From contig AP025576.1 of NCBI GenBank assembly GCA_022845955.1, forward strand, positions 4,278,001-4,342,000: a stretch of DNA of 64,000 bases, in the 5' to 3' direction. The notes under the pieces were generated by a model. That model did no database searches. It was not told where the DNA came from and saw nothing but the letters and a program-made list of their open reading frames with translations. Numbering within the stretch: position 1 is the stretch's first letter; every line of letters begins with the position of its first letter. Positions 1-64,000 of the stretch are shown here, in pieces. The translations under genes were made by a program, and so were the position numbers. The DNA is from Lachnospiraceae bacterium. GTDB lineage: Bacteria > Bacillota > Clostridia > Lachnospirales > Lachnospiraceae.

Positions 1-114
1 CCGTCCCTCCGTCCCGGAAAAAGCCTGTTCCGCTTCACAGCCTTTTTCCCGCAGGAATTCCGCAGTCATATTGTTGATATCCGTATCGTCCTCGATGAGT
101 AGAATCCGTGTCAT
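1..114 (-). CDS. Response regulator, receiver domain, N-terminal part only
   Basis: The first 38 codons read MTRILLIEDDTDINN..., the start of a CheY-like receiver: strand beta-1 (RILLIED), the acidic pair EDD that binds magnesium, and the first helix. The gene runs off the left edge, so the phosphorylated aspartate and output domain are not seen. The start is the ATG at 114. An OmpR-type regulator is most likely from the style of the N-terminus, but a hybrid kinase receiver cannot be excluded. Confidence 0.75.
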   Translation of the reverse strand, partial: MTRILLIEDDTDINNMTAEFLREKGCEAEQAFSGTEGR

Positions 115-149
115 TTCTAGTAGCCGCCCCTCCTGTTTTATACACATTT

Positions 150-1538
150 TTAAGCAAACAGATCCTCCGGCACAAGCAGGACGGTACCTTCCCGGGCTGC
201 CCTGCTCTTCACAGGTTCCGTAAACGATCCCTTGCTGACAAAAATCAGTTTTTTCTCTTTCAGATTGGAAAATACTGCCGCAGCCGTTACCAAATCATCA
301 TATTCTTCCATCGGCATGGGCCGGTTCCGGAATTTACACTCCACAAAGATTCCCTTATTTCCTTTTTTGTCCAGCGCCAACACATCAATATCATCCTGTG
401 CTTTGATAACAGGATTATTTCCCCACCATTTTCCTATCGTATATGGGATAAACGGCAATTTCCCGTCTTTGGCCTGTCTGATTAAAAACTGTCTGCATAT
501 TTCTTCAAATACAGGTCCCATGTAATCATTGATTTCTCCCATAATATCATCGCAGGCCTTGTCCATGCCAAGCATATCATAATAACTTTTATTGGAAAAA
601 ACATATCGATACCAGAATTTATAGAAATTATCTGTAATTTCATATATTCCCTTTTTGCTACTATCCGGTTCACCGCACGGAACATGTTTTTCCAGCAGAC
701 GGATTGTCTGCAGCGTAAGCATATATTTGCTGCATTTACTTTTTTCTTCATGAATCCTGCCTGCAATTTCCACTACTCTGTTGCAGCCGTTTGCCACCGC
801 TTCTAAAATGGAATTATAAACTACCGGTTCCCGCAGTTCCATGCGCAGCAGCGTCTGGGGTTCCTCGTTTAAGAACGATCCGTTCATTAAAATCCTGGAG
901 ATGATATTTTCCCTCACTGTTTTTTCAGGATCAAATGCATTTAAATATCTCGGGACACCTCCCAATATTCCATATGTGATTAACTTATCTTCCGGGGAAT
1001 AATTGGGAAAGAATTCAGCGCTTTCCAGATAATCAAAGGGCTGTACTTCCATACTGCCCGTACTGCGGCCATACAGCGGGCTTTTATAGCCCATAACATC
1101 ATTCACCATAAAACTGACGCTGGAACCGCACAGGATTAGGAATATATTTCTTTCCTTCCAATCATGGTCAATCCGATGCTGTAAAATACTTTTCACACTC
1201 GGATTTGTCTCCGCCAAAAACGGGAATTCGTCGATGATGAGAACCGTCCTTTTGTCCAGCGCCTTTCTCCCTACGTAATCCAGGGCGTTTTCCCAATTCG
1301 CAAAAGCTGCTACAAATCCGCCGTCATAATATTCCTGGACAAGCTTAGAAAAATCCAGCAGGCTCAAAGCATCATTTTTTTCCTGGGCAGAAAAAAATAT
1401 AGTTTCATGCCTTTTGGAAAACTCCTGTAAAATCGTTGTTTTTCCTATTCTACGCCTTCCATACATGATCATAAATTCAAATCGTCCGCTTGCATACATC
1501 TGTTCCAGCAAATCCATTTCCTTTTTTCTTCCAATCAT
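150..1538 (-). CDS. ATP-binding protein with C-terminal DUF234-type nuclease-like domain
   Basis: The 462-residue product has an N-terminal P-loop (YGRRRIGKTT, residues 26-35) and a Walker B (VLIIDEFPFL), as in the archaeal-ATPase/STAND-like family found widely in Bacteroidetes and Clostridia. The C-terminus contains DIDVLALDKKGNKGIFVECKFR, a D...ExK pattern typical of the PD-(D/E)XK-like fold of DUF234. I chose the ATG at 1538, not the one at 1559, because AAGGGGTGAT lies 5 bases before it. Members are often linked to mobile DNA or defence, but the real role is unknown. The gene stands alone. Confidence 0.75.
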   Translation of the reverse strand: MIGRKKEMDLLEQMYASGRFEFMIMYGRRRIGKTTILQEFSKRHETIFFSAQEKNDALSLLDFSKLVQEYYDGGFVAAFANWENALDYVGRKALDKRTVLIIDEFPFLAETNPSVKSILQHRIDHDWKERNIFLILCGSSVSFMVNDVMGYKSPLYGRSTGSMEVQPFDYLESAEFFPNYSPEDKLITYGILGGVPRYLNAFDPEKTVRENIISRILMNGSFLNEEPQTLLRMELREPVVYNSILEAVANGCNRVVEIAGRIHEEKSKCSKYMLTLQTIRLLEKHVPCGEPDSSKKGIYEITDNFYKFWYRYVFSNKSYYDMLGMDKACDDIMGEINDYMGPVFEEICRQFLIRQAKDGKLPFIPYTIGKWWGNNPVIKAQDDIDVLALDKKGNKGIFVECKFRNRPMPMEEYDDLVTAAAVFSNLKEKKLIFVSKGSFTEPVKSRAAREGTVLLVPEDLFA

Positions 1539-1625
1539 TATATCACCCCTTCCATCCATATATATTCAAACTATTTACGAGTAGTATACTTTAAAATAGT
1601 ATGAAACACAAGAAGAATTAATATT

Positions 1626-1655
1626 GTACCAGTTCAGCCAGATCTGAACTGGTAC
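1626..1655. repeat. Perfect 12-bp palindrome with 6-nt loop
   Basis: GTACCAGTTCAG and CTGAACTGGTAC flank CCAGAT. It lies between the ATPase gene and vanR and could act as a terminator stem, though it has no clean T-run on either strand. Its CTGAAC core resembles the palindromes at 13639, 51309 and 53158. Confidence 0.7.
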
Positions 1656-1753
1656 TTAATCTTAGGAAAATCTTAATATTTAATGAGGAAAACCATTACA
1701 ATCCCTGTTCCTTTTTCTGTTATGATAGGATATGTTAACAGGAGGCAGTCAAT

Positions 1754-2449
1754 ATGAGGGAAAAAATACTTGTCGTAGACGACGAACAGGAAATTGCAGA
1801 TCTGGTAACCCTGTATCTGCAAAGTGAAAACTATGAAGTTTTGAAATATTACACCGCCCGGGAGGCGCTGGAATGCATCCGCAAGGAAGCGCCGGATATG
1901 GCCATACTGGATGTGATGATGCCGGAAATAAACGGGTTTCAGCTATGCCGGATAATCAGGGAGCAGCATACGTACCCTGTTATCATGCTCACGGCCAAGG
2001 GTGAGGAAATTGATAAAATAAACGGCCTTACCCTGGGTGCCGACGATTATATCACCAAGCCCTTCCGCCCGCTGGAGCTGATTGCCCGTGTAAAAGCCCA
2101 GCTTCGCCGGTATAAGCACTACAATACCGGTACGGAGCAGACAGAGGAGCTAATCTCCCATTCGGGCCTGGTGCTGAATACCAGAACCCATGAATGCACC
2201 CTGAATGAGAAACCGCTTACCCTGACACCCACGGAATTCTCCATCCTGTCTATCCTGTGCGGGAAAAAGGGAAGCGTAGTGAGTGCGGAGGAGCTTTTCC
2301 ATCAGGTTTGGGGCGATGAATACTTCAACAAGAGCAATAACACGATCACCGTCCATATCCGTCATCTGCGGGAAAAGATGGGCGATTCGTTTGAGGATCC
2401 GAAATACATCAAAACTGTCTGGGGGTGTGGTTATAAAATTGAAACGTGA
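1754..2449 (+). CDS. vanR: VanR-type response regulator
   Basis: OmpR/PhoB-family regulator of 231 residues. The receiver has the acidic pair D9-D10, phospho-acceptor D53 (AILDVMMPE) and K102 (YITKPF); the C-terminal winged helix ends in VWGCGYKIE. The start at 1754 has AGGAGG 6-7 bases upstream. It overlaps the kinase gene by 23 bases, the usual VanR/VanS arrangement. In Enterococcus VanR activates glycopeptide-resistance genes; here the only likely target in the neighbourhood is the carboxypeptidase gene downstream. Assignment to VanR rather than another OmpR regulator rests mainly on the partner kinase. Confidence 0.85.
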   Translation: MREKILVVDDEQEIADLVTLYLQSENYEVLKYYTAREALECIRKEAPDMAILDVMMPEINGFQLCRIIREQHTYPVIMLTAKGEEIDKINGLTLGADDYITKPFRPLELIARVKAQLRRYKHYNTGTEQTEELISHSGLVLNTRTHECTLNEKPLTLTPTEFSILSILCGKKGSVVSAEELFHQVWGDEYFNKSNNTITVHIRHLREKMGDSFEDPKYIKTVWGCGYKIET

Positions 2450-3575
2450 ATTTTCTTTTTATGGAAAGCTTGCCGTGTCCATAGGCGCAGGCATTTTTTT
2501 CTGCCTGTTCCTATATTACCTGGCGGACAACATCTGGAACGGAGCCGTGCTGGACTGGTTCGATAAGAATTATATGATTTCCAAAACTGTCAATCCTGAG
2601 GGTTCGGGGCTGGAACGCATCACCCGCATGCCGAACTGGATCAAGCTGAAAAATCTTCTGCTGCGCACCCTTAGCATCATGGTAAGTCTTTGGATCGCTT
2701 CCGTTTATTTCATCTCCCGCTTGTATTCCTCACGCAGTGAGCGCAACGCCCTGCGCAAAGCAGGCGAAATAATCCATAGCTGTATGACACAGGACAGGGA
2801 TGTTTCCGATAGGTTCCCGGAGGAATATGCGGGGATTTCCGCCCAAATCGTACAGATCAAATCCAAAATGCTCCGTCACGAACAGATTCTGAAGGAAGAG
2901 GCCGCCCGGAAAAACGACCTGATCACTTACCTTGCCCACGATCTGAAAACCCCGCTGACCTCTGTTATCGGCTACCTCAGCCTTCTGGATGAAGCGCCGG
3001 ACATGCCTGCAAAGCAAAAAGCGAGATATACGCATATTGCACTGGATAAGGCGAACCGTCTGGAAAAGCTCATTAATGAATTCTTTGAAATCACCCGGTA
3101 TAACCTCCAGCAGATTGTTCTGGAAAAAGAACGGGTTGATTTGTATTATCTCCTGGTACAGCTGACGGATGAATTCTATCCGGTACTCTCTGCCCATGGC
3201 AATACGATAGAACTGTCGGCGGATGAAAAATGTACCCTTTACGGAGATCCGGAAAAACTGGCAAGAGTATTCAATAACCTGCTGAAAAACGCGATCCATT
3301 ACAGTTATCCGGGCACTCCTATCGATATCCTTGTAGAAGAGGAAACCGATCAGATCATCCTCCTTTTCCGCAACCGGGGGAAAACCATTTCCCGGCAGCA
3401 GCTTACTTCCATTTTTGATAAATTTTTCCGTCTGGACGATGCCCGTAATTCCCATACCGGAGGCGCGGGCCTGGGGCTGGCTATTGCCCGGGAGATCATC
3501 ACCCTGCACGGCGGAACCATTTCGGCAGACAGCGAGAAGGAACTCACCACATTCCGCGTGAGCCTGCCCTTATAA
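2427..3575 (+). CDS. vanS: VanS-type membrane sensor histidine kinase
   Basis: Start taken as GTG at 2427, giving MVIKLKREF, which parallels the MVIKLK start of enterococcal VanS. The 382-residue protein has two membrane segments (about residues 14-35 and 75-97) enclosing a short extracellular loop. The kinase core follows: H-box YLAHDLKTPLTSVIGYLSLLDEAP, N-box NNLLKNAIHYS, and G-box GGAGLGLAIAREI. The H-box region is nearly word-for-word VanS. VanS responds to glycopeptides or cell-wall stress. No D-Ala-D-Lac or D-Ala-D-Ser ligase gene is visible, so the pair probably controls cell-wall trimming rather than full vancomycin resistance. Confidence 0.88.
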   Translation: MVIKLKREFSFYGKLAVSIGAGIFFCLFLYYLADNIWNGAVLDWFDKNYMISKTVNPEGSGLERITRMPNWIKLKNLLLRTLSIMVSLWIASVYFISRLYSSRSERNALRKAGEIIHSCMTQDRDVSDRFPEEYAGISAQIVQIKSKMLRHEQILKEEAARKNDLITYLAHDLKTPLTSVIGYLSLLDEAPDMPAKQKARYTHIALDKANRLEKLINEFFEITRYNLQQIVLEKERVDLYYLLVQLTDEFYPVLSAHGNTIELSADEKCTLYGDPEKLARVFNNLLKNAIHYSYPGTPIDILVEEETDQIILLFRNRGKTISRQQLTSIFDKFFRLDDARNSHTGGAGLGLAIAREIITLHGGTISADSEKELTTFRVSLPL

Positions 3576-3655
3576 ACGATATCTCCCGGCAGGGCCGTCA
3601 CCCGGAAAACAGCGGCGGCATTCTCTTCAGTCATTCAGGAAAGGCAGGTCTACTT

Positions 3656-4675
3656 ATGAAATCGGAAGCTACTATACAAAGACGAAAAAGACAGCGCAGA
3701 AGAAGGCGCAGGCGCATCCGGCGGTTTTGCACCCTATTGGTGATTATTATGATAGCCGGCCTCACCGTGTTTATCTCCGGCCAAATAATTCTCCGGCAGG
3801 AAAATGCAGGAAATGTGTCCGGCTATTCCGTTTCCCCGGAATACACAGGTCCGGAGGAAGAATCCGAAGAGCCTCTTCTTACGGTGGATGTGGAGCGGCT
3901 TTACAGCCCTGTATGTATTTTGGAGGAGCTGGACAGCGGTGAAATCCTGGCGTCCCGGCAGAAGGCGGAACGGATTTATCCGGCATCCCTGACCAAAATC
4001 ATGACGGCTATACTCGCTATTGAAAATACACCGGATTTGGATCAGATGATTCCCCTGCCGGACTCCCTTTTTTCCACGCTATACATCCAGAACGCTTCCA
4101 TGGCCGGCTTTCAGCCCGGGGAGGAAGCGAGCGCCAGGGATCTGCTTTACGGCATACTGCTGCCTTCCGGTGCGGAATGCTGCCTGGCTTTTGCCGATCA
4201 TATCGCCGGGTCGGAACGGGATTTTGTGGGGATGATGAACCGGAAAGCCGATCAGCTGGGCATGGAAAATACACATTTCTGCAATTCCACCGGCCTGCAT
4301 GAGGAAGATCATTACTCCACGGCGGAGGATATCGCCATTTTGCTCCGCTATACCCTGGCGAATGAGGAATTCCGGAAGGCTTTTACCACAAGCCGTTACA
4401 GCACATCTCCCACCGACCTGCACCCGGACGGCTTTACCTTTTCCAGCTCCATGTTTCAGTATATGGATACCCCACAGATTCCCGGCGGGGAAATCCTTGG
4501 CGGCAAAACCGGTTATACCAGCGAGGCGGGGCTGTGCCTGGCAAGTCTGGCCCGGATAGGGGATACCGAATATATTCTTGTCACCGCCGGAGCCGCCGGC
4601 GACCATCAGACGAAAGCCTATCATATCCTGGACGCGGAATCGGTTTACGGCCAGATTGGGAAGAACCTGCGATAG
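3656..4675 (+). CDS. D-alanyl-D-alanine carboxypeptidase (S11 family)
   Basis: Low-molecular-weight penicillin-binding protein of 339 residues. A strongly basic N-terminus (RRKRQRRRRRRRIRR) precedes one membrane anchor (about 23-42), then the S11 catalytic domain with S111-L-T-K114 (nucleophile and base) and K284-T-G286. The second motif, usually SGN, reads S171-G-A173; this SGAE form seems common in clostridial relatives, but the asparagine is absent. It would remove the terminal D-Ala of peptidoglycan stem peptides outside the membrane. It lies 80 bases after vanS on the same strand, in the position a VanY-like effector would hold. Confidence 0.88.
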   Translation: MKSEATIQRRKRQRRRRRRRIRRFCTLLVIIMIAGLTVFISGQIILRQENAGNVSGYSVSPEYTGPEEESEEPLLTVDVERLYSPVCILEELDSGEILASRQKAERIYPASLTKIMTAILAIENTPDLDQMIPLPDSLFSTLYIQNASMAGFQPGEEASARDLLYGILLPSGAECCLAFADHIAGSERDFVGMMNRKADQLGMENTHFCNSTGLHEEDHYSTAEDIAILLRYTLANEEFRKAFTTSRYSTSPTDLHPDGFTFSSSMFQYMDTPQIPGGEILGGKTGYTSEAGLCLASLARIGDTEYILVTAGAAGDHQTKAYHILDAESVYGQIGKNLR

Positions 4676-4689
4676 CCGTACGCATAAAA

Positions 4690-4731
4690 AGGACCGCTTC
4701 CGGCAGATAACTGCCGGGAAGCGGCCCTTCC
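4690..4731. terminator. Bidirectional terminator between convergent genes
   Basis: A GC-rich stem with ATAA loop (CCGCTTCCGGCAG / CTGCCGGGAAGCGG) is flanked by AAAAAGG and CCTTCCT. It sits exactly between the end of the carboxypeptidase gene and the end of the ECF operon. Confidence 0.8.
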
Positions 4732-4769
4732 TGGTTACGCGTAAGTTTTTCTTTTCCTAACCCGATGTC

Positions 4770-5336
4770 TTAAATATAAGGCACGATATTTCTGATATTC
4801 TTCATTCTCTTGGCAAGCAGCAGGACAACGAAAGGTGTCAAAGCAATCGGCACAACATCCGCAATACCAATCCAGATCACGCAATACGCATATTCCAGCC
4901 CTGCAAAGTAGGAAAGGGATATACTGGTTGTCAGGATCATCAGCACGCCGAACAGAATGCTCCAGAACAGGCTGACTGCGATGAATTTTCCTTTATTCTC
5001 AATCAGCTTCAGCAGATCCTTCTTACCGCCCTGCAGATGGATCAGGGAAGGCAGCGCTGCGGAAAGCCCTACGGAAATACCGTCCGCAAGGGGGGAATGC
5101 AGGGGAATAAAGTTCCCGGAAAGCAAAGCCCATACTATAGTTCCGATATATCCGGCAAAGAAGCCGGTTACGGGTCCGAAAAGGTAACCGATAACTACAA
5201 TGATAAATGCAAATGTCCGGAAATGAACGGCGCCCGGGATCAACGGGATGGGGCACAGATAAGCCCAAAGGACACCTGTCAGAACACCAAATACAACAAA
5301 GAAAATGATGTTAACAAATGAAAATTTTTTAGTCAC
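4770..5336 (-). CDS. ECF transporter substrate-binding (S) component
   Basis: A very hydrophobic 188-residue protein with five or six predicted membrane segments, including FGPVTGFFAGYIGTIVWALLSG, the glycine-rich helix pattern of ECF S components. It is the last gene of a minus-strand operon with EcfA and EcfT modules and would give that transporter its substrate specificity. The substrate cannot be read from sequence. The neighbouring creatininase-like hydrolase and phosphoribosyltransferase suggest a nucleobase-like, ureido or related ring compound (inference). A strong GGAGGAGAAAAAAG leader precedes the start. Confidence 0.8.
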   Translation of the reverse strand: MTKKFSFVNIIFFVVFGVLTGVLWAYLCPIPLIPGAVHFRTFAFIIVVIGYLFGPVTGFFAGYIGTIVWALLSGNFIPLHSPLADGISVGLSAALPSLIHLQGGKKDLLKLIENKGKFIAVSLFWSILFGVLMILTTSISLSYFAGLEYAYCVIWIGIADVVPIALTPFVVLLLAKRMKNIRNIVPYI

Positions 5337-5363
5337 TTTTTTCTCCTCCTCATTCGTGGCTGG

Positions 5364-6143
5364 TTAATAGCTGATTCCAGCTATTTCATTTACTATATCA
5401 AGAAGCTTCCTGCACGCGTAATCAAAAAGCTTATGACCTTTTTCAGCTGTGGCATAGGTAGGTGCGCCGATAACACCGCTTTTGGTAACATCCTTCGTCT
5501 TCCAGCCCGCATTGACAGGCCCGAATACGGTCACATATTTCTCACCCTTGAAACAGTCTGCAGGCTCTTCGTCCACGGCAAGCTCCATATGTACGGTTTC
5601 CGGCCTTGCTGCAAGCATCAGTGAGGTTTCCAGCTCACAGGCATGGAACACCCCATATTTGCCGGACTGCTGCAGCCCCTCCAGCCCTTCATTCCAGAAC
5701 GGCGTGAACCACCAGTCAAATACAAACACATCCAGTCCCAGGTCAATACGCAGATCACGGCTGATCATGTTCAGCATATCCGTATTGCCCCCATGGCTGT
5801 TGAAAAGCACCAGTTTTTTGAATCCGCTGGCGGAAATGGCGGCGGCAATGTCATGAAGCAGGGAATAATAGGTCTGCGTCCCGAAGGTAATCGTCCCCGC
5901 GAAGCCCATATGCTCATTGCTTTTCCCTACATTCAGCTGCGGGGCAAAAATAAGGTTTCCCGCGTCGAATTCACACTCCTTTACCATTTTATCCACCAGG
6001 GTGGAAAGAATAATAGCGTCCGTTCCCACCGGCAGATGGGCGCCGTGCTGCTCCGTAGCGGAAGTCGGCAGCAGGACAATGGACTTCTCCTTATCCAGCG
6101 CCGCGATTTCATCTCTTGTCAGGTTCTCCCATTTCTTAATCAT
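5364..6143 (-). CDS. Creatininase-family amidohydrolase
   Basis: The 259-residue protein matches the creatininase/ArfB fold: E31-x-H33-G-x-H36-L-P-V-G-T-D42, then FNSHGGNTDML with H117, the standard metal ligands. The family hydrolyses C-N bonds in cyclic or formylated amides (creatinine, formyl-pyrimidines in archaeal flavin synthesis). The protein is cytoplasmic and most likely acts on what the ECF system imports. It sits between the T and S components, 28 bases before the S gene. The exact substrate is unknown; calling it a true creatininase would go beyond the evidence. Confidence 0.85.
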   Translation of the reverse strand: MIKKWENLTRDEIAALDKEKSIVLLPTSATEQHGAHLPVGTDAIILSTLVDKMVKECEFDAGNLIFAPQLNVGKSNEHMGFAGTITFGTQTYYSLLHDIAAAISASGFKKLVLFNSHGGNTDMLNMISRDLRIDLGLDVFVFDWWFTPFWNEGLEGLQQSGKYGVFHACELETSLMLAARPETVHMELAVDEEPADCFKGEKYVTVFGPVNAGWKTKDVTKSGVIGAPTYATAEKGHKLFDYACRKLLDIVNEIAGISY

Positions 6144-6191
6144 ACATCCTCCGTTCTGCTGCCTCCGGCAGCGTGCTTTTGTTGAATAAAC

Positions 6192-6233
6192 GGCAGTGCA
6201 GCCGTGGCCGTACAGCCGTGGCAGTGCAGCCGT
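6192..6233. repeat. Short direct repeat GGCAGTGCAGCCGT (two copies)
   Basis: Two identical 14-mers begin at 6192 and 6220 in the 92-base gap between the EcfT and creatininase genes, with a third partial copy (ACAGCCGTGG) between them. GC-rich and partly self-complementary; possibly a slippage product or mRNA stem within the operon. Confidence 0.6.
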
Positions 6234-6235
6234 AT

Positions 6236-7060
6236 TTATACGGGAATATAGAATTTAATACGAAGTACAATCGTTATCGCAATTGCAACTGCATTGGCAG
6301 CTACAAACCAGGCGTCATAAGCCGTCGCCTTAATCCCCTTATAGGCGGTGCGGCGGATGGAAAAATTCAGCTGGTAATAGTGCATCGCCAGGGATATCGC
6401 CTGTCCTTTGCTGATAACACGGAATAAAAGAGGCAGGGAAAAGGTTACGTAGTTCTTAACCTTGGTCACCCATCCGCAATCCTCGATCTCAAGTCCTCTG
6501 GAGCTTTGGGCTTCCATTATCGCGTTCAGTTCCGTGATGATCATGGGGATGATCTGGAAAATCAAACCGATACCGAACGCGAGCGCATAAGAAATTTTCC
6601 ATTTCTGAAGCCCCAGGATGATTTCACTGAAATTCGTGGTGAGAAGCACCGTGTAAAAGGAGGAAATCATCAGGAAAATACGCAGGGCATATACGCCTCC
6701 CTTATAAAGGTCATACCAGTCAAAACAGATATGCATGCTCTGTCCGTTAAAAAAAGGTATCATGGTTTCAAAGAAAATGGGGCCTCCCTGTACCGCAGGG
6801 GTTTCAAACAGTCCCAGAATCAGCCACAGCAGAAAAATGAATATGAGAAGCACCTTCAGCTTGCCTGCCAGGACAAGGATATATTTCTGAATCCGGCAGG
6901 TACACCACATGGCAATAAAAAAAGCAAACAAAAAAAGCAGCGCCACTCCCGACTTGACAACACTGGTCAGGATTGCCATTACCAGGAAAAAGACAAACTT
7001 CGTTCTGGGATCCAGCCTGTGCAGCAGGGAGTCCGCGTCTACATACTGTAAATAATCCAT
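6236..7060 (-). CDS. ecfT: ECF transporter membrane (T) component
   Basis: A 274-residue CbiQ/EcfT-family protein. It starts MDYLQYVDADSLLHRLDPRTKFVFFLVMAI, the conserved S-x-x-H-x-L-DPRxK entry helix, with four to five further membrane segments. The cytoplasmic coupling region reads EAQSSRGLEIE, an equivalent of the A-R-G motif that docks on the ATPases. Its start follows the EcfA stop directly, so translation is probably coupled. It bridges the ATPase and S component. Confidence 0.9.
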   Translation of the reverse strand: MDYLQYVDADSLLHRLDPRTKFVFFLVMAILTSVVKSGVALLFLFAFFIAMWCTCRIQKYILVLAGKLKVLLIFIFLLWLILGLFETPAVQGGPIFFETMIPFFNGQSMHICFDWYDLYKGGVYALRIFLMISSFYTVLLTTNFSEIILGLQKWKISYALAFGIGLIFQIIPMIITELNAIMEAQSSRGLEIEDCGWVTKVKNYVTFSLPLLFRVISKGQAISLAMHYYQLNFSIRRTAYKGIKATAYDAWFVAANAVAIAITIVLRIKFYIPV

Positions 7061-8713
7061 TTATATACTCCTTCTCTCCACTATCTTTGCCGCAAACGAT
7101 TCCACGCTGTAACAGATTTCATCCAGGCCCAATTCCTTGGAAAGCCGTACCACAGGCGGCAGCTGGATATTGATGTGTTCAAAGATGTCATCCCTGCGGG
7201 CCAGCGCTTCCTTGGAGCCTTCGAAGATTTTTTCACCCTGGTTTAAGATAATGGCTTCATCCACCGTTTTAAATACCAATGGAATTTCATGGCTGATCAT
7301 GATAACGGTCTTTCCTTCTTCGGAAAGCTTTTGGATCATATCGGCCAGCTCTTTTATCAGGAAGCCGTCCATACCCAGGGTAGGCTCATCCAGAATGATT
7401 ACATCTGCGCTGGAGAATAATACGGAAAGGATGGTGAGCATGTGCTTTTTCCCCATGGACAGGTTCAGCGGGAAGGTTTCCCGTTCCTCTTCCAGATGGT
7501 AGGCCTTCAGCACCTGTATCAGCTGCTCCTCCGAAAAAGGCACCTGCTGCATACGGGCACAGAAGGTAAGCTCCCTCTCCACCGTTTCTTCAAAGAGCAT
7601 ATGCTCCGGATGCTGGAATACCAGGATAATATTCTTGGAAACCTGCGCAACCGTCTTTTTGATGATGGATTCCCCTTTGTAGCGCACATCCCCTTCCGTG
7701 GGCTTGTGCAGGCCGTTCAGATGCTTGACAAAGGTGGTTTTGCCGGAGCCGTTCTGGCCTAAAACAGCAACTACCTTCCCCTTCGCCACATTGGCATTTA
7801 CATCAATCAGGGCATGGAAGCCGTCATTAAAGGTTTTTCCAAGATTATGCACGGTAACCACCGGCTCTTTTTCCTCTTCCTGCACCTGTGTATTGGTAAA
7901 CTCTTTTACAGGGATCAGCTGTTCCAGCTGCTTCTTTGCCTCTTCCACCGTGTAAAAAAGCTCCAGCTGCGGGAAGCTTTTCGACAATTCCCTGTATATC
8001 TCCACTTCCTGGGGAATAATGACCCCCAGCTTTTCCTGCAATGCAAAATCCCTGAAAAAATCATCCCTGGTACCGTCAAAAACCACTTCCCCGTCCAGGA
8101 GACCAATAACATGATCGACGATTCCTGCGGACCATACCAGATTATTATCCACTAGTACTGTGGTGTTGCCGTTGATGCTCAGCTGCCCCAGGATATTCTG
8201 TACCATCTTTTTTCCATTGGGATCCAGAGAACTGACCGGTTCGTCCATAATCAGGATATCCGGCTCCATGGCAAGCACCGAGGCAATACATACCGACTGC
8301 CTCTGCCCGCCGGAAAGGTTTGCCACACTCCGGTTTCTCAGATACTGGAGATTCAGCAGATCCAGCACATACTCCATCCGCTCCATAATCTCTTCCTGGG
8401 GAATTCCCAGATTTTCCATTCCAAACGCAATGGCGTCTTCCACGCCATAGCCGAACAGCTGGTTTTCCGGCGACTGGCTGACCACGCTGACAAAAGTACC
8501 TTCCGGCACATCAAAGCTGCCCTGAAGCTCACCGTTGCCGATGAGCTTGGGGATGACCTGGCTGAAAATCTGTACCAGCGTCGATTTTCCGCAGCCGCTG
8601 GGGCCGACAATAGCCGTAACCTTTCCTTTCTCAATGGAAAAGCTGACATGTTTCAGAACCTCTTTTCCATCGGAGGTATATTTATAACTGATATCTTTAA
8701 CTACGTAATCCAC
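7061..8713 (-). CDS. Fused tandem ECF ATPase (EcfA-EcfA')
   Basis: One 550-residue chain holds two ABC ATPase domains, which are usually separate EcfA1/EcfA2 proteins. Domain 1 has GPSGCGKST (37-45), signature LSGGQRQSV and Walker B ILIMDEP. Domain 2, after about residue 290, has GQNGSGKTT, Walker B VIILDEPTLGMDG and the H-switch MISHE. Its signature reads LSMGKKHM, so the canonical LSGGQ is degenerate and the two ATP sites should be asymmetric. The protein energises the EcfT/S pair encoded downstream. Confidence 0.9.
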   Translation of the reverse strand: MDYVVKDISYKYTSDGKEVLKHVSFSIEKGKVTAIVGPSGCGKSTLVQIFSQVIPKLIGNGELQGSFDVPEGTFVSVVSQSPENQLFGYGVEDAIAFGMENLGIPQEEIMERMEYVLDLLNLQYLRNRSVANLSGGQRQSVCIASVLAMEPDILIMDEPVSSLDPNGKKMVQNILGQLSINGNTTVLVDNNLVWSAGIVDHVIGLLDGEVVFDGTRDDFFRDFALQEKLGVIIPQEVEIYRELSKSFPQLELFYTVEEAKKQLEQLIPVKEFTNTQVQEEEKEPVVTVHNLGKTFNDGFHALIDVNANVAKGKVVAVLGQNGSGKTTFVKHLNGLHKPTEGDVRYKGESIIKKTVAQVSKNIILVFQHPEHMLFEETVERELTFCARMQQVPFSEEQLIQVLKAYHLEEERETFPLNLSMGKKHMLTILSVLFSSADVIILDEPTLGMDGFLIKELADMIQKLSEEGKTVIMISHEIPLVFKTVDEAIILNQGEKIFEGSKEALARRDDIFEHINIQLPPVVRLSKELGLDEICYSVESFAAKIVERRSI

Positions 8714-8758
8714 TTAATTTTCTCCTCAATTTTCCGATTCCGCCGGCAGACATAACCT

Positions 8759-9316
8759 TTATCTGGATGTGGTGACCGGGAATACCGGGAATGATTCCAG
8801 ATAGACGATGTCCTTACGCTTTGCGGCATCCCCTTCCGCCAATACGGCGGCCTTGCCCGCAATCTTTCCGCCGGCTTTTTCCACCAGGGATTCCATAGCT
8901 TTTAAGGACTCTCCCGTGCTGATGACATCATCCACAATGAGGATTCTCTTCCCCCTAATCAAGTTGCTCTCTTCCTTATCCAGGCAGAGGATCTGCTTTT
9001 TCTGTGTGGTAATGGAATAAACCTCCGTTACAAACGGATCTATCATGTAAGGCTTAACGCTCTTTCTTGCAACAAAATAGCGTTTCATATCCAGAATACG
9101 TGCCATTTCCTGAACGAGGGGAATTCCTTTGGCCTCGGCGGTGATCAGGTAATCCACCTCCGGCACTCTCTTTACCAGCTCCGCAGCCGCTTTCACAACA
9201 AGCTCCGCATCTCCCAAAAGGACAAAGCTGGCGATTTCCATATTGTCGGTGATACGGATGCGGGGCAGTTTTCTGATACAGCCGGCGATATTCATCTCAT
9301 AGTACTTATTCTCCAT
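8759..9316 (-). CDS. Class I phosphoribosyltransferase (adenine-PRT-like)
   Basis: 185 residues with the PRPP-binding signature ILIVDDVISTGES and an upstream TAEAKGIP loop, as in Apt/Xpt-type purine phosphoribosyltransferases. The start at 9316 has GGAGGGATC 3 bases upstream; longer in-frame starts lack such a site. It is the first gene of the ECF operon, so it probably turns an imported or hydrolysed base into a nucleotide and traps it (inference). Specificity loops do not match adenine or xanthine enzymes clearly enough to name the base. Confidence 0.85.
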   Translation of the reverse strand: MENKYYEMNIAGCIRKLPRIRITDNMEIASFVLLGDAELVVKAAAELVKRVPEVDYLITAEAKGIPLVQEMARILDMKRYFVARKSVKPYMIDPFVTEVYSITTQKKQILCLDKEESNLIRGKRILIVDDVISTGESLKAMESLVEKAGGKIAGKAAVLAEGDAAKRKDIVYLESFPVFPVTTSR

Positions 9317-9443
9317 AATGATCCCTCCATATAATTTATTCCTGCAGGCGTACAGCGTTATCCGGCGCATGGTATTTCTGTGCTTTACGCCGTATTGTCC
9401 GCCTTTTTCACAATCAGACAATAGTTACTCACAATACAATTTC
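9317..9443 (-). promoter_or_regulatory. 127-nt structured leader of the ECF operon, unassigned
   Basis: Between the inferred transcription start and the phosphoribosyltransferase ATG, the minus strand can form a 9-bp stem TATTGTCTG / CGGACAATA and then a GGCG...CGCC or GGCGTA...TACGCC stem (mutually exclusive), ending just before GGAGGG. Alternate stems that end near the ribosome binding site are typical of regulatory leaders. I compared it with purine, guanidine, PRPP, THF and TPP riboswitch patterns from memory and found no match. Confidence 0.35.
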
Positions 9444-9449
9444 ATTCAA

Positions 9450-9478
9450 ATTATGCACCAATTCCATGAGCTTGTCAC
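9450..9478 (-). promoter_or_regulatory. Sigma-A type promoter of the ECF operon
   Basis: On the minus strand GTGACA (9473-9478) and CATAAT (9450-9455) are 17 bases apart, a good -35/-10 pair. It reads toward the phosphoribosyltransferase gene. Bases 9479-9645 are AT-rich with no gene that I can support. Confidence 0.55.
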
Positions 9479-9645
9479 TAAAAAATTAATAAATTTTTAA
9501 GAATTGTTTATTTCCATATATGAATTTCGCTTTACAGCATTTTTGTTGTTCAACTTTCTTTTTGTCAATGCCTGTGCCCTTCCCTTTCTGTTTCTTTCCA
9601 CGTAAATGTTGTATAATTTATGGCGGCTGTTTATGGCAATGCGGC

Positions 9646-9708
9646 AAAAAAAAGCAGGCCGCCCCTTTTCCCTGTCGGGAATGAATGAGTATGGCCCGCC
9701 TGTGCTTT
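9646..9708 (-). terminator. Terminator after the DUF3788 gene
   Basis: On the minus strand an AAAGCACAGGCGGGCC / GGGGCGGCCTGCTTT stem is followed by a run of eight T, right after the stop codon at 9711. Confidence 0.75.
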
Positions 9709-9710
9709 CC

Positions 9711-10142
9711 TTATTTCTTTTTTGTATCCATCCGAACGGCAATCAGTGTTTTCACATCCTCCAGAATAGCAGGATCCGTGACTTCGATCATCAGCCATCT
9801 TCCTCCGTTATAGGGCGGGGCCTGCGCATACAATTCTCTCACATAAGGAGTACATGCCAGGAGTGCGGGTTCCGCCTTATCCGCCGCTTTGCTTCCGATA
9901 GATACAAGGCAGGTAAAATAGCCCTCATCCGGGTACAGGGTGCAGATCCCCCTGCTGCCTTTTCTGTATTTCACATTCCATCCCGGTTTGCCGGAGCAGC
10001 GGCTGTATTCCGTCCGTCCGGCAGCACCATAGGTCAGCTCCAGATAAGTGATCAGTTCGTTCCAGTAAGGGCATCCGACATACCTGCTGATAGCTTCGCT
10101 GTCCGGCTGGCTGCCCGGGCCATAGGTTTCGTTCCAGTTCAT
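9711..10142 (-). CDS. DUF3788-like protein
   Basis: A 143-residue soluble protein with the feel of the DUF3788 family (WNVKYRKGSRGICTLYPDEGYFTCLVSIG). No catalytic motif is evident. The start is MNWNETYG at 10142, with AGAGGA 7 bases upstream. Family members are often annotated as small regulators or SRPBCC-like, without known function. The gene lies 84 bases after helD on the same strand. Confidence 0.65.
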   Translation of the reverse strand: MNWNETYGPGSQPDSEAISRYVGCPYWNELITYLELTYGAAGRTEYSRCSGKPGWNVKYRKGSRGICTLYPDEGYFTCLVSIGSKAADKAEPALLACTPYVRELYAQAPPYNGGRWLMIEVTDPAILEDVKTLIAVRMDTKKK

Positions 10143-10226
10143 CAGTATTCCTCTTTTCTCTGTGGATGCTTCCAGTATAGCAAAGAAATGCTGACAGCAG
10201 TATGTCATGTTTTTCCACCATGCTTC

Positions 10227-13200
10227 TTACAGCTTGCCGCACAGATAAGCATAGGCATTCAGAATAGTGGCCGGCTTTTTCCCTCCGATGAAATAATAAT
10301 CCTGCTGCGTTTCCTTTTCCGTATACAGATAGGTGCCGTAAACCGGTATATCACAGGTAAAAACCGGATTTTCGGTTGCCAGCAGGAGGCCATAGCCTTT
10401 ATCGGAAAGAAGCAGGGGCAGTTCCCCGGCACCGCAGTGGGATATATATCTGGCACAGCCCCGCAGCTTCAGTCCGCTGTTTTCTCCCGCTCCCATTCCG
10501 TATACCATTTCTTCCTTCGGCCAGTCCAGGTAGAGCCAGCTTCTGTCAACAGGGCCTGCTCCAGTTTCTATCTGACGGCTTTCCCTGGCACGCTCGGAAA
10601 GAAGCTGTTTTTTGTCCCGTGTCATATATCGGATAGATCCGGTTGCTTTATCCACCCGCAGACAGAGTTCGTCTGTAGTAAGCTCCACACCGTTTCCCAC
10701 CTCTTTGTACATCCAGGCCTTCTCGATCCTGTCCACCGTGATAAGCCGGCCGGAGCCTTCCGGGATCTCCCGGCCCTTCGCAAAGGTAACGCGGATGATG
10801 GCGCTTCCTACCGGACTGAGACGCAGGATGCCGTACCGGCTCTGGATATAAAGGCCGTCCGGCTGCTTCGTAACCCACCGCACCGCCAAATCAAGCTTTC
10901 CATGGCCGGCCGGACGCAGCTTTTCCGTGGCGGGCAGATCTCCGAATGCGGGGGCGGTATTCCCTTTCCCGGCGGAAGCCATCTCTTTTGAAACGGGCCG
11001 GTTTCCTGCCGCCGGGACATTTCCCCGCGGCCGGGCTTCCGATATCGCGGAGGCCGGAACGATGACGGGCCTTCTGCTTCCCGTACCTGAAACGGAGGGG
11101 TTTCCCACACCGGAAGGGATTCCTACACCAGAAGAGTTTCCCGCACCGGCAGAACTTCCCACACCGGGACGGCTGCCCACGGAGAATGCGGCTGCCTGTC
11201 GTCCGGCGGAAACAGCAGAAGGCTTCTTCACCGGAAGTACCGCTTTTTCGGCAGCGGGATGTGTCTGGCCGCCTTTATCCGGCGATGGATTGCAGACTAT
11301 GGAGATCCGCTTTTTGGATACGGTGTCGTTATCCGTGTTCGGTATCTTCCTTTTTTCGTTCTTTTTAGTTTCCTCTTTTCCCTTTTCCTCCATGGGTCTG
11401 GCCGGAGCCGGCCTTTTCGGAAGGGGATCGGCTATCAGTCCGGTGAGGTTTCCGGTATGCAGCACATGAAGTTCGTGTAAGGCCCTGGTTGCCGCCACAT
11501 ATAACAGCTTGGCATGCCCGTCCTCCACCGGGTATTCGTCCAACGTGGGATCCAGGATTAGTACGGCGTCAAATTCCAGGCCTTTGGTATATTCCACAGG
11601 AAGCACCATGATCCCTTTGTCAAAAACGGCCTTTTCCAAATCACTTTCCTGGACGGTGATGTATTTATCCAGCTCGGCGGCTGTCTTTGCCGCATTTTCT
11701 CTGTCTCTGCATACCACGGCGATGGTGTCGTAACCATTTTCCTGCCAGCTTTGGCACACTGCCGCCGCTTTCCGGATCAGAGCATCCCTGTCCCCGGCTT
11801 TCTGCACCTGTACTTTTTTTCCGTGACGGATAATCGGCTCCACCGGATAGCTGGAAAACTGCCCGTGATGAAGGATATCCGTAGCGAAATCCGATATTTC
11901 CACCGTATTCCGGTAGCTCTTTTTCAGCACCCCGAAGCTGTCCCTTTCCCCGGAAAGAAGCAGTTCCTTCAGTTCCTCCCAGTCATTCAGGCCATATCCG
12001 AAATGAATATTCTGGGAAACATCACCCATGATGGTATAGGTACATTCCCGGATGCAGAAATCCAGTACCGCATAAGCCATCATCCCAAAATCCTGTGCCT
12101 CATCGATCACTACGTGATGGGCCTCGCTGATTACCTCCGTTTCCTTGATGCGCTTATAAATATAGGCCAGCGCAGCCAGATCATACACATCAAATTCCGT
12201 GCCGGGGATATCCACATCACACCCCTTACGTATCTGTCCTGCGAGGAAATCCTCATATATATCGAATATGGAGCGCTTCCATGTCTTCCCCCCATACCGG
12301 CCCCGGAAAGCCCTTTGTATGGCTTTGCGTTCCGCTTCCGTATATTTTACGCCTTTTCCCAGGAACTCATCTTTTACTTTAATAAGGATCCTTTCATTAA
12401 GCATATCAATTTTACTCTGGACGGATACGGAAGGGTTCTGCAGGATATAGCGTTCCACGGCGTCCCGGGGCATAAGCTCCACAAGATCCCCCGGCTTCGC
12501 CGGTTTTCCGTCCGTTTCATCAAAAACTCCTGTTTTCCCGTCCCGGAACCCTTCCACAAACTGCCTGGGGTTCAAATAGATGGATTCTCTGGGAATAACA
12601 CTCCATTCCAGATTGCGGCAATAAGCTTCCAGATCCTTAAACCATCCCAAGGTTCCCCGGACACAGCCTTTCTTCCCCACCCTGTCGGTTGCCCGAATCC
12701 GGTACTTTGCATCGTCCCAGTCCTCATATAACAGCCGTACAAACAGCTGTTCCATTGTCATCTGGCGGACGCCGTAAACATCCAGATCCGGCAGTACCCC
12801 CGTAATGTAATTCAGCAGGATCCGGTTGCTTCCCACAATGTAAAAATCATCCGGCTTAAACCGTTCCGGGTAGTTGTAAAGGATGTAGGAAATCCGGTGC
12901 ATGGCTACCGTGGTTTTTCCGGAACCGGCAACACCCTGGACAATCATATTGTGGTACGGGGATTTACGGATGATATCATTCTGCTCTTTCTGGATTGTGG
13001 CAATGATTTCCCCCAGCACCGCCTGTTTGTTTTTCGCCAGGTATTTGGTCAGAAGTTCATCGTTGGTCACCACCTCGGAATCATAATAATCCAGAAGCTT
13101 TCCGTTCTCGATTTCATAGGTACGCTTCCTTTTCAGGTCTATTTTACGCTGTTTATCCCCCGGTGCAGGATAGGTGCATTTCCCGAGGCCGTTTTCATAG

Positions 13201-13598
13201 TACGCGTTGGCTACCGGGGCCCTCCAATCCACTACCATCCAGTGGGTGGTATCCCTGGAAATACCTCCCTTGCCGATATAAAGGGATTCTTCCCTTTTCA
13301 GCTCCTCATCCCGGAACACGATCCTTCCGAAGTAGGGCTTCTTCAGCGCCTTTTCATTCCGGGCGAGCGCACGCTTCATATGAGCGTGCATGGTAACCGT
13401 GTTATTCAGGAGCGTAAGGACTTCCACGTTGTTATCATGGTAATGTTCCAGCATTTCATCAATGTCCGCCTGCATCCGGGACACTTCACTGCCGTAATTT
13501 TTCACATTATCCCGGACTACTGCCAACGTTTTGGCAAGATATGCTTCTTCCTCCTGCTGGAATGCTCCGGGAACCGTTTTATTCTCTTCCGGCTTCAT
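10227..13598 (-). CDS. helD: HelD-like helicase fused to a GH31 N-terminal-like domain
   Basis: A 1123-residue protein. Residues 1-725 are a HelD/UvrD-type helicase: coiled N-terminal arm, Walker A GVAGSGKTT (222-230), DEAQD (499-503), KSYRN motif (560-564) and VEYTKGLEFDAV/YVAATRALHEL near 668-710. HelD removes stalled RNA polymerase from DNA. B. subtilis HelD ends at about 774 residues; this one continues through a Pro/Gly/Ser-rich linker (about 726-901, with GVG/GAG/PSG repeats). The last 222 residues (902-1123) read like the beta-sandwich at the N-terminus of GH31 alpha-glycosidases (YGMGAGENSGLKLRG, LPLLLSDKGYGLLLATENP, DYYFIGG). The chain stops where a GH31 catalytic barrel would begin. 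There is no frameshift at the junction. Confidence 0.85.
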   Translation of the reverse strand: MKPEENKTVPGAFQQEEEAYLAKTLAVVRDNVKNYGSEVSRMQADIDEMLEHYHDNNVEVLTLLNNTVTMHAHMKRALARNEKALKKPYFGRIVFRDEELKREESLYIGKGGISRDTTHWMVVDWRAPVANAYYENGLGKCTYPAPGDKQRKIDLKRKRTYEIENGKLLDYYDSEVVTNDELLTKYLAKNKQAVLGEIIATIQKEQNDIIRKSPYHNMIVQGVAGSGKTTVAMHRISYILYNYPERFKPDDFYIVGSNRILLNYITGVLPDLDVYGVRQMTMEQLFVRLLYEDWDDAKYRIRATDRVGKKGCVRGTLGWFKDLEAYCRNLEWSVIPRESIYLNPRQFVEGFRDGKTGVFDETDGKPAKPGDLVELMPRDAVERYILQNPSVSVQSKIDMLNERILIKVKDEFLGKGVKYTEAERKAIQRAFRGRYGGKTWKRSIFDIYEDFLAGQIRKGCDVDIPGTEFDVYDLAALAYIYKRIKETEVISEAHHVVIDEAQDFGMMAYAVLDFCIRECTYTIMGDVSQNIHFGYGLNDWEELKELLLSGERDSFGVLKKSYRNTVEISDFATDILHHGQFSSYPVEPIIRHGKKVQVQKAGDRDALIRKAAAVCQSWQENGYDTIAVVCRDRENAAKTAAELDKYITVQESDLEKAVFDKGIMVLPVEYTKGLEFDAVLILDPTLDEYPVEDGHAKLLYVAATRALHELHVLHTGNLTGLIADPLPKRPAPARPMEEKGKEETKKNEKRKIPNTDNDTVSKKRISIVCNPSPDKGGQTHPAAEKAVLPVKKPSAVSAGRQAAAFSVGSRPGVGSSAGAGNSSGVGIPSGVGNPSVSGTGSRRPVIVPASAISEARPRGNVPAAGNRPVSKEMASAGKGNTAPAFGDLPATEKLRPAGHGKLDLAVRWVTKQPDGLYIQSRYGILRLSPVGSAIIRVTFAKGREIPEGSGRLITVDRIEKAWMYKEVGNGVELTTDELCLRVDKATGSIRYMTRDKKQLLSERARESRQIETGAGPVDRSWLYLDWPKEEMVYGMGAGENSGLKLRGCARYISHCGAGELPLLLSDKGYGLLLATENPVFTCDIPVYGTYLYTEKETQQDYYFIGGKKPATILNAYAYLCGKL

Positions 13599-13638
13599 GT
13601 TCTGCTCCTTTCATGCGCTGTTTCTGGCTCTTGCATAT

Positions 13639-13687
13639 GTAATCGTTCAGACGCCCACAAGACACAAGAGGCCGTCTGAACGGTTAC
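13639..13687. repeat. Inverted repeat GTAATCGTTCAGACG / CGTCTGAACGGTTAC
   Basis: A near-perfect 15-bp inverted repeat with a 19-nt spacer, just upstream of helD. Same core (CTGAACGGTTAC) as the repeat at 51309. It may lie in the helD promoter region or be an inserted palindrome. Confidence 0.65.
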
Positions 13688-13780
13688 CTTCCATATAGAA
13701 CATTTTACTCAAAACAAAAAATATTACTAGACTTTATTTTTGCAGTGTGCTAGAATGGAAAATGAAGTATGGATAAAAAT

Positions 13781-13816
13781 AAAGGATGTCTTTCCCGGTG
13801 GGAAACGGCATCCTTT
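13781..13816. terminator. Bidirectional terminator
   Basis: AAAGGATG / CATCCTTT with inner TTTCCCGGTGGGAAA, followed by TTTTTT on the plus strand and TTTATTTTTA on the minus strand. It follows the alpha/beta-hydrolase gene that ends at 13856. Confidence 0.75.
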
Positions 13817-13855
13817 TTTATCTTGTTTTTTCGTCAGGATAAATGCCGGCGGCAT

Positions 13856-14713
13856 TTATCCATTGAGTTTTCTCTTCATATAGTCAATCATATACTGCTG
13901 CCCGGCTATTCCCGCTTCGTCCTCCGCCATTGTAAAGCCATGGGCGGCTTTCATAAATCGTTTTCCGGTAACCTCTACGCCGGCCTGCATCAGCTTCTTC
14001 GCATATTCTTCCCCTTCTTCCCGGAGAGAGTCAATCTCACAGGTAATCACAAGGGCATCGGGAAGTCCCTCCAAATCCTGCGGCTGTGCCCAATAAGGGG
14101 AACACAGGATGTCTTTGGCATCCTCTTCCTTCCGGTAACAGGCATTAAAGACTTCGGCTACCTGAGGGGGAATAGCTCCCTCCGTGTAGAATTTCTGCCC
14201 GGCAGGAGTATAAATATCCAGCGGCGGGTAATCCAGTATCTGAGCCGCGAAACAGAATTCCCGGGATTTTTTCGCCATCAGGCAGACCGCTGCGGATATA
14301 TTCGCCCCTGCACTGTGCCCGCCGATAATCATTTTGGTTCTGTCCGCCGGATATTCTTCCGGGTGGGCACATACATAGGAAACCACGTCGTATACATCTT
14401 CCTTATCCCCGGGAAACATGCACTCCGGCGCAAGTCTGTATTCCACATTCACCACATGGATCTTGAGCTGTTCATTCACTCTCCGGCAGAACAGGTCATC
14501 CCCTTCGGGAGTTCCCGCTACAAAACCTCCTCCGTGTATGTTGAAGAAAACAGGGGCTCCTGCTTCTGCGGGGTAGTAAAGGATCCTTGCTTTTCCTCCC
14601 CTTACCGGTACGAACCGTTCATCTCCTGCCGCGGGGATACCGGAAGCCTCCCGTCTTTTCCTGTCCTCTTCCCTCATTCCTTTAACGAGCGCCAGCAACT
14701 CTTCCCTCTCCAT
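13856..14713 (-). CDS. Alpha/beta hydrolase, hormone-sensitive-lipase type
   Basis: 285 residues with the oxyanion motif HGGGF (FNIHGGGFVAGTPEGDD), the nucleophile elbow GGHSAGANISAA, and a C-terminal AAHGFTM histidine; the acid residue probably lies in the ITCEIDSLREEGEEYA region. The family hydrolyses short-chain or acetyl esters in the cytoplasm. It may deacetylate imported sugars, but nothing adjacent fixes the substrate. AGGAGG lies upstream of the ATG. Confidence 0.85.
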   Translation of the reverse strand: MEREELLALVKGMREEDRKRREASGIPAAGDERFVPVRGGKARILYYPAEAGAPVFFNIHGGGFVAGTPEGDDLFCRRVNEQLKIHVVNVEYRLAPECMFPGDKEDVYDVVSYVCAHPEEYPADRTKMIIGGHSAGANISAAVCLMAKKSREFCFAAQILDYPPLDIYTPAGQKFYTEGAIPPQVAEVFNACYRKEEDAKDILCSPYWAQPQDLEGLPDALVITCEIDSLREEGEEYAKKLMQAGVEVTGKRFMKAAHGFTMAEDEAGIAGQQYMIDYMKRKLNG

Positions 14714-14756
14714 TTACCGTTTCCTCCTGTTTCTATTCCATCTTTTCTATCTTGTT

Positions 14757-14984
14757 TCAGCAATACCAATTGATTTTAGCAGGGTTTGGTTCATCCTCTA
14801 CCGCCACCGCGCGCAGCGCCGCTTCCATTTTTTCACATTCCTGTGCTGCAATCCCGTCATATACCTCCGGCTTTTCTTCCAGCCCCACACGGTCATAGGC
14901 GATAGCTGCCGCGCCATAAAATGCCAACCCAAGGGAATGGGTGGGCGTATAGATGGATGCGGCGGCCTGTCCCACCGCTCTGGC
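14757..14984 (-). pseudogene. C-terminal remnant of an Imm5-like putative immunity protein
   Basis: The reading ARAVGQAAASIYTPTHSLGLAFYGAAAIAYDRVG...NPAKINWYC, about 75 residues, resembles the conserved C-terminal half of Imm5-type putative immunity proteins (AR-A-GQA-A-H-PTH-x-G). An in-frame TAG lies directly upstream at 14985-14987, the N-terminal half is gone, and the fold-back element begins 20 bases further on. I infer a gene truncated by, or together with, arrival of that element. The family call is from memory of its motif. Confidence 0.5.
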
Positions 14985-15005
14985 CTATGGCTGGTCAACG
15001 TGAAA

Positions 15006-15332
15006 CAAAGTTACGGGTGCAGATAAAAATTCCGAGTGTCCTCCGGGGAAAGGGTTCCGTCCCGGGTCCTGGCCCCCTGCCATGACTCTCCCGGCTGCCG
15101 TCTCCAGGCAATCAGTGATTCCTGTAAGGGGCGTTTAAAAACGCCAGTCCTTACGCTGCGTCTTTTGCGGCGTTAGTACTGCTGCGTTTTTAGCCGAGCG
15201 CAAGCGTACCTTGTAAGGAACACTGATTGCCTGGAGACGGCAGCCGGGAGAGCCATGGCAGGGGACCAGGACCCGGGACGGAACCCTTTCCCCGGAGGGC
15301 ACTCGGAATTTTTATCTGCACCCCAGAGTTAT
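15006..15332. mobile_element. Fold-back element, copy 1 (103-nt arms, 103-nt core)
   Basis: The left arm 15015-15117 and right arm 15221-15323 are exact-length inverted repeats with 3 transitions in 103 positions, beginning GGGTGCAGATAAAAA. The core 15118-15220 starts ATTCCTGTAAGGGGCGTT, contains its own GGCGTTTAAAAACGCC hairpin, and ends AAGGAA. Flanking 9-mers CAAAGTTAC (15006-15014) and CAGAGTTAT (15324-15332) agree at 7 of 9 positions, as an aged target duplication would. No protein is encoded. The core is shared with the element at 62159, but the arms are not. Confidence 0.8.
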
Positions 15333-15345
15333 GAAAAAACGTTCC

Positions 15346-16167
15346 CTATACCCGCTTGTGCACCAGAAGTGTAGTACAAAAGAAGGTAAAGGCCCCCGCG
15401 CACAATACCCCTCCGAAACAGGCAACAGCAGCTCCTGCAAGGGGATATCCCTGCAGCAGCAATACAAGAAGCATTGCCAGAAGAAAGAACAGTAACAAGC
15501 CGCAAATACCGCCGCACAATGCCGCTGCAATCACAACAATATTCCGGCACCATCTGACGCACCAGAAAAAGAACTGCGAAAAAACAAAGCCGATTTCCCC
15601 AAATATATTCCCCAGGCTGCTTCCCCTAACAAAACCGGTCCTGTCCGTCTCCGGCCCCGCATCCCCCGTGCCTTGCTGCAAAAGTTCCCCGTCCCGTATG
15701 TCTCCGCCTGCTTTTTCTCCCGTGATCCAGTCTCCCAGCCAACGGAACGGGGCGCCTAAAACTTCTCCGATTACTTCCATAATCTCTCCGGCTGCCACCA
15801 GAATCTGTTTCCCCATGTTTTTTATTGCCCTGCCGGTATCCACCGTATAATCCGCAATTTGTCCGGCAGTCTCCTCCAGGGTATCAGCTATTTCGTTAAA
15901 CACCGAAGTTTTTTCCGGCTCAGCGGCAGTCATTCCTCCGTCTGCCTCTAAATCCCGGTATCCCGGATTCACATGGTAGGCTTCAAGAATTCTGGCTGCA
16001 AGCTCCCGTACATTTCCAAAATAACGGACGGCCTCCGCCTCACTGAGTCCCGCACTGATTTTCATATCGATATGCTGGGCATATTCTTCCAGAATATCCG
16101 CCTGTTCTCCCTCCTCCAAAATGGAGAGATACGATTGCAGTTCCATCAAAAATTCATCTTTATCCAT
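15346..16167 (-). CDS. DUF1700/HAAS-domain membrane protein
   Basis: A 273-residue protein. The N-terminus MDKDEFLMELQSYLSILEEGEQADILEEYAQHID is the DUF1700 (HAAS) domain. A polar middle follows, then three C-terminal hydrophobic segments (about 178-262). Such proteins usually sit directly after a PadR regulator gene in a two-gene stress operon; here no PadR gene precedes it and the 250 upstream bases lack one. The fold-back element lies immediately beyond its 3' end. Confidence 0.8.
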   Translation of the reverse strand: MDKDEFLMELQSYLSILEEGEQADILEEYAQHIDMKISAGLSEAEAVRYFGNVRELAARILEAYHVNPGYRDLEADGGMTAAEPEKTSVFNEIADTLEETAGQIADYTVDTGRAIKNMGKQILVAAGEIMEVIGEVLGAPFRWLGDWITGEKAGGDIRDGELLQQGTGDAGPETDRTGFVRGSSLGNIFGEIGFVFSQFFFWCVRWCRNIVVIAAALCGGICGLLLFFLLAMLLVLLLQGYPLAGAAVACFGGVLCAGAFTFFCTTLLVHKRV

Positions 16168-16323
16168 TTTCCTGCTCCCTTAAAAATTTACCGCTGAACG
16201 ATTAAATAAAGTCTCCGTCAATTACTATATTATGCACACTACTATGTATTGTCAAGTACTAAGGAAAGCAAAATACTTAAGCTTTTCTTAAAAACCGGGG
16301 AATGGCGTGAATACCGCCTGAAA

Positions 16324-16361
16324 CGGAAATAAAGCACGGCAGCTGCCATGCTTTATTTCCG
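16324..16361. terminator. Strong stem-loop terminator
   Basis: CGGAAATAAAGCA / TGCTTTATTTCCG, then TTTTT on the plus strand and TTTC on the minus strand. Lies 57 bases beyond the nitroreductase stop. The rest of 16168-16418 is AT-rich, with a possible promoter for the DUF1700 gene near 16220-16260. Confidence 0.7.
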
Positions 16362-16418
16362 TTTTTACAGCTGTTGTTTTTTCCCCTTTTCTCCTAAATG
16401 GCCGGCAAAACCTTATCC

Positions 16419-16994
16419 TTAGAGAAAGGTTACCACATCCTCCCTTTTTCTTTTAGGTACTACGTAATCTCTGTTCTCATCCAGGTAATATTTGATATCC
16501 CCGGGTTCTTCCGCATCCGTAATGCGGCTTTTGTGGGATGGATAACCGAACGCTACCACCGTATGCAGCTTCTGCTCCTGCGTCAGTCCGAACATCGCGG
16601 AAAGCTTTGTTTTGTCACATGCGCCGATGATACAGCTCCCCACGCCGTGGTTCCAGGCCGCCAGTGTCATATTTCCGATAGCCAGGCCGGCGTCCGTATC
16701 ACAGTCCTGGCTGACAGACAGGTTCTCAACTACCGCAATGAACAGGACCGGCTTCTCCCCGTCCTTAGGCTGGCCGTCCCCGGGAGGAAGATAGCCTGCC
16801 CACCGGGTACATTGAAATACATCTTCCACTTTTTTCGCATCCCGGATCACCACATAGCTCAAAGGCTGTTTATTGGCGGCGCTGGAGGCCAGCCTTGCTG
16901 CATACAGAATTTCGTCAATAATATCCCTGCTTACCTCTTTTTGCAGGAATCTACGATAGGTACGCCTTCCTGTCAGCAATTCCATAAGTTCCAT
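16419..16994 (-). CDS. Nitroreductase-family FMN oxidoreductase
   Basis: 191 residues. It starts MELMELLTGRRTYRRFLQKEVSRDIIDEIL, the FMN-binding RRTxRxF entry, followed by ARLASSAANKQPLSYVVIRD, then DAGLAIGNMTLAAWNHGVGSCIIGA, the family's second flavin contact. It uses NAD(P)H to reduce quinones, nitro compounds or flavins. It begins 3 bases after the DUF2007 gene, so they are co-transcribed. Confidence 0.88.
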   Translation of the reverse strand: MELMELLTGRRTYRRFLQKEVSRDIIDEILYAARLASSAANKQPLSYVVIRDAKKVEDVFQCTRWAGYLPPGDGQPKDGEKPVLFIAVVENLSVSQDCDTDAGLAIGNMTLAAWNHGVGSCIIGACDKTKLSAMFGLTQEQKLHTVVAFGYPSHKSRITDAEEPGDIKYYLDENRDYVVPKRKREDVVTFL

Positions 16995-16996
16995 TT

Positions 16997-17254
16997 TTAT
17001 TCCTCCCCTTTATCCGCTCCGGGATAAAGTCCCATTCCTTCCAGGATCTCCCCCGCCTTTTCCGCATCCGGTTCCGCTACATAGATCTCTTCCCCGCACA
17101 TGGCATTCCCTGCATAGATATTCATAAAACCGCTTTCATCCACATCTTTCTTATAAGCAGGAACTCCGTTCTGCTTCAGCGTATCCAGCACCATTTCCGC
17201 CTGGATATTATCCTGTGCGGTAACTATCTTTACCACGTTAACCTCGTCCATCAT
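16997..17254 (-). CDS. DUF2007-like small protein
   Basis: 85 residues: VVKIVTAQDNIQAEMVLDTLKQNGVPAYKK... EIYVAEPDAEKAGEILEGM, the ferredoxin-like pattern of DUF2007 (often called a putative signal-transducing protein). It has two consecutive ATGs; GGAGGAGA stands right before them. Its start overlaps the acetyltransferase stop by 4 bases, which suggests translational coupling. Confidence 0.75.
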   Translation of the reverse strand: MMDEVNVVKIVTAQDNIQAEMVLDTLKQNGVPAYKKDVDESGFMNIYAGNAMCGEEIYVAEPDAEKAGEILEGMGLYPGADKGEE

Positions 17255-17799
17255 TCTCCTCCTTTTTCACGCAGTCTCTTCGCCATATAAATGTCCGGTT
17301 TGCCATAGCCGTTCACATCCGGCAGAACTCCAACGATACGATAACCGTTTTTCTGGTAAAATTCATAGGGATGGTTTTTCTCATTCCTTATATTTTCTAT
17401 TTTTTGAAAGGTATCGATAAAAAGATCCCCTCTGGAAAGGCTTGTGGCACCGTCCTCATCGTCCGTCCCCAGATACAGGACGACAGCCCCCTGCTCCAGC
17501 GCTTCTTTTTCGATTTCCTTTACAAGCAGACTGCCGATTCCCTGTTTTCTTGCTCCGGTTTTCACAACCAGCGGATGGAGTTCCCATCCATATGGCCCGT
17601 AGGTGGGACGGGCACCCACAAAACCGAGAACCTGCTCTTCCTCCACCGCCGCCAGCACCGGGCCCGCTTCCAGGAGACAGGGCATTTCCGCCTCCGCTTC
17701 CTCCCATGTATTCCAGGCATGCGCAAAGTATTCCAGCAAAAGCCGGGCGCATTCCGACAGCTTTTCCTTATCCTCTCCCGACAGCCGTACTATTTTCAT
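17251..17799 (-). CDS. GNAT-family N-acetyltransferase
   Basis: 182 residues with the acetyl-CoA signature VVKTGARKQGIGSLLVKEIE and a C-terminal YEFYQKNGYRIVGVLPDVNGYGKPDIYMAKRL, close to aminoglycoside-type or small-molecule GNATs. The start is the ATG at 17799, 9 bases after GGGGAGG, in preference to the ATG at 17808. It overlaps the phosphoesterase gene by 32 bases. Substrate unknown. Confidence 0.85.
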   Translation of the reverse strand: MKIVRLSGEDKEKLSECARLLLEYFAHAWNTWEEAEAEMPCLLEAGPVLAAVEEEQVLGFVGARPTYGPYGWELHPLVVKTGARKQGIGSLLVKEIEKEALEQGAVVLYLGTDDEDGATSLSRGDLFIDTFQKIENIRNEKNHPYEFYQKNGYRIVGVLPDVNGYGKPDIYMAKRLREKGGE

Positions 17800-18676
17800 T
17801 ATCCGCATCCTCCCCCTTCTTCCAATGCCGTTCACTGATTGCCTGCTCCCAGTATTTCTCCGGGATTTCAGGCCAGTTACAACAGCCGCAATCCGTTTTA
17901 CACAATTCCATAACCCGTCCCAGAATCGTTCCATGAGATACCTTGCCTTCCCGGAGAATCTTCTCCGTTATCAGGCTCCAGTAAGGGGCATGAAACTGCA
18001 TGCCTGCCTCATACATTTCCCGGATCACCCTGTCCGTATCATAAGACAGGCTGATAAATTCTTCCCTCCATGCGCCGTTTTCCCCATGCAGTATCATATA
18101 CTGCGTCTTTCCGCCGCTGCCGAGCGGGATTCCCACCGCGCCGGGGTTCAAAACGTTTTTTTCCCCATACGCTATTTTTCTCTGTACATGGGTATGCCCG
18201 CACAGAACGAGCGGTGTTTCCACACGCTCCATTATCCGCATTGTCTTTTCATCCTCCGGAAGCAGCTTGTCATTCACCCGGTACGGGGATCCATGACATG
18301 CGGTAAATCCGGGAAAGCCTTCAAGCTTTATTTCCCGGGATATTTCCATTTTTTCAAAAAAAGACAGATCCTCCGGTGACAGGCGGCGGTATGCATACAA
18401 GAGGGAACCGCTTGTGGAAGATCCATCCTTCCACCCCTGCTCCCCGCCGTCACGGTAAGAAAACCAGTATTCTTCTTTGTTTCCCCTGATAAACCAGCAT
18501 GGAAACCTTTTATTGAGTTCATATAACAGCTGCATCGAACGTTCCGGATATCCCAGTTCGCCGACATAATCCCCTAAGAAAAGAAAGGTGTCAATATGCC
18601 TCGAATACGCATGGGACAGACAGCGTTCCAGCGCCACATAGTTGCCGTGTATATCTGACAGAACCGCAATATTCAT
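17768..18676 (-). CDS. Calcineurin-like metallophosphoesterase
   Basis: 302 residues with the metal-binding motifs D-x-H (LSDIHGNY, residues 7-13), GDxxG (FLGDYVGE), RGNKE (the GNH/E position) and CGHTHV. Follows the YfcE/MJ0936-type layout, with NPGAVGIPLG before the C-terminus. Probably a phosphodiesterase or phosphatase in the cytosol; substrate not predictable. It is first of a four-gene minus-strand operon with the GNAT, DUF2007 and nitroreductase genes. Confidence 0.85.
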   Translation of the reverse strand: MNIAVLSDIHGNYVALERCLSHAYSRHIDTFLFLGDYVGELGYPERSMQLLYELNKRFPCWFIRGNKEEYWFSYRDGGEQGWKDGSSTSGSLLYAYRRLSPEDLSFFEKMEISREIKLEGFPGFTACHGSPYRVNDKLLPEDEKTMRIMERVETPLVLCGHTHVQRKIAYGEKNVLNPGAVGIPLGSGGKTQYMILHGENGAWREEFISLSYDTDRVIREMYEAGMQFHAPYWSLITEKILREGKVSHGTILGRVMELCKTDCGCCNWPEIPEKYWEQAISERHWKKGEDADNENSTAVGRG

Positions 18677-18912
18677 ATCTTTGTTTCCTCCTTGTCCACT
18701 GCCCCTGTGTCACACTTTTCCCACGCAAAGCGGGACGGCGGGAATGCATTTTCAAACACATTCCAGGGCCGGTTCTTCCGCGAAGGCATGGTATATAAAC
18801 CTACACCTTTTTGAATATTTTTATTGTAACATGTGAACTACCGCAATTCAACAAACCATGCCCATATTCCTTCCGGGCGTTCTAAATAATGGTTACAATA
18901 CGAGTACGAAAA

Positions 18913-18949
18913 GAACCGTACCGGGCCTCGCTTAGACCCGGTACGGTTC
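18913..18949. terminator. Terminator of the first glycan locus
   Basis: GAACCGTACCGGG / CCCGGTACGGTTC, 13-bp stem, followed on the minus strand by TTTTCG. Lies beyond the stop of the GH43-like gene. The other bases of 18677-19015 hold the upstream region of the phosphoesterase gene and no gene that I can support. Confidence 0.75.
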
Positions 18950-19015
18950 GCACTCTGTCATAACCCTTGCCAGCTTTTTTTGTAACTGCCGGCTTTCAGG
19001 ACATATCACACACAT

Positions 19016-19927
19016 TTAAACCCGCTCTGTTTTCACAAACGGCATTTCCTTTTCAAACTGGATCTCCACCTTAGACAGGTACCATGATTTCCCATTGTCG
19101 TTATTTCCCTGATAAAACAGATACACGCGGCCATCCTCATCCTCAAATACATAGGGATGCCCGGACTCAGAGGCGTTCCAGCTTCCGGGAACGCCGTTTT
19201 TCAGGACAGGCTCATCATACAGCCTCCTGAAATGAATCCCATCCTCACTGACAGCTACTCCCACCTGCTGAGGACAATTATTATAGGCTCCCGCATAAAA
19301 CAGATAGACCTTCTCATATCTGCACAGCGCTGCCGCCGCTTCAATGCAATCCTGTTCCCAGGGAAGTTCCGGCCTCAGAATCGCATCCTCACAACACTGT
19401 TTCCAGCTGTCCCGTCTGAATTCTCCGTCCAGAGGGCATTTGCTGACACCCTGCATCTGTATCTTTCCTTCCGGATCTCTGGTTGCAAAATATAAGAACA
19501 GTTCTCCGCGAAAAACACAGACATCTGCATCAATAGCTCTTCCATTGTTCCAGCCGCCCTCCGCCCGCAGAATCGGGTTTGTTGTATTTCTGGTAAAATG
19601 AATCCCATCTTCAGACCAGGCATGACAGATTGCATCCTTTTCAAAACGTCCGTACGTCTGATAAAAAAGATGCACCTTCCCTTCGTGGACAAAAGCACCG
19701 GGAGCACAGATCCCCAGAGTTTCCAGCTCGCCTGCCGGATCGATATCCGCAATTTTTTCCCAGTTCTCCAAATCTGTGCTCCGGGCAATCCCAATCCCCC
19801 ATACATTCTGCGGCATGGCCTTTCCGGGATTCAGCGTATAATACATATAATATTGATTATGGAAACGGACTACTGCCGGATCCTTTGCAAAATTCAGCCC
19901 TCTGGAGCTGTCCGTATACATCATCAT
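19016..19927 (-). CDS. GH43-like five-bladed propeller glycosidase
   Basis: 303 residues made of repeating blades with the pattern FAKDPAVVRFHNQYYMYYT, APGAFVHEGKVHLFYQTY, IDADVCVFRGELFLYFATRD, SGHPYVFEDEDGRVYLFYQG. This is the GH43/GH117/GH130 beta-propeller type; the catalytic DP near residue 17 and the E in CIEAAAA fit GH43/117. There is no signal peptide, so it acts on imported oligosaccharides. It is last in the minus-strand glycan operon, 18 bases after the GH105 gene. The exact family and sugar (arabinose, galactose derivative) are unresolved. Confidence 0.75.
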   Translation of the reverse strand: MMMYTDSSRGLNFAKDPAVVRFHNQYYMYYTLNPGKAMPQNVWGIGIARSTDLENWEKIADIDPAGELETLGICAPGAFVHEGKVHLFYQTYGRFEKDAICHAWSEDGIHFTRNTTNPILRAEGGWNNGRAIDADVCVFRGELFLYFATRDPEGKIQMQGVSKCPLDGEFRRDSWKQCCEDAILRPELPWEQDCIEAAAALCRYEKVYLFYAGAYNNCPQQVGVAVSEDGIHFRRLYDEPVLKNGVPGSWNASESGHPYVFEDEDGRVYLFYQGNNDNGKSWYLSKVEIQFEKEMPFVKTERV

Positions 19928-19945
19928 TTTATTTTCCCCGTTAAA

Positions 19946-22117
19946 TTAATTTTTCATCGTGCTGTCTAAGGACAGCAGTTCGTTACCTGCAAGCAGGACA
20001 ATCCCTATACCATGATTGTCATTGGTCACCCAAAACAATTCGTCACTGTAATATTCCTTTGTGAACGAGAATCCTGAACCCTTACATACGCCGTGGACTG
20101 ATCCGTCTCTGTCAATACAATATTCTGTCAATCCCTTAAATCCTCTTTCGGCCGCTTCTCTGTAAAGAGGCGCTTCCTCTCCATACCACCCGTTCTTAAT
20201 GCCTTTACAAAAAGCAAACGTAAACATAGCGGTGCAGGAAGCTTCTTCATAAGACAAAGGATCCGTAAGCACCTGATGCCACAATCCTTTCTCTCCCTGC
20301 AGTTTTCGATAAGAATGGCTTAGCGTCAGGAACAGCTTCATGAGGTCGTTATAATTCTCCGCCTCTTCCGTCAAGCCATCCAGAAAATAGGCCAGCGAAA
20401 ATAATACCCATCCATTTCCGCGTCCCCAGGGAATCCCCGTTGCACATTTCCTGCTCAGATCATATACATGGGAAAACACACCTGCCTCCGGCATAAATAA
20501 ATAGGAAGAGAACTTCAGAAACTGTCCGGCCGCCAGTTTAAGCACCTCTATATCACCAGTAATATCATAAAGGCACCTTAAAAACGGCGTACTCATATAT
20601 AAGTCGTCAGCCCAGATTGTAGCAGTGCCATGGGAACCGGCGGACGGACGGTAAAAGGTTCCATCCTCCAGCTTCGGAAGCTTATGTACAATGAATTCCC
20701 TGATGCGGTCAGCAATTTCCAAGTATCTCTCATCCGGATCCAGCTTATAGCATTCCAGCATGGCAAGACCCATAGAACCGCAGTCATCCAGGCACTCCAG
20801 CCGCACCAGATTTTGATCAAAGGCAGGATATCCATTCAGCGATTTATCAAAAATCGCTGACTCATACAGGGATACGCATGTTTTTATATGGCTCTCAACA
20901 TAATATGTAATATCCTCTTTTCCCAGGCTCACAGCGGTTCTGAGCAGGCCAAAAAGTGTTACTCCCAGCGGATAATCCCACCTTCCAAAAGCACTTCCCC
21001 CCTGACTGACCCAGTATTTATCACCATAAGAGCCTTCAAAAAATGTTCGGAGACATAAATTTTTGCTGTCAAGAAGCCATCTTTTTCCGCCGGGCATTAC
21101 CAGTATATTAAACAGCTCTTCCTGTTTTGCTTCCCACTCTGATTCAAAGCATCCTGTATAGACCCAGCTTTCAAACGTTCCATTTATTTTTCCGGGGGAC
21201 AGAATGCCGCATCCTTTTGTCCGTACGATAGCGCCATAAGCCATTCCGGTGCATCTGCTTATCACCTTTAAATCCGCACCGCCGTTTAAGGGAACAGGGA
21301 TTTCAAAAGTTCCTGCTTCACACGCAAGCAGTAATTCTTCTCCCAGATATACTTTATTATATCCGAAACTCTCTATTACCAAGGAACACGCCTTCGCATT
21401 TTCTGCTCCCCTCTCCAGCTTACACCATGCAATGCAGTATCCTCCGCCTTCAGGAAATAACCTCTGCTGCGGAGTGACTGCACCAATCGCTTCTTTTTCC
21501 GTATCCGGATTCCAATGGATAAGATCGAACTCTTCCGAATTCCAATCCAGACCGTCTCCCGCCTCGCTCTTCCACACAGGTTTTGTCTCCAGCAAATCCG
21601 ACCATACCCATCCTGCCTGTCCTTCTCTTCCTTCCAGCGGTGACAAAACGGTTGTCTGGGGCAGGGAAATCTGACAGCCAAAACCGGCAGCCGTCCTTCT
21701 GCATAGCAAAGTGAGCGTGTTCCTTCCCTGTTTCAGTTCAGCATCGATCGAATGCCACAGATTCTGGTTGATTTCATCCGTAAACGTCGAGCGAAATATC
21801 AGATTATCGTTTACATAAAGTTCTACCGGAGAAAAACAGGTTATTCCTATGGTAACCGTCTTTTCCAGGCCGCTCATCAAAATACCGCCAATTATGGAAT
21901 ATCCATATGTACCGGCTCCTAATTTAGAAGTCAAATCAAGCTTCCAGCTTCCATCAGAAGATTGTACAAACTGATCCCTGCCGACCGCACGCACCCGGAA
22001 GGTTGTAGGCGGATTTGCTCCCACGTATCGGTCTGCTATTACCAAAAGCTGAGACTTGAGCGTTCCCATATCCTTTGCAATACTCCACTCCGGTTCGAAA
22101 AGGGTAAGTTTCTTCAT
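19946..22117 (-). CDS. GH105-type unsaturated uronyl hydrolase with N-terminal beta domains
   Basis: 723 residues. The first ~330 look like beta-sandwich domains (YVNDNLIFRSTFTDEINQNLWHSIDAELKQGRNTLTLLC resembles a sugar-binding jelly roll). The C-terminal ~380 are an alpha/alpha barrel with IWADDLYMSTPFLRCLYDI (around residue 500; the aspartate pair is catalytic in YteR-type GH105) and WGRGNGW. It would cleave the unsaturated uronic acid that lyases leave on rhamnose-linked oligosaccharides. No signal peptide. Its ATG overlaps the stop of the upstream 656-residue gene by 4 bases. Confidence 0.82.
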   Translation of the reverse strand: MKKLTLFEPEWSIAKDMGTLKSQLLVIADRYVGANPPTTFRVRAVGRDQFVQSSDGSWKLDLTSKLGAGTYGYSIIGGILMSGLEKTVTIGITCFSPVELYVNDNLIFRSTFTDEINQNLWHSIDAELKQGRNTLTLLCRRTAAGFGCQISLPQTTVLSPLEGREGQAGWVWSDLLETKPVWKSEAGDGLDWNSEEFDLIHWNPDTEKEAIGAVTPQQRLFPEGGGYCIAWCKLERGAENAKACSLVIESFGYNKVYLGEELLLACEAGTFEIPVPLNGGADLKVISRCTGMAYGAIVRTKGCGILSPGKINGTFESWVYTGCFESEWEAKQEELFNILVMPGGKRWLLDSKNLCLRTFFEGSYGDKYWVSQGGSAFGRWDYPLGVTLFGLLRTAVSLGKEDITYYVESHIKTCVSLYESAIFDKSLNGYPAFDQNLVRLECLDDCGSMGLAMLECYKLDPDERYLEIADRIREFIVHKLPKLEDGTFYRPSAGSHGTATIWADDLYMSTPFLRCLYDITGDIEVLKLAAGQFLKFSSYLFMPEAGVFSHVYDLSRKCATGIPWGRGNGWVLFSLAYFLDGLTEEAENYNDLMKLFLTLSHSYRKLQGEKGLWHQVLTDPLSYEEASCTAMFTFAFCKGIKNGWYGEEAPLYREAAERGFKGLTEYCIDRDGSVHGVCKGSGFSFTKEYYSDELFWVTNDNHGIGIVLLAGNELLSLDSTMKN

Positions 22118-24084
22118 ACCAAATCTCCCATATCCTTAAAATCCACGGTAAGCGTCTTTCCATGATATGATATTTCATACGTATTCGTATCAAACTCTGC
22201 CTGACAATAAGGATTATCATACCTTTTATAATGATCCACTTCAATTTCACATCCGTCCACTATAAAAGGCTTATCCCATCCGGAAGTAACGAGTCCCAGT
22301 GACGGTGACTGATAACTGATACCAAAGGTATCTCCTTCCACGCGTGCCGCCGATACCGCTTCTGCAAATTTTTCAAAGCCTCCATAGGTTTTCTGATCCC
22401 CCATTTCACAGATCCAAGCATTTGCGTGGCCTGGAACCCAATAATCATAGGGAAGGGCCCTCTCGTACTCTTCTTCCCAAGTATCCTTATAAACAGAGCG
22501 GAATAATTCGGGGTTTTTATCGTTCCACCAACCCTTTTTCAGAGAGTAAAGCGCTGCATATCCCTCGCCTTTCTTTCCGATAATCCATCCATCTTTCATT
22601 ACTACCTCATCAAATTCTCTCTGCGGGAAATAAGCATGCGTACAAAGACCATGTGCACTGTCCGCCGGAATACGGTGAATAGAGATCAGTACGTTCTTGT
22701 ATGCGGTTGCCTTGGGCATACAGCCGTTTCCCACAAAGTAATTCGGCCTTCCTTTATATTCACCGGAACCGGGATGCGTTGCAAATACAATAGCCCGTCC
22801 CCCCAAAGAAGCCTGCCAGATATGCTGCTGGAAATTACCTCTTCCTTTTCTGTAGTTCTGAGCACAGCTTAACATATAATCCTGCGTTTTATAAGAATAA
22901 ATCTCCACCTGTGTCAATGCGGATGCATTGGGATCGGGATCCGTGTACACACCTGCCGCATCACACATCTCAAACTTCTCCAGGTTCGCTGCAACCGCCG
23001 CATCTATATTATACCACGCCGGGCAGAATTTTCTGGAATTTTTTATAACGGAACGATGATAAAATGTATGCAGACTCCAGTACAGCATAATGTTGTCAAA
23101 AGCAGACGGATCAATGCCGTATCGTTCGGAATCTTCCACATTCAGGCTCATTCTCTGTTTATTTTCTGATTCTTCAGGCGGATTAACCGCAATCTCACAG
23201 ATAACGTCACTGCACTGGTAATCATAAACTGCCAGTAAAATAGCGGCAGGCTCCAGACCTCCGTCCACATATCCTGTTCCCCACTGCTCTGCAGCCATAG
23301 CATTCGCAGAAGAAAATTCCGGATTCATAGTAGGGGCATTATACATTCTTCCATTCGTCGCGCAGAAATTTCCTTTAAAGGAATGTATAGCAATATCAAA
23401 AAACAGAAGTTCCATAAGCCCTTCTGATTGACTTCGTATTTCCTCTTCTTCAGCAAGCTGAGACAAAATCAGCAGGCCCAACATATCCTCCGCATAATAT
23501 CCGTTTGAAAGCCACTCTGAAAAACCAAAACGTTTTCGCCAAATAAGCCAGCGCATTAAGTAAGTATACCCATGTTCTCTATGCCATGCTCCATTTTCTC
23601 CATTATTGGTAAATATTCTGTCAGGATAAAGCTGTCCTGCCAGATATTCAATAGAATGAAACAGAATCTGATGATTTTCCGTAAAATAGCAGGGAAGATG
23701 AACATCCACCCCTGGCTCATCAATCCAATATTTAAAATTGAGGACAGCCGCTTCCAGCTCTTTTAACAGTTCCTCTGTCAAAAGAGAAGAATCCCTGTAA
23801 CGGTATAATATTGTCAGGAAAGCCGGAATCACAAAATCCCCGCAATCCAACCTTTCATTTACTCTGTTAAGCGACTGTCGGATATAAGGAAGATGAACCG
23901 GTCCTGTTTCCATTCCTCTGCTAAAGAGTTCAAGTCTTGCCAGCTCAAAATAAACCGTCTGAAAATTATTTAATAGATCATATTTCAGATATTTATTTGA
24001 CTCCTCGCTATCTATAACATATTCCAGATAGGCTGTCGATCTTTTCTTTCCGTTCCGAATATCTTCAAAAAAATCTGTTTTCAT
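22114..24084 (-). CDS. Unrecognised large protein, probable polysaccharide-lyase-like alpha/alpha toroid
   Basis: 656 residues with no signal peptide. The N-terminal ~350 are helical with many aromatic pairs and the line DVHLPCYFTENHQILFHSIEYLAGQLYP, typical of an (alpha/alpha) toroid lined by N/H/Y residues. The C-terminal ~280 are beta-rich (ALTQVEIYSYKTQDYMLSCAQNYRKGRGNFQQHIWQASLGGRAIVFATHPG). This two-part shape is that of heparinase- or alginate-lyase-like enzymes. I cannot place it in a named family. The operon partner GH105 removes the unsaturated uronates that such lyases create, which supports a lyase role (inference). Confidence 0.6.
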   Translation of the reverse strand: MKTDFFEDIRNGKKRSTAYLEYVIDSEESNKYLKYDLLNNFQTVYFELARLELFSRGMETGPVHLPYIRQSLNRVNERLDCGDFVIPAFLTILYRYRDSSLLTEELLKELEAAVLNFKYWIDEPGVDVHLPCYFTENHQILFHSIEYLAGQLYPDRIFTNNGENGAWHREHGYTYLMRWLIWRKRFGFSEWLSNGYYAEDMLGLLILSQLAEEEEIRSQSEGLMELLFFDIAIHSFKGNFCATNGRMYNAPTMNPEFSSANAMAAEQWGTGYVDGGLEPAAILLAVYDYQCSDVICEIAVNPPEESENKQRMSLNVEDSERYGIDPSAFDNIMLYWSLHTFYHRSVIKNSRKFCPAWYNIDAAVAANLEKFEMCDAAGVYTDPDPNASALTQVEIYSYKTQDYMLSCAQNYRKGRGNFQQHIWQASLGGRAIVFATHPGSGEYKGRPNYFVGNGCMPKATAYKNVLISIHRIPADSAHGLCTHAYFPQREFDEVVMKDGWIIGKKGEGYAALYSLKKGWWNDKNPELFRSVYKDTWEEEYERALPYDYWVPGHANAWICEMGDQKTYGGFEKFAEAVSAARVEGDTFGISYQSPSLGLVTSGWDKPFIVDGCEIEVDHYKRYDNPYCQAEFDTNTYEISYHGKTLTVDFKDMGDLV

Positions 24085-24119
24085 AATATAGTCCGCCTTT
24101 TAGCATCATCGGTTAGACA

Positions 24120-24146
24120 GAGTGCCCGGCAGCTGACCGGGCGCTC
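24120..24146. other. Intercistronic stem-loop after the binding-protein gene
   Basis: GAGTGCCCGG / CCGGGCGCTC with a 7-nt loop, without a T-run, between the solute-binding-protein gene (ends 24221) and the 656-residue gene. Such stems often stabilise the upstream mRNA and give the binding protein higher expression than the enzymes. Confidence 0.6.
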
Positions 24147-24179
24147 AATCATCTTCATTATTTATTACGTAAACTGTAG

Positions 24180-24194
24180 CTGTTCAGTACCCTC
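24180..24194. repeat. CTGTTCAGTACCCTC repeat word
   Basis: The same 15-mer occurs in reverse complement within the palindrome at 53158-53184. Here its flanks (ACTGTAG... and TCAGATACC) are decayed, so the stem is lost. Confidence 0.5.
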
Positions 24195-24220
24195 TCAGAT
24201 ACCTTCCACTTTACATCCGT

Positions 24221-25891
24221 TTATCTGCTTTCAAAATAGGCAGTACGCTCTTCGTGTATCGTTTCAACACCGGCTTCCTTCAATGCTGCCATGTAAGAAT
24301 CCCAGTTGGCGTCAAAATCTGCTTCCGGACATGTGATGACTTTAACAAGCCACTCTTCTTTGGCAAGGTTAATGTCTGCTGCAAGTTCAGCCTGGGAAGG
24401 AGATGTATAAAGAGAATCATCGATGTCCCCGATATGATCTCCCATTAATGCATATTCCTGGCCCTGAATAAAGTGATCTTCATATCCCGGATACTGGTAT
24501 GCAGTTGCCTTATTGTAATCTTCTACGGTTTCAAAATAGCCTCCGTTACCTGTAATAAACAGATCGGCATTAATCCAGTTTTTATCCGCTGTATTGTACT
24601 CGGCATCGATAATAACGGGGACACCTTCCTCATCATACTCAAAATGTTCCCCTTCAAATCCGTGGGAAACAGCAAAGCCTCCCTCTTTGGTGCACATCCA
24701 GTCCAGATAGGTAACACATGCTTCCACCGTTTCTTCATCTGCAGTCTTGGGAATGAATGCGATCAGACCACCCTCCGAGTAGGTTGTGGTATACTGCTTG
24801 TCGTCCCAGACATTCTTAAGAGGCGGGATAGCCACAAGATCAGCCTCAGGGTAATTGGTTCTCAGCGTCTGCAGGGCATAGCCGTTTCTGCCGTCAATAT
24901 TAGCGTTGACATGATCCTCAAAGGTTGCCATGTTGCCGTTTACAATATAACTGATATAATCATCTGTCGGAATCGCATAATACTCAGGATGTACCAGTCC
25001 ATTATTATAAAGCTTATTTCTAAAACGATAGAACTCTTTCATTCCCTCATCAACGTAATCCCTTGTAAGCTTACAGGAAACGAGAGACTGCACAGGATCG
25101 GATGCCAGCTTTGAAAACGCTGCAAGGAAGTATCCGTCATCCCAGGGCGTAGTTCCGATTACATCCGTCTTTCCTTCCGGATTATTCTTAACCATCTGTT
25201 CCAGAAAATCGTATAACTCATCAACAGTGGCCGGCACTTCAAGACCAAGTGCATCCATCCAGTCCTTTCTGACATAGAAGTTACTGCGGGAAGTGGTTGC
25301 ACGTCTGGCCACGATCCCATACAGCTCATCCCCGTTGATTCTTCCCATATCAATAACACTTTCTCCAAGGTACTTCTTTAAGTTTTCAGCCTGTCCTTCA
25401 CCGTCAATAAACTCTGACAGATCCCAGACACCGCCCTGATCATAGTACTCTTTGGCTTTCGAGTAGGTATAAGTCAGTACGATATCAGGAGCTATCCCTC
25501 CTGCCATCATACTGGTCATCTTATCAATCTCATCAGCTCTGGGAACAATAACAAATTCAACGTTAATACCAACCTTCTTCATTTCCTCCTGAATATACTT
25601 CGTCCATTTGTTATCCGTAATGGTTGACCCTTCGGGAGCATTTTCTCTGTCAAACAATTCAACCTGAATTGTCACGTCATCTAACTGTTTAGAACCGTAT
25701 GTCGTCTGATATCCGCCGGAAGACGCCTGTTCCTCTCCTCCCGCTTCACTTGCAGCCACGGTTTCGCTGCCGCCGGTGTCCGCAGCAGGACTGCCTCCAT
25801 TGTTGGTTTCGGCGGCATTTCCGCATCCGGCAAATAATGATGTTGTCATTGCCAATGCGAGAAGACCTGTAAGAACTTTTTTCTTTTTCAT
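24221..25891 (-). CDS. Extracellular solute-binding lipoprotein of a sugar ABC importer
   Basis: 556 residues. Lipoprotein signal KKKKVLTGLLALAMTTSLFAGC with lipidated C23, then an acidic Ser/Gly/Ala linker and a family-1-type binding domain of the LipO/LplA kind used for large oligosaccharides (conserved ADEIDKMTSMMAGGIAPDIVLTYT). Tethered outside the membrane, it delivers glycan fragments to the two permeases encoded upstream. AAAGGGGAAAA precedes the ATG. No dedicated ATPase gene is present; such importers share a genome-wide MsmK-type ATPase. Confidence 0.9.
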   Translation of the reverse strand: MKKKKVLTGLLALAMTTSLFAGCGNAAETNNGGSPAADTGGSETVAASEAGGEEQASSGGYQTTYGSKQLDDVTIQVELFDRENAPEGSTITDNKWTKYIQEEMKKVGINVEFVIVPRADEIDKMTSMMAGGIAPDIVLTYTYSKAKEYYDQGGVWDLSEFIDGEGQAENLKKYLGESVIDMGRINGDELYGIVARRATTSRSNFYVRKDWMDALGLEVPATVDELYDFLEQMVKNNPEGKTDVIGTTPWDDGYFLAAFSKLASDPVQSLVSCKLTRDYVDEGMKEFYRFRNKLYNNGLVHPEYYAIPTDDYISYIVNGNMATFEDHVNANIDGRNGYALQTLRTNYPEADLVAIPPLKNVWDDKQYTTTYSEGGLIAFIPKTADEETVEACVTYLDWMCTKEGGFAVSHGFEGEHFEYDEEGVPVIIDAEYNTADKNWINADLFITGNGGYFETVEDYNKATAYQYPGYEDHFIQGQEYALMGDHIGDIDDSLYTSPSQAELAADINLAKEEWLVKVITCPEADFDANWDSYMAALKEAGVETIHEERTAYFESR

Positions 25892-25950
25892 AAAATTTTC
25901 CCCTTTCTACTTTTTCATAAAGCTTTATATCATGACCTTTTCGGCCAGAC

Positions 25951-26835
25951 TTACCCTTTCACAGAACCAAGCATAACGCCCTTAACAAAATACTTCTGAA
26001 GCCATGGATAAACAATCAGTATCGGAACCGTTGAAACCGTCACGATTGCCATTTTCAAAGACTGGGGCAATACCATGGCACCCACAACGTTATCTGCTGA
26101 ATTTGCGCTGGTCAGCTCGTTTCCAAACAATAAGGAACGCAGCCTGAGCTGGAGCGTATATTTGTCAACATCCTGTATATAAATCAACGCTTCAAAATAA
26201 GAGTTCCAGTATCCAACCGCATAAAAAAGTCCTATGGTCGCAATAATCGGAAGCGACAGCGGAAGAATAATTTTGACAAGCACCTGCATATAGGAAGCTC
26301 CGTCTATCCGGGCAGCATCCTGCAGGCTTTCAGGCAATTCCCTGAAGAAAGTTCTCATTACGATAAAATTGAATACGCTTACCGCCTGCGGAATAAACAG
26401 TGCACCAAGGCTGTCATACAGTCCCACATTCTTAACTACCAGAAATGTAGGGATCATGCCCCCTCCGAAATACATCGTGAACAGAATCATACCTGTCAGC
26501 ACCTTTCTTCCCGGAAGATCCGAAATGGAAAGCGCATATGCTGCGAAAGTTGTGAGCAGCAGGCTCAAAGCAGTACCTAAAAGAGTAACGATAACCGTCG
26601 TTTTCATGGCAGTCCAGATTGTGGTTCTTCCCAGTATCTGTTTATAGGCATCCAGAGTAAAACCGATCGGATAAAAGGTAACCTCTTTGGCAAGAACTGC
26701 ATTATATCCGCTAAAGGAATAGGCAAGCACATTCAAAAAAGGATACAGGCATACAAATGTCAAAAGAGCGATCAGAATATAGTTCAGCGCAACACCCAGC
26801 GTTATTTTTTTCTTTGTCAATTTTCTTACAGACAT
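25951..26835 (-). CDS. Sugar ABC transporter permease, LplC/YtcP type
   Basis: 294 residues, six membrane segments. The ATPase-docking EAA loop reads ESLQDAARIDGASYMQVLVKIILPLSLP. The start is MSVRKLTKKK at 26835 with GAGGAGG 5 bases upstream; the longer in-frame start at 26865 would overlap the preceding gene and lacks a site. The C-terminal KYFVKGVMLGSVKG is typical of this subfamily. Pairs with the next permease. Confidence 0.92.
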   Translation of the reverse strand: MSVRKLTKKKITLGVALNYILIALLTFVCLYPFLNVLAYSFSGYNAVLAKEVTFYPIGFTLDAYKQILGRTTIWTAMKTTVIVTLLGTALSLLLTTFAAYALSISDLPGRKVLTGMILFTMYFGGGMIPTFLVVKNVGLYDSLGALFIPQAVSVFNFIVMRTFFRELPESLQDAARIDGASYMQVLVKIILPLSLPIIATIGLFYAVGYWNSYFEALIYIQDVDKYTLQLRLRSLLFGNELTSANSADNVVGAMVLPQSLKMAIVTVSTVPILIVYPWLQKYFVKGVMLGSVKG

Positions 26836-26845
26836 GTTTTCCTCC

Positions 26846-27760
26846 TCATAAAATTCCTTCCTCACCTATTAATTTAGCAAACCGGTCTGCAGCGAACAGG
26901 ATAATAATATTTACAACCGACTGGAACAATCCGATCGCTGTCGAATCACTGTATAATGCCTTCTCAATACCGATTCTGTATGTATAAGTACTGATTACCT
27001 CCGATACTCCCATGACCTTGCTGTTTCCCAGAAGCAGAGGGGCATCCAGTCCGATTGACATCATCTTGGACAGGGAAAGGATCAGCATGGTCACTATAAC
27101 CGATTTAATGCTCGGCAGGGTGATATAAATCAGGCGCTGGAACTTGCTTGCCCCATCCAGATAAGCCGCCTCATACAGGCTTTCATCAACTCCGGTAAGC
27201 GCTGCCAGATATATGATTGTCCCCCATCCTATTTCTTTCCAGACATTACATGCGATATAGGTAAAAATCCACCATCCGTTATCACTCAAAAACGGTATCG
27301 AATCCAATCCCAGTCTCTGCAGAACCATATTGATCGTTCCATCCTGCAGAGCAAACATGTTCGTTGCGATTCCTGCAACAACTACCCATGATATGAAATG
27401 CGGCAGGTAAAGGATTGACTGCGTTATCTTTTTGAATTTCGCATGTCCCAGTTCATTCAGCATCAAAGATACGATAATAGTCAGCGGAAAACTGACTGCA
27501 AGCGATGCCAGATTCAGGATAAACGTATTTTTAATGGCTGACCAGAAATTCTTATTTGCGAAGATTTTTTCAAAAATCTCAAATCCAACCCAGGGACTTT
27601 CGGAAATTCCCTTAAAAATATTGTAGTTTTTAAATGCAATGGTAATGCCGTACATCGGTGCATACCGGAACACAATAAAATAAATGACTACAGGTAAAAG
27701 CATCAGATAGATCCATTTATAATTCCATGCCCGGACAAGTGTTTTTTTCGCTTTTTCCAT
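26846..27760 (-). CDS. Sugar ABC transporter permease, LplB/YteP type
   Basis: 304 residues, six membrane segments, EAA loop ESLYEAAYLDGASKFQRLIYITLPSIKS. First gene of the minus-strand glycan operon, with GAGGAGG upstream of its ATG. It is read from the intergenic region that holds the LacI-type operators. The C-terminal FAADRFAKLIGEEGIL is a usual end of YteP-like permeases. Confidence 0.92.
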   Translation of the reverse strand: MEKAKKTLVRAWNYKWIYLMLLPVVIYFIVFRYAPMYGITIAFKNYNIFKGISESPWVGFEIFEKIFANKNFWSAIKNTFILNLASLAVSFPLTIIVSLMLNELGHAKFKKITQSILYLPHFISWVVVAGIATNMFALQDGTINMVLQRLGLDSIPFLSDNGWWIFTYIACNVWKEIGWGTIIYLAALTGVDESLYEAAYLDGASKFQRLIYITLPSIKSVIVTMLILSLSKMMSIGLDAPLLLGNSKVMGVSEVISTYTYRIGIEKALYSDSTAIGLFQSVVNIIILFAADRFAKLIGEEGIL

Positions 27761-27900
27761 GATACCCTCCTCTTCTCTTCACAAACATTCTGTTCACTTT
27801 TGACATATATGCTCCTTTTTATGGCATATTCTCATAAATTTTGTTTATATTTCAGTAAAAATTCAATAAACTATAATAGCCTTTAATTTCTTAGACTTAT

Positions 27901-27912
27901 TTAAACGTTTAT
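27901..27912. promoter_or_regulatory. LacI-type operator for the glycan operon
   Basis: TTAAACGTTTAT, a palindrome around ACGT, the half-site style bound by LacI/GalR regulators. It lies 140 bases before the permease start. A further copy, AAAACGTTAAAA, lies at 28024-28035, and CCGTTTAAACTA lies near the lacI start. Confidence 0.6.
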
Positions 27913-28048
27913 CTTTGATGAAGTATATAATTGCATCACTGTTTTGTCAACATCGTCCTCATATCTTTAAATTATTTGTTAATTTTATACAATTTATCCA
28001 GTTTAAAACTGTATAAAATTTTTAAAACGTTAAAATAATGCGCTTTCC

Positions 28049-28077
28049 TTGTATTAAACGTTTTATTCTGTTACAAT
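28049..28077 (+). promoter_or_regulatory. lacI promoter with embedded operator
   Basis: TTGTAT (28049-28054) and TACAAT (28072-28077) are 17 bases apart. The palindrome TTAAACGTTTTA (28054-28065) fills the spacer, which suggests that the regulator represses its own gene. The rest of 27761-28121 is AT-rich promoter DNA. Confidence 0.65.
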
Positions 28078-28121
28078 ATAGGCAGCCCAACCGTTTAAAC
28101 TAATTCTTGGGGAGGTTTTAC

Positions 28122-29147
28122 ATGATTACGATTCGTGATGTCGCCGAGCGGGCCGGTGTTTCCATAGCCACTGTTTCCAATGTAATCAATCAGACAAAGA
28201 AGGTATCTCCCGATACTGCTTCCAAAGTGCGGAAGGCTCTGAAGGAGCTGAATTATGTTCCGAACTTCATGGCTAAAAGTCTGAAAACCAACAACTACAA
28301 TTCCATTGGTGTCATCGCAGAAGAAGTATCTTCTTTTAATACTCCACCGATTATTGATGCCATATGTGCCTATTTTGACCTTCATGGCTATACCGTCACC
28401 CTCTGTAACCTGCGCTCCTACAGTCATTCCGAATACGACACGGCGCTGCTGCACTCCAGCCTGAATCTGTTGGAGGCCTCCAGAGCAAGGGGCATCATAT
28501 ATGTGGGGGCAAACTCCGGTAATGTAAGCCATATCCGCCATGTAATCCAATCCCCCGTTGTGTTTGCTTACTGCACAGCCTCTCCTGATGATCATACGGT
28601 CACTTATGATAACTTCAGCGCCGCCAAAATGGCAGTTCAATATCTGATCCGCCACGGTCACAAACGTATCTCCACCATAACCGGAAGTCTGGATCAGGAA
28701 TTTGTCCATCAGCGCATTATGGGATTTAGAGCCGCTATGGTCGATGCCAGGCTCTCTCTTCCTCCGTCCTTCATCACTGCCGGAGACTGGAGCTATGATT
28801 TGGCATACGAACAGGCCGGCCGGCTTCTTTCCATGCCGGATCGCCCCACCGCCATCTTTGCCATGAACGATCCTATGGCCTGTGCCGTCATAGCAGCGGC
28901 CCGCCGCCTTAAAATAAATGTCCCGGAAGAGCTGTCCGTTATCGGCTTCGATGACAGAAGCTGCTCTGCGTACAGCTTCCCTTCCATAACCACGCTTCAT
29001 ATTCCGCTCTATGATATAGGAGAACTGGCCGCACAGTCCCTGCTGAGTATACTTTCCGGTGAGGATGTGGATTTGGACCAGCAGCTTTCCTGCAATCTGA
29101 TCGAGAGAAATTCCGTAGGAGACGCACCGGTAAATAAGAGCAAATAA
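28122..29147 (+). CDS. LacI-family transcriptional regulator
   Basis: 341 residues. Helix-turn-helix MITIRDVAERAGVSIATVSNVINQTKKVSPDTASKVRKALKELNYVPN at the N-terminus with hinge helix, then a periplasmic-binding-protein-like ligand domain (FAMNDPMACAVIAAARRLKINVPEELSVIGFDD). The start at 28122 has GGGGAGG 6 bases upstream. Divergent from the transporter/enzyme operon and followed 33 bases later by the GH78 gene, so it probably senses a sugar released from the imported glycan. Confidence 0.92.
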   Translation: MITIRDVAERAGVSIATVSNVINQTKKVSPDTASKVRKALKELNYVPNFMAKSLKTNNYNSIGVIAEEVSSFNTPPIIDAICAYFDLHGYTVTLCNLRSYSHSEYDTALLHSSLNLLEASRARGIIYVGANSGNVSHIRHVIQSPVVFAYCTASPDDHTVTYDNFSAAKMAVQYLIRHGHKRISTITGSLDQEFVHQRIMGFRAAMVDARLSLPPSFITAGDWSYDLAYEQAGRLLSMPDRPTAIFAMNDPMACAVIAAARRLKINVPEELSVIGFDDRSCSAYSFPSITTLHIPLYDIGELAAQSLLSILSGEDVDLDQQLSCNLIERNSVGDAPVNKSK

Positions 29148-29180
29148 ACTTCAAAAAGCTGGCTATAGAGGAATTTTTGT

Positions 29181-31244
29181 ATGAGTAATAAGGAAAAAGA
29201 ATGGAACAACATGTGGGTATGCAGTCCCCCATTTCAATCGTTAAAACCGCTTGCGCTGCTTCACAGGGAATGGGATTCTTCTTTTCGGCTTCCTGAACAC
29301 CGGGAAGACTTAAAAAACAGCCACACCATGTTCCGTAAAACCTTTAACCTCCCCAAACAAGTAAAAAAAGCTGTTCTACATATTTCAGGAGATGATCATT
29401 ACATTCTTTATGTAAATGGTTTTTATATTACCCAGGGTCCTGCCAATTCTTACGCATTTTGCTATTATTATAATCAGGTGGATATCACGGACTATCTGCA
29501 AACGGGCGAAAACGTTATTGCTGTTCATGTCTATTATCAGGGACTGGTCAATCGGGCCTATAACAGCGGCGACTACAGACAGGGCATGATTGCCGATCTA
29601 TGGGCGGATGGTGTACAGCTGCTGGATAATAACTGGAAATGCAGAGCTATGGAGGAATACGGCTATAGCAAGACGATAGGATATGATACGCAGTTTAATG
29701 AAATCATTGATAACCGCAAAAAGCTTTCTGCGTGGAAAATGGTTGGCTTTGATGATTCTGATTGGGATATGGCGGTTATCTGCAAGGATGATGACCATGT
29801 ATTTCTTCCGCAGCCATGTGATAATGTGGTGGTGGAAGAACGGAAACCGGTTCTGATAAAAAAGCTTTCAGATGGATATCTTTTGGATTTTGGAGAGGAA
29901 TTAACAGGAACTTTCCATATGAAAATTACAGGTCACGCTGGAGATGAAGTTGTCATTCGCTATGGAGAGGAACTGCTTTCCCCTGATACAAAGATAGCGA
30001 TTGATAAAACTGCTGCGTATGATGCCATGGTGCGGTATCAAATGAGATGTAACTGTTGTTATGAGGATCGTCTCGTTCTGGCTGTCGGCAGCAATGAACT
30101 GGAAACCTTTGAATATAAATGCTTTCGATATGTGCAGCTTATAACAGTGGCAAAGGTTTCTATGAAGGATTTTAAAGTCCGTTTCAGACATTATCCTTTT
30201 GATGACAGTACATGCCGTTTTCACACGGAGGATCCATTGGTACAGCAAATCTGGGTGATTTGTAAAAACGCGGTAAGAAATTGTTGTCAGGAAGGTTTTT
30301 TGGACTGTCCCAGCCGCGAAAAAGGACAGTATCTGGGTGACTTGACCGTGACTGCACATGCATTATATTGCCTTACAGGTGATACGAAGCTGTTTAAAAA
30401 GGCTCTTATGGATTTCGCACATTCCACAGCAATCTGCAAGGGAATGATGGCTGTGGCACCAGGAAGTTTCATGCAGGAAATTGCAGATTATTCCTTGCTC
30501 TATCCGTATCAGCTTCTTATGTATTACCATTTTACAAAGGACATGGATTTTCTGAAAAACCTTTATCCGGCAGCGGAAGGTGTCGAAAGGTATTTTGAAC
30601 CGTTTAAAAACGATCTTGGCATGCTGGAACAGGTTAACACTAAATGGAACCTTGTAGACTGGCCGGAGAATCTGCGCGATAATTATGATTTCGCTTTGCC
30701 CCAGGCCCCTATCGGAAAGGGCTGTCATAATGTCATAAATGCTTTATATATAGGAATGAAACAGTGCATGGAAGAATTACGGAAACTTTTACGGCTGCCC
30801 GGTAGTTCAGATATCCCCGATTCAGAACCCCCGGAAACAGAACGGTTAAAACAGCAATTTATAGAAAGCTTCTTTGATGAAAAAACCGGGCTATTTGTAG
30901 ATTCTACAATAAGTAAACACAGTTCCCTCCATGCGAATGCCTTTGCGGCCTTTTTCGATTTAGCGCCAAGGGAAAATAAGATTGTAGAATTTATCATGAA
31001 AAGAGGCTTACGCTGCGGTGTGTATGTATCTTATTTTGTGCTCTATGGACTGATTCGATTGGGATATCCAAAAGCGGCTTATGATCTGATCGTAAATAAA
31101 AGCGGGTATTCCTGGTTTCAAATGCTGTCGGAGGGCGCCACTACTGCTTATGAAGCATGGGGCAAGGATCAGAAGTGGAATACCAGCTTATGCCATGCAT
31201 GGGCTTCAGCACCGATTCCGGTGCTGATGGAGCTGGAAAAATAA
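29181..31244 (+). CDS. GH78-family alpha-L-rhamnosidase-like enzyme
   Basis: 687 residues. The N-terminal jelly roll (YILYVNGFYITQGPANSYAFCYYYNQVDITDYLQTGENVIAVHVYYQ) and beta-domain are typical of GH78. They lead into the alpha/alpha barrel with FLDCPSREKGQYLGDLTVTAHAL (about residues 374-396), where GH78 enzymes carry DCPxRxE...WxGD. The Q-Y-L in place of R-W-T is a variation. C-terminal SEGATTAYEAW fits GH78 (usually GATTxWExW). No signal peptide: it removes terminal rhamnose from imported fragments. Co-directional with lacI. Confidence 0.82.
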   Translation: MSNKEKEWNNMWVCSPPFQSLKPLALLHREWDSSFRLPEHREDLKNSHTMFRKTFNLPKQVKKAVLHISGDDHYILYVNGFYITQGPANSYAFCYYYNQVDITDYLQTGENVIAVHVYYQGLVNRAYNSGDYRQGMIADLWADGVQLLDNNWKCRAMEEYGYSKTIGYDTQFNEIIDNRKKLSAWKMVGFDDSDWDMAVICKDDDHVFLPQPCDNVVVEERKPVLIKKLSDGYLLDFGEELTGTFHMKITGHAGDEVVIRYGEELLSPDTKIAIDKTAAYDAMVRYQMRCNCCYEDRLVLAVGSNELETFEYKCFRYVQLITVAKVSMKDFKVRFRHYPFDDSTCRFHTEDPLVQQIWVICKNAVRNCCQEGFLDCPSREKGQYLGDLTVTAHALYCLTGDTKLFKKALMDFAHSTAICKGMMAVAPGSFMQEIADYSLLYPYQLLMYYHFTKDMDFLKNLYPAAEGVERYFEPFKNDLGMLEQVNTKWNLVDWPENLRDNYDFALPQAPIGKGCHNVINALYIGMKQCMEELRKLLRLPGSSDIPDSEPPETERLKQQFIESFFDEKTGLFVDSTISKHSSLHANAFAAFFDLAPRENKIVEFIMKRGLRCGVYVSYFVLYGLIRLGYPKAAYDLIVNKSGYSWFQMLSEGATTAYEAWGKDQKWNTSLCHAWASAPIPVLMELEK

Positions 31245-31255
31245 ATAAATGAATG

Positions 31256-31345
31256 GGTGCAGAGCGCAGAGACATCTGAAATTAGGTGGTAACACGGACA
31301 TGAAAGTTCGCCCTAAGTTGATATTATATCAGCTTAGGGCTTTTT
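31256..31345 (+). promoter_or_regulatory. 3' half of a T-box leader (antiterminator and terminator)
   Basis: GGTGGTAACACGG (31285-31297) is the T-box bulge that pairs with an uncharged tRNA end (UGGU for discriminator A, as in tRNA-Ala). It is followed by GTTCGCCC and a terminator GCCCTAAG...CTTAGGGC with TTTTT (31310-31345). The 5' half with Stem I and the specifier codon is absent: the GH78 stop is only 12 bases upstream. The gene it once served is the alaS remnant at 33145, now separated by an insertion sequence. Confidence 0.75.
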
Positions 31346-31358
31346 GTTTTGGAGAAAT

Positions 31359-33113
31359 TAGGTAATTGCGAAACGAGGTTCCAATCTTGATTCCGATAAG
31401 GATAAACCTCGGCAAGGCCGGGTTTGGGGGAGGTTGATGCAGAAAACAGGTTTTTATGGTAACAAAATAAGGCAGCTGTGAACACCTGCCAAAAGGAAGG
31501 AATAGAATATCTGCCATTAAGCAATCAGAGGTTTCAAACTTCGGATGTATTGATGCTTATGGATTTTATCAGCTACCATTACAGTGATCAGCTGGGTAAT
31601 CCCGGCAAGCAGTAAGTCGGCATGCAGCGTTTTCTCATTTTGGGTCTTCCTCCCGGCAACGCAAAAACTGTCTTTGAAGTGGTTAATGGATTTTTCCACA
31701 TTGACACGTATCTTATATGTGCTGTCCCATTCTTGTGTTCCGCGTGCAGTGCCCGGATAGGCACGCAGATCCTTTTCCGGATAGATATAGAACATCCTGC
31801 CACAGGAAGAAGCTGTGCATGGGTCTTCACAATGGCAGACACGCCGTTTGGACTTATCTTGTTTGTTGTATTCCCATTTCATTTTTGGGCATACAAACTT
31901 CATGGTAGGGAGTCCACAGCGCAGATGCGTTTTGCTTCCTTCTCTTTTCATAGGAAGGGAGGGATCTTTGGGACAGCAGGGGATGCCCTCTGCATTCAGT
32001 GGACAGTCCGATTCCGGCAGGGAAAGTCTTCCATTGAGCGGGATAAAAGCCTTTTCAAAAGACGTTTCCTGAAGAAGGTATTTGTAGATCGCAATAGAAT
32101 CAAAAGCCGCGTCACCGAGGAAGGTTTTGGGATTGATTAGAGGGTGTTTTAGAAAAAAATCCTCTAATACAGGGATCAAAGCTTTGGAATCTGCAAGGCT
32201 CTTATCCTCATCCGGAGAATCCGATTTCTTTTCCACAAGGATATCCGGGCGTGCCTTAAGAAAGTCCTTGTTGTAAAAAGTGACATCCCTGACAATGCCA
32301 AGCCCATTCGTGATAATGCCGAATTTATAGGCATAGCAGAAATGCCCGTTGATATACATCTGCTGGATAGCCGGATTGGAGGCGGCATGGGAAGGCATGG
32401 AGGCATAAGCGGCTTTATAAGGGTCATAGGAATCATCCAGCTTTTTTGCTTTCTTAAAAGCTTTGAGCTGCCTGATAATGGAATTGGCATATTTGGGGTT
32501 GTTTTCCGTTACCCATGCTTCAATACCAGAGGTATCAAACAATAGCATAGATGCTTTTTTTGCATCAATCTTCTGGCAAATCGATTCGGTCAGGTCAACA
32601 AGCCTGTCAAACATGGATAGTAAGTCCGGAAGGAAATCCTGTTTAAAGCGGGTGAATTTAGAAGCATCCGGAACAACATCAAACCCACAGAAATCCCGTA
32701 ATTCGTGAGAATACATTAGAAAAATAATCAGGAGGGATATGGTTGGGATAGAGAAAATAAGCTGCAATAACAGAGCCTTAAGCATGGGATAAAGAAGATG
32801 CCTGCGGGGTCTGCCGGTGGCAGCATGAAAATGAGAAACAAAGGACACCGGAACAATTTCATCAAGTTTAATGGTTTCATCAAGAAGCGAAAGAAACTCA
32901 TACTTATCGTTATCAAATTTATTTTGGCAATCGGTAAAAATATCTGCCAAAGAGAGCTGTTTATGTGTTATCATGTAAGTACATCTCCTTTTTGGTGGAT
33001 TGGTTAATAGTTTCTCAGCAATTCTATTTTACCACAAACCATTGAGGAGATGTTTTATTTTGTAGAAAAAGAATCCCGCATTTATGCGGGTTCTGGCGTT
33101 TCGCAAACGCCTA
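31359..33113. mobile_element. Insertion sequence with 11-bp flanking direct repeats
   Basis: A 1755-base element. The left end begins TAGGTAATTGCGAAACG and the right end, reverse-complemented, begins TAGGCGTTTGCGAAACG, an imperfect terminal inverted repeat. TTTGGAGAAAT occurs at 31348-31358 and again at 33114-33124, a likely target duplication. Rejoining the flanks restores T-box terminator, leader and alaS ribosome binding site in series. It encodes one transposase on the minus strand. Confidence 0.82.
31517..32974 (-). CDS. DDE transposase, IS1182/IS5-related
   Basis: 485 residues. It has an N-terminal helical domain with GRPRRHLLYPMLKALLLQLIF, then a DDE core (LLFDTSGIEAWV with D; FLGDAAFDS with D; C-terminal NVEKSINHFKD with E). 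A zinc-like cysteine-rich insert (CPKDPSLP...CGLPTMKFVCPKMKW...CHCEDPCTASSCG) is characteristic of the IS1182-type group. Apparently intact, so the copy may still move. Family assignment is by motif style. Confidence 0.85.
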   Translation of the reverse strand: MITHKQLSLADIFTDCQNKFDNDKYEFLSLLDETIKLDEIVPVSFVSHFHAATGRPRRHLLYPMLKALLLQLIFSIPTISLLIIFLMYSHELRDFCGFDVVPDASKFTRFKQDFLPDLLSMFDRLVDLTESICQKIDAKKASMLLFDTSGIEAWVTENNPKYANSIIRQLKAFKKAKKLDDSYDPYKAAYASMPSHAASNPAIQQMYINGHFCYAYKFGIITNGLGIVRDVTFYNKDFLKARPDILVEKKSDSPDEDKSLADSKALIPVLEDFFLKHPLINPKTFLGDAAFDSIAIYKYLLQETSFEKAFIPLNGRLSLPESDCPLNAEGIPCCPKDPSLPMKREGSKTHLRCGLPTMKFVCPKMKWEYNKQDKSKRRVCHCEDPCTASSCGRMFYIYPEKDLRAYPGTARGTQEWDSTYKIRVNVEKSINHFKDSFCVAGRKTQNEKTLHADLLLAGITQLITVMVADKIHKHQYIRSLKPLIA

Positions 33114-33144
33114 TTTGGAGAAATGTCAGAAAGGAGAAGGAAAC

Positions 33145-33635
33145 ATGACAGCAATGAATTGAGAACAATGTACGTAAACTTTTTTAAAGAAAGGGGGCAT
33201 AAGGAAATCGCATCAGCGTCTCTTCTCCCGGAGAATGACCCGACTGTGTTATTTACCACCGCAGGAATGCATCCGTTGGTACCCTATTTACTGGGCGAGA
33301 AGCATCCGAGCGGAAAGCGGCTTACAAATATACAGAAGTGTGCCAGAACAGAGGATATCGACGAAGTAGGAGACGATACTCATTGTACTTTCTTTGAGAT
33401 GTTGCGAAACTGGTCATTAGGAGATTATTTTAAACAGGAAGCTATTGCCATGAGCTTTGAGTTTCTGACTGCTTATCTTCATATCCCTGTAGAACGATTG
33501 GCTGTAACGATGTTTGAAGGAGATGAATTGGTACCGCCAGATGTGGAGACAGAAGAAATTTCAAGAGAATTATTTGTGAACATACCAGAACTATCAGAAT
33601 CCAAAGTAATTATTGCCGGAGGGTATCCCCGCTAA
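33145..33635 (+). pseudogene. alaS: Truncated alanyl-tRNA synthetase gene
   Basis: From 33168 the frame reads [51 protein letters not shown]..., the start of the AlaS catalytic core (class II motif 1 region). It stops after 155 residues where a functional enzyme needs about 870. The natural start ATG at 33145 (behind AAAGGAGAAGGAAAC) is out of frame: ATGACAGCAATGAATTGA ends at once, and restoring one lost AATG unit would give [15 protein letters not shown]. So the gene has a 4-base deletion and a 3' truncation. It follows a T-box, as a regulated second alaS copy would. Confidence 0.85.
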
Positions 33636-33751
33636 ACTTGAGGTTGATCTCTTTTACTGCATCTTAAGGGAAAAAGTATGGCAATCCTCCCGCGCTTTTT
33701 ATACAATACAGGTACGGCGCCGATCCGATATATTCTTATGGAGGTATTCTT

Positions 33752-35566
33752 ATGACAGACACAGAAAAAACAGGAAAAAGAATCGCCCTTCTTCGTAAAG
33801 AGAAAGGGCTCACGGGGGAAAATCTCGCGGCACTTCTTGATGTAAGCCCTCAGGCAGTTTCCAAATGGGAGAATGGCAAATGCCTGCCGGAAACTTCCCT
33901 TTTGCCGGCTTTGGCAGCTACTCTTGGCTGCAGCATTGACAGCCTTCTTGTGCCCCGTGCCCTTTTTATCCTGGAGGCGGTATATACCGATGGCTGCACT
34001 CAAATCCCAGTAACCGGCCTTATCGATTCCCTGGTACGTGACAATGAACTGCATGTTCCGGTTGTCTATCCGTTTGGCTCGCTGCCCGCGGAACTAAAAA
34101 GCGGACGCCTGAAACTTCTGACGGTAAAATATCAAACACCCAACGGAATCTTTTTCACCTACGCCCTGCAGCAGGAAACACTGCATATAACGATCGGTGA
34201 TAAGAAAGAATCTTTTGAAACGGATTCGCCTGAAAAAATGCGTTTCATCGGCGCCTATTACGGAAATGAAAAGGAATATACCTCTGCCCTGTCCAAAATC
34301 AGACACTGTGCCTATTTCGGCTGGGAGGAAATTCCTGTAAACCACGAAATCTTTCCCAGCAGCACCTCCAATGATGAGGAAGAATACCTGACGCTGGTAT
34401 ATCTCAACAGCAGCGGTATCCATACCATCAGCTGTGCGGAAAATAACAGTCTGCAATACAACGGCGGGCACACCTTGCTGCGGCTGAAGGATACCTCAAA
34501 ATGTATCTTGCCTGATATCATGCCTTTAGCCTGGGGGATGCAAAAGGATTGCACCTGGGCCGGCGCACTCCACGCGGCTCTCACCTTTATGGGCAAGCCC
34601 TGTTCCTACGAGCAGATCATGGGAATGAGCGGTGCCTGCTACCGGATATGTTTCACGGACATTTGGGATTTCAGCTGTACCGATGCCCTTGTGGCCTTTG
34701 ATTATGCCGTGCCTCTCTTTCATGCTCTCGGGCTTACGCCAGTCTGGGCCAACCGTCTTGAAAAGGAACAGAGAAAAAAAGAACGCTATGCAATCATGCA
34801 GGATATCCGTGACGGAAAACCGGTTCCCGCCATAAATTTACGGGTAGCCCCCGAATGGGGACTGATAACAGGATATCTGGATAACGGGCGTACCTTTCTC
34901 TGCCGTACCTATTTTGATTCAGAAATCTTTGAGAAGTGGGAAAAGGAGGACTGCCAAGACAAGCAGATAACCTTTGAGGAGAGGGGCGGCTACCTTGTTA
35001 ATGATTTCTGGCCCTTTTTAATCATACATTTTGGGCCGGAAACAGAAAAATCATCTCCCTGCGAAAGCGTAAAAACCTCTCTGCGTATCCTTTCCGAATC
35101 CTTCCGGGCAGAAAAAAGCAGAGGCTACTATCAGGGGAAGCATGCGTATGAAGCCTGGATCCGGAGTCTGTCGGAAGACTCCCGGTTCGATATCACTGCA
35201 GACAGGGAAAATGCCGAACGCCGTCTCAGCGTCAATGACAATATGCTTGTCAACCTGATTGATGCCCGCCGTTCAGCCGCGGGCTATCTCCGCGATTCCC
35301 TCCCTCTGCTGCCAGAATCTGCCCACGGGCAGCTTACTAAACTGGCTGATAACTATAAAGTCATTTACGAATCCCTCTCCCGCTTCCGGGATAAAACCAT
35401 TCCTGGGAAGGGGAATACACTACACTATAACCAGGGCGCCGCCTACGGCGCATCAACTCCGGCACTTAGAAAAGAGCAGATACAGCTGCTGAAGGATATC
35501 CTGGAACGGGAGCAGGATAACTGCAGTATCGCTGATACGCTGAACGACGGTTTCAACTGTCGGTAG
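33752..35566 (+). CDS. XRE-type DNA-binding domain fused to a BtrH-like domain
   Basis: 604 residues. Residues 1-65 are an XRE helix-turn-helix (NLAALLDVSPQAVSKWENGKCLPE). The rest is long and globular. DCTWAGALHAALTFMGKPCSYEQIMGMSGACYRI, from residue 266 with C267, reads like the N-terminal C39/BtrH domain, a cysteine-peptidase-like fold of butirosin biosynthesis acyltransferases, and TGYLDNGRTFLCRTYF may supply its partner region. A helical tail follows (residues 460-600). GGAGG lies 7 bases before the ATG. It may be a sensor that binds or modifies a ligand with its BtrH part; this is inference. Confidence 0.75.
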   Translation: MTDTEKTGKRIALLRKEKGLTGENLAALLDVSPQAVSKWENGKCLPETSLLPALAATLGCSIDSLLVPRALFILEAVYTDGCTQIPVTGLIDSLVRDNELHVPVVYPFGSLPAELKSGRLKLLTVKYQTPNGIFFTYALQQETLHITIGDKKESFETDSPEKMRFIGAYYGNEKEYTSALSKIRHCAYFGWEEIPVNHEIFPSSTSNDEEEYLTLVYLNSSGIHTISCAENNSLQYNGGHTLLRLKDTSKCILPDIMPLAWGMQKDCTWAGALHAALTFMGKPCSYEQIMGMSGACYRICFTDIWDFSCTDALVAFDYAVPLFHALGLTPVWANRLEKEQRKKERYAIMQDIRDGKPVPAINLRVAPEWGLITGYLDNGRTFLCRTYFDSEIFEKWEKEDCQDKQITFEERGGYLVNDFWPFLIIHFGPETEKSSPCESVKTSLRILSESFRAEKSRGYYQGKHAYEAWIRSLSEDSRFDITADRENAERRLSVNDNMLVNLIDARRSAAGYLRDSLPLLPESAHGQLTKLADNYKVIYESLSRFRDKTIPGKGNTLHYNQGAAYGASTPALRKEQIQLLKDILEREQDNCSIADTLNDGFNCR

Positions 35567-35664
35567 AGTCCGGATCACGCAAGCGGCTATTGTCCTGTTT
35601 CCCCGCCCGCGCTATACTGTATCACAGAAAGAGCATTCCCGTTAACAAGAAAAGAGGAAAACGG

Positions 35665-36504
35665 ATGAAGCTGTCTATCGGAAACAAAATCAGAGATTTA
35701 CGCAGGGAGCGCGGCATCACTCAGGAGCAGCTTGCAGACCGCATTGGCGTATCCTTCCAGGCGGTGAGTAAATGGGAAAACGGCATTGCCCTTCCCGATA
35801 TCACCCTGGTTCCCGCCCTGGCCGGTTATTTCCAGATCTCCATTGACGAGCTCTTCACCTTCCGTCAGGAGGAGATCCGGCAGAATATAGATGAAATATG
35901 CCGGGAAGCCTGTAAATATCGGGAAACAGATCCTATAAAAAGCCGGAAGCTTCTTGAAGAAGGATTGCAAAAATATCCGTATCATGATACTTTGCTGCAC
36001 CACCTTCTATATGTCATGAATTATACGGAAAACCCGGAGGAAACAATTTCTGTGGCTGGCAGGCTGGCGGAACGGACGGATAATCCTGCCATAAAATATG
36101 ATGCCCTCCGTTTTCTGGCCTACGCCTGCCACGCAAAAGGGGATGACATAAGCGCTTTGGCCGCCATTGAGCAGCTTCCGGAAATCACTTTCACAAAACT
36201 GACGGAAATGGCGTTTCTTCTGACCGGAAAAACCAAACGGGAAGCGGCGGAGAAGCAGAAATGGATTTCGTTTGAAAATATGCTGCAAATGATGGTAAAA
36301 ACCGCAGAATGCCGGGAGGAAGCAGGTGATATTCCGGCGGCGCTGTCCGAAATGGATCGGGCCCTTCAGCTGCTTTCTGTGATGGAAAAGGAAGAAAAAA
36401 CAGCTGATTTAACAGTCTATCAGGATTATCTGCACCGGCAGATGGAAAGGCTGCGGTCAGCCCGGTCAAATACCCCGCCGCAGGCAACGGGGCATCAACC
36501 TTGA
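35665..36504 (+). CDS. XRE-family regulator with TPR-like C-terminus
   Basis: 279 residues. It starts MKLSIGNKIRDLRRERGITQEQLADRIGVSFQAVSKWENG, a classic helix-turn-helix. The following ~200 residues are alpha-helical with repeat character (LLEEGLQKYPYHDTLLHHLLYVMNYTENPEETISVAGRLAERTDNPAIKYDALRFLAYACHAKGDDISALAAIEQL), as in tetratricopeptide regulators. The ATG at 35665 has AGAGGAAAA upstream. It follows the other XRE gene by about 100 bases. Confidence 0.85.
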   Translation: MKLSIGNKIRDLRRERGITQEQLADRIGVSFQAVSKWENGIALPDITLVPALAGYFQISIDELFTFRQEEIRQNIDEICREACKYRETDPIKSRKLLEEGLQKYPYHDTLLHHLLYVMNYTENPEETISVAGRLAERTDNPAIKYDALRFLAYACHAKGDDISALAAIEQLPEITFTKLTEMAFLLTGKTKREAAEKQKWISFENMLQMMVKTAECREEAGDIPAALSEMDRALQLLSVMEKEEKTADLTVYQDYLHRQMERLRSARSNTPPQATGHQP

Positions 36505-36568
36505 AACGCCGTAACCGCAAAGGAAATGACAATCCGGAAGCATTTGAGCTGCTCTCCGCTTTGCCCCC

Positions 36569-38503
36569 TCACGGCAGCCGGGCCGAGATATCATACTCCC
36601 CGGCCGCCAAATCCACCGTCACACAGGTCCCGTCCGAAAACAGGGTCCGCTGTTTCTTTCCTTCCCCATCCAGAAGCTCGTGCCGGGTCATTTCACAAAA
36701 TGCCACATTTTCATGAAGGGCCTGTACCACCTTACAGCGGGCTATCATTTCTTCAATCCCCATGCCGGAACTGTCGGTAAACGAGCCGTCCGTATTTTCA
36801 TATGCACCGTCCCGGATCAGATAGGGCATCCCGCCATTGAGAAGCGCGTAGCCCATCAAATCCTCCCCGGATTCCGGCCGGTCCATCATCCACGGCTCCA
36901 GCACACAGTCATGATATACCAGGTTGAACAAGGGCACCGGAATTCCTTCCCGGGGCGTACCCGGCTTTTTAAGCATAAAAGAATAGGGCGCGTAATGGCA
37001 GAAAACCAGGCTCTGCATGCTCCAGTCGGATACCTCCTCCGAGCTGGTTAGAATCCCTCTTGCCAGCAGCCAGTCAAAACAGTGTTTTCTAAATTCATAG
37101 CATTCCTGTCTTGTCATCCGGTGCCTGGGATTGCTGCATTCATCCCCTTCATTGCAGGTAAACACATCCAGATAGGCTCCGTCCAGCCCGATGCCATGGC
37201 GGAACAGATCCTGAAAATTACGTTTGACATAATAAGGTGCCTGGGTGCCGCACAGATAGGTCTGCGGGCCTCCCGCCCATCTCTTATGTACCGGGATCGA
37301 GCCGTCCGGCAGCCGGGTGGCATATTCCTCGTCATAGGTTTTGGCATCCAGATAATAATCCCTGTACTGATCATGGATACCGAATAAAAATCCGCAGCGA
37401 TGCGCGGTATCCGCCAGGCTCTTCATCCCCTCCCAGCCGCCGGCTTCCCGGCAGGCACCCCGGTAGTCCGGGTGCTTATTATCGTATCCGGGCTGTGCCC
37501 AGCCGTCCAGATGCAGGTAAAGCTTTTCCACTCCCATCCTGTGCAGGTTTTCCAGCTGTTTTTCCCGCACGGAAAAAGGGGTGATATGGTTGTTTTTATC
37601 CGGATCCTCTTTGTCAAAGAAATCCGATTCCGGATTCACATTGGTCTTGATGCCGCAGTGCATAATGCAGCAGCCCGCCAATTCCTTTACGGCAGGAACC
37701 CTTGCCGCTTTTTCCGCAAGGGTCACAAGAAGCCCGGTATCCTTCCCATAGCTTCTGTATATTTTACAAAGGTCGTTATAATCACAGTTATCTGCAAACA
37801 CATACTCCATGCAGCGTTTATAATCCATTTTTCCAAGGCTCGGCTCCCACCAGGTTCCGATATGGGTATAAGGGCCTCCCGCCGGATGTTCCAGCCAGGC
37901 GCCCCCATTCCACGGCGTAGACGCAATGGCAATATAGCCGGAACGCTCCCTGATTTGCCCGTACCAGGGCATGTAGCCTCCGGCGGTGAGGAACCTTCCG
38001 TTAAAGGAAAGCGCACCCATCTGCGTGTCCCAGTTATTGGGTATCAGCAGGCCCTGCCCCTCATTGACAAGCGTCTGCCAGCCGAAAGACGGTTCTTCAA
38101 AGTCCATACAGCCGGGCCATCTTACTTCCTTAACGGACAGCCCTTCTTCGCAGATAGGAATCCATTCAAAATGAACCCTTCCATACAGCTTGGCCCCGCC
38201 TTCGGAACAGCGGCCGCCATCCTCTTCCATCGTTTCCACCCAGACAGCTGTTTCAAAGGAATAGGAATCTTCCTTTCCATCCAGCCTCCGGTAAGAGGAG
38301 CGGATTCCTTTCCCCACTCCGGAAACAAACGGCTCATGCACCGTTTCCTGCCAGCGTGTAAAATCCAGCGCTTCCTCCCCCGTATCAATGACAGGACGGA
38401 AGCTATCCGCCCATTTCCAATCCGCAGCCCCGGCCCTGACGCCCATATGCAGCGTCGTTTCATCCAAATACAGTATAATCCCGGATGCTTCTGCTGTTAT
38501 CAT
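36569..38503 (-). CDS. DUF5696-like TIM-barrel glycoside hydrolase
   Basis: 644 residues, no signal peptide. The start is MITAEASGIILYLDETT at 38503 with GGAGG 8 bases upstream; the longer open frame upstream is noncoding overlap with the permease gene. N-terminal beta domain (to ~180), then a barrel: LYLHLDGWAQPGYDNKHPDY, GFLFGIHDQYRDYY, GIGLDGAYLDVFTCNEGDECSNPRH, ILTSSEEVSDWSM. The D of LDGAYLDVF and the E of SSEEVSD are good candidates for catalytic residues. The layout resembles DUF5696 and GH101/GH129-type enzymes. It closes the second glycan operon. Confidence 0.65.
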   Translation of the reverse strand: MITAEASGIILYLDETTLHMGVRAGAADWKWADSFRPVIDTGEEALDFTRWQETVHEPFVSGVGKGIRSSYRRLDGKEDSYSFETAVWVETMEEDGGRCSEGGAKLYGRVHFEWIPICEEGLSVKEVRWPGCMDFEEPSFGWQTLVNEGQGLLIPNNWDTQMGALSFNGRFLTAGGYMPWYGQIRERSGYIAIASTPWNGGAWLEHPAGGPYTHIGTWWEPSLGKMDYKRCMEYVFADNCDYNDLCKIYRSYGKDTGLLVTLAEKAARVPAVKELAGCCIMHCGIKTNVNPESDFFDKEDPDKNNHITPFSVREKQLENLHRMGVEKLYLHLDGWAQPGYDNKHPDYRGACREAGGWEGMKSLADTAHRCGFLFGIHDQYRDYYLDAKTYDEEYATRLPDGSIPVHKRWAGGPQTYLCGTQAPYYVKRNFQDLFRHGIGLDGAYLDVFTCNEGDECSNPRHRMTRQECYEFRKHCFDWLLARGILTSSEEVSDWSMQSLVFCHYAPYSFMLKKPGTPREGIPVPLFNLVYHDCVLEPWMMDRPESGEDLMGYALLNGGMPYLIRDGAYENTDGSFTDSSGMGIEEMIARCKVVQALHENVAFCEMTRHELLDGEGKKQRTLFSDGTCVTVDLAAGEYDISARLP

Positions 38504-38595
38504 CCCCAAATCCTCCTCTTTTTGCGGAGCAAAATGCAATTTCTTTAGAAATTTGTCCTCTGACGAGCAGAGGATTTTCCTCCTTGGTCCACCTC

Positions 38596-39474
38596 TTATT
38601 CTTTGACGGCTCCGATCATCACGCCCTTGGTAAAATATTTCTGCAGGAACGGATACACGAAAAGGATCGGCACGGTAGCCACCATGATCGTGGCATATTT
38701 GATACTCTGCGCAATTGCTTCGGCGTCCCCGCCCGCACCTCCGTTCATCGCCTGGATATCGTTGGATATCAGGATTTCCCGCAGGATGACCTGCAGCGGA
38801 TACAGCTCCCTGTCCCGCAGAATCGTGGATGCCCAGAACCATCCGTTCCATATGGACACGCCATAGTAAAGAACCATAACCGCCATGATCGCCTTAGACA
38901 GCGGCAGAATGATGCGGAACAGAATCGTTATATGCCCCGCTCCGTCGATTTTCGCCGCTTCCGTCAGACTGTCGGGGATGGACTCAAAGGAGGTTCTCAG
39001 GATGATCATGTTATATGTACTGATCATAAAAGGAATAATCAGCCCCCACCTGCTGTTAATCATATGCATATCCTTCAGGGTTAGGTAAAATGGGATCATA
39101 CCTCCTGAGAAAAACATGGTGAACAGGATTAACAGCATCAGCGGTTTCTTAAACATCACATCTTTTCTGGAAAAGAAATAGGCAGCAAGAGCCGTCATAA
39201 TCAAATCCAGTATAACACCTACGATCAGGATAAACAATGTATTTGCATAGCCTTTCAGAATCATTGGATTCTGGAACACTTTGACATAGGCCTGCAGGTT
39301 GAATCCCATCGGTTTCAACAAAAAACCGGAATGGGCCATCAGCTCTGTGCTGTTGCTGAAGGAGGCCATAGCCACATGCCACATGGGGTAAAGGCATACC
39401 AGTACTATGAGCGACAGGATAAAATAATTCACAACCTGGAATAGTTTCTCACCGCGAGATATTTTAACTTTCAT
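38596..39474 (-). CDS. Sugar ABC transporter permease, LplC/YtcP type
   Basis: 292 residues, six membrane segments; EAA loop DSLTEAAKIDGAGHITILFRIILPLSKA and C-terminal KYFTKGVMIGAVKE. It begins 12 bases after its LplB partner's stop, and an AGGAGG-like site precedes it. It differs clearly in sequence from the other LplC at 25951, so the two importers are paralogues, not a recent duplication. Confidence 0.92.
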   Translation of the reverse strand: MKVKISRGEKLFQVVNYFILSLIVLVCLYPMWHVAMASFSNSTELMAHSGFLLKPMGFNLQAYVKVFQNPMILKGYANTLFILIVGVILDLIMTALAAYFFSRKDVMFKKPLMLLILFTMFFSGGMIPFYLTLKDMHMINSRWGLIIPFMISTYNMIILRTSFESIPDSLTEAAKIDGAGHITILFRIILPLSKAIMAVMVLYYGVSIWNGWFWASTILRDRELYPLQVILREILISNDIQAMNGGAGGDAEAIAQSIKYATIMVATVPILFVYPFLQKYFTKGVMIGAVKE

Positions 39475-39486
39475 TTTATTCCCCCC

Positions 39487-40407
39487 TTACCACAAGCTGC
39501 TTTCTGTTGTTCTTTTGGATATTTGGTTGGTAACAAACAACAGGACACAGTTAATTACAGAGTTAAACAGACCGATTGCCGTGGAATAGCTCCAGTCCTG
39601 TTCAATCAGACCTGCCCGGTATACATAGGAAGAAATAATATCCGCAGTCTCATAGGTAGACGGATTGTACAGCAGGATTGTCTTTTCATAGCCCATGCTC
39701 ATCAGGGACCCCATGCGCAGAATCAGCATAATGATGATGGTGGGCGCAATTCCGGGCAGTGTTACATGAAGCAGCTGTTTCCATTTTCCGGCGCCGTCGA
39801 TGGAAGCGGCTTCATACAGCTGGCTGTCCACGCCGGACAGGGCGGAAAGATAGATGATGGAGCCCCAGCCAACCTCCTGCCAAATGCTGGAAATCGTATA
39901 AATGGAACGAAAATAAGCCGGATCCTGCAAAAGCGGGACCCTGGTTCCTCCAAATAATGCGATGATATCATTAAAAAGCCCTGTCGTCAGACAGAAATCC
40001 TTAATCATACCACAGGCCACTACCAGGGAGATAAAATGAGGAAGGTAAGTGATTGTCTGTGATACCTTCTTAAATTTTCTGCCCTTTACCTCATTCAGAA
40101 GCAGCGCCAGTATAATAGGCGCCGGAAAACCGAAAATAATGCTGTATATACTCAGCAGCAATGTATTTCTCAAAAGCCTTCCGAAATAAGGGCTGCTGAA
40201 AAATCTGGTGAAGTTTTCCAGTCCCACCCACTCGCTTCCGAACACGCCTTTTGCAGGTGTATAGTCCTTAAATGCGATAATCGCGCCATACATGGGTTTA
40301 TACATGAAAATCGCATAGAATATAATAACAGGCAGAACCAGCAGATATAAAGACCAGTTCCGCTGGAAGTCTTTTTTTATTCTGTAGCCCAACGAATTCC
40401 CCTTCAT
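39487..40407 (-). CDS. Sugar ABC transporter permease, LplB type
   Basis: 306 residues from MKGNSLGYRIKKDFQRNWSLYLLVLPVIIFY; six membrane segments, EAA loop SQLYEAASIDGAGKWKQLLHVTLPGIAP. Start at 40407 chosen because AAAGGATAGG lies close upstream; the frame is open further up without a site. Works with the downstream permease and the binding protein upstream. Confidence 0.92.
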   Translation of the reverse strand: MKGNSLGYRIKKDFQRNWSLYLLVLPVIIFYAIFMYKPMYGAIIAFKDYTPAKGVFGSEWVGLENFTRFFSSPYFGRLLRNTLLLSIYSIIFGFPAPIILALLLNEVKGRKFKKVSQTITYLPHFISLVVACGMIKDFCLTTGLFNDIIALFGGTRVPLLQDPAYFRSIYTISSIWQEVGWGSIIYLSALSGVDSQLYEAASIDGAGKWKQLLHVTLPGIAPTIIIMLILRMGSLMSMGYEKTILLYNPSTYETADIISSYVYRAGLIEQDWSYSTAIGLFNSVINCVLLFVTNQISKRTTESSLW

Positions 40408-40495
40408 TTTTCCTATCCTTTCCCTCGGTTTGAAAACAGCCGGGGACTGTTTGCACAACCGCCCCCGGCCGTATATTTTCCGGTATCAACCGGTG

Positions 40496-42184
40496 CTATC
40501 TTGCATTGTAGCGTTCCAGTGCCGCGTTTTCTATTTCCAGCGCTCTGTCCAGCTTCATTCCCTGCAGGGTCTCGATATAGGTATCCCAGTTATCGAAACT
40601 TTCCGTACCGAAGATGAATTTTAAGGACATTTCAGATACATAGGTACCAAGCTCGTTGGTAATGGTAGCCAGTTCTTTGGATTCCTCCTGTGTGGGGGTG
40701 ATATTGGGAACGGTATGCTTTCTGGCATCCGGCACCGCCCATACGCTGGGGCATTCTTTTACGGTAGGAAGCTGCAGATACTGCTCAAGGTAATTCAGAT
40801 CCTGGATAAAAGGTCCGTTATAGTTGGCGCGGATATATTTGGCCAGAGACTGTGCGAGCGGCCATCCGTCGGGATTATTGGTAACGATATCCGTATATAC
40901 CGCTTTTCCGTTCTTCATTTCATAGGAAACGCCTTCCGTACCGAAGTTAAACAGGTTATGGCCGGCCTCGGAATAGCCGTAATCCAGGAATTTCGCAGCC
41001 AGCTCTACATTCTCACAGCTGGAGGTAATTGCCGCTGCAACATCGGGGAACTGGTTCTCCACATAGCCGTATTCCGGTGTGGCTCCTTTTTCCGTCGTGG
41101 GGGTAGGGGTTGCAACCAGAGTATAATCGGGATTGCTCTGCTGCGCGCTCGTCATGAACAGCTGCATACGGCTGGCCGCCCAGCCTACAGACGCACCGGC
41201 TTTATCACTTGTCATTTTTGCAGTCACCTGATCACCGTTTAAGGTAGCAATATCCCTGTCAATCAGCCCTTCTTCATACCACTGGTTCAGCGTCATCAGA
41301 TAATCTCTGTAACCCTCCTGGGCGGGTGCAAAGGCAACCTTTCCTTCATCATCCAGAATGAACTGTGTCCCGTTTGCCGTGCCTACTTCAAAGGCGAAAG
41401 CGATGGGATTGGAATCCTTAAAGTTCGTCCAGTCAAAGCAAAGCGGAGCTTCCGCACCTTTTTTCTCCTTAAATGCGGTCAGCACTTCATGCCACTCGTC
41501 GACAGTTGTGGGAACTTCCAGCCCCAGCTCTTCCAGCCAATCCTGGCGGATAAAGCCGCCCACGGTATAGCACAGCTTATCCTCGCCGCGGATGAAGGGG
41601 AATGCAAAATAGTTGCCGTCGTCTGTTTTAATCATCTTATCCACATCGGGATTTTCCGCCAGATATTTTTTGATATTCGGACAGTATTTGTCAAAAATAT
41701 CATTTAAAGGAATAATCACACCATCTTTAATGGCTTTTTCCGGTCCGCCCGGATACTGCTTCACCCATTGCCACTCCATAATATCAGGAAGGCTTCCGTC
41801 CGCCACAATCAGGTTGAACTGTTCCTTTTCCTGTCCGGATGCAGGATGCTGGAATTCCACGGTAACACCGGTCTGCTCCTGCCATGCTTTTCCTAATTCC
41901 GTTTCTCCTAAATTAGTAAAGTTGGCGGATACATTGGGATTGAGCTGCAGCCAATAGGTAAGTGTCCCGCCGTCTGCCAGAGGATAAGATACCTCTTCTG
42001 CCGAAGCGCTCCCTTCTGACTCCGAACCGCCCGTTGTTGTCTCGGCCGCATCATTGCCTGTTTCCTTTACCTGTGCATCCGCATTGGCGCTTTCCCCCGC
42101 AGATCCTCCGCATCCTGCCAGCAGGAATGCTGCCGTCAGTGCCACCGTGAGCAATGCAACCGGCTTTTTCAGATTCCTTCTCAT
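40496..42184 (-). CDS. Extracellular solute-binding lipoprotein
   Basis: 562 residues from MRRNLKKPVALLTVALTAAFLLAGC, lipidated at C25, then an acidic Glu/Ser/Ala linker and the binding domain. GGAGGAAGATTT precedes the ATG at 42184. LipO/LplA-type oligosaccharide binding protein, first gene of the second importer operon. The 219-base gap to the sensor gene contains its promoter region and a terminator, so it is transcribed separately from the regulator. Confidence 0.9.
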   Translation of the reverse strand: MRRNLKKPVALLTVALTAAFLLAGCGGSAGESANADAQVKETGNDAAETTTGGSESEGSASAEEVSYPLADGGTLTYWLQLNPNVSANFTNLGETELGKAWQEQTGVTVEFQHPASGQEKEQFNLIVADGSLPDIMEWQWVKQYPGGPEKAIKDGVIIPLNDIFDKYCPNIKKYLAENPDVDKMIKTDDGNYFAFPFIRGEDKLCYTVGGFIRQDWLEELGLEVPTTVDEWHEVLTAFKEKKGAEAPLCFDWTNFKDSNPIAFAFEVGTANGTQFILDDEGKVAFAPAQEGYRDYLMTLNQWYEEGLIDRDIATLNGDQVTAKMTSDKAGASVGWAASRMQLFMTSAQQSNPDYTLVATPTPTTEKGATPEYGYVENQFPDVAAAITSSCENVELAAKFLDYGYSEAGHNLFNFGTEGVSYEMKNGKAVYTDIVTNNPDGWPLAQSLAKYIRANYNGPFIQDLNYLEQYLQLPTVKECPSVWAVPDARKHTVPNITPTQEESKELATITNELGTYVSEMSLKFIFGTESFDNWDTYIETLQGMKLDRALEIENAALERYNAR

Positions 42185-42325
42185 AAATCTTCCTCCTTCA
42201 TGATTTTTAAGATATTCGTTATCTTGCTTATCAAAAGGCATGCTGTTGTCTGTATTTTATACAATTTGCATGTCTTTTTAGTTATTTTATAGGCAATATT
42301 TTATTTTTCATATAGGCAAAACATG

Positions 42326-42366
42326 AAAAAGGTTGACAAAATCGAATGATTTTATCAACCTTTTTT
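42326..42366. terminator. Terminator after the AraC sensor gene
   Basis: AAAAAGGTTGACAAAATC / GATTTTATCAACCTTTTTT, an almost perfect 18-bp stem with GAAT loop, 38 bases past the sensor stop. Works on either strand by composition. Confidence 0.8.
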
Positions 42367-42403
42367 GATGATTTATTAAATGAATATACTTTTTTATGGA
42401 AAG

Positions 42404-44686
42404 TTATCTGCCGCTTTTCAGCTGGCCGGGCGTCGCCCCCGTAAACTTTTTGAAAATACGGATGAAGGTGGAGCTGTCTCGGAAGCCGACGCGCTCCGCC
42501 ACCTCCACAACACTGATTCCATCCGCCAAAAGCTTCTCCGCCTCGTCAATTCGGGTCTGGTTTATGAACTTCAAAAGGCTTTCCCCGGTATCTTTTTTGT
42601 AAATGGAAGACAGGTAGGCAGGGGTCATGTGAAAATAAAGGCCGGTCTGGGATATATTCAGATCCGGATTCGTGAAGTTCTCCTGAATATATTCCCTTAC
42701 TTTTTGGCACAGCTGCTGATTCTGTCCGCCGGCTCCTGCCTGGATTTCTGGTATCCTGCAAAGGTTTTCCACGGAACGGGCGAATTTTTCCCTTATTTTT
42801 TCAAGCGGCAGCTTCATGGAGATACCATCCGGCCCCGGATTCTCACCGGAAGCATCCCCTACCTCCCAGGCCGCTTTTATGACGGTTCCCATCAGATCAA
42901 ATAAAAGACATTTAAGCATTTCCGGTGACGCCTTGATCTCCAGGAAATTTACATCCAGGATTTTATTGATATAAGAAATGGCAAGGGGTGCGTTATGATT
43001 TTTCACAGCGGCAATAATTCGTTCCTCCTGCTCTGTGGAATAATCATATTTTTTGTGGGAGCTGTTGCGGATTTCCCGATAGCTGATATAATCCGGATCG
43101 AGGACAGACACGAATTCCTCCGCTTCCCGCGCTTCCATATAAGACAGATGAACCCCCTCAAGCCCTCTGTGCGCCTCCCCTGCCAGAACGGCCACACGGA
43201 AATTGAAGTTTTCGGCGATAAACTTCTGCATGGTATCCGCGATCCCGGCCAGCTGCTCTTCGTAAGGCCCCTCTTCCATTCCGATATGTATGATCATGGC
43301 AACCATATCCCCCAGCTCCACCTTTTCCAGGAAAAAGCGCTCCCCCAGGCCCTCGCCGAACACATTGCCGATAATAAATTTCCGCAGACTGTTTTTCTGG
43401 ATATATTCCTCCTGGCTGTCCTCCCGGTCAGGTATATCCTTGACCATAAAAAGCAGAACCAGGTTCCTGCCCTCCCGGAACTTCCGGCAGATCATCTCCC
43501 TGTCCGGGGTGTCGTCGCTTTCATCATAGGAATTCAGCAGCAGATCGGTGAGGTAGTACTGCTTTACCACCTCCTGGCTCCTGCTCACCATCTGTTTAAA
43601 ATCGGACCGTTCCTCCAGAAGTGACATGGCCTTTTCCTTCAGATACAGATATTCATTGTCCACATCCGGGCTTTCCTCGTCGTGTTTACGGAATACCTCC
43701 AGCAGTACCTTCAACGGATTATAGTTGATTTGTGTCATCCGCGACGCCGTCCAGAAGCCGGTCAGCAGACAGATCATAATACCCGCCAGGAATATATTCT
43801 TCATCCTGCTGGCAGAACCGCTGATCATTTTTTCCGGCATCAAAAGGACATATTTCCAGTCAAAAACGGTAGAAAATACAGTACGCATGATATACGTCTC
43901 CCCATTCCAATCCGTTTTCTGATCCCTATCCTCCGCCAGCTCCTCATAATGCACTTCCATCCCGGAATACCCCTCCGGGCGGTTCATAATCTGGTCTTCT
44001 CTGTTGATAATGACCCAGTCCAGTCCCGATTCCCAGGATGCCAGCTCAATACTGCTGTTGAGCACATCCAAATCCAGCCACAGACCAATCATGGCGGAGG
44101 ATTCCCCGAAATCCCCTTTCAGGTTGGTCATGGTCAGAAGCAGGGCCGGCCGGCCGCCTGTCCACTTGGCATTCATGCGGATGGAATCACGGAAATGATA
44201 CTCCGACAAATGTGTTTTCAGCTTCTCCGCCGAAGCTTCATCCCCTTCAAAGCAATACAATTCACAATACATGGGAAAATCCATATTTCCAAAGGAAGAG
44301 ACCACCTTGTTGCTGTTTTTAAAGTACACCATGATATCCTTGCAGAAATTTCCCTTTTTATTAATGGATACCTGAAGATCTGAGATCTCATTCTGCAGCT
44401 GATAAAGCTGGTACGAATTTTCCGATCGGAATTCCCCCCGCACCGCGGACAGCTGCTGGACATTTTTATTAAGTGCCAGCTGGATCAGCGCATTTTCATA
44501 ATATTCCAGTTCCCTGTCACACGTATTTTTAACCGTCTGGATCAGGCTGTAATTCGAAGCATCCGCCTGCTCCTTTGCCACCCGGTACGCATAAAAATAA
44601 AACAGAATCCCCATAGTAATAGGAATCAAAAAAATGAATGCATAAGATAGATAAAGCTTTCGGTACGCCCTGCCGTTCTTTCTCAT
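42404..44686 (-). CDS. Membrane-bound AraC-family regulator (sensor plus DNA-binding)
   Basis: 760 residues. TM1 (about 12-33) and TM2 (about 293-312) enclose an extracellular Cache-like sensor. A long cytoplasmic middle follows, then a C-terminal AraC domain: VREYIQENFTNPDLNISQTGLYFHMTPAYLSSIYKKDTGESLLKFINQTRIDEAEKLLADG...VGFRDSSTFIRIFKKFTGATPGQL. This one-protein design senses an extracellular sugar and activates the neighbouring importer directly. It lies just upstream of the binding-protein operon, the usual place for its target. Confidence 0.9.
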   Translation of the reverse strand: MRKNGRAYRKLYLSYAFIFLIPITMGILFYFYAYRVAKEQADASNYSLIQTVKNTCDRELEYYENALIQLALNKNVQQLSAVRGEFRSENSYQLYQLQNEISDLQVSINKKGNFCKDIMVYFKNSNKVVSSFGNMDFPMYCELYCFEGDEASAEKLKTHLSEYHFRDSIRMNAKWTGGRPALLLTMTNLKGDFGESSAMIGLWLDLDVLNSSIELASWESGLDWVIINREDQIMNRPEGYSGMEVHYEELAEDRDQKTDWNGETYIMRTVFSTVFDWKYVLLMPEKMISGSASRMKNIFLAGIMICLLTGFWTASRMTQINYNPLKVLLEVFRKHDEESPDVDNEYLYLKEKAMSLLEERSDFKQMVSRSQEVVKQYYLTDLLLNSYDESDDTPDREMICRKFREGRNLVLLFMVKDIPDREDSQEEYIQKNSLRKFIIGNVFGEGLGERFFLEKVELGDMVAMIIHIGMEEGPYEEQLAGIADTMQKFIAENFNFRVAVLAGEAHRGLEGVHLSYMEAREAEEFVSVLDPDYISYREIRNSSHKKYDYSTEQEERIIAAVKNHNAPLAISYINKILDVNFLEIKASPEMLKCLLFDLMGTVIKAAWEVGDASGENPGPDGISMKLPLEKIREKFARSVENLCRIPEIQAGAGGQNQQLCQKVREYIQENFTNPDLNISQTGLYFHMTPAYLSSIYKKDTGESLLKFINQTRIDEAEKLLADGISVVEVAERVGFRDSSTFIRIFKKFTGATPGQLKSGR

Positions 44687-44825
44687 AATGCTTTCTTCCT
44701 TCCGCCCGCCTCCGTCTTACTGTACCGGCACCTCCCAAGGCCCGGAACAAGCCACATATAATTGATTTTATCACAATACCCTTACTAAAAATAGTATAAA
44801 TATCCAATTTTTGATTACCTGAAAG

Positions 44826-44942
44826 GCCTGGGTTCCTGCCGCCACCCGTAAAACGGGTGCTCGATACATGGGCTGTAAGCCGATACTGCCGGACCGCGAC
44901 CCAAGGCGCCCGGACTTTGGGGATAAGGGGAATTATACCCGT
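44826..44942. ncRNA. Branched RNA-like structure, unassigned
   Basis: A closing stem GCCTGGGT (44826-44833) / ACCCAAGGC (44899-44907) encloses the hairpin CACCCG-TAAAA-CGGGTG (44843-44859), then TCGATAC, then GGC-TGTAA-GCC (44871-44881), then CGATAC again. A further GGG...CCC hairpin follows to about 44941. The pairing, the similar TAAAA/TGTAA loops and the repeated CGATAC word look selected. It sits between the sensor gene and a broken gene. Strand is undetermined, and I match it to no known family. Confidence 0.4.
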
Positions 44943-44964
44943 TTAGAGCAAAAAAACAGAAAGA

Positions 44965-45010
44965 AAAGAGGACCCACGTCCCAGCATTGCTGAGACGATA
45001 GTCCCTCTTT
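44965..45010 (-). terminator. Terminator of the GH88 operon
   Basis: On the minus strand AAAGAGGGAC...GTCTCAGCAATGCTGGGAC...GTCCTCTTT forms a long two-part stem, followed by TTCTTTCTGTTTTTTT. It lies 48 bases past the last gene's stop. Confidence 0.75.
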
Positions 45011-45058
45011 CATATTCAGGCTGTTTTTTCACAGCATATTTTCCGCCATTCTGCCGGT

Positions 45059-45479
45059 TCATACATGGAGTACTTCGCCGCCGTACAGCCGTTCGCCCTC
45101 TTTTGCCCCGGCCACATCGAAAACACAGACATTTCCGGTACCGAAGCACGATCCGGCAATGACGGCATCTGAACTGTGGAATACCTCGTCATGGCAGAGT
45201 ATTACCACATAACTCCTTCCGCCTGCCGTAATCTTTACGGCCTGTGCCTCCTCCCCGCTCAATGTTACATGCCGTGTATGGCTCCGGGTTTCCAGAAGCT
45301 GCACCTGCGCCGGTTCCGTAAGCGGATCCCCGCCGTTGATAACGGTAATCATGCTGGCAAAGCCGGTATGCGGCATTCTGTTTTCCCCGGAAGGTTATCA
45401 GGCTGTCCGTTACCGAAACGCGGCCTTCCGGCACAAAATAACAGGAATCCGGCCTGTCAAAATTTTGTTCCAGCGTCAT
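45059..45479 (-). pseudogene. Frameshifted small beta-rich protein downstream of GH88
   Basis: The ATG at 45479 has AAGGAGAAGAAAC before it and reads MTLEQNFDRPDSCYFVPEGRVSVTDSLITFRG. At about 45385, in a GGGGAAAA tract, the sense passes to another frame: ENRMPHTGFASMITVINGGDPLTEPAQVQLLETRSHTRHVTLSGEEAQAVKITAGGRSYVVILCHDEVF..., ending at 45059. Together about 139 residues. The beta-strand-rich text resembles the C-terminal sandwich of heparinase-like lyases, but I cannot name a family. Either a true mutation or a base-calling slip in a homopolymer. Confidence 0.6.
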
Positions 45480-45514
45480 GTTTCTTCTCCTTTTTCTTTA
45501 TCGGAAAACTTGCA

Positions 45515-46693
45515 TCAATACCAGTAAGGTTTCCAGTCCATGGAAAGCCTTGTGAGCGCTTCCATATAAAAGTAATCGCCCCAGATGACACATTCGTCCA
45601 CGCCGTTGTTAGGGCAGGTATTATAAGGAGAACTCTTTGCGTAGGTTCCATGGAAAAGCAGGCCGTTGGACTGGGACGGATCAGTAACCGCACATTCCGT
45701 CACCAGCGCATACAGAAGCCGTTTTGCCATTCCCGTATAATAAGCCGCCTTCTCTTCAGGAAGGTATTTGCTCATCTCAAGCATACCGCAGGCCGCGATG
45801 GCCGCTGCCGAAGAATCCCTCGGCTCCCCGCTGCCGTCACTGAAATCAAAATCCCAATAGGGTACCATATCCCCCGGCAGATGCTCCAGGAAATAGTCCG
45901 TTACCTTGCAGAAAATATCGGCATATTCTTCCTCCCGAAGGAATTTATAAGCAAGGGCGGATCCATATATGCCCCATGCCTGTCCCCTGGCCCAGGCGGA
46001 ACCGTCGCGGTAGCCCTGATGGGTAACCCCCTTCTTGGGTTCTCCCGTATTCACATCAAAGAAAAAGGTATGGTAGGTGGAATGATCCTCCCGGATAATA
46101 TTTTTCATTGCTGTCTTGATATGTGCTTCCGCTTTTCCGGCATATTCCGTATTCCCGGTCACCTCTCCGGCCCAGAACAGCAGCGGCATATTCAACAGAC
46201 AATCGATGATCAGGCGGTAGTTGTTTTCCTCCCCCAGCTTCCCCCATGCCTGGAAAAACTGTCCCTTTTCATGGAACCGTGTCATGAGATTATCCGCAGC
46301 CATGATCGCCGCTTCCTTTCCGATCTCATTCCCTGTCAGCTTATAAGCCGCAACGCAGGAGGGACAGTATAAAAAGCCCATGTCATGATGATCCACGCCG
46401 TCTTTTTCCTTAATCCTCCTGTAAAAGTCCGCCACTTCAATCTCCGCTGTTTTCTTAAGCGTTTCCTCCCCGGTCTTTTCATAGGCCAGCCACACCTCGC
46501 CTGTCCAGAATCCCGGCGTCCACTCATAATTGCTTCCCGGCCGGTAAAAATGGTTTACGCTGGCGGACGGCGGAAATTTGTCCGTAAATTCGGCAGTTGC
46601 CGCTTGAATCAGTTCTGCCGCCTTTTCATAGGCCGATTTCAGCATCTCCCCGTCAATTTCTTTGTGCTGCAGCAGTGCTTCTCTTGTCTGCAT
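45515..46693 (-). CDS. GH88 unsaturated glucuronyl hydrolase
   Basis: 392 residues, alpha6/alpha6 barrel, no signal peptide. Catalytic-type aspartates appear in DHHDMGF (D104) and RLIIDCLLNMP (D164), the counterparts of D88 and D149 in Bacillus UGL; WARGQAWGIYG and DSSAAAIAACGML are further family lines. It releases the 4,5-unsaturated uronic acid left by lyases on glycosaminoglycan or similar disaccharides, inside the cell. GAGGAGAGGG lies upstream of the ATG. Followed by a broken small gene and a terminator. Confidence 0.9.
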   Translation of the reverse strand: MQTREALLQHKEIDGEMLKSAYEKAAELIQAATAEFTDKFPPSASVNHFYRPGSNYEWTPGFWTGEVWLAYEKTGEETLKKTAEIEVADFYRRIKEKDGVDHHDMGFLYCPSCVAAYKLTGNEIGKEAAIMAADNLMTRFHEKGQFFQAWGKLGEENNYRLIIDCLLNMPLLFWAGEVTGNTEYAGKAEAHIKTAMKNIIREDHSTYHTFFFDVNTGEPKKGVTHQGYRDGSAWARGQAWGIYGSALAYKFLREEEYADIFCKVTDYFLEHLPGDMVPYWDFDFSDGSGEPRDSSAAAIAACGMLEMSKYLPEEKAAYYTGMAKRLLYALVTECAVTDPSQSNGLLFHGTYAKSSPYNTCPNNGVDECVIWGDYFYMEALTRLSMDWKPYWY

Positions 46694-46952
46694 ATCCCTC
46701 TCCTCCTCTTATTTATGTATCTGCCCAACCAAAGCCGTGAGGCAGCTTTCTCTTTTATTATAATGAATATACGCCGTAAAGTATATTGGCAAAACTGAAG
46801 ATAACATTTACATTATTTCGGTTTTCAGGCGATGGCCGCACTATTGCGGTTTACCGCCACAGCGATACGGTTCTTCTGGATTTCCTCTTCTGTTTCCTGT
46901 ACAATAAGAAAGAACGGTTCCTCGTCATACGTTTCAGGGAAAGGACTATGGG

Positions 46953-48296
46953 ATGAAAAAAGCTTCCCGCACAAACAGCCTGGAAACAGCTTCGGTGCCA
47001 AGGCTGATGCTCGCCATGTGCTCGCAGACCACATTATCCATTCTGCTTTATAATTTTTATGTCATGACGGATACTTTTTTTGTATCCAGGACAGCCGGAA
47101 GCCTGGCCAGCGGGGCAATCGGGATATTTTCCCCCGTACTGGTACTGGTGGGCGGAATCAGCTCCACCCTGGGAACCGGCGCCGGATCTGTGATTTCCAG
47201 GAAACTGGGAGAAGGATCTTCCCGGGAAGGGAAAGCCGTTGCAGGCTGTATGATCTGGATGTGGCTGGCCGGCTCCGTCGTCATCACCGCCGCCGGCCTG
47301 CTGTTCCTGAAGCCTTTGCTGACGGTCCTGGGCTGTACGCCGCAAATACTGCCCTATGCGGTGGATTACGGTACTGTCCTGCTGCTCGGTACCGTATTCA
47401 GCACCGGATTCTCAGGCGTGATGCGGGCGGAGGGGGATATCGGCTACAGTATGCTGCAATGGGCAGTCCCGGTAACGGTGAATTTAGCGCTGGATCCCCT
47501 CTTTATCCTCGTCTTTTCCATGGGGATCCGGGGCGCCGCCTGGGCTACCTTCCTTGCACAGGTGATATCCGCAGGAAGCAGTATGTACTATTTTTTCTTC
47601 CGGAAATCCACTCCCTGCCGGCTCGGATTCAGGGAGATCCGGTGGAACCGGCTAATCGGGAAAGAAATCCTGTCCATCGGGCTTCCCTCCTTTCTCAACA
47701 ACCTGGGAAACAGCCTGGCAGTGGTTGTCTGTAACCATGTGCTCGGTCAGGCCGGAGGAAATCAGGCCATCGGCAGCTTTGCCGTTATAGAACGGCTGCA
47801 ATCCTTTTTCCTCACTCCCTTTTCCGGGATTATGCAGGGCATACAGCCGGTTATCGGCTTTGACTGGGGGCGCAGGCGTAAGGACCGGATCCGGAAAACC
47901 ATGACGTATGCGCTGGTCACAGGCGTTGTCTACGGCCTCCTTCTTACATGCCTCTGCTATCCCGGTTCCCAATGGCTGATCCGCCTTTTTACCGATGAAG
48001 CGGGTATCAAACGTACCGGTGGGCAGGCCCTGCGTATCCTGTGCCTTTCCTTCTGTCTCAAGGGTATCCTGCCTGTGGTGCAGGCCTTTTACCAGGCCCT
48101 TGGCATGGGGAAAAAGGTACTTTTCCTGTCACTTGGCAGCATCTTTGCTATACGGATTCCCCTGCTTTTCCTTCTGGGGATGGCCGGAAGCATACATGTT
48201 GTCTGGTACGCCTTTATTCTCAGCGATATACTGACTGCAGCGTGGTCGGTATACAGCTGCCACAAATTTCAAGGAGATAAACTATGGAAAGCTTAA
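46953..48296 (+). CDS. MATE-family efflux transporter
   Basis: 447 residues, twelve predicted membrane segments in two repeated halves. The conserved start of each half is visible (MLAMCSQTTLSILLYNFYVMTDTFFVSR; GLPSFLNNLGNSLAVVVCNHVLG). The NorM/DinF-type family exports drugs or metabolites against Na+ or H+. The start at 46953 has AGGGAAAGG upstream. Its last 13 bases overlap the phosphotransferase gene. Bases 46694-46952 hold no other gene that I can support. Confidence 0.9.
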   Translation: MKKASRTNSLETASVPRLMLAMCSQTTLSILLYNFYVMTDTFFVSRTAGSLASGAIGIFSPVLVLVGGISSTLGTGAGSVISRKLGEGSSREGKAVAGCMIWMWLAGSVVITAAGLLFLKPLLTVLGCTPQILPYAVDYGTVLLLGTVFSTGFSGVMRAEGDIGYSMLQWAVPVTVNLALDPLFILVFSMGIRGAAWATFLAQVISAGSSMYYFFFRKSTPCRLGFREIRWNRLIGKEILSIGLPSFLNNLGNSLAVVVCNHVLGQAGGNQAIGSFAVIERLQSFFLTPFSGIMQGIQPVIGFDWGRRRKDRIRKTMTYALVTGVVYGLLLTCLCYPGSQWLIRLFTDEAGIKRTGGQALRILCLSFCLKGILPVVQAFYQALGMGKKVLFLSLGSIFAIRIPLLFLLGMAGSIHVVWYAFILSDILTAAWSVYSCHKFQGDKLWKA

Positions 48297-49252
48297 CGAA
48301 AAACCGGCAGAGCGACGACATGATCCGGAAAATGACCGCAAAATTTTTTGCCCCGGATGAGCTTGCCGGCTGCCGGGAACTGACAGAAGGGTATTTTAAT
48401 GTAGCCTATGAAATCACCTTAGAGAGCGGCCGGCAGACTATCCTGAAGGTAGCCCCTCCCAGGGACGTTCCGGTTATGTCTTATGAGAAGAATATCATGT
48501 GGACGGAGGTGGAGGCCATGAAGCTGGCGGCTTCCCGTCCCGGAATCCCGGCCGCACAGATTTTGGGCTTTGATGACAGCCTTACGCTCTGTCCTTCCCC
48601 CTATTTCTTCATGGAAAAGCTGGAAGGTTCCAGCCTGTTTTCCCTGAAAGAAAGCCTTACAGAACAGGAAATCCGGGATATCTATATCCAGACGGGTGCA
48701 ATCCTGCACCGGATCAATGAAATCACCTGCCCCTGCTTCGGTTATCCGGGTCAGACCGCGTTTCAGGGGCCGGAATGGTACCCCGTTTTCTGCAGCATGC
48801 TGAAGCTGGGCGTGGAGGATGCGCGCGCCAGGAATATCGATTTAAAAATCCCGGCGGATAAACTGTGGGATTATCTGGAAAGGGATAAGGAGGTATTCCG
48901 GGAGGTAACCGTTCCCCGGCTGGTCCACTGGGATTGCTGGGACGGCAATATTTTTGTAAAAGACGGCAGGGTCAGCGGGATCATTGACTGGGAAAGGTGT
49001 CTCTGGGCGGATCCCCTCATGGAGGTAGGCTTCCGTACCTATGGAGACAATTCCGATTTCCGTAAGGGCTACGGCCTGGAACACCTTACCGCCTCCCAGC
49101 AGCGCAGGGCGCTGTGGTATGATATCTATCTCTCCCTGCTGGTAGCCCTGGAATGCGAATACCGGAAATACGAGACTATGGAAATGTATGACTGGTCAAC
49201 GGGAATTCTGACCGAAAAATTCAGGGAAGCGGCAGACGGATTGCAGGAATGA
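48284..49252 (+). CDS. Aminoglycoside-phosphotransferase-like kinase
   Basis: 322 residues of the APH/choline-kinase fold: glycine-poor ATP loop TEGYFNVAYEITLESGRQTILKVAP, Brenner motif LVHWDCWDGNIFV (catalytic D in HWDCWDGN) and IIDWERCLW (metal D). Such proteins phosphorylate hydroxyls of small molecules; here the substrate is unknown. Overlap with the MATE gene suggests that the two are made together, perhaps modifying and exporting one compound (inference). Confidence 0.87.
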   Translation: MESLTKNRQSDDMIRKMTAKFFAPDELAGCRELTEGYFNVAYEITLESGRQTILKVAPPRDVPVMSYEKNIMWTEVEAMKLAASRPGIPAAQILGFDDSLTLCPSPYFFMEKLEGSSLFSLKESLTEQEIRDIYIQTGAILHRINEITCPCFGYPGQTAFQGPEWYPVFCSMLKLGVEDARARNIDLKIPADKLWDYLERDKEVFREVTVPRLVHWDCWDGNIFVKDGRVSGIIDWERCLWADPLMEVGFRTYGDNSDFRKGYGLEHLTASQQRRALWYDIYLSLLVALECEYRKYETMEMYDWSTGILTEKFREAADGLQE

Positions 49253-49266
49253 GTTTTGAAAACACG

Positions 49267-49887
49267 CTAACGCAGGCTGGCCTCTTCCGCCAGATCCTGC
49301 TGCGTGATTTCCCGGTCCTTATAATAATACAGCCTGTCCCTCTCATTGATTTCCCGCAGCACCCGGCAGGGATTCCCCACTGCCACAGAATTCGCCGGAA
49401 TATCCCTGGTCACCACGCTGCCGGCGCCGATCACGCTGTTGTCACCTATGGTTACACCAGGGCAGATCACGGCTCCCGCCCCGATCCAGCAGTTATCCCC
49501 AATGGTCACAGGAGCCGTATACATATACTCCCTCATATCCGGACAGATAGGATGCCCCACCGCAGCAATGGTGACAGCAGGCCCGAACATAACCCGCCTT
49601 CCGATGGTAATTCTGCCGTCGTCTGCAAAATTGCAGTTGAAATTCAGATAACTTCCCTCTCCTATCGTGATGTGGGTCCCATAGCAGCAATAAAACGGCG
49701 GTTCCACCCACGCATTGGTCACCCTGCCGAACAGTTCCGTCATTGCCGCCATCCGTCCGTCCAAATCCTCCATAGCGGACGCATTGAAAGCATTCATCCG
49801 CTTCTTGCACAGCTTTCTTTCCTCCGGAAGCCCTTCGCAATAATCCGTGTATAATTTTCCGTTTGCGATTCTTTCTTTCATTGTCAT
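49267..49887 (-). CDS. Sugar O-acetyltransferase, maltose/galactoside type
   Basis: 206 residues. The N-terminal MKERIANGKLYTDYCEGLPEERKLCKKRMNAFN is the Maa/NodL cap. The left-handed beta-helix of hexapeptide repeats follows (IGEGSYLNFNCNFADDGRITIGRRVMFGPAVTIAAVGHPI, IGAGAVICPGVTIGDNSVIGAGSVVTRDIPANSVAVGNPCRVLR), with the catalytic H in AVGHPI. It transfers acetyl from CoA to sugars, probably as detoxification. Convergent with the kinase gene. Confidence 0.9.
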   Translation of the reverse strand: MTMKERIANGKLYTDYCEGLPEERKLCKKRMNAFNASAMEDLDGRMAAMTELFGRVTNAWVEPPFYCCYGTHITIGEGSYLNFNCNFADDGRITIGRRVMFGPAVTIAAVGHPICPDMREYMYTAPVTIGDNCWIGAGAVICPGVTIGDNSVIGAGSVVTRDIPANSVAVGNPCRVLREINERDRLYYYKDREITQQDLAEEASLR

Positions 49888-49928
49888 ACTTTTTTCCCTC
49901 CATTTTCTACCGGCATAAGGTTCCTATT

Positions 49929-51284
49929 TTATATCTCATCTCTGGTCAGGTTCCTGACCCAACCGTATTTTTTGTAATGCAGGTATACCCCAGGCAGCTT
50001 TACAAACTCATCCAGATTCAGCAGAAAATATACTGCCAGAACAGGCAGCTTCAGCACAAACGCCGCAACCATGCCGAGCGGGACTATGATAACCCACATC
50101 GTGATCAGATCGCACAGGAAACCAAATCTGGTATCCCCGCCCGCACAGAAGATTCCGGCTATCGCAGTGGAATTGACGGATTTTCCTATCATATAGTAAG
50201 AGCACATGATAAGCATACCTTTCAGATATCCCCGGGCCTGCGGGCTCAGGTTTCCGGAGGCCATCAAAATCAGGGGACTGCAAAGGAGCAGCAGCGCGCC
50301 GGACGCTGCTCCGGCGAGTACCGCCAGCCTGCACAGCCTTCCCCCGTATTCCTTTGCCCTCTCCAGCGCGCCGGCCCCCAGTTCATTTCCCACAAGGATA
50401 CCGCTTCCGGATCCGATGCCCAGGCAGAGACAGGCCACCAGGTTTTTTACAATATTGGCAATGGAATTGGCTGCTACCGCATCGCTTCCCAAATGGCCCA
50501 TAATAACAGAAAACATGGTAAATCCGCATCCCCACACCAATTCATTTGCCAGAACCGGCGAGGTATAGTGCCAAAAATCTTTTTGCAATACGCAATTGGA
50601 GTCCTTCAGATATTTCCACCGTATGCGCACAACGTCCTTCTTTGCGCTTTCCGCGCAGACAAGAAGCAGCTCCAGTCCTCTTGCGATGACCGTAGCAACA
50701 GCCGCACCCTGGATTCCCATTTTCGGAGCACCCAAAAGCCCGAAAATAAAGACCGCGTTCAACAGGATATTTGTTACCATGGATATGGAACCAAAAACCG
50801 TACTTTTCCCCGTCCTGCCGCTGTTTTTCATAATACACAGATACATCTGGGAAACACCGGCAAATAAATAGGACCAGCTTACCGCCTTCAGATATATGGC
50901 TCCAAGTGTAACCAGCGTATCGTCATTTGTAAATATCCGCATCAGCAGCCGCGGGAAACCGATTGCTCCCACAAAAAACAGAGCGGACAGCAAAACGGAT
51001 AACTTCAGCACAATTGCCAGTATCCGCTCTACCGACTGGATATCCTTCTTCCCCCAATACTGTGCCGCCAGAATGGTGCCCCCAATCGTAAGCGCCGCCC
51101 AGAAAAGACTCAGCACAAACTGTACCTGGGTCGCCAGGGAAACCGCTGAAAGGGAATCCTGATCCAGCAGGCTGAGCATGATCGCATCCGACGCACTTAC
51201 CATAGCAGACATCAGATTCTGCAGTGCGATAGGCACTACAAGAATAAGAAGTTTCTTATAAAATACCTTGTTTTCTTTTTTCAT
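49929..51284 (-). CDS. MATE-family efflux transporter
   Basis: 451 residues, twelve membrane segments; LVVPIALQNLMSAMVSASDAIMLSLLDQDSLSAVSLATQVQF starts the first half, and LANELVWGCGFTMFSVIMGHLGSDAVAANSIANI the second. It differs in subgroup from the MATE at 46953. It lies 41 bases before the acetyltransferase gene on the same strand, so the two may be co-transcribed. Confidence 0.9.
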   Translation of the reverse strand: MKKENKVFYKKLLILVVPIALQNLMSAMVSASDAIMLSLLDQDSLSAVSLATQVQFVLSLFWAALTIGGTILAAQYWGKKDIQSVERILAIVLKLSVLLSALFFVGAIGFPRLLMRIFTNDDTLVTLGAIYLKAVSWSYLFAGVSQMYLCIMKNSGRTGKSTVFGSISMVTNILLNAVFIFGLLGAPKMGIQGAAVATVIARGLELLLVCAESAKKDVVRIRWKYLKDSNCVLQKDFWHYTSPVLANELVWGCGFTMFSVIMGHLGSDAVAANSIANIVKNLVACLCLGIGSGSGILVGNELGAGALERAKEYGGRLCRLAVLAGAASGALLLLCSPLILMASGNLSPQARGYLKGMLIMCSYYMIGKSVNSTAIAGIFCAGGDTRFGFLCDLITMWVIIVPLGMVAAFVLKLPVLAVYFLLNLDEFVKLPGVYLHYKKYGWVRNLTRDEI

Positions 51285-51308
51285 ATCTTCTCCCGGCAGT
51301 TGTAGTGT

Positions 51309-51337
51309 GTTACCGTACAGACCTGTCTGAACGGTTT
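51309..51337. repeat. Palindrome GTTACCGTACAGAC / GTCTGAACGGTTTC
   Basis: An imperfect inverted repeat upstream of the MATE gene. It shares CTGAACGGTT with the one at 13639. The rest of 51285-51545 is AT-rich promoter DNA. Confidence 0.55.
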
Positions 51338-51545
51338 CGGAAAGCAGTTACCGTTCACTCCGTGATCAGTAACGGACAGCAGACTCGCCGCCATCTTTTT
51401 CAGTATAGTATTTGATTTTTTGAAATAATAGCAATATAATAGCTTTTTAGTATAACAATCGTATTTTTATTCGGTAAACCAGTCCTCCATCCAGCAGGAA
51501 ACGCTACTGACAAGATGGAGTACCAGCAGTACGTAAGAGGGTGCC

Positions 51546-52478
51546 ATGGAAAAAATTGATGTTGATATTATGCAGGACACTTCAGAAATCGTTCATTACG
51601 ACGCGACAGGAATCCCCCTTTATATCCGAGTCGGGGAGTTATCCTTTTATCCCGGCAAAAAGGCCCTGTGCCACTGGCATGAGGATATAGAATTCATACG
51701 GATACTGAAGGGAGAAATGAATTATTATATAAACGGGCGGAATGTGCTGCTGAAAGAAAAGGACGGAATTATGGTGAATGCCAGACAGCTGCATTACGGC
51801 TATTCCGTCAGCCAGCGAAACTGTACGTTTATCTGCGTCCTGTTCCACCCTTCCTTATTATCCGCAAACAAGCCGCTGTACCGCAAATATGTGCAGCCGG
51901 TATTGGAAAACAGACGGCTGGAATATCTGTATCTGGATTCCTCCCACAAAGAGGCTTCCCTTATCCTGTCCTATTTGGATCAAATCTGCGCACTTAAGGA
52001 CAAAGGGGAGACCGGCTATGAACTGGAAATTGCGGGACTGCTGCATCTGCTGTGGCGGAATGTCTTTCTTCCTGCCCAGGGCTGTCTGCCGGAGGAGGAA
52101 GACCCCAAAGCCTCCGATATCCGTCTGCAGAAAGATATGGTATCCTATATTTACCAGCATTTTTCCGAAAAGATAACCCTGGAGGATATCGCCGCTTCCG
52201 GCGGGGTATGCCGCAGCAAATGCTGCCGCATATTCAGGCATTATCTCCGGCAGTCGCCGGTTGATTTTATGAACACCTATCGCCTGGAGGTGAGCTCCTA
52301 TCTTCTCAAAAACACGGATAAGACGATTACACAGATTGCCGTTGACTGCGGATTTAACCACCTGAGCTATTTTTCGGAGCTGTTTGCCAGACATTTTAAA
52401 TGTACGCCCAGGGAATACAGACAGCGGGCTTCTATTTCCTCTTCCGTATTACCACCGCATTTGCCGAACCAATCATAA
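51546..52478 (+). CDS. AraC-family transcriptional regulator
   Basis: 310 residues. N-terminal cupin (LYIRVGELSFYPGKKALCHWHEDIEFIRILKGEMNYYINGRNVLLKEKDGIMVNARQLHYG), C-terminal double helix-turn-helix (ITLEDIAASGGVCRSKCCRIFRHYLRQSPVDFMNTYRLEVSSYLL...CGFNHLSYFSELFARHFKCTPREYRQ). A soluble sugar-sensing regulator. Divergent from the MATE gene, 261 bases away, which is a possible target. Its 3' end overlaps the repair gene by 6 bases. Confidence 0.9.
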   Translation: MEKIDVDIMQDTSEIVHYDATGIPLYIRVGELSFYPGKKALCHWHEDIEFIRILKGEMNYYINGRNVLLKEKDGIMVNARQLHYGYSVSQRNCTFICVLFHPSLLSANKPLYRKYVQPVLENRRLEYLYLDSSHKEASLILSYLDQICALKDKGETGYELEIAGLLHLLWRNVFLPAQGCLPEEEDPKASDIRLQKDMVSYIYQHFSEKITLEDIAASGGVCRSKCCRIFRHYLRQSPVDFMNTYRLEVSSYLLKNTDKTITQIAVDCGFNHLSYFSELFARHFKCTPREYRQRASISSSVLPPHLPNQS

Positions 52479-53006
52479 CGCCGTTCCTTTCCCCGGTACA
52501 AAAAACCGGGACATATCCACTTTCTCCAGGGTAAGCAGCTGCACCTTTTTATTTATGCCCCCCGCATAGCCTGTGAGGCTTCCGTTCGCCCCCACCACAC
52601 GGTGGCAGGGAATCATCAGCGAAATGGAATTGTGCCCTACTGCGCCGCCCACAGCCTGTGCGGACATTTTAGGCAGCCCTTTTTGCTTTGCAAGCCTGTC
52701 TGCAATTTCCCCGTAGGTCATTGTTTCCCCATAAGGAATTGTCAGCATTATTTCCCAAACTGCCTTACGGAATGGGGTTGTATTCATACACAGCGGCGGT
52801 GTAAAACCGGGGTCCTTACCGCTGAAATAAATGGCAAGCCAGCGGGCCGCCTCCTCAAATATGGGCAGGTTCTTTTCCTCATGTTTCTCCGGAAGTGTAT
52901 CGCCAAAGTATTTCTGTCCGTCAAACCATAAGCCCGTAAGCTCTGTCCCATTGCTTGAAAGCGTGATACCGCCCAAGGGTGAATGATAATGATATATATA
53001 GGTCAT
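52473..53006 (-). CDS. ogt: Methylated-DNA-[protein]-cysteine S-methyltransferase
   Basis: 177 residues. Acceptor motif MIPCHRVVGANGSLTGYAGG with C134; upstream PYGETMTYGEIADRL is the DNA-binding wing. A suicide repair protein that takes alkyl groups from O6-alkylguanine. The start is MTYIYHYHSPLGG at 53006, with GGAGG 9 bases upstream; the frame is open further without a site. Confidence 0.92.
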   Translation of the reverse strand: MTYIYHYHSPLGGITLSSNGTELTGLWFDGQKYFGDTLPEKHEEKNLPIFEEAARWLAIYFSGKDPGFTPPLCMNTTPFRKAVWEIMLTIPYGETMTYGEIADRLAKQKGLPKMSAQAVGGAVGHNSISLMIPCHRVVGANGSLTGYAGGINKKVQLLTLEKVDMSRFFVPGKGTAL

Positions 53007-53157
53007 CAGCCTGTACCTCCATTCCTGTAAATAATACGATAACACTGTTCCTAATCGCCTTGTCTCCTGTCTTGACTTACTTGTCGCCATATATTATGAT
53101 ATTATCATAATTTAAGGAGATATCATACTAAAATATCGTCGGATATATAGAATTCAA

Positions 53158-53184
53158 GTAACTGTGAGGGTACTGAACAGTTAC
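53158..53184. repeat. Palindrome GTAACTGT / ACAGTTAC
   Basis: An 8-bp perfect inverted repeat around GAGGGTACTGA. It contains the reverse complement of the word at 24180-24194. Confidence 0.6.
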
Positions 53185-53269
53185 GAATTCAATTCATCAG
53201 CCAAACAGCATCCTGCTGCTTGGCGTTATTACAATCCGGTATAGCAAAAAACAGAGAGGTTTGAAAATT

Positions 53270-53524
53270 ATGACAGAACTGGCATCCATGCGTAACATAG
53301 GAAAAGAAATAGAAAAAAAGCTGAAAACCGTCGGCATCTGTTCCGCGGAGGAACTGATACAGACAGGGAGCAAGGAGGCTTTCCTGCGAATGAAGCTGCG
53401 TTTTCCGAATGTCTGCCTGGTTCATCTGTATACCCTTCAGGGTGCAGTTGATAATATCGATTACAACCAGCTGACGGATGAAGTCAGGCAGGATTTAAAA
53501 AACTTCAGCGACGGTCTGAAATAG
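53270..53524 (+). CDS. TfoX/Sxy C-terminal-domain protein
   Basis: 84 residues: MTELASMRNIGKEIEKKLKTVGICSAEELIQTGSKEAFLRMKLRFPNVCLVHLYTLQGAVDNIDYNQL, the helix-hairpin-helix-like TfoX C-terminal domain found alone in many Firmicutes. The start is the ATG at 53270 with GAGAGG 10 bases upstream. Despite the family name there is no competence function implied. Confidence 0.85.
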   Translation: MTELASMRNIGKEIEKKLKTVGICSAEELIQTGSKEAFLRMKLRFPNVCLVHLYTLQGAVDNIDYNQLTDEVRQDLKNFSDGLK

Positions 53525-53526
53525 AA

Positions 53527-53578
53527 AAATTCCGGCACAGCCGAAGAAGGCTCTCCTTCTCCCGCTGCGCCGGAATTG
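53527..53578. terminator. Bidirectional terminator
   Basis: AATTCCGGC(A)CAGC / GCTG(C)GCCGGAATT with a 20-nt loop, between the convergent TfoX-like and SDR genes. Confidence 0.65.
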
Positions 53579-53605
53579 TGATCGGCCTGCTTTTATTTTC
53601 GTATT

Positions 53606-54313
53606 TTACCAGGGAAATTGGATGCCGTTATGATCCATAAAGACAGCGTCGTTACGTCCTTCCCTCACATCCTCCAGCAATTCCGTCAAACGGCAAGCGG
53701 TTTCGTAAGGATCCTGGGTCGCCGCCTGTCCCCCCATATCCGTACGCATCCAGCCGGGGTGGACGGCGATGACCCTTATGCCCTTATCCTTCAGATAGTT
53801 GTGAAGCAGCTTGGTTCCCATATTCAGGGCCGCTTTGGACATACAGTAATCAAATTCCTTAATCCTTCCTGCCGTACCGATACTTCCGCTTTCGGAGGAA
53901 ATATTGGCTGCCAGGCCGGAATTGCCCTTCAGCAGAAGGGGAAGAAACGCCTTCACCACCCGGAGAGGCCCCACCGCATTTACATTATAAACCGGCAGGC
54001 AGTCATCCAGATCGGTATCCTCCAGTTCCAGAAAAGAAGTATCTGAATGGATTCCCGCATTGTTTATAATAATATCCAGATGATCCGTACAATCTGATGC
54101 CGCGGCGGCAGCGTTTATTACCGACCGGGTATCGGATACATCCATCCGCAGGGGTATCAGCAGGTCACCGTACCTTGCCTTCAGCTCCTGAAGCCCTGGA
54201 GCCGCTTCCTCCCTGGCACCGGCGAAAACCGTACATCCCTCCTCCAGATATTTTCTCGTGAGGCATAACCCCAGCCCCCTTGAAGCCCCTGCAATCAAAA
54301 CATTCTTATTCAT
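53606..54313 (-). CDS. Short-chain dehydrogenase/reductase
   Basis: 235 residues. Nucleotide motif LIAGASRGLGLCL, IIINNAG motif, catalytic serine in NISSESGSIG and YxxxK as YCMSKAALN. A classical SDR with NAD(P)H; substrate unknown. C-terminal PGWMRTDMGG is common in sniffer/CsgA-like SDRs. AGGAAAGAT lies upstream. Confidence 0.9.
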   Translation of the reverse strand: MNKNVLIAGASRGLGLCLTRKYLEEGCTVFAGAREEAAPGLQELKARYGDLLIPLRMDVSDTRSVINAAAAASDCTDHLDIIINNAGIHSDTSFLELEDTDLDDCLPVYNVNAVGPLRVVKAFLPLLLKGNSGLAANISSESGSIGTAGRIKEFDYCMSKAALNMGTKLLHNYLKDKGIRVIAVHPGWMRTDMGGQAATQDPYETACRLTELLEDVREGRNDAVFMDHNGIQFPW

Positions 54314-54410
54314 ATCTTTCCTTTATCCTTTCTTTTCCACCCGCCGCAGAACCAGCGGCCGGCGGCGTAAACTTTGTTTTATATGTATCCTTTTTCCCGC
54401 GGGCAACGAG

Positions 54411-54586
54411 CCAAACGGATGCACTCGTGCATCCACTTGGCGGCTGCCGCGAGGGGTGCTATGTGCCGGTGGCACATGTTTAGCACCGACCGAAGCGGAG
54501 CGTAGACCAAATACCCATACACTTTAGTGTATTGCGCTCGCTGCGTAACAAGTTTGATGCCCCGTCAGCTTGCTGCGGGGTATTTG
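54411..54586. repeat. Multi-hairpin intergenic repeat element
   Basis: A series of stems: CCAAACGGATGCAC / GTGCATCCACTTGG (54411-54440); GGTGCT-ATGTGCC-GGT-GGCACAT-GTTT-AGCACC (54455-54487); ATACAC / GTGTAT (54517-54532); ATGCCCCG / CGGGGTAT (54557-54583); and a long-range CAAATACC / GGTATTTG. It reads into the end of the ankyrin gene. I think similar sequence recurs in other Lachnospiraceae, but that is from memory and needs a search. Confidence 0.55.
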
Positions 54587-55424
54587 ACTTTCTATACCGA
54601 CGTAAAAGCGTAAGTAGTTTGTCGGACTGTTCTTCCGGCACCGTGCTTTTATCCAGCAGGAATTGTAAATACTCTTCCGAATCCTTTCCCGTACCATTTT
54701 CCGCCGCCAAATCCGCACCCGCTTGAAGGAAACGTTCCAAAAGCAGCAAATCCTCCTCACTAATTATATTATCCTCCACACTATATCTTATCACATATTG
54801 TACAGGCGGCATGACATTATAGCTGCGGCAGACATCAGGCTGATAGTTCAGAAGCAGATTCAGCATATCCACGTTTAATACCGAATTAATCGATCTGCTG
54901 CACACCAGTGCTATGGCGGTATCCGATCCGGCTCCTCCCACCCGATTGACATCAGCACCCGCATCCAGCAGATAAGCTGCCACCCGGGGAGAATCATAGC
55001 GGATTGCCGCCCCCAACGGATTATAGCCCTCATGGGTAATATAGCCATTTAATTCCGGTGCCTCTGCCAGCATGCCGGCAACAAGATCCGTATCATCTGC
55101 CTGTATAGCCTTTACGAAATCATCCGCCTGCGACTGAAGAACCTCTGCCGTTCCGGCGGCGGTCTCCACAGAAACGGTTTTCGGACGGCTGACAAGCAGA
55201 TACAGGACTCCGAAAAAACAAAAGATAAGTAAGGCAAGGATCCCGCTGACAATGGAAACAATTTTTTTGATCCCTCTGCTGCGGAAACGATCCGGGCGCT
55301 TTCTGCTTTTCAGATACAAAACTGCGAAAATAATGCTTACGAGAAAAGCCGCCGCTCCTATGACAAAAATCCCCAGCAGAATCCAAAAAATAAAATTAAG
55401 CAGAATAACACTGAAAAAAGCCAT
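54480..55424 (-). CDS. Membrane-anchored ankyrin-repeat protein, C-terminus replaced by repeat DNA
   Basis: 314 residues from MAFFSVILLNF (ATG at 55424, GGAGAGGAGAGGG upstream). Two membrane segments (about 5-35 and 55-80), then ankyrin-like repeats in the soluble part (GYNPLGAAIRYDSPRVAAYLLDAGADVNRVGG; VDMLNLLLNYQPDV; LLLLERFLQAGADLAAENG). The last ~35 residues, from about YRKSNTPQQ, are encoded by the hairpin repeat element, so the original stop has probably been lost. Role unknown; ankyrin repeats mediate protein contacts. Confidence 0.75.
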   Translation of the reverse strand: MAFFSVILLNFIFWILLGIFVIGAAAFLVSIIFAVLYLKSRKRPDRFRSRGIKKIVSIVSGILALLIFCFFGVLYLLVSRPKTVSVETAAGTAEVLQSQADDFVKAIQADDTDLVAGMLAEAPELNGYITHEGYNPLGAAIRYDSPRVAAYLLDAGADVNRVGGAGSDTAIALVCSRSINSVLNVDMLNLLLNYQPDVCRSYNVMPPVQYVIRYSVEDNIISEEDLLLLERFLQAGADLAAENGTGKDSEEYLQFLLDKSTVPEEQSDKLLTLLRRYRKSNTPQQADGASNLLRSERNTLKCMGIWSTLRFGRC

Positions 55425-55587
55425 CGTCCCTCTCCTCTCCAAAACAGCTGCCGTTATGTATCATTATACATCCCTCCGCCGTCACTGTCACCTGTTTTAC
55501 CTGAAGCGGACTTATGCTATCCGGCGGCCGTTCAACAGAGAATGGGACGGCTGTCCCTGCCCTGCAGGCACGCTTCACAGGACGGGA

Positions 55588-56646
55588 TTAACGCTTTCTG
55601 AGTTTCTCAAAGATTTCGTTATAATACAGGCAGTTTTCCACCGGTGTATTGGGCGGAATATGGTTTCCCACCGCCATGAAAAAGCCGGGACAGGACTTTC
55701 CGATATCCATACAACGCTTCACCTCATTGTAGATATCCTCCCTGCTGCCGCTCAGGAGAATCCTGGTGTCCGCATTCCCAATAAAGGAATGGGTTTTTCC
55801 ATATTTCTCCGCAACATACTTCATATCCGTAGTAGGTTCCATCACAAAACCGTTTACCCCGCAGGCGGCAATATCATCAATAAACTCCGTATAATTCCCG
55901 TCGGAAGTGAAAATAATCTTCTTCCCGGCTTCCCGCAGAGGCGCAAAAAGCCGTTTATAATTAGGAAAAATATACTCCCGGTACCAGTCAGGTCGTGCAA
56001 AGGCACCCGATGTCCAGGTAATATCGTCGTGCACCTTTACCACCGGCGCATCACACAGGGCAAGCGCATTGAAATACTGCTGTATCCATTTTCCATATCG
56101 GTTTGCGGTTTCCCCGAAGGCCTTTGCATCAATCCCCATGGCCATCAGCAGGATATCCCAGCCGAAGATTTCCAGAAGGCCGGAAACCATGGTGATATAC
56201 ACCCCCGTCGTATTGACGGCATCCGGCGTCATCTCCATTTTACTGCGGTAATCCTCATTATACATGGCAACCAGCTTTGCTTCCTCCAGACTGCCGTATA
56301 CTTCCTCCGGTGAAAACGTAAATGCCTCTTCCGGATCCTCAAAGGGACATTCCACCCGGCTGCTGTAATCCGTTCCATCCGCAGCATATTCCGCATGTCC
56401 CATGCGTGTCCTGCACCGTTCCAGGGCATCCGCCCCCACGCGTATATTCCAAACAAACCCATAATCCCATGCCCTGCGGAATGCACTGGCCGCACGGCAC
56501 TGCACCTCGCATGGACTTTTGGAATCCACCTCCATGCCTGTGACCCGGCGTACCAGATCCCAGTGGAAATCCGCGGAATATTCCGTCCGGGGTACCTTTT
56601 CCGGCATTTCCAGACAAATAGCTTCCATTCCTTCTTTATATGACAT
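55588..56646 (-). CDS. Uroporphyrinogen-decarboxylase-family methyltransferase
   Basis: 352 residues from MSYKEGMEAICLEMPEKVPRTEYS, with GAGGAGGAAAAAG before the ATG at 56646. The barrel has VKVHDDITWTSG, IIFTSDGNYTEFIDDIAACGVNGFVMEPTTDM and C-terminal FFMAVGNHIPPNTPVENCLYYNEIF, as in MtaA/CmuA-like cobamide methyltransferases; no HxCx(n)C zinc site is evident. Divergent from an AraC gene, 113 bases away. Substrate unknown; true heme enzymes are unlikely given the context. Confidence 0.8.
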   Translation of the reverse strand: MSYKEGMEAICLEMPEKVPRTEYSADFHWDLVRRVTGMEVDSKSPCEVQCRAASAFRRAWDYGFVWNIRVGADALERCRTRMGHAEYAADGTDYSSRVECPFEDPEEAFTFSPEEVYGSLEEAKLVAMYNEDYRSKMEMTPDAVNTTGVYITMVSGLLEIFGWDILLMAMGIDAKAFGETANRYGKWIQQYFNALALCDAPVVKVHDDITWTSGAFARPDWYREYIFPNYKRLFAPLREAGKKIIFTSDGNYTEFIDDIAACGVNGFVMEPTTDMKYVAEKYGKTHSFIGNADTRILLSGSREDIYNEVKRCMDIGKSCPGFFMAVGNHIPPNTPVENCLYYNEIFEKLRKR

Positions 56647-56759
56647 CACTTTTTCCTCCTCATACCGCTTTATACACTGGATTTTCAACCTGGAATCTAT
56701 TATAATAGCTGCTATGGAAATGTACATTGTTTTATGGAACAGAAAGATGGACTTTTGAA

Positions 56760-57578
56760 ATGAGCAACCAATCCTTTTCCCTGCTGAACACCGACCTGAA
56801 CCGGCTGGATCTGCGTATCGTCGAAAACGGGATATTCCATGGCGATAAAAGCTGGCGCTTTAATGATGTGATATCCTCCTTCAACCGGCTGTATTTTATC
56901 CAAAGCGGAAATGCCTTTATTGAGCGGGACGGTCTCCGCTGTCCCCTGCTGCCCGGAAGGATGTATCTGATCCCGGCAGGCACCAGGTATAATTATGTCT
57001 GCACCTCTCAGATCCAGAAATTTTATATCCATTTTGAGCTGGAGCTTTTTCCGGGAGTGGATATTTTCAACGGGCTAAGGGACTATCTGGATGCTCCCTG
57101 TCCGGACGGCTGTCCGGAGAATCTGATTACCTTTGCACAAAACGGCTCCCTCTCCTGTCTTCTGCGGTTGAAATCCCTGTTTATGGAACTGATAGCCGGG
57201 TTCCTTGCACAGGCGGTTGGAGAAAAAAGCTATGGAAATGACTATGCCGGCTTTTACCGGCAGCATGCGGTTCTGAACTATATTACCGCCCGCCTGAGCG
57301 CCGGGCTGCGCGTTTCCCAGGTAGCGCAGGCTCTCGGGATCCCCCGCCATATCCTGTCCCGCAGCTTCCGTCAGGATACCGGTATCGGGTTAAAGGATTA
57401 TATGGAACAGCTTCTTCTCCAGGAAATTAAAAAACGGATGCTGACCACAAAACAGCCCCTCTGCCAGATTGCAGAAGAGCTGGATTTTTGCGACGCTTAT
57501 TATCTGTCACGCTTTTTCCGGAAGTACGAACAAATATCTCCCAGAGAATACCGGCAGCGCAGGACCGGGCAGGAGTAG
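56760..57578 (+). CDS. AraC-family transcriptional regulator
   Basis: 272 residues from MSNQSFSLLNTD; an earlier in-frame ATG at 56727 exists but neither start has a strong site. N-terminal cupin (YFIQSGNAFIERDGLRCPLLPGRMYLIPAGTRYNY), C-terminal AraC domain (LRVSQVAQALGIPRHILSRSFRQDTGIGLKDYMEQLLLQEIKKRML...CDAYYLSRFFRKYEQISPREYRQ). Likely controls the divergent methyltransferase gene. Confidence 0.87.
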   Translation: MSNQSFSLLNTDLNRLDLRIVENGIFHGDKSWRFNDVISSFNRLYFIQSGNAFIERDGLRCPLLPGRMYLIPAGTRYNYVCTSQIQKFYIHFELELFPGVDIFNGLRDYLDAPCPDGCPENLITFAQNGSLSCLLRLKSLFMELIAGFLAQAVGEKSYGNDYAGFYRQHAVLNYITARLSAGLRVSQVAQALGIPRHILSRSFRQDTGIGLKDYMEQLLLQEIKKRMLTTKQPLCQIAEELDFCDAYYLSRFFRKYEQISPREYRQRRTGQE

Positions 57579-57603
57579 TGCGGATATTCTTTTTTATGCC
57601 GCC

Positions 57604-58050
57604 TTATGCATCTATTTCCATCCATTTTTTCATTCCGGAGGAACCGCAGGAAAAACCAAATTTTTCATAGAATTGCTCTTTCCCTTTTACTGCGGTTAAG
57701 CCCACTTCTATTGCAGTGCCCGGCAGCGCAGTGCTTTTAATATATTCTATTAGCCTGTTTACAATACTTTTTCCGATTCCCATTCCCTGGTATTCCGGAA
57801 GGACAATAATTTCCTGCAAATACCAATACATTGCCCCATCGCCCACAAGGCGGCCCATTCCAACCACTTTTCCCTCACTATATGCGGAAACATTGAATAA
57901 TCCATTTTCCAACGCTTTTTCCGCCTGTTTGAGAGGTCTGTCCATGAATCCTGCCGCTACCTTTAATCGTATAAAATCTTCTGCACGTAACGAATTATCC
58001 AACAACACAAATTGTACCTTTTCCACGATATTATCCTCCGCAATCCTCAC
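57604..58050 (-). CDS. GNAT-family N-acetyltransferase
   Basis: 148 residues. The acetyl-CoA motif is VLPEYQGMGIGKSIVNRLIEYI; the C-terminal YEKFGFSCGSSGMKKWMEID is typical. The first codons MRIAEDNIVEKVQFVLLDNSLRAEDFIRLKVAAGF place it in the common small YjcF/YhfO-like group. A GGA-rich site precedes the ATG. Convergent with the AraC gene. Substrate unknown. Confidence 0.87.
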   Translation of the reverse strand: MRIAEDNIVEKVQFVLLDNSLRAEDFIRLKVAAGFMDRPLKQAEKALENGLFNVSAYSEGKVVGMGRLVGDGAMYWYLQEIIVLPEYQGMGIGKSIVNRLIEYIKSTALPGTAIEVGLTAVKGKEQFYEKFGFSCGSSGMKKWMEIDA

Positions 58051-58113
58051 TTTTCCGATATAACGTAACTACGATGGAACTGTATGATCCAACAGAACCC
58101 GTTTACCGCCATG

Positions 58114-58245
58114 CTACAGCAGTCCGTATTCCCTATAGAGTTTTTTCCTGTATTCTCTGTCTTTCGCCGCTCTCAATAAATCTTCTGTCCGGGAAGCGGT
58201 CAGCAGTTTTTCAGTTAATGCAGCAAATTGTTTATCACCCCTTTT
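58114..58245 (-). pseudogene. C-terminal scrap, possibly of an Rpn/PD-(D/E)XK transposase-like gene
   Basis: The reading GDKQFAALTEKLLTASRTEDLLRAAKDREYRKKLYREYGLL, about 44 residues, looks like the helical tail of Rpn-family recombination-promoting nucleases, as far as I recall. There is no start with a binding site and no upstream part, so it would be a remnant. Confidence 0.35.
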
Positions 58246-58413
58246 TCTCCTCTGCGTTCCCCCTGTCTGTCCTGAAGTTCTGAGGCTCCATCTCATTAGC
58301 CTCTATCAGATTCAACCTATAGTTCGCAAGAAAAGGACTCCTTTTAGTTATCAAACTGTCCTATCAGGCAATTCCGGGTCATCGCAGACAGCACATGCCG
58401 GCTATATAAATTA

Positions 58414-59214
58414 TCAGATTGTCGGAGAATGTATACAGATTTCCCTAAGCTCCCGGATCATATCCCCGATATAGCGTTGCCCCTGCCCGTCAAACAGATG
58501 GGCAAACAGTCCATCCAGATTTTCCTCAAAATGGGCGGGAAGAAGGCGGCACTGGGACAGGCATAGGGAAACCAGCTTTTTCTCTCCCGGGTGGGTCTTT
58601 TCGTTCAGGGCAAAAATAACGTCAAAATAGCTCTCCAGGAAAGCGGCGGTACGATGGTTAACACTCACAAAATCCCCGCGCTGCCGCGCTTTCTTTATCT
58701 GCATATCATATGAAGGGAGGACTCCGCCCAGCAGCTTCAGATTCCGTTCGATAATGTTATGCTTCAGGATTTTGGGATAGGGGACTGCATATTCCTGTTG
58801 TAAGGCCGCCAGCCTCCCGTCCCGGTCATACAGAATCCGGCAGGTATTGAGATTATGCCACATACAGGTGGTATATCCATTGGATGCATTCCCTTCTTTT
58901 ACCACCCATCGCAGTCCCCTTTCAAAATCGGGGAGGCTGCGGTAGATAATATCCAGATCTACCCCATTTTTCAGACGGCAGTTATCTTCCCTTTCCCAAT
59001 AGCGGTTATCGATTTCCATACGGTCGCAGTAGGCTGCCAATATGGGTTCCCTTTCCCCGGCCGTAAGCTCCCCGCATACATACACATAGACGTCATAGTC
59101 CGATTTCTCATCTGCATTTCCGGCAGCCCTGGAACCTCCCAGCGCTATGGCCTCCACACCAGGACAGGAGGCAAGCCTGTCCCACAGTTTTGTGATATCC
59201 AATGTCTGCTCCAT
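58414..59214 (-). CDS. Nucleotidyltransferase-fold protein with DUF4037-like C-terminus
   Basis: 266 residues. The N-terminus has the pol-beta-type motif ALGGSRAAGNADEKSDYDVYVYV (GGSxxxG...DxD) and a later acidic residue in LKNGVDLDIIY. The C-terminal part is helical and DUF4037-like. It could add nucleotides to a small molecule such as an aminoglycoside. It starts 4 bases before the stop of the GH2 gene downstream in position, so the two are in one operon. Confidence 0.78.
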   Translation of the reverse strand: MEQTLDITKLWDRLASCPGVEAIALGGSRAAGNADEKSDYDVYVYVCGELTAGEREPILAAYCDRMEIDNRYWEREDNCRLKNGVDLDIIYRSLPDFERGLRWVVKEGNASNGYTTCMWHNLNTCRILYDRDGRLAALQQEYAVPYPKILKHNIIERNLKLLGGVLPSYDMQIKKARQRGDFVSVNHRTAAFLESYFDVIFALNEKTHPGEKKLVSLCLSQCRLLPAHFEENLDGLFAHLFDGQGQRYIGDMIRELREICIHSPTI

Positions 59215-59218
59215 TTCC

Positions 59219-60907
59219 TTATTTCTCCTGAAAATAGTTTCCGAAACTGCGGTAGCTTTCCTTTACGGTTTCATAGGCCAGCTTTGGCCTTCTGTATTCA
59301 TCCACAATCCCTTTGTTGTTCATCGTCCTGGGACGCGAACCGAACCAGCTGTCGCATACGCGCACGTCACAGAACTGCCAGATGTAAAGGCCGCTGCATC
59401 CTTCCCGGGTAAGAACTGCCTGAAGCTGTTCCTTCAACGCCCGGACCTGGTATTCCTCCGACCATTTCACACAGGCAGGGGTACGGTAGCCATAGATGGC
59501 CCCCGCTCCGATTTCCGTGATCAAAAACGGCTTTCCAGCGCCCTCCGATCCGCTCTGTACCCACTGGTAAAGATCTTCCAGATAATCCGCCACAGATGTA
59601 TCATGATACCATTTGGGATAAATATTATAGGACACTACCTCCGGGAATCCCAGGCAGATATCTGTCTTGAAACGGCAGCTGGAGGAGGAACGGGGACGGA
59701 AGGGATCCAGGGCGGCTATCAGCGCATATTGGGAAGCATAGCAGTCCCGGCCATATTCCGTATCGCTTGCACACTCATTTAATATCCCCCAGATATAAAT
59801 GGAAGGATGGTTATAATGTGCGGTGATCATCTCCCGGATGCAATCCTCACACTGCTGTTCAAAATGAGGGTTGCGCATGTTTTCTTCAGAAAGCCCCCTG
59901 GCATGGTTTTCTTCCCATACAAGGATCCCCTGCTCGTCACACAGATCCAGAAACAGCTCGTCGTTAGGGTAATGCACGGTGCGGATGGAGTTCGCGCCCA
60001 TATCCTTAGCCAGCATCAGATCATACTGCATGGCGGTAAAAGGAAGGGCGCAGCCGAACTGGGGATGATCCTCATGTCGGCAGAAGCCTTTTATCCGCAG
60101 CCTGCGGCCGTTGAGCAGAATATCCTTTCCCTCTGTCCTGATCTCCCGGAACCCTGTCCGGTCAATGAGATCATCAATAGCCCGCTGTTTCGTACTGAGC
60201 ACCGCGGAAACCGAATACAGCACCGGAGCTTCCGGCGACCAGCATTCCGCCCAGGGGCAGGGCACTTCCTCTGTAGTAAAACATCTTGTTTCTTCTCCCG
60301 CAAGAACTGCCGGAAGCACGGCAAACGGATATCCGCCGATTTCCACCGCAAGGGACCCTTCAAATCCATCCCCGGAAAGGTTCCTCACACAGATTTCCGC
60401 TTTGCCGTACCAGCCGTCCTTTCTCAGGAACGGGGTCACATGGATCCAGCAGATATAAGCCTCCTCCAGTTCCTCCAAAACCACACCGCGGGAGATGCCC
60501 CCATAAGACTGGTAATCATTCGGTACATGGAGGGCGGAATCCGGCCCGAAGGAGTTATCCGCAATCACCTCCAGCCGGTGGGTCCCCGGCCTGATCCCTT
60601 TTATTACCGCGTCGAAAGGCGTATAGGCATTATAATGGGAAGCCGCCTGCTCCCCGTCCACCAGCACCGATGCCGTATGGCTCACTCCTTTAAATTCCAG
60701 CCGGATATTGCCTTTTGCTTCAAACTCCCTGGAATAAACAGCCTTTCCCCGGTATGAAACCGTGTCCGGATACGTTTCCCAGCAGCCGGGAACCGGAACC
60801 AGGCAGTCCCTGCCCTCTCCCTCTTCCCCCAACGTATGGAAATTCCATAAGGCAGAGGATAACTCCGTCGTCTTTCTGATCTTGTGGGTGTCAAAAGTAC
60901 GTATCAT
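59219..60907 (-). CDS. GH2-family beta-glucuronidase-like enzyme
   Basis: 562 residues from MIRTFDTHKIRKTTE (GGGAAGGG upstream of the ATG at 60907). Jelly roll and immunoglobulin-like domains, then the barrel with SIYIWGILNECASDT (acid/base E) and KPFLITEIGAGAIYG (nucleophile E). MNNKGIVDEYRRPK carries the N-x-K motif that binds the glucuronate carboxylate, which supports beta-glucuronidase over beta-galactosidase. No signal peptide. Gut enzymes of this type release glucuronic acid from glycans or drug conjugates. Confidence 0.85.
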   Translation of the reverse strand: MIRTFDTHKIRKTTELSSALWNFHTLGEEGEGRDCLVPVPGCWETYPDTVSYRGKAVYSREFEAKGNIRLEFKGVSHTASVLVDGEQAASHYNAYTPFDAVIKGIRPGTHRLEVIADNSFGPDSALHVPNDYQSYGGISRGVVLEELEEAYICWIHVTPFLRKDGWYGKAEICVRNLSGDGFEGSLAVEIGGYPFAVLPAVLAGEETRCFTTEEVPCPWAECWSPEAPVLYSVSAVLSTKQRAIDDLIDRTGFREIRTEGKDILLNGRRLRIKGFCRHEDHPQFGCALPFTAMQYDLMLAKDMGANSIRTVHYPNDELFLDLCDEQGILVWEENHARGLSEENMRNPHFEQQCEDCIREMITAHYNHPSIYIWGILNECASDTEYGRDCYASQYALIAALDPFRPRSSSSCRFKTDICLGFPEVVSYNIYPKWYHDTSVADYLEDLYQWVQSGSEGAGKPFLITEIGAGAIYGYRTPACVKWSEEYQVRALKEQLQAVLTREGCSGLYIWQFCDVRVCDSWFGSRPRTMNNKGIVDEYRRPKLAYETVKESYRSFGNYFQEK

Positions 60908-61006
60908 AGCCCTTCCCTTTCTTTTTTCGCCAGTTATGATCAAATCCGGCAGACCGCTTTTTGACTGTGGCCTGCCAAATTCACTCTTTTCCTATTATAA
61001 CGCTTT

Positions 61007-61921
61007 TTATTCCCGATTTCCATCTTTTCGATCCGACGCTTTGCGTATCGGCGGCGGTAATTTAGCTTTCCCGTTCACCCCCCTGCCGATCTGCTTCCGT
61101 TTCACAGGAAACTGCAGCGTATTTCCTCTGCTCGACCGGATATAATCCAGAGCGCCCTCCAAATCCTTTTCTCCATGAATATGATACGCCGGATATGTCG
61201 TATCCACAAAAAGGGGAATATCCATACTTCCGGACCGGATACAGAAAAACAGGGCTTCCTCCTGCTGCGCCGGATCCCTGGCCGGAACAAAACGGATTCC
61301 TCCTTCCATAGACGCCCTGTCTATATAGGTGCAGCTGCCCAGCCCTCCGGCCTCATACACTCCGGATACCTTCAGACGATCTGCAAACTGGCGTTTCCTG
61401 CGGTCCGCTTCTTTTTTATACAAAGCTGCGTTTCTTTTATCCGAATTCGGCGCCCTCTCTTCCATAAGCCATGCATTTGGCCCGGAGGAATGCCCGGCAT
61501 TGCTTTTCGCCCAAAACAGTTCCGAAATGACCCCTTTTTTAGCCGCCCTTAAATATTCCACCAGTTCGGGATGCACAATCAAATCGGAATCAACAAGAAA
61601 TACGGCATCATAGTCATTCTGCATGGCATACCGGATAATCCGGTTCCGGTATCCGGCAACGCGTACAAGCTGTGTTTCTTTCCGTAAAGCCGAATCCTCC
61701 GCCGCAATTCCCTTCACAGACGGCAGAACCGTAACCGAGGAGCCATCCCTTTTAAAGTCTGCCAGAAGCTTCCCTGAAACTTCACTGTCATTGTCATCAA
61801 TGAAAATATAATCTATATCAAATCCCTCATGCTCCACACTTTTCAGGGAAATCAAAAACGCCCTCAGGACACAGGCTCTCTCCCGCACCGGGCTGCCGAT
61901 CAAAACTCTTTCCTTTGCCAT
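61007..61921 (-). CDS. GT-A-type glycosyltransferase
   Basis: 304 residues. VLIGSPVRERACVLRAFLISL starts a Rossmann-like fold; DYIFIDDND and the DxD motif DAVFLVDSDLIVHPE (metal and nucleotide sugar) follow. C-terminal YPAYHIHGEKDLEGALDY, then a basic tail. A cytoplasmic transferase adding sugars to an unknown acceptor. It stands alone; a 99-base gap separates it from the GH2 gene. Confidence 0.75.
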   Translation of the reverse strand: MAKERVLIGSPVRERACVLRAFLISLKSVEHEGFDIDYIFIDDNDSEVSGKLLADFKRDGSSVTVLPSVKGIAAEDSALRKETQLVRVAGYRNRIIRYAMQNDYDAVFLVDSDLIVHPELVEYLRAAKKGVISELFWAKSNAGHSSGPNAWLMEERAPNSDKRNAALYKKEADRRKRQFADRLKVSGVYEAGGLGSCTYIDRASMEGGIRFVPARDPAQQEEALFFCIRSGSMDIPLFVDTTYPAYHIHGEKDLEGALDYIRSSRGNTLQFPVKRKQIGRGVNGKAKLPPPIRKASDRKDGNRE

Positions 61922-62032
61922 CCATACACATCCTTTCTAAAACAAATCCGGTTTCATTTATTATCCTTTTTTCGGGATGTTATCTCCCATTTCGATACCC
62001 CTTACTCTTTCTTCTCCCTTGCGGGAAAAATA

Positions 62033-62063
62033 AAAAGCCACTTTTATCAAAAAAGTGACTTTT
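62033..62063 (-). terminator. Terminator of the second methyltransferase gene
   Basis: On the minus strand AAAAGTCACTTTT and AAAAGTGGCTTTT pair, followed by TTATTTTT. The fold-back element lies between it and the methyltransferase gene. Confidence 0.65.
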
Positions 62064-62158
62064 GTCAGGCTTCCATATTTTGTACGGTCAGCACCCGTTC
62101 ACCAGAGACTGCCGATGTAATAAGTATAACAGCAAAGGGAAGCAATGTCAAACTTATG

Positions 62159-62414
62159 TTCTGATGTGGGTGTAGATAAAAAAGGTAGGCGTCACCCGCC
62201 CCGGCTTCCCTGTGCGGCCTGCTGCCCTGCAAGGATTCCTGTAAGGGGCGTTATAAGCACGCCGGTCCTTAGGCTGCGTCCTTTGCGGCCTTAGTACCGT
62301 TGCGTGATTATCCGAGCGGAAGCGTCCCCTGGAAGGAACCTTGCAGGGCAGCAGGCCGCACAGGGAAGCCGGGGCGGGTGACGCCTACCTTTTTTATCTG
62401 CACCCTTCTGATGT
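62159..62414. mobile_element. Fold-back element, copy 2 (67-nt arms, 104-nt core) with 9-bp target duplication
   Basis: The arms 62168-62234 and 62339-62405 are perfect inverted repeats except one base; outer end GGGTGYAGATAAAAA. The core 62235-62338 begins ATTCCTGTAAGGGGCGTT and ends AAGGAA, as in copy 1. TTCTGATGT stands at 62159-62167 and again at 62406-62414, directly abutting the arms, so insertion with a 9-bp duplication is visible. Together with the terminator it fills 61922-62444. Confidence 0.88.
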
Positions 62415-62444
62415 ATGTGCGGAAGGCTGCATACATATTAAATC

Positions 62445-63671
62445 CTACTGGGCCACCAGCTCCATAGCTGTTTTCTCCCATTCGAACAGGCATTGCGGAT
62501 TCCCATTCACCGTACTGATATCCTTCAGCACCAGTTCGACGCTGCAGCGGTTCCTCCGGCATGCGGCAAGGATATGTGACAGTTCCCGCCGTACCTCTTC
62601 CGTGTCCGGCCTTCCCAAAGACAGCCGGGAGGGATTTGGTTTACCGGACAATACGTACCTGGATCCGATACGTTCCGCCGCCACATCCACATCTGCCCAG
62701 GGCGTGATGGATATTTTCCGCAGATTGGGAATCTGTTCCAGGATATCGATTTTCTGATCCAACGGTTCACAGCAGCCATAGTAGACATAGCCGAAAGGTT
62801 CCATGGCTTCCTTCATGTACCGGATATCGAATTCTTCATGCATCTGCGGGGAAACCGCGGCAAATATCTGGGCAAGCCCCCGCCCCCATACTTTTTTCAG
62901 ATTATTATGGGCCAAATCCCCCGCTTCCTTCTGCATGCCGGAGGTCAGTGCCGAGGCACAGTGGCAGTACATGGCATCCATGTCAATCAGGTTCAGCCGC
63001 TCATACTGCTTTACCGTATTCAGGAAAATATCCGTCAGCCTGCGGGCCAGCCCATGCATGAATTCCGGCTCGTCCATCAGGCCGAACAGCAGATCATCCG
63101 CCCCCATAAGGGTCGCAATGGTATCCCAGGTTTTGCATCCCAGGCCATAGCCGGTCGCTTCGCCCACCAGCTTCACGGGCAGGATATCCCCCACCGCTTC
63201 CCCCACCTTTTCCCATTGTCTGCCTGTTTCCTGCCTGTCGTAGGTAATGACGGGAGCATGGAGCATATCCGGCCCTTTTTCCCGAAACACATTATGGTAT
63301 TTGTGGGAACTGATCTGTTCCCCTTCAATTAACTCCTCTTCCACCTCCACACCGATTCCGGTGGAATGGATTACCTTTTCCACGCCAATGTAATCCGGCA
63401 GCACCATATCCGCCGGCATATGCCTCCACTGAAAAAGGATCCTGCGCAGCCGTCTCTCCAGTTTACGCAGATCCGCATCCGCACAGCGCAGGGTAAGCTC
63501 ATCCCCGGTTTCCATTTCTCCCCAGGGTATTTCATCAATCAACACTATGGGACGGATCATATGCAGATCATTCACCGCTTTGTGCAGCCGGATTTTCTCC
63601 TTGTTTTTATCACTGTATGCAGCCTGTGCATATTCCGCTGCCAGCTCCCTGATTACTAAAATATCCTTCAT
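62445..63671 (-). CDS. Uroporphyrinogen-decarboxylase-family methyltransferase
   Basis: 408 residues. The barrel includes VKLVGEATGYGLGCKTWDTIATLMGADDLLFGLMDEPEFMHGL, MDAMYCHCASALTSGM, YVYYGCCEPLDQKIDILEQIPNLRKISITPWADVDVAAERIG, typical of the divergent UroD-like proteins near corrinoid or one-carbon systems. The CxC at YCHCAS and YGCCEP are possible metal ligands. GGGAGGATG lies upstream of the ATG. It follows the PAS protein gene by 26 bases, so they may be co-transcribed. Confidence 0.78.
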   Translation of the reverse strand: MKDILVIRELAAEYAQAAYSDKNKEKIRLHKAVNDLHMIRPIVLIDEIPWGEMETGDELTLRCADADLRKLERRLRRILFQWRHMPADMVLPDYIGVEKVIHSTGIGVEVEEELIEGEQISSHKYHNVFREKGPDMLHAPVITYDRQETGRQWEKVGEAVGDILPVKLVGEATGYGLGCKTWDTIATLMGADDLLFGLMDEPEFMHGLARRLTDIFLNTVKQYERLNLIDMDAMYCHCASALTSGMQKEAGDLAHNNLKKVWGRGLAQIFAAVSPQMHEEFDIRYMKEAMEPFGYVYYGCCEPLDQKIDILEQIPNLRKISITPWADVDVAAERIGSRYVLSGKPNPSRLSLGRPDTEEVRRELSHILAACRRNRCSVELVLKDISTVNGNPQCLFEWEKTAMELVAQ

Positions 63672-63697
63672 TTCACATCCTCCCTTGCCTTCCTCAG

Positions 63698-64000
63698 TTA
63701 TCTGGGCTGATCGGTATCCTGCATGTGTTTGTATTCCGTAATATCAAAGCAGGTCAGAAGGCTGGCATTATGCTCTCCCCACTTCATGGAAGCGGCCCGG
63801 ACTCTGGTCCACACATTATACCGGGGATTATAGATCTCTCCGTCACCTCCCGTAAGAGGGCAGTTTTCACAGGGCCTGCTATTGCAGAAAAAAGCCTGAT
63901 GGCAGGTCATGCCTTTTCTGGCCGCAGGGTCCAAATCCCGGGTTTTGTGGTTCAGATACAAAAGCTCATAGCTGGTTTCATCGATCACATAGATATAGGC
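63698..64000 (-). CDS. PAS-domain protein, C-terminal part only
   Basis: The open frame runs off the right edge and ends at 63698. AYIYVIDETSYELLYLNHKTRDLDPAARKGMTCHQAFFCNSRPCENCPLTGG...WTRVRAASMKWGEHNASLLTCFDITEYK is a PAS fold with the CHQAFFCNSRPCENCP cysteine cluster usual in GGDEF/EAL-linked or sensor PAS proteins of Clostridia. Being C-terminal, the PAS is probably the last of several domains. The full architecture cannot be seen. Confidence 0.7.
   Translation of the reverse strand, partial: AYIYVIDETSYELLYLNHKTRDLDPAARKGMTCHQAFFCNSRPCENCPLTGGDGEIYNPRYNVWTRVRAASMKWGEHNASLLTCFDITEYKHMQDTDQPR

Follow-up and report, generated by a model that had tools for sequence, protein, structure and literature searches.

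Two near-perfect palindromes, at 15015-15323 (copy 1) and 62168-62405 (copy 2), lie in the window, the whole 64,000-nt stretch of DNA analysed, at the positions at which an initial annotation had placed them. Each has a conserved core between two self-complementary arms that end in common tips, and each is bordered by target-site duplications. Its parts are as follows.

15006-15014, no strand: left target-site duplication of copy 1, CAAAGTTAC, 7/9 identical to the right one
15015-15117, plus strand: left tip and arm of copy 1, 103 nt (palindrome search, arm alignment)
15118-15220, plus strand: conserved core of copy 1, of the type with TTTAAAAACGCC, scoring 118.9 bits against model R1 (flanking pairs included)
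15146-15180, plus strand: P4 hairpin of copy 1 with the conserved T.T mismatch (sequence and consensus structure)
15200-15203, plus strand: GNRA tetraloop of copy 1, GCAA (sequence and loop tally)
15221-15323, plus strand: right arm and tip of copy 1 (palindrome search, arm alignment)
15324-15332, no strand: right target-site duplication of copy 1, CAGAGTTAT (comparison with the left one)
62159-62167, no strand: left target-site duplication of copy 2, TTCTGATGT, an exact 9-bp repeat
62168-62234, plus strand: left tip and arm of copy 2, 67 nt (palindrome search, arm alignment)
62235-62338, plus strand: conserved core of copy 2, main type, scoring 139.3 bits against model R1 (flanking pairs included)
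62264-62298, plus strand: P4 hairpin of copy 2 with the conserved T.T mismatch (sequence and consensus structure)
62318-62321, plus strand: GNRA tetraloop of copy 2, GGAA (sequence and loop tally)
62339-62405, plus strand: right arm and tip of copy 2 (palindrome search, arm alignment)
62406-62414, no strand: right target-site duplication of copy 2, TTCTGATGT, an exact 9-bp repeat

The arms, described initially as palindromic and of unequal length (103 against 67), are indeed complementary in 100/103 columns in copy 1 and 66/67 in copy 2. Folding energies are 31 (copy 1) and 24 (copy 2) standard deviations below those of dinucleotide shuffles, with 0/100 and 0/200 shuffles, respectively, folding equally well. 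The sharing of tips and core that had been claimed also holds: the tips match (GGGTGCAGATAAAAAT / GGGTGTAGATAAAAAA) and pair at both ends, so that terminal inverted repeats are present, and the cores are identical at 91 of 111 columns (82%). The left arms of the two copies, with their 16-nt tips removed, align with a score of 15, reached or exceeded by 771 of 2000 shuffles, and their likeness is thus at the shuffled level. No ORF of at least 90 aa lies wholly inside either copy; one 138-aa ORF starts within the right arm of copy 2.

Both stretches are members of an extensive family of short DNA repeats from gut bacteria. The source genome, congeneric with Eisenbergiella tayi (Lachnospiraceae) and listed with 9.46% contamination, has 30 full cores by our count, its full copies being palindromes of about 234-310 bp. 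With strict filters 165 of the 397 Lachnospiraceae genomes sampled were found to have the core, as were 146 of 334 sampled genera and also one distant Bacillota genome outside the family; because the filters were strict and at most nine candidates were scored per genome, in the family-wide and distant-genome scans alike, the copy numbers from genome scans are lower bounds. Among 18 positive genomes of an earlier scan five (G004, G005, G007, G008 and G011) gave weak matches only (E > 0.001), and L103 and L105, from two of these, looked unrelated. Plasmid and phage collections searched by blastn with copy 2 gave no match, nor did viral contigs in an exact pattern search that is blind to variants, and no prior description of this element was found in the open-licence literature.

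The core is a three-way junction, and the covariance check that had been proposed for it gave strong covariation, with two-sided changes at 34 of 38 pairs among 97 distinct rows and 95.1% of the core cells in those rows paired versus 73.8% in shuffled ones. The core structure is under selection, and the initial description, a variable stem carrying a structured core, is borne out. The loop is GNRA in 96 of 98 cases and AAAA in the other two (215 of 245 copies by a cruder script), which suggests that the core may work as RNA. G.U outnumbers A.C in the core by 104 to 44 with two C.A-rich columns set aside, the figures being 104 and 108 with them. A T.T mismatch is conserved in 182 of the 198 copies that were parsed, 47 of 245 being unparsed. 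Of the 16 copies parsed as non-T.T, 12 looked wrongly parsed or incomplete on inspection by eye; the true exceptions, also judged by eye, are L070, L123 and L184, and every change in them completes the palindrome. (L220 repeats L123, which is thereby counted twice in the T.T, arm-mismatch, target-duplication and neighbour-pair/core-pair tallies.) At three independent sites, then, conserved mismatches of the core have been changed so that the palindrome is perfect. Rfam gave no match over the whole window at curated thresholds, and in relaxed searches of seven loci no family reached its gathering cut-off; the best relaxed match over the element, mir-431 (L001, 38.1 of 70 bits, E 7e-4), was read as a generic long hairpin and rejected. 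A covarying element in 165 of 397 Lachnospiraceae genomes and below every Rfam cut-off would be a notable annotation gap in gut bacteria.

In the arms self-complementarity goes with a free sequence, and many of the changes are mirrored. The initial claim that they are unrelated between copies is right for the window pair and for most pairs in E. tayi, where 155 of 190 arm pairs are unrelated and 35 similar, 4 of 20 copies have no similar arm at all and mean self-complementarity is still 0.969 (about 97%). In the source genome it holds for the minority of pairs, since 332 of 435 arm pairs are homologous and copy 2 belongs to a main family of 23 copies, picked by eye, with homologous arms. Homologous and merely diverged arms had been named as what would speak against renewal of the arms as pairs; the largest family of the source genome is homologous, but much of its divergence is in mirrored pairs. 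With the tips left out, mirrored changes occupy 74 cells of its 23 copies, from 32 distinct variants of which 18 occur in a single copy, and one-sided changes occupy 37 cells (32 distinct), against a shuffled mean of 16.9 and a maximum of 32 in 500 for mirrored cells; variants inherited by descent are counted in several copies, so that it is safer to rely on the 18 variants private to one copy. With the tips kept, misalignment of the tips inflates the counts to 102 mirrored and 57 one-sided cells (mean of 22.2 and maximum of 46 in shuffles). Mirrored indels are rare, with 2 cells versus 3 one-sided.

Mismatches within the arms number 350 G.U and 357 A.C in 223 of 245 copies, the other 22 having an arm that is truncated, too short or separated from the core. 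The reverse-strand matches labelled L184 + and L285 + were dropped. Leaving out L220, the decayed L074, and L226, L260 and L292, which have no exact twin among the compared loci, gives 345 and 351. Because the two are equally common, RNA-level selection hardly keeps the arms paired, and the selection for a long RNA stem that had been offered as one explanation gains no support. In the source genome and E. tayi together A.C is ahead of G.U, by 53 to 23 in a first alignment and 75 to 53 in a later one (0.065 and 0.43 taken singly), which could reflect weak RNA-level selection of the other strand. Equal numbers would also be expected under selection for a DNA cruciform. What fits the arm pairing best is DNA template switching, an initial suggestion strengthened by the excess of mirrored changes over shuffles, the near-equality of A.C and G.U and the completed core mismatches; the stem sequence seemingly drifts freely by DNA-level recopying of one arm from the other. 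Capture of new DNA into both arms, another of the initial suggestions, may also play a part.

The elements are MITE-like and probably mobile. Exact direct repeats of at least 9 nt flank 17 of 117 copies versus 0.44 per shuffle, and the target-duplication score of 34 of 225 copies is above the level passed by 2% of controls, the remaining 191 being without a clear duplication. Some copies in the genus carry target duplications of 8-9 bp; outside it 12 of 145 copies have one, some of these probably false. The duplications are of 8 or 9 bp and the tips of at least two types on the same core, GGGTGYAGATAAAAA and GTTACWGTTCA being the sequences for comparison with IS ends. The source genome has a single UPF0236 (PF06782) and a single Transposase_mut (PF00872) gene, these being the two families searched, and at both the tips are absent at up to one mismatch. 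No clean empty site was found for the two window loci, L384 and L385 being rearranged and L374 aligning within a gene only. Since the duplications are of 8-9 bp, DNA transposition is a better fit than the retroelement-like character proposed initially, and an early retron-like reading was dropped as nothing pointed to it. Nor did the co-occurring protein gene that had been anticipated stand out: at 118 loci no neighbour gene family recurs four times or more except one ABC-ATPase-like group, named by eye, at nine.

Probably, then, both stretches are copies of a dispersed MITE-like mobile element that has no evident gene and a folded conserved core of about 100 nt, and whose arms are kept paired by fold-back recopying. 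During replication the nascent strand would fold back at the hairpin and copy one arm from the other, and a mutation in an arm would either reach both arms or be erased, so that the arms drift as pairs; the core would not drift, since a copy without it would fail to spread or to be retained. Folding back may also turn a one-sided transposon end into paired terminal repeats, and such conversion of adjoining transposon ends could be why one core has different tips and duplication lengths.

That the copies are instead old members of an ordinary MITE family, derived from one IS palindrome, with terminal repeats that have merely diverged and a core that is a passenger, is unlikely: target duplications, common tips and the many homologous arm pairs of the source genome would be at home there, yet plain divergence breaks pairing while many changes are mirrored, the part conserved across 146 of 334 genera is the core and not the ends, and the same core occurs with different tips and duplication lengths. 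Selection of the long stem as RNA, in a regulatory RNA, a bidirectional terminator or an attenuator, would suit the core covariation, the GNRA loop and the stable folds, and the A.C lead in the source genome and E. tayi could fit an opposite-strand transcript. We nevertheless hold it to be quite improbable, as G.U and A.C are equally common in the arms over 223 copies and orientation to the adjoining genes follows no rule (of 132, 33 are opposite/opposite, 25 same/same, 14 opposite/same and 9 same/opposite, and in the rest a called ORF is lacking on one side or both).

There is also little to commend a single-strand DNA element, on whose folded form a nuclease or recombinase would act much as RAYTs act on REPINs. 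The rarity of G.U pairs in the core would agree with it, as would the arrangement of close neighbours, as in REP doublets: pairs less than 1.2 kb apart at 217 loci comprise 18 divergent, 2 tandem and 0 convergent (1.6e-9 against one in four), a count that excludes later loci, among them the tandem arrays of G145 and G681, several more divergent pairs and a convergent pair, 1.8 kb apart, at L290. Against it, the strand relative to replication is lagging in 19 cases and leading in 11 (hand count, p 0.20, origin and terminus placed by GC skew), a search at E 1e-5 gave no Y1 transposase in 7 of 14 carriers, some of these genomes being incomplete, and none of 28 Y1 loci has the core, so that Y1 transposase is rejected as a required partner. 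Y1 enzymes are not known to leave duplications of 8-9 bp.

Fold-back recopying of the arms, the favoured reading, leads to a further and tentative one, on balance doubtful, in which the core is an independent selfish module around which palindromes form. Fold-back copying would turn whichever transposon end adjoins it into matching terminal repeats, and it would ride several unrelated transposases in turn, the core and not the ends being what persists. If tips are exchanged, this would be one route by which MITEs are born. The arms offer a natural record, in many parallel copies, of arm-to-arm copying in hairpins.

Palindromic candidate structured RNAs from the human microbiome have structures on both strands and some are suggested to be REP-like (PMC8040213); four examples named there are from Bacteroidetes, and the comparison is with those four, while others of that set may overlap with the present family. 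Bacterial MITEs, as characterized in the review PMC10969869, are small and intergenic, with terminal inverted repeats, target duplications and predicted stable stem-loop transcripts, QMITE2 having a core of 113-145 bp flanked by duplications of 7-9 bp. The present element is like them in its shortness, terminal inverted repeats and target duplications (those of the two window copies are 9 bp long, with 7/9 and 9/9 positions identical), but differs in that a covarying core common to many genera is combined with changing tips and arms, and in that the arms in Eisenbergiella are near-perfect palindromes over their whole length. REP sequences and REPINs, with their RAYT transposases, are hairpins present in tens of copies, often as inverted doublets. 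Hairpins in tens of copies and inverted doublets (18 of 20 close neighbours are divergent) recur here, with the differences that the core is much larger, that there are 8-9-bp target duplications and that half of the carriers searched gave no Y1 transposase. Hairpins made by template switching are the subject of a study reportedly by Moenttinen and Loeytynoja, PNAS 2022. It puts forward DNA template switching, in which one side of a hairpin is copied onto the other, as the origin of perfect stems and as what keeps them perfect, with multi-base compensatory changes in RNA genes traced by ancestral reconstruction, the maintenance of short stems being less clear (PMC8794818). The proposed renewal of the stem by arm copying and multi-base compensatory changes are what the two have in common, the difference being that here the substrate is a high-copy bacterial element with many parallel cases.

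The window is bases 4278001-4342000 of a one-contig genome of 7.29 Mb, which probably belongs to Eisenbergiella (Lachnospiraceae), judging by its same-genus relative G001, E. tayi DSM 26961. It carries two near-perfect palindromes, which a palindrome search and arm alignment recover where the initial annotation had placed them:

15015-15323: copy 1, flanked by the 9-bp repeat CAAAGTTAC/CAGAGTTAT
62168-62405: copy 2, flanked by the 9-bp repeat TTCTGATGT, exact on both sides

Their folding energies lie 31 and 24 standard deviations, respectively, below those of shuffles. The two copies share their tips and agree at 91 of 111 columns of the core; their arms are, as had been claimed, unrelated, since their alignment score was reached by 771 of 2000 shuffles. 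Of the adjoining genes, one encodes an alpha/beta hydrolase and another a HAAS-domain protein; a third product has a weak likeness to glycosyltransferases, below Pfam's cut-off, and a fourth matches nothing in Pfam. Around window 14720-15340 the relatives L384 and L385 have different sequence, apparently another gene, in place of copy 1, and the site there looks rearranged rather than a clean insertion.

A core model built from 15 cores and run against the window genome matches 30 full-length copies at more than 100 bits, one partial copy at 51.7 bits and, weakly, the opposite strand at 25 of the same places; L030, from a pattern search, is a half-core with a new short palindrome. Twenty-three of the 30 full copies, picked by eye, make up the main family, to which copy 2 belongs, while the core of copy 1 is of another type common to L027-L029 and L090. 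With at most one mismatch, the tip pattern has 97 matches in this genome, the tips of core-bearing copies included, versus 2 in a backward control; among the others are short palindromes with the center deleted (L033, L044) and solo ends. The solo tips L057, L054 and L048 resemble deletions inside an element and derive perhaps from microhomology.

The core has a defined structure in which P2 is a stem, P3-P4 a long arm and P5 a small hairpin. Across 98 matches (97 distinct rows), drawn from 12 genomes, pairing is 95.1%, versus 73.8% when shuffled and 32-50% when slid, keeping in mind that the rows were aligned to the model and so are biased towards pairing. The covariation that the initial annotation proposed looking for is strong, with 34 of the 38 pairs changed on both sides. 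P3-P4 has a T.T (U.U) mismatch within a CTTAG/CTTAG motif in 182 of 198 parsed copies (47 of 245 were unparsed). The P5 loop is GNRA, in seven variants, in 96 of 98 copies and AAAA in two; a less exact script counts 215 GNRA loops among 245 copies. L010 and L012 have an additional hairpin, AACGACTAAAGTCGTT, inserted behind the GNRA hairpin. The GNRA loop may be read as a sign that the core works as RNA, the role we infer for it, and is short of proof because DNA also forms stable loops of similar sequence. G.U pairs are rare in the core (104 of 6383 cells, outer helix left out), and A.C numbers 44 with two C.A-rich columns set aside and 108 with them kept.

Arms change largely in concert. In the 23 main-family copies, tips excluded, 74 arm cells are mirrored, the identical change being in both arms with pairing kept (32 distinct variants, 18 private to one copy), and 37 are one-sided (32 distinct). 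When the right arms were shuffled among copies, mirrored cells averaged 16.9 and never exceeded 32 in 500 rounds. The initial annotation had offered, among other causes, template switching and selection for a long RNA or DNA stem. Selection for an RNA stem would give far more G.U than A.C mismatches, and DNA-level copying of one arm onto the other would give equality; in the arms of 223 of 245 copies there are 350 G.U and 357 A.C (Eisenbergiella 91/119, p 0.062; other genera 259/238, p 0.37). This speaks against RNA-stem selection and, with mirrored cells above shuffles, favors template switching, which is proposed in PMC8794818 to make and keep hairpins; we infer that during DNA synthesis one arm would be copied onto the other, yielding the paired changes. 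A.C is ahead of G.U in the window genome and E. tayi, by 53 to 23 in a first alignment, with G.U/A.C at 18/32 and 35/43, respectively, in a later one, so that a transcript of the other strand may be under weak selection. Selection of a DNA cruciform, which would likewise make G.U and A.C equally common, remains an alternative to template switching. The core too may bear traces of arm copying: at L070, L123 and L184 its conserved mismatch is lost through a change completing the palindrome. Arms of L140, L147 and L116 contain tandem duplications with units including the 3′ part of the core, and the left arm of L140 has matching inverted units.

The expectation that arms are unique to each copy stood in part. 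It fits E. tayi, where 155 of 190 arm pairs are not similar and 35 are (self-complementarity ~97%, arms up to 130 bp), but not the window genome, with 332 of 435 similar. Similar pairs number 90 of 171 in G002, and 4 of 45 in G023, of another genus, where self-complementarity is only 74%. Arms are thus neither merely diverged nor in every case copy-unique.

Some copies have target duplications. Exact direct repeats of at least 9 nt surround 17 of 117 copies versus 0.44 per shuffle, and in a broader test 34 of 225 exceed a score passed by 2% of controls (G000 12/31, G001, E. tayi, 4/24, G002 5/20, G003 1/5, others 12/145). By a rough tally, GGGTGYAGATAAAAA-like tips go mostly with 9-bp duplications. 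For five copies whose tips resemble GTTACWGTTCA (L109, L234, L236, L256, L290) the top score falls at 8 bp, while L135, similar in its tip, scores at 9; a third tip type, in G002, goes with 9-10. Recently dispersed copies with still other tips occur in other genera, among them G676 (six copies sharing 96-99% identity, three more 86-95%) and G073 (five at 92-99%). Such variety of tips and duplication lengths on the same core suggests, from few cases, that different transposition machineries have moved it; tips would then probably have been exchanged.

The core is widespread within Lachnospiraceae. At E 0.01 it was recovered from 18 of 61 relatives, five with weak matches, and the family sample has it in 165 of 397 genomes or, by genus, 146 of 334. 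In the order sample it is in 65 of 392, 64 of the same family and one a weak match elsewhere, and in the phylum sample in 5 of 398, four of the same family plus G1082, from another class of Bacillota. Its 8 copies (L392-L399) have the same core motifs, but their arms are short, at 13-30 nt; this may be the ancestral form. Neither an exact pattern search of viral contigs nor blastn against plasmid and phage collections gave a match.

Neighboring genes have no orientation common across loci, and no gene family recurs in at least 4 of 118 loci beyond one ABC-ATPase-like ORF, beside the element at 9. Among 217 loci, close pairs within 1.2 kb are divergent in 18 cases, tandem in 2 and convergent in none. 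Close pairs are seen at L116, L117, L143, L144, L194, L197, L206, L211, L235, L238, L287 and others, and in those inspected the two elements have separate arms; L350 is a tandem of three with a period of 187 nt.

A search for Y1 transposase, the type tied to REP/REPIN elements, found none in 7 of 14 carrier genomes, and no core was near the Y1 genes at 28 loci. The elements form a MITE-like family in which the structured core is conserved and the arms drift freely, largely in concert, a combination that is new though its ingredients are already known.
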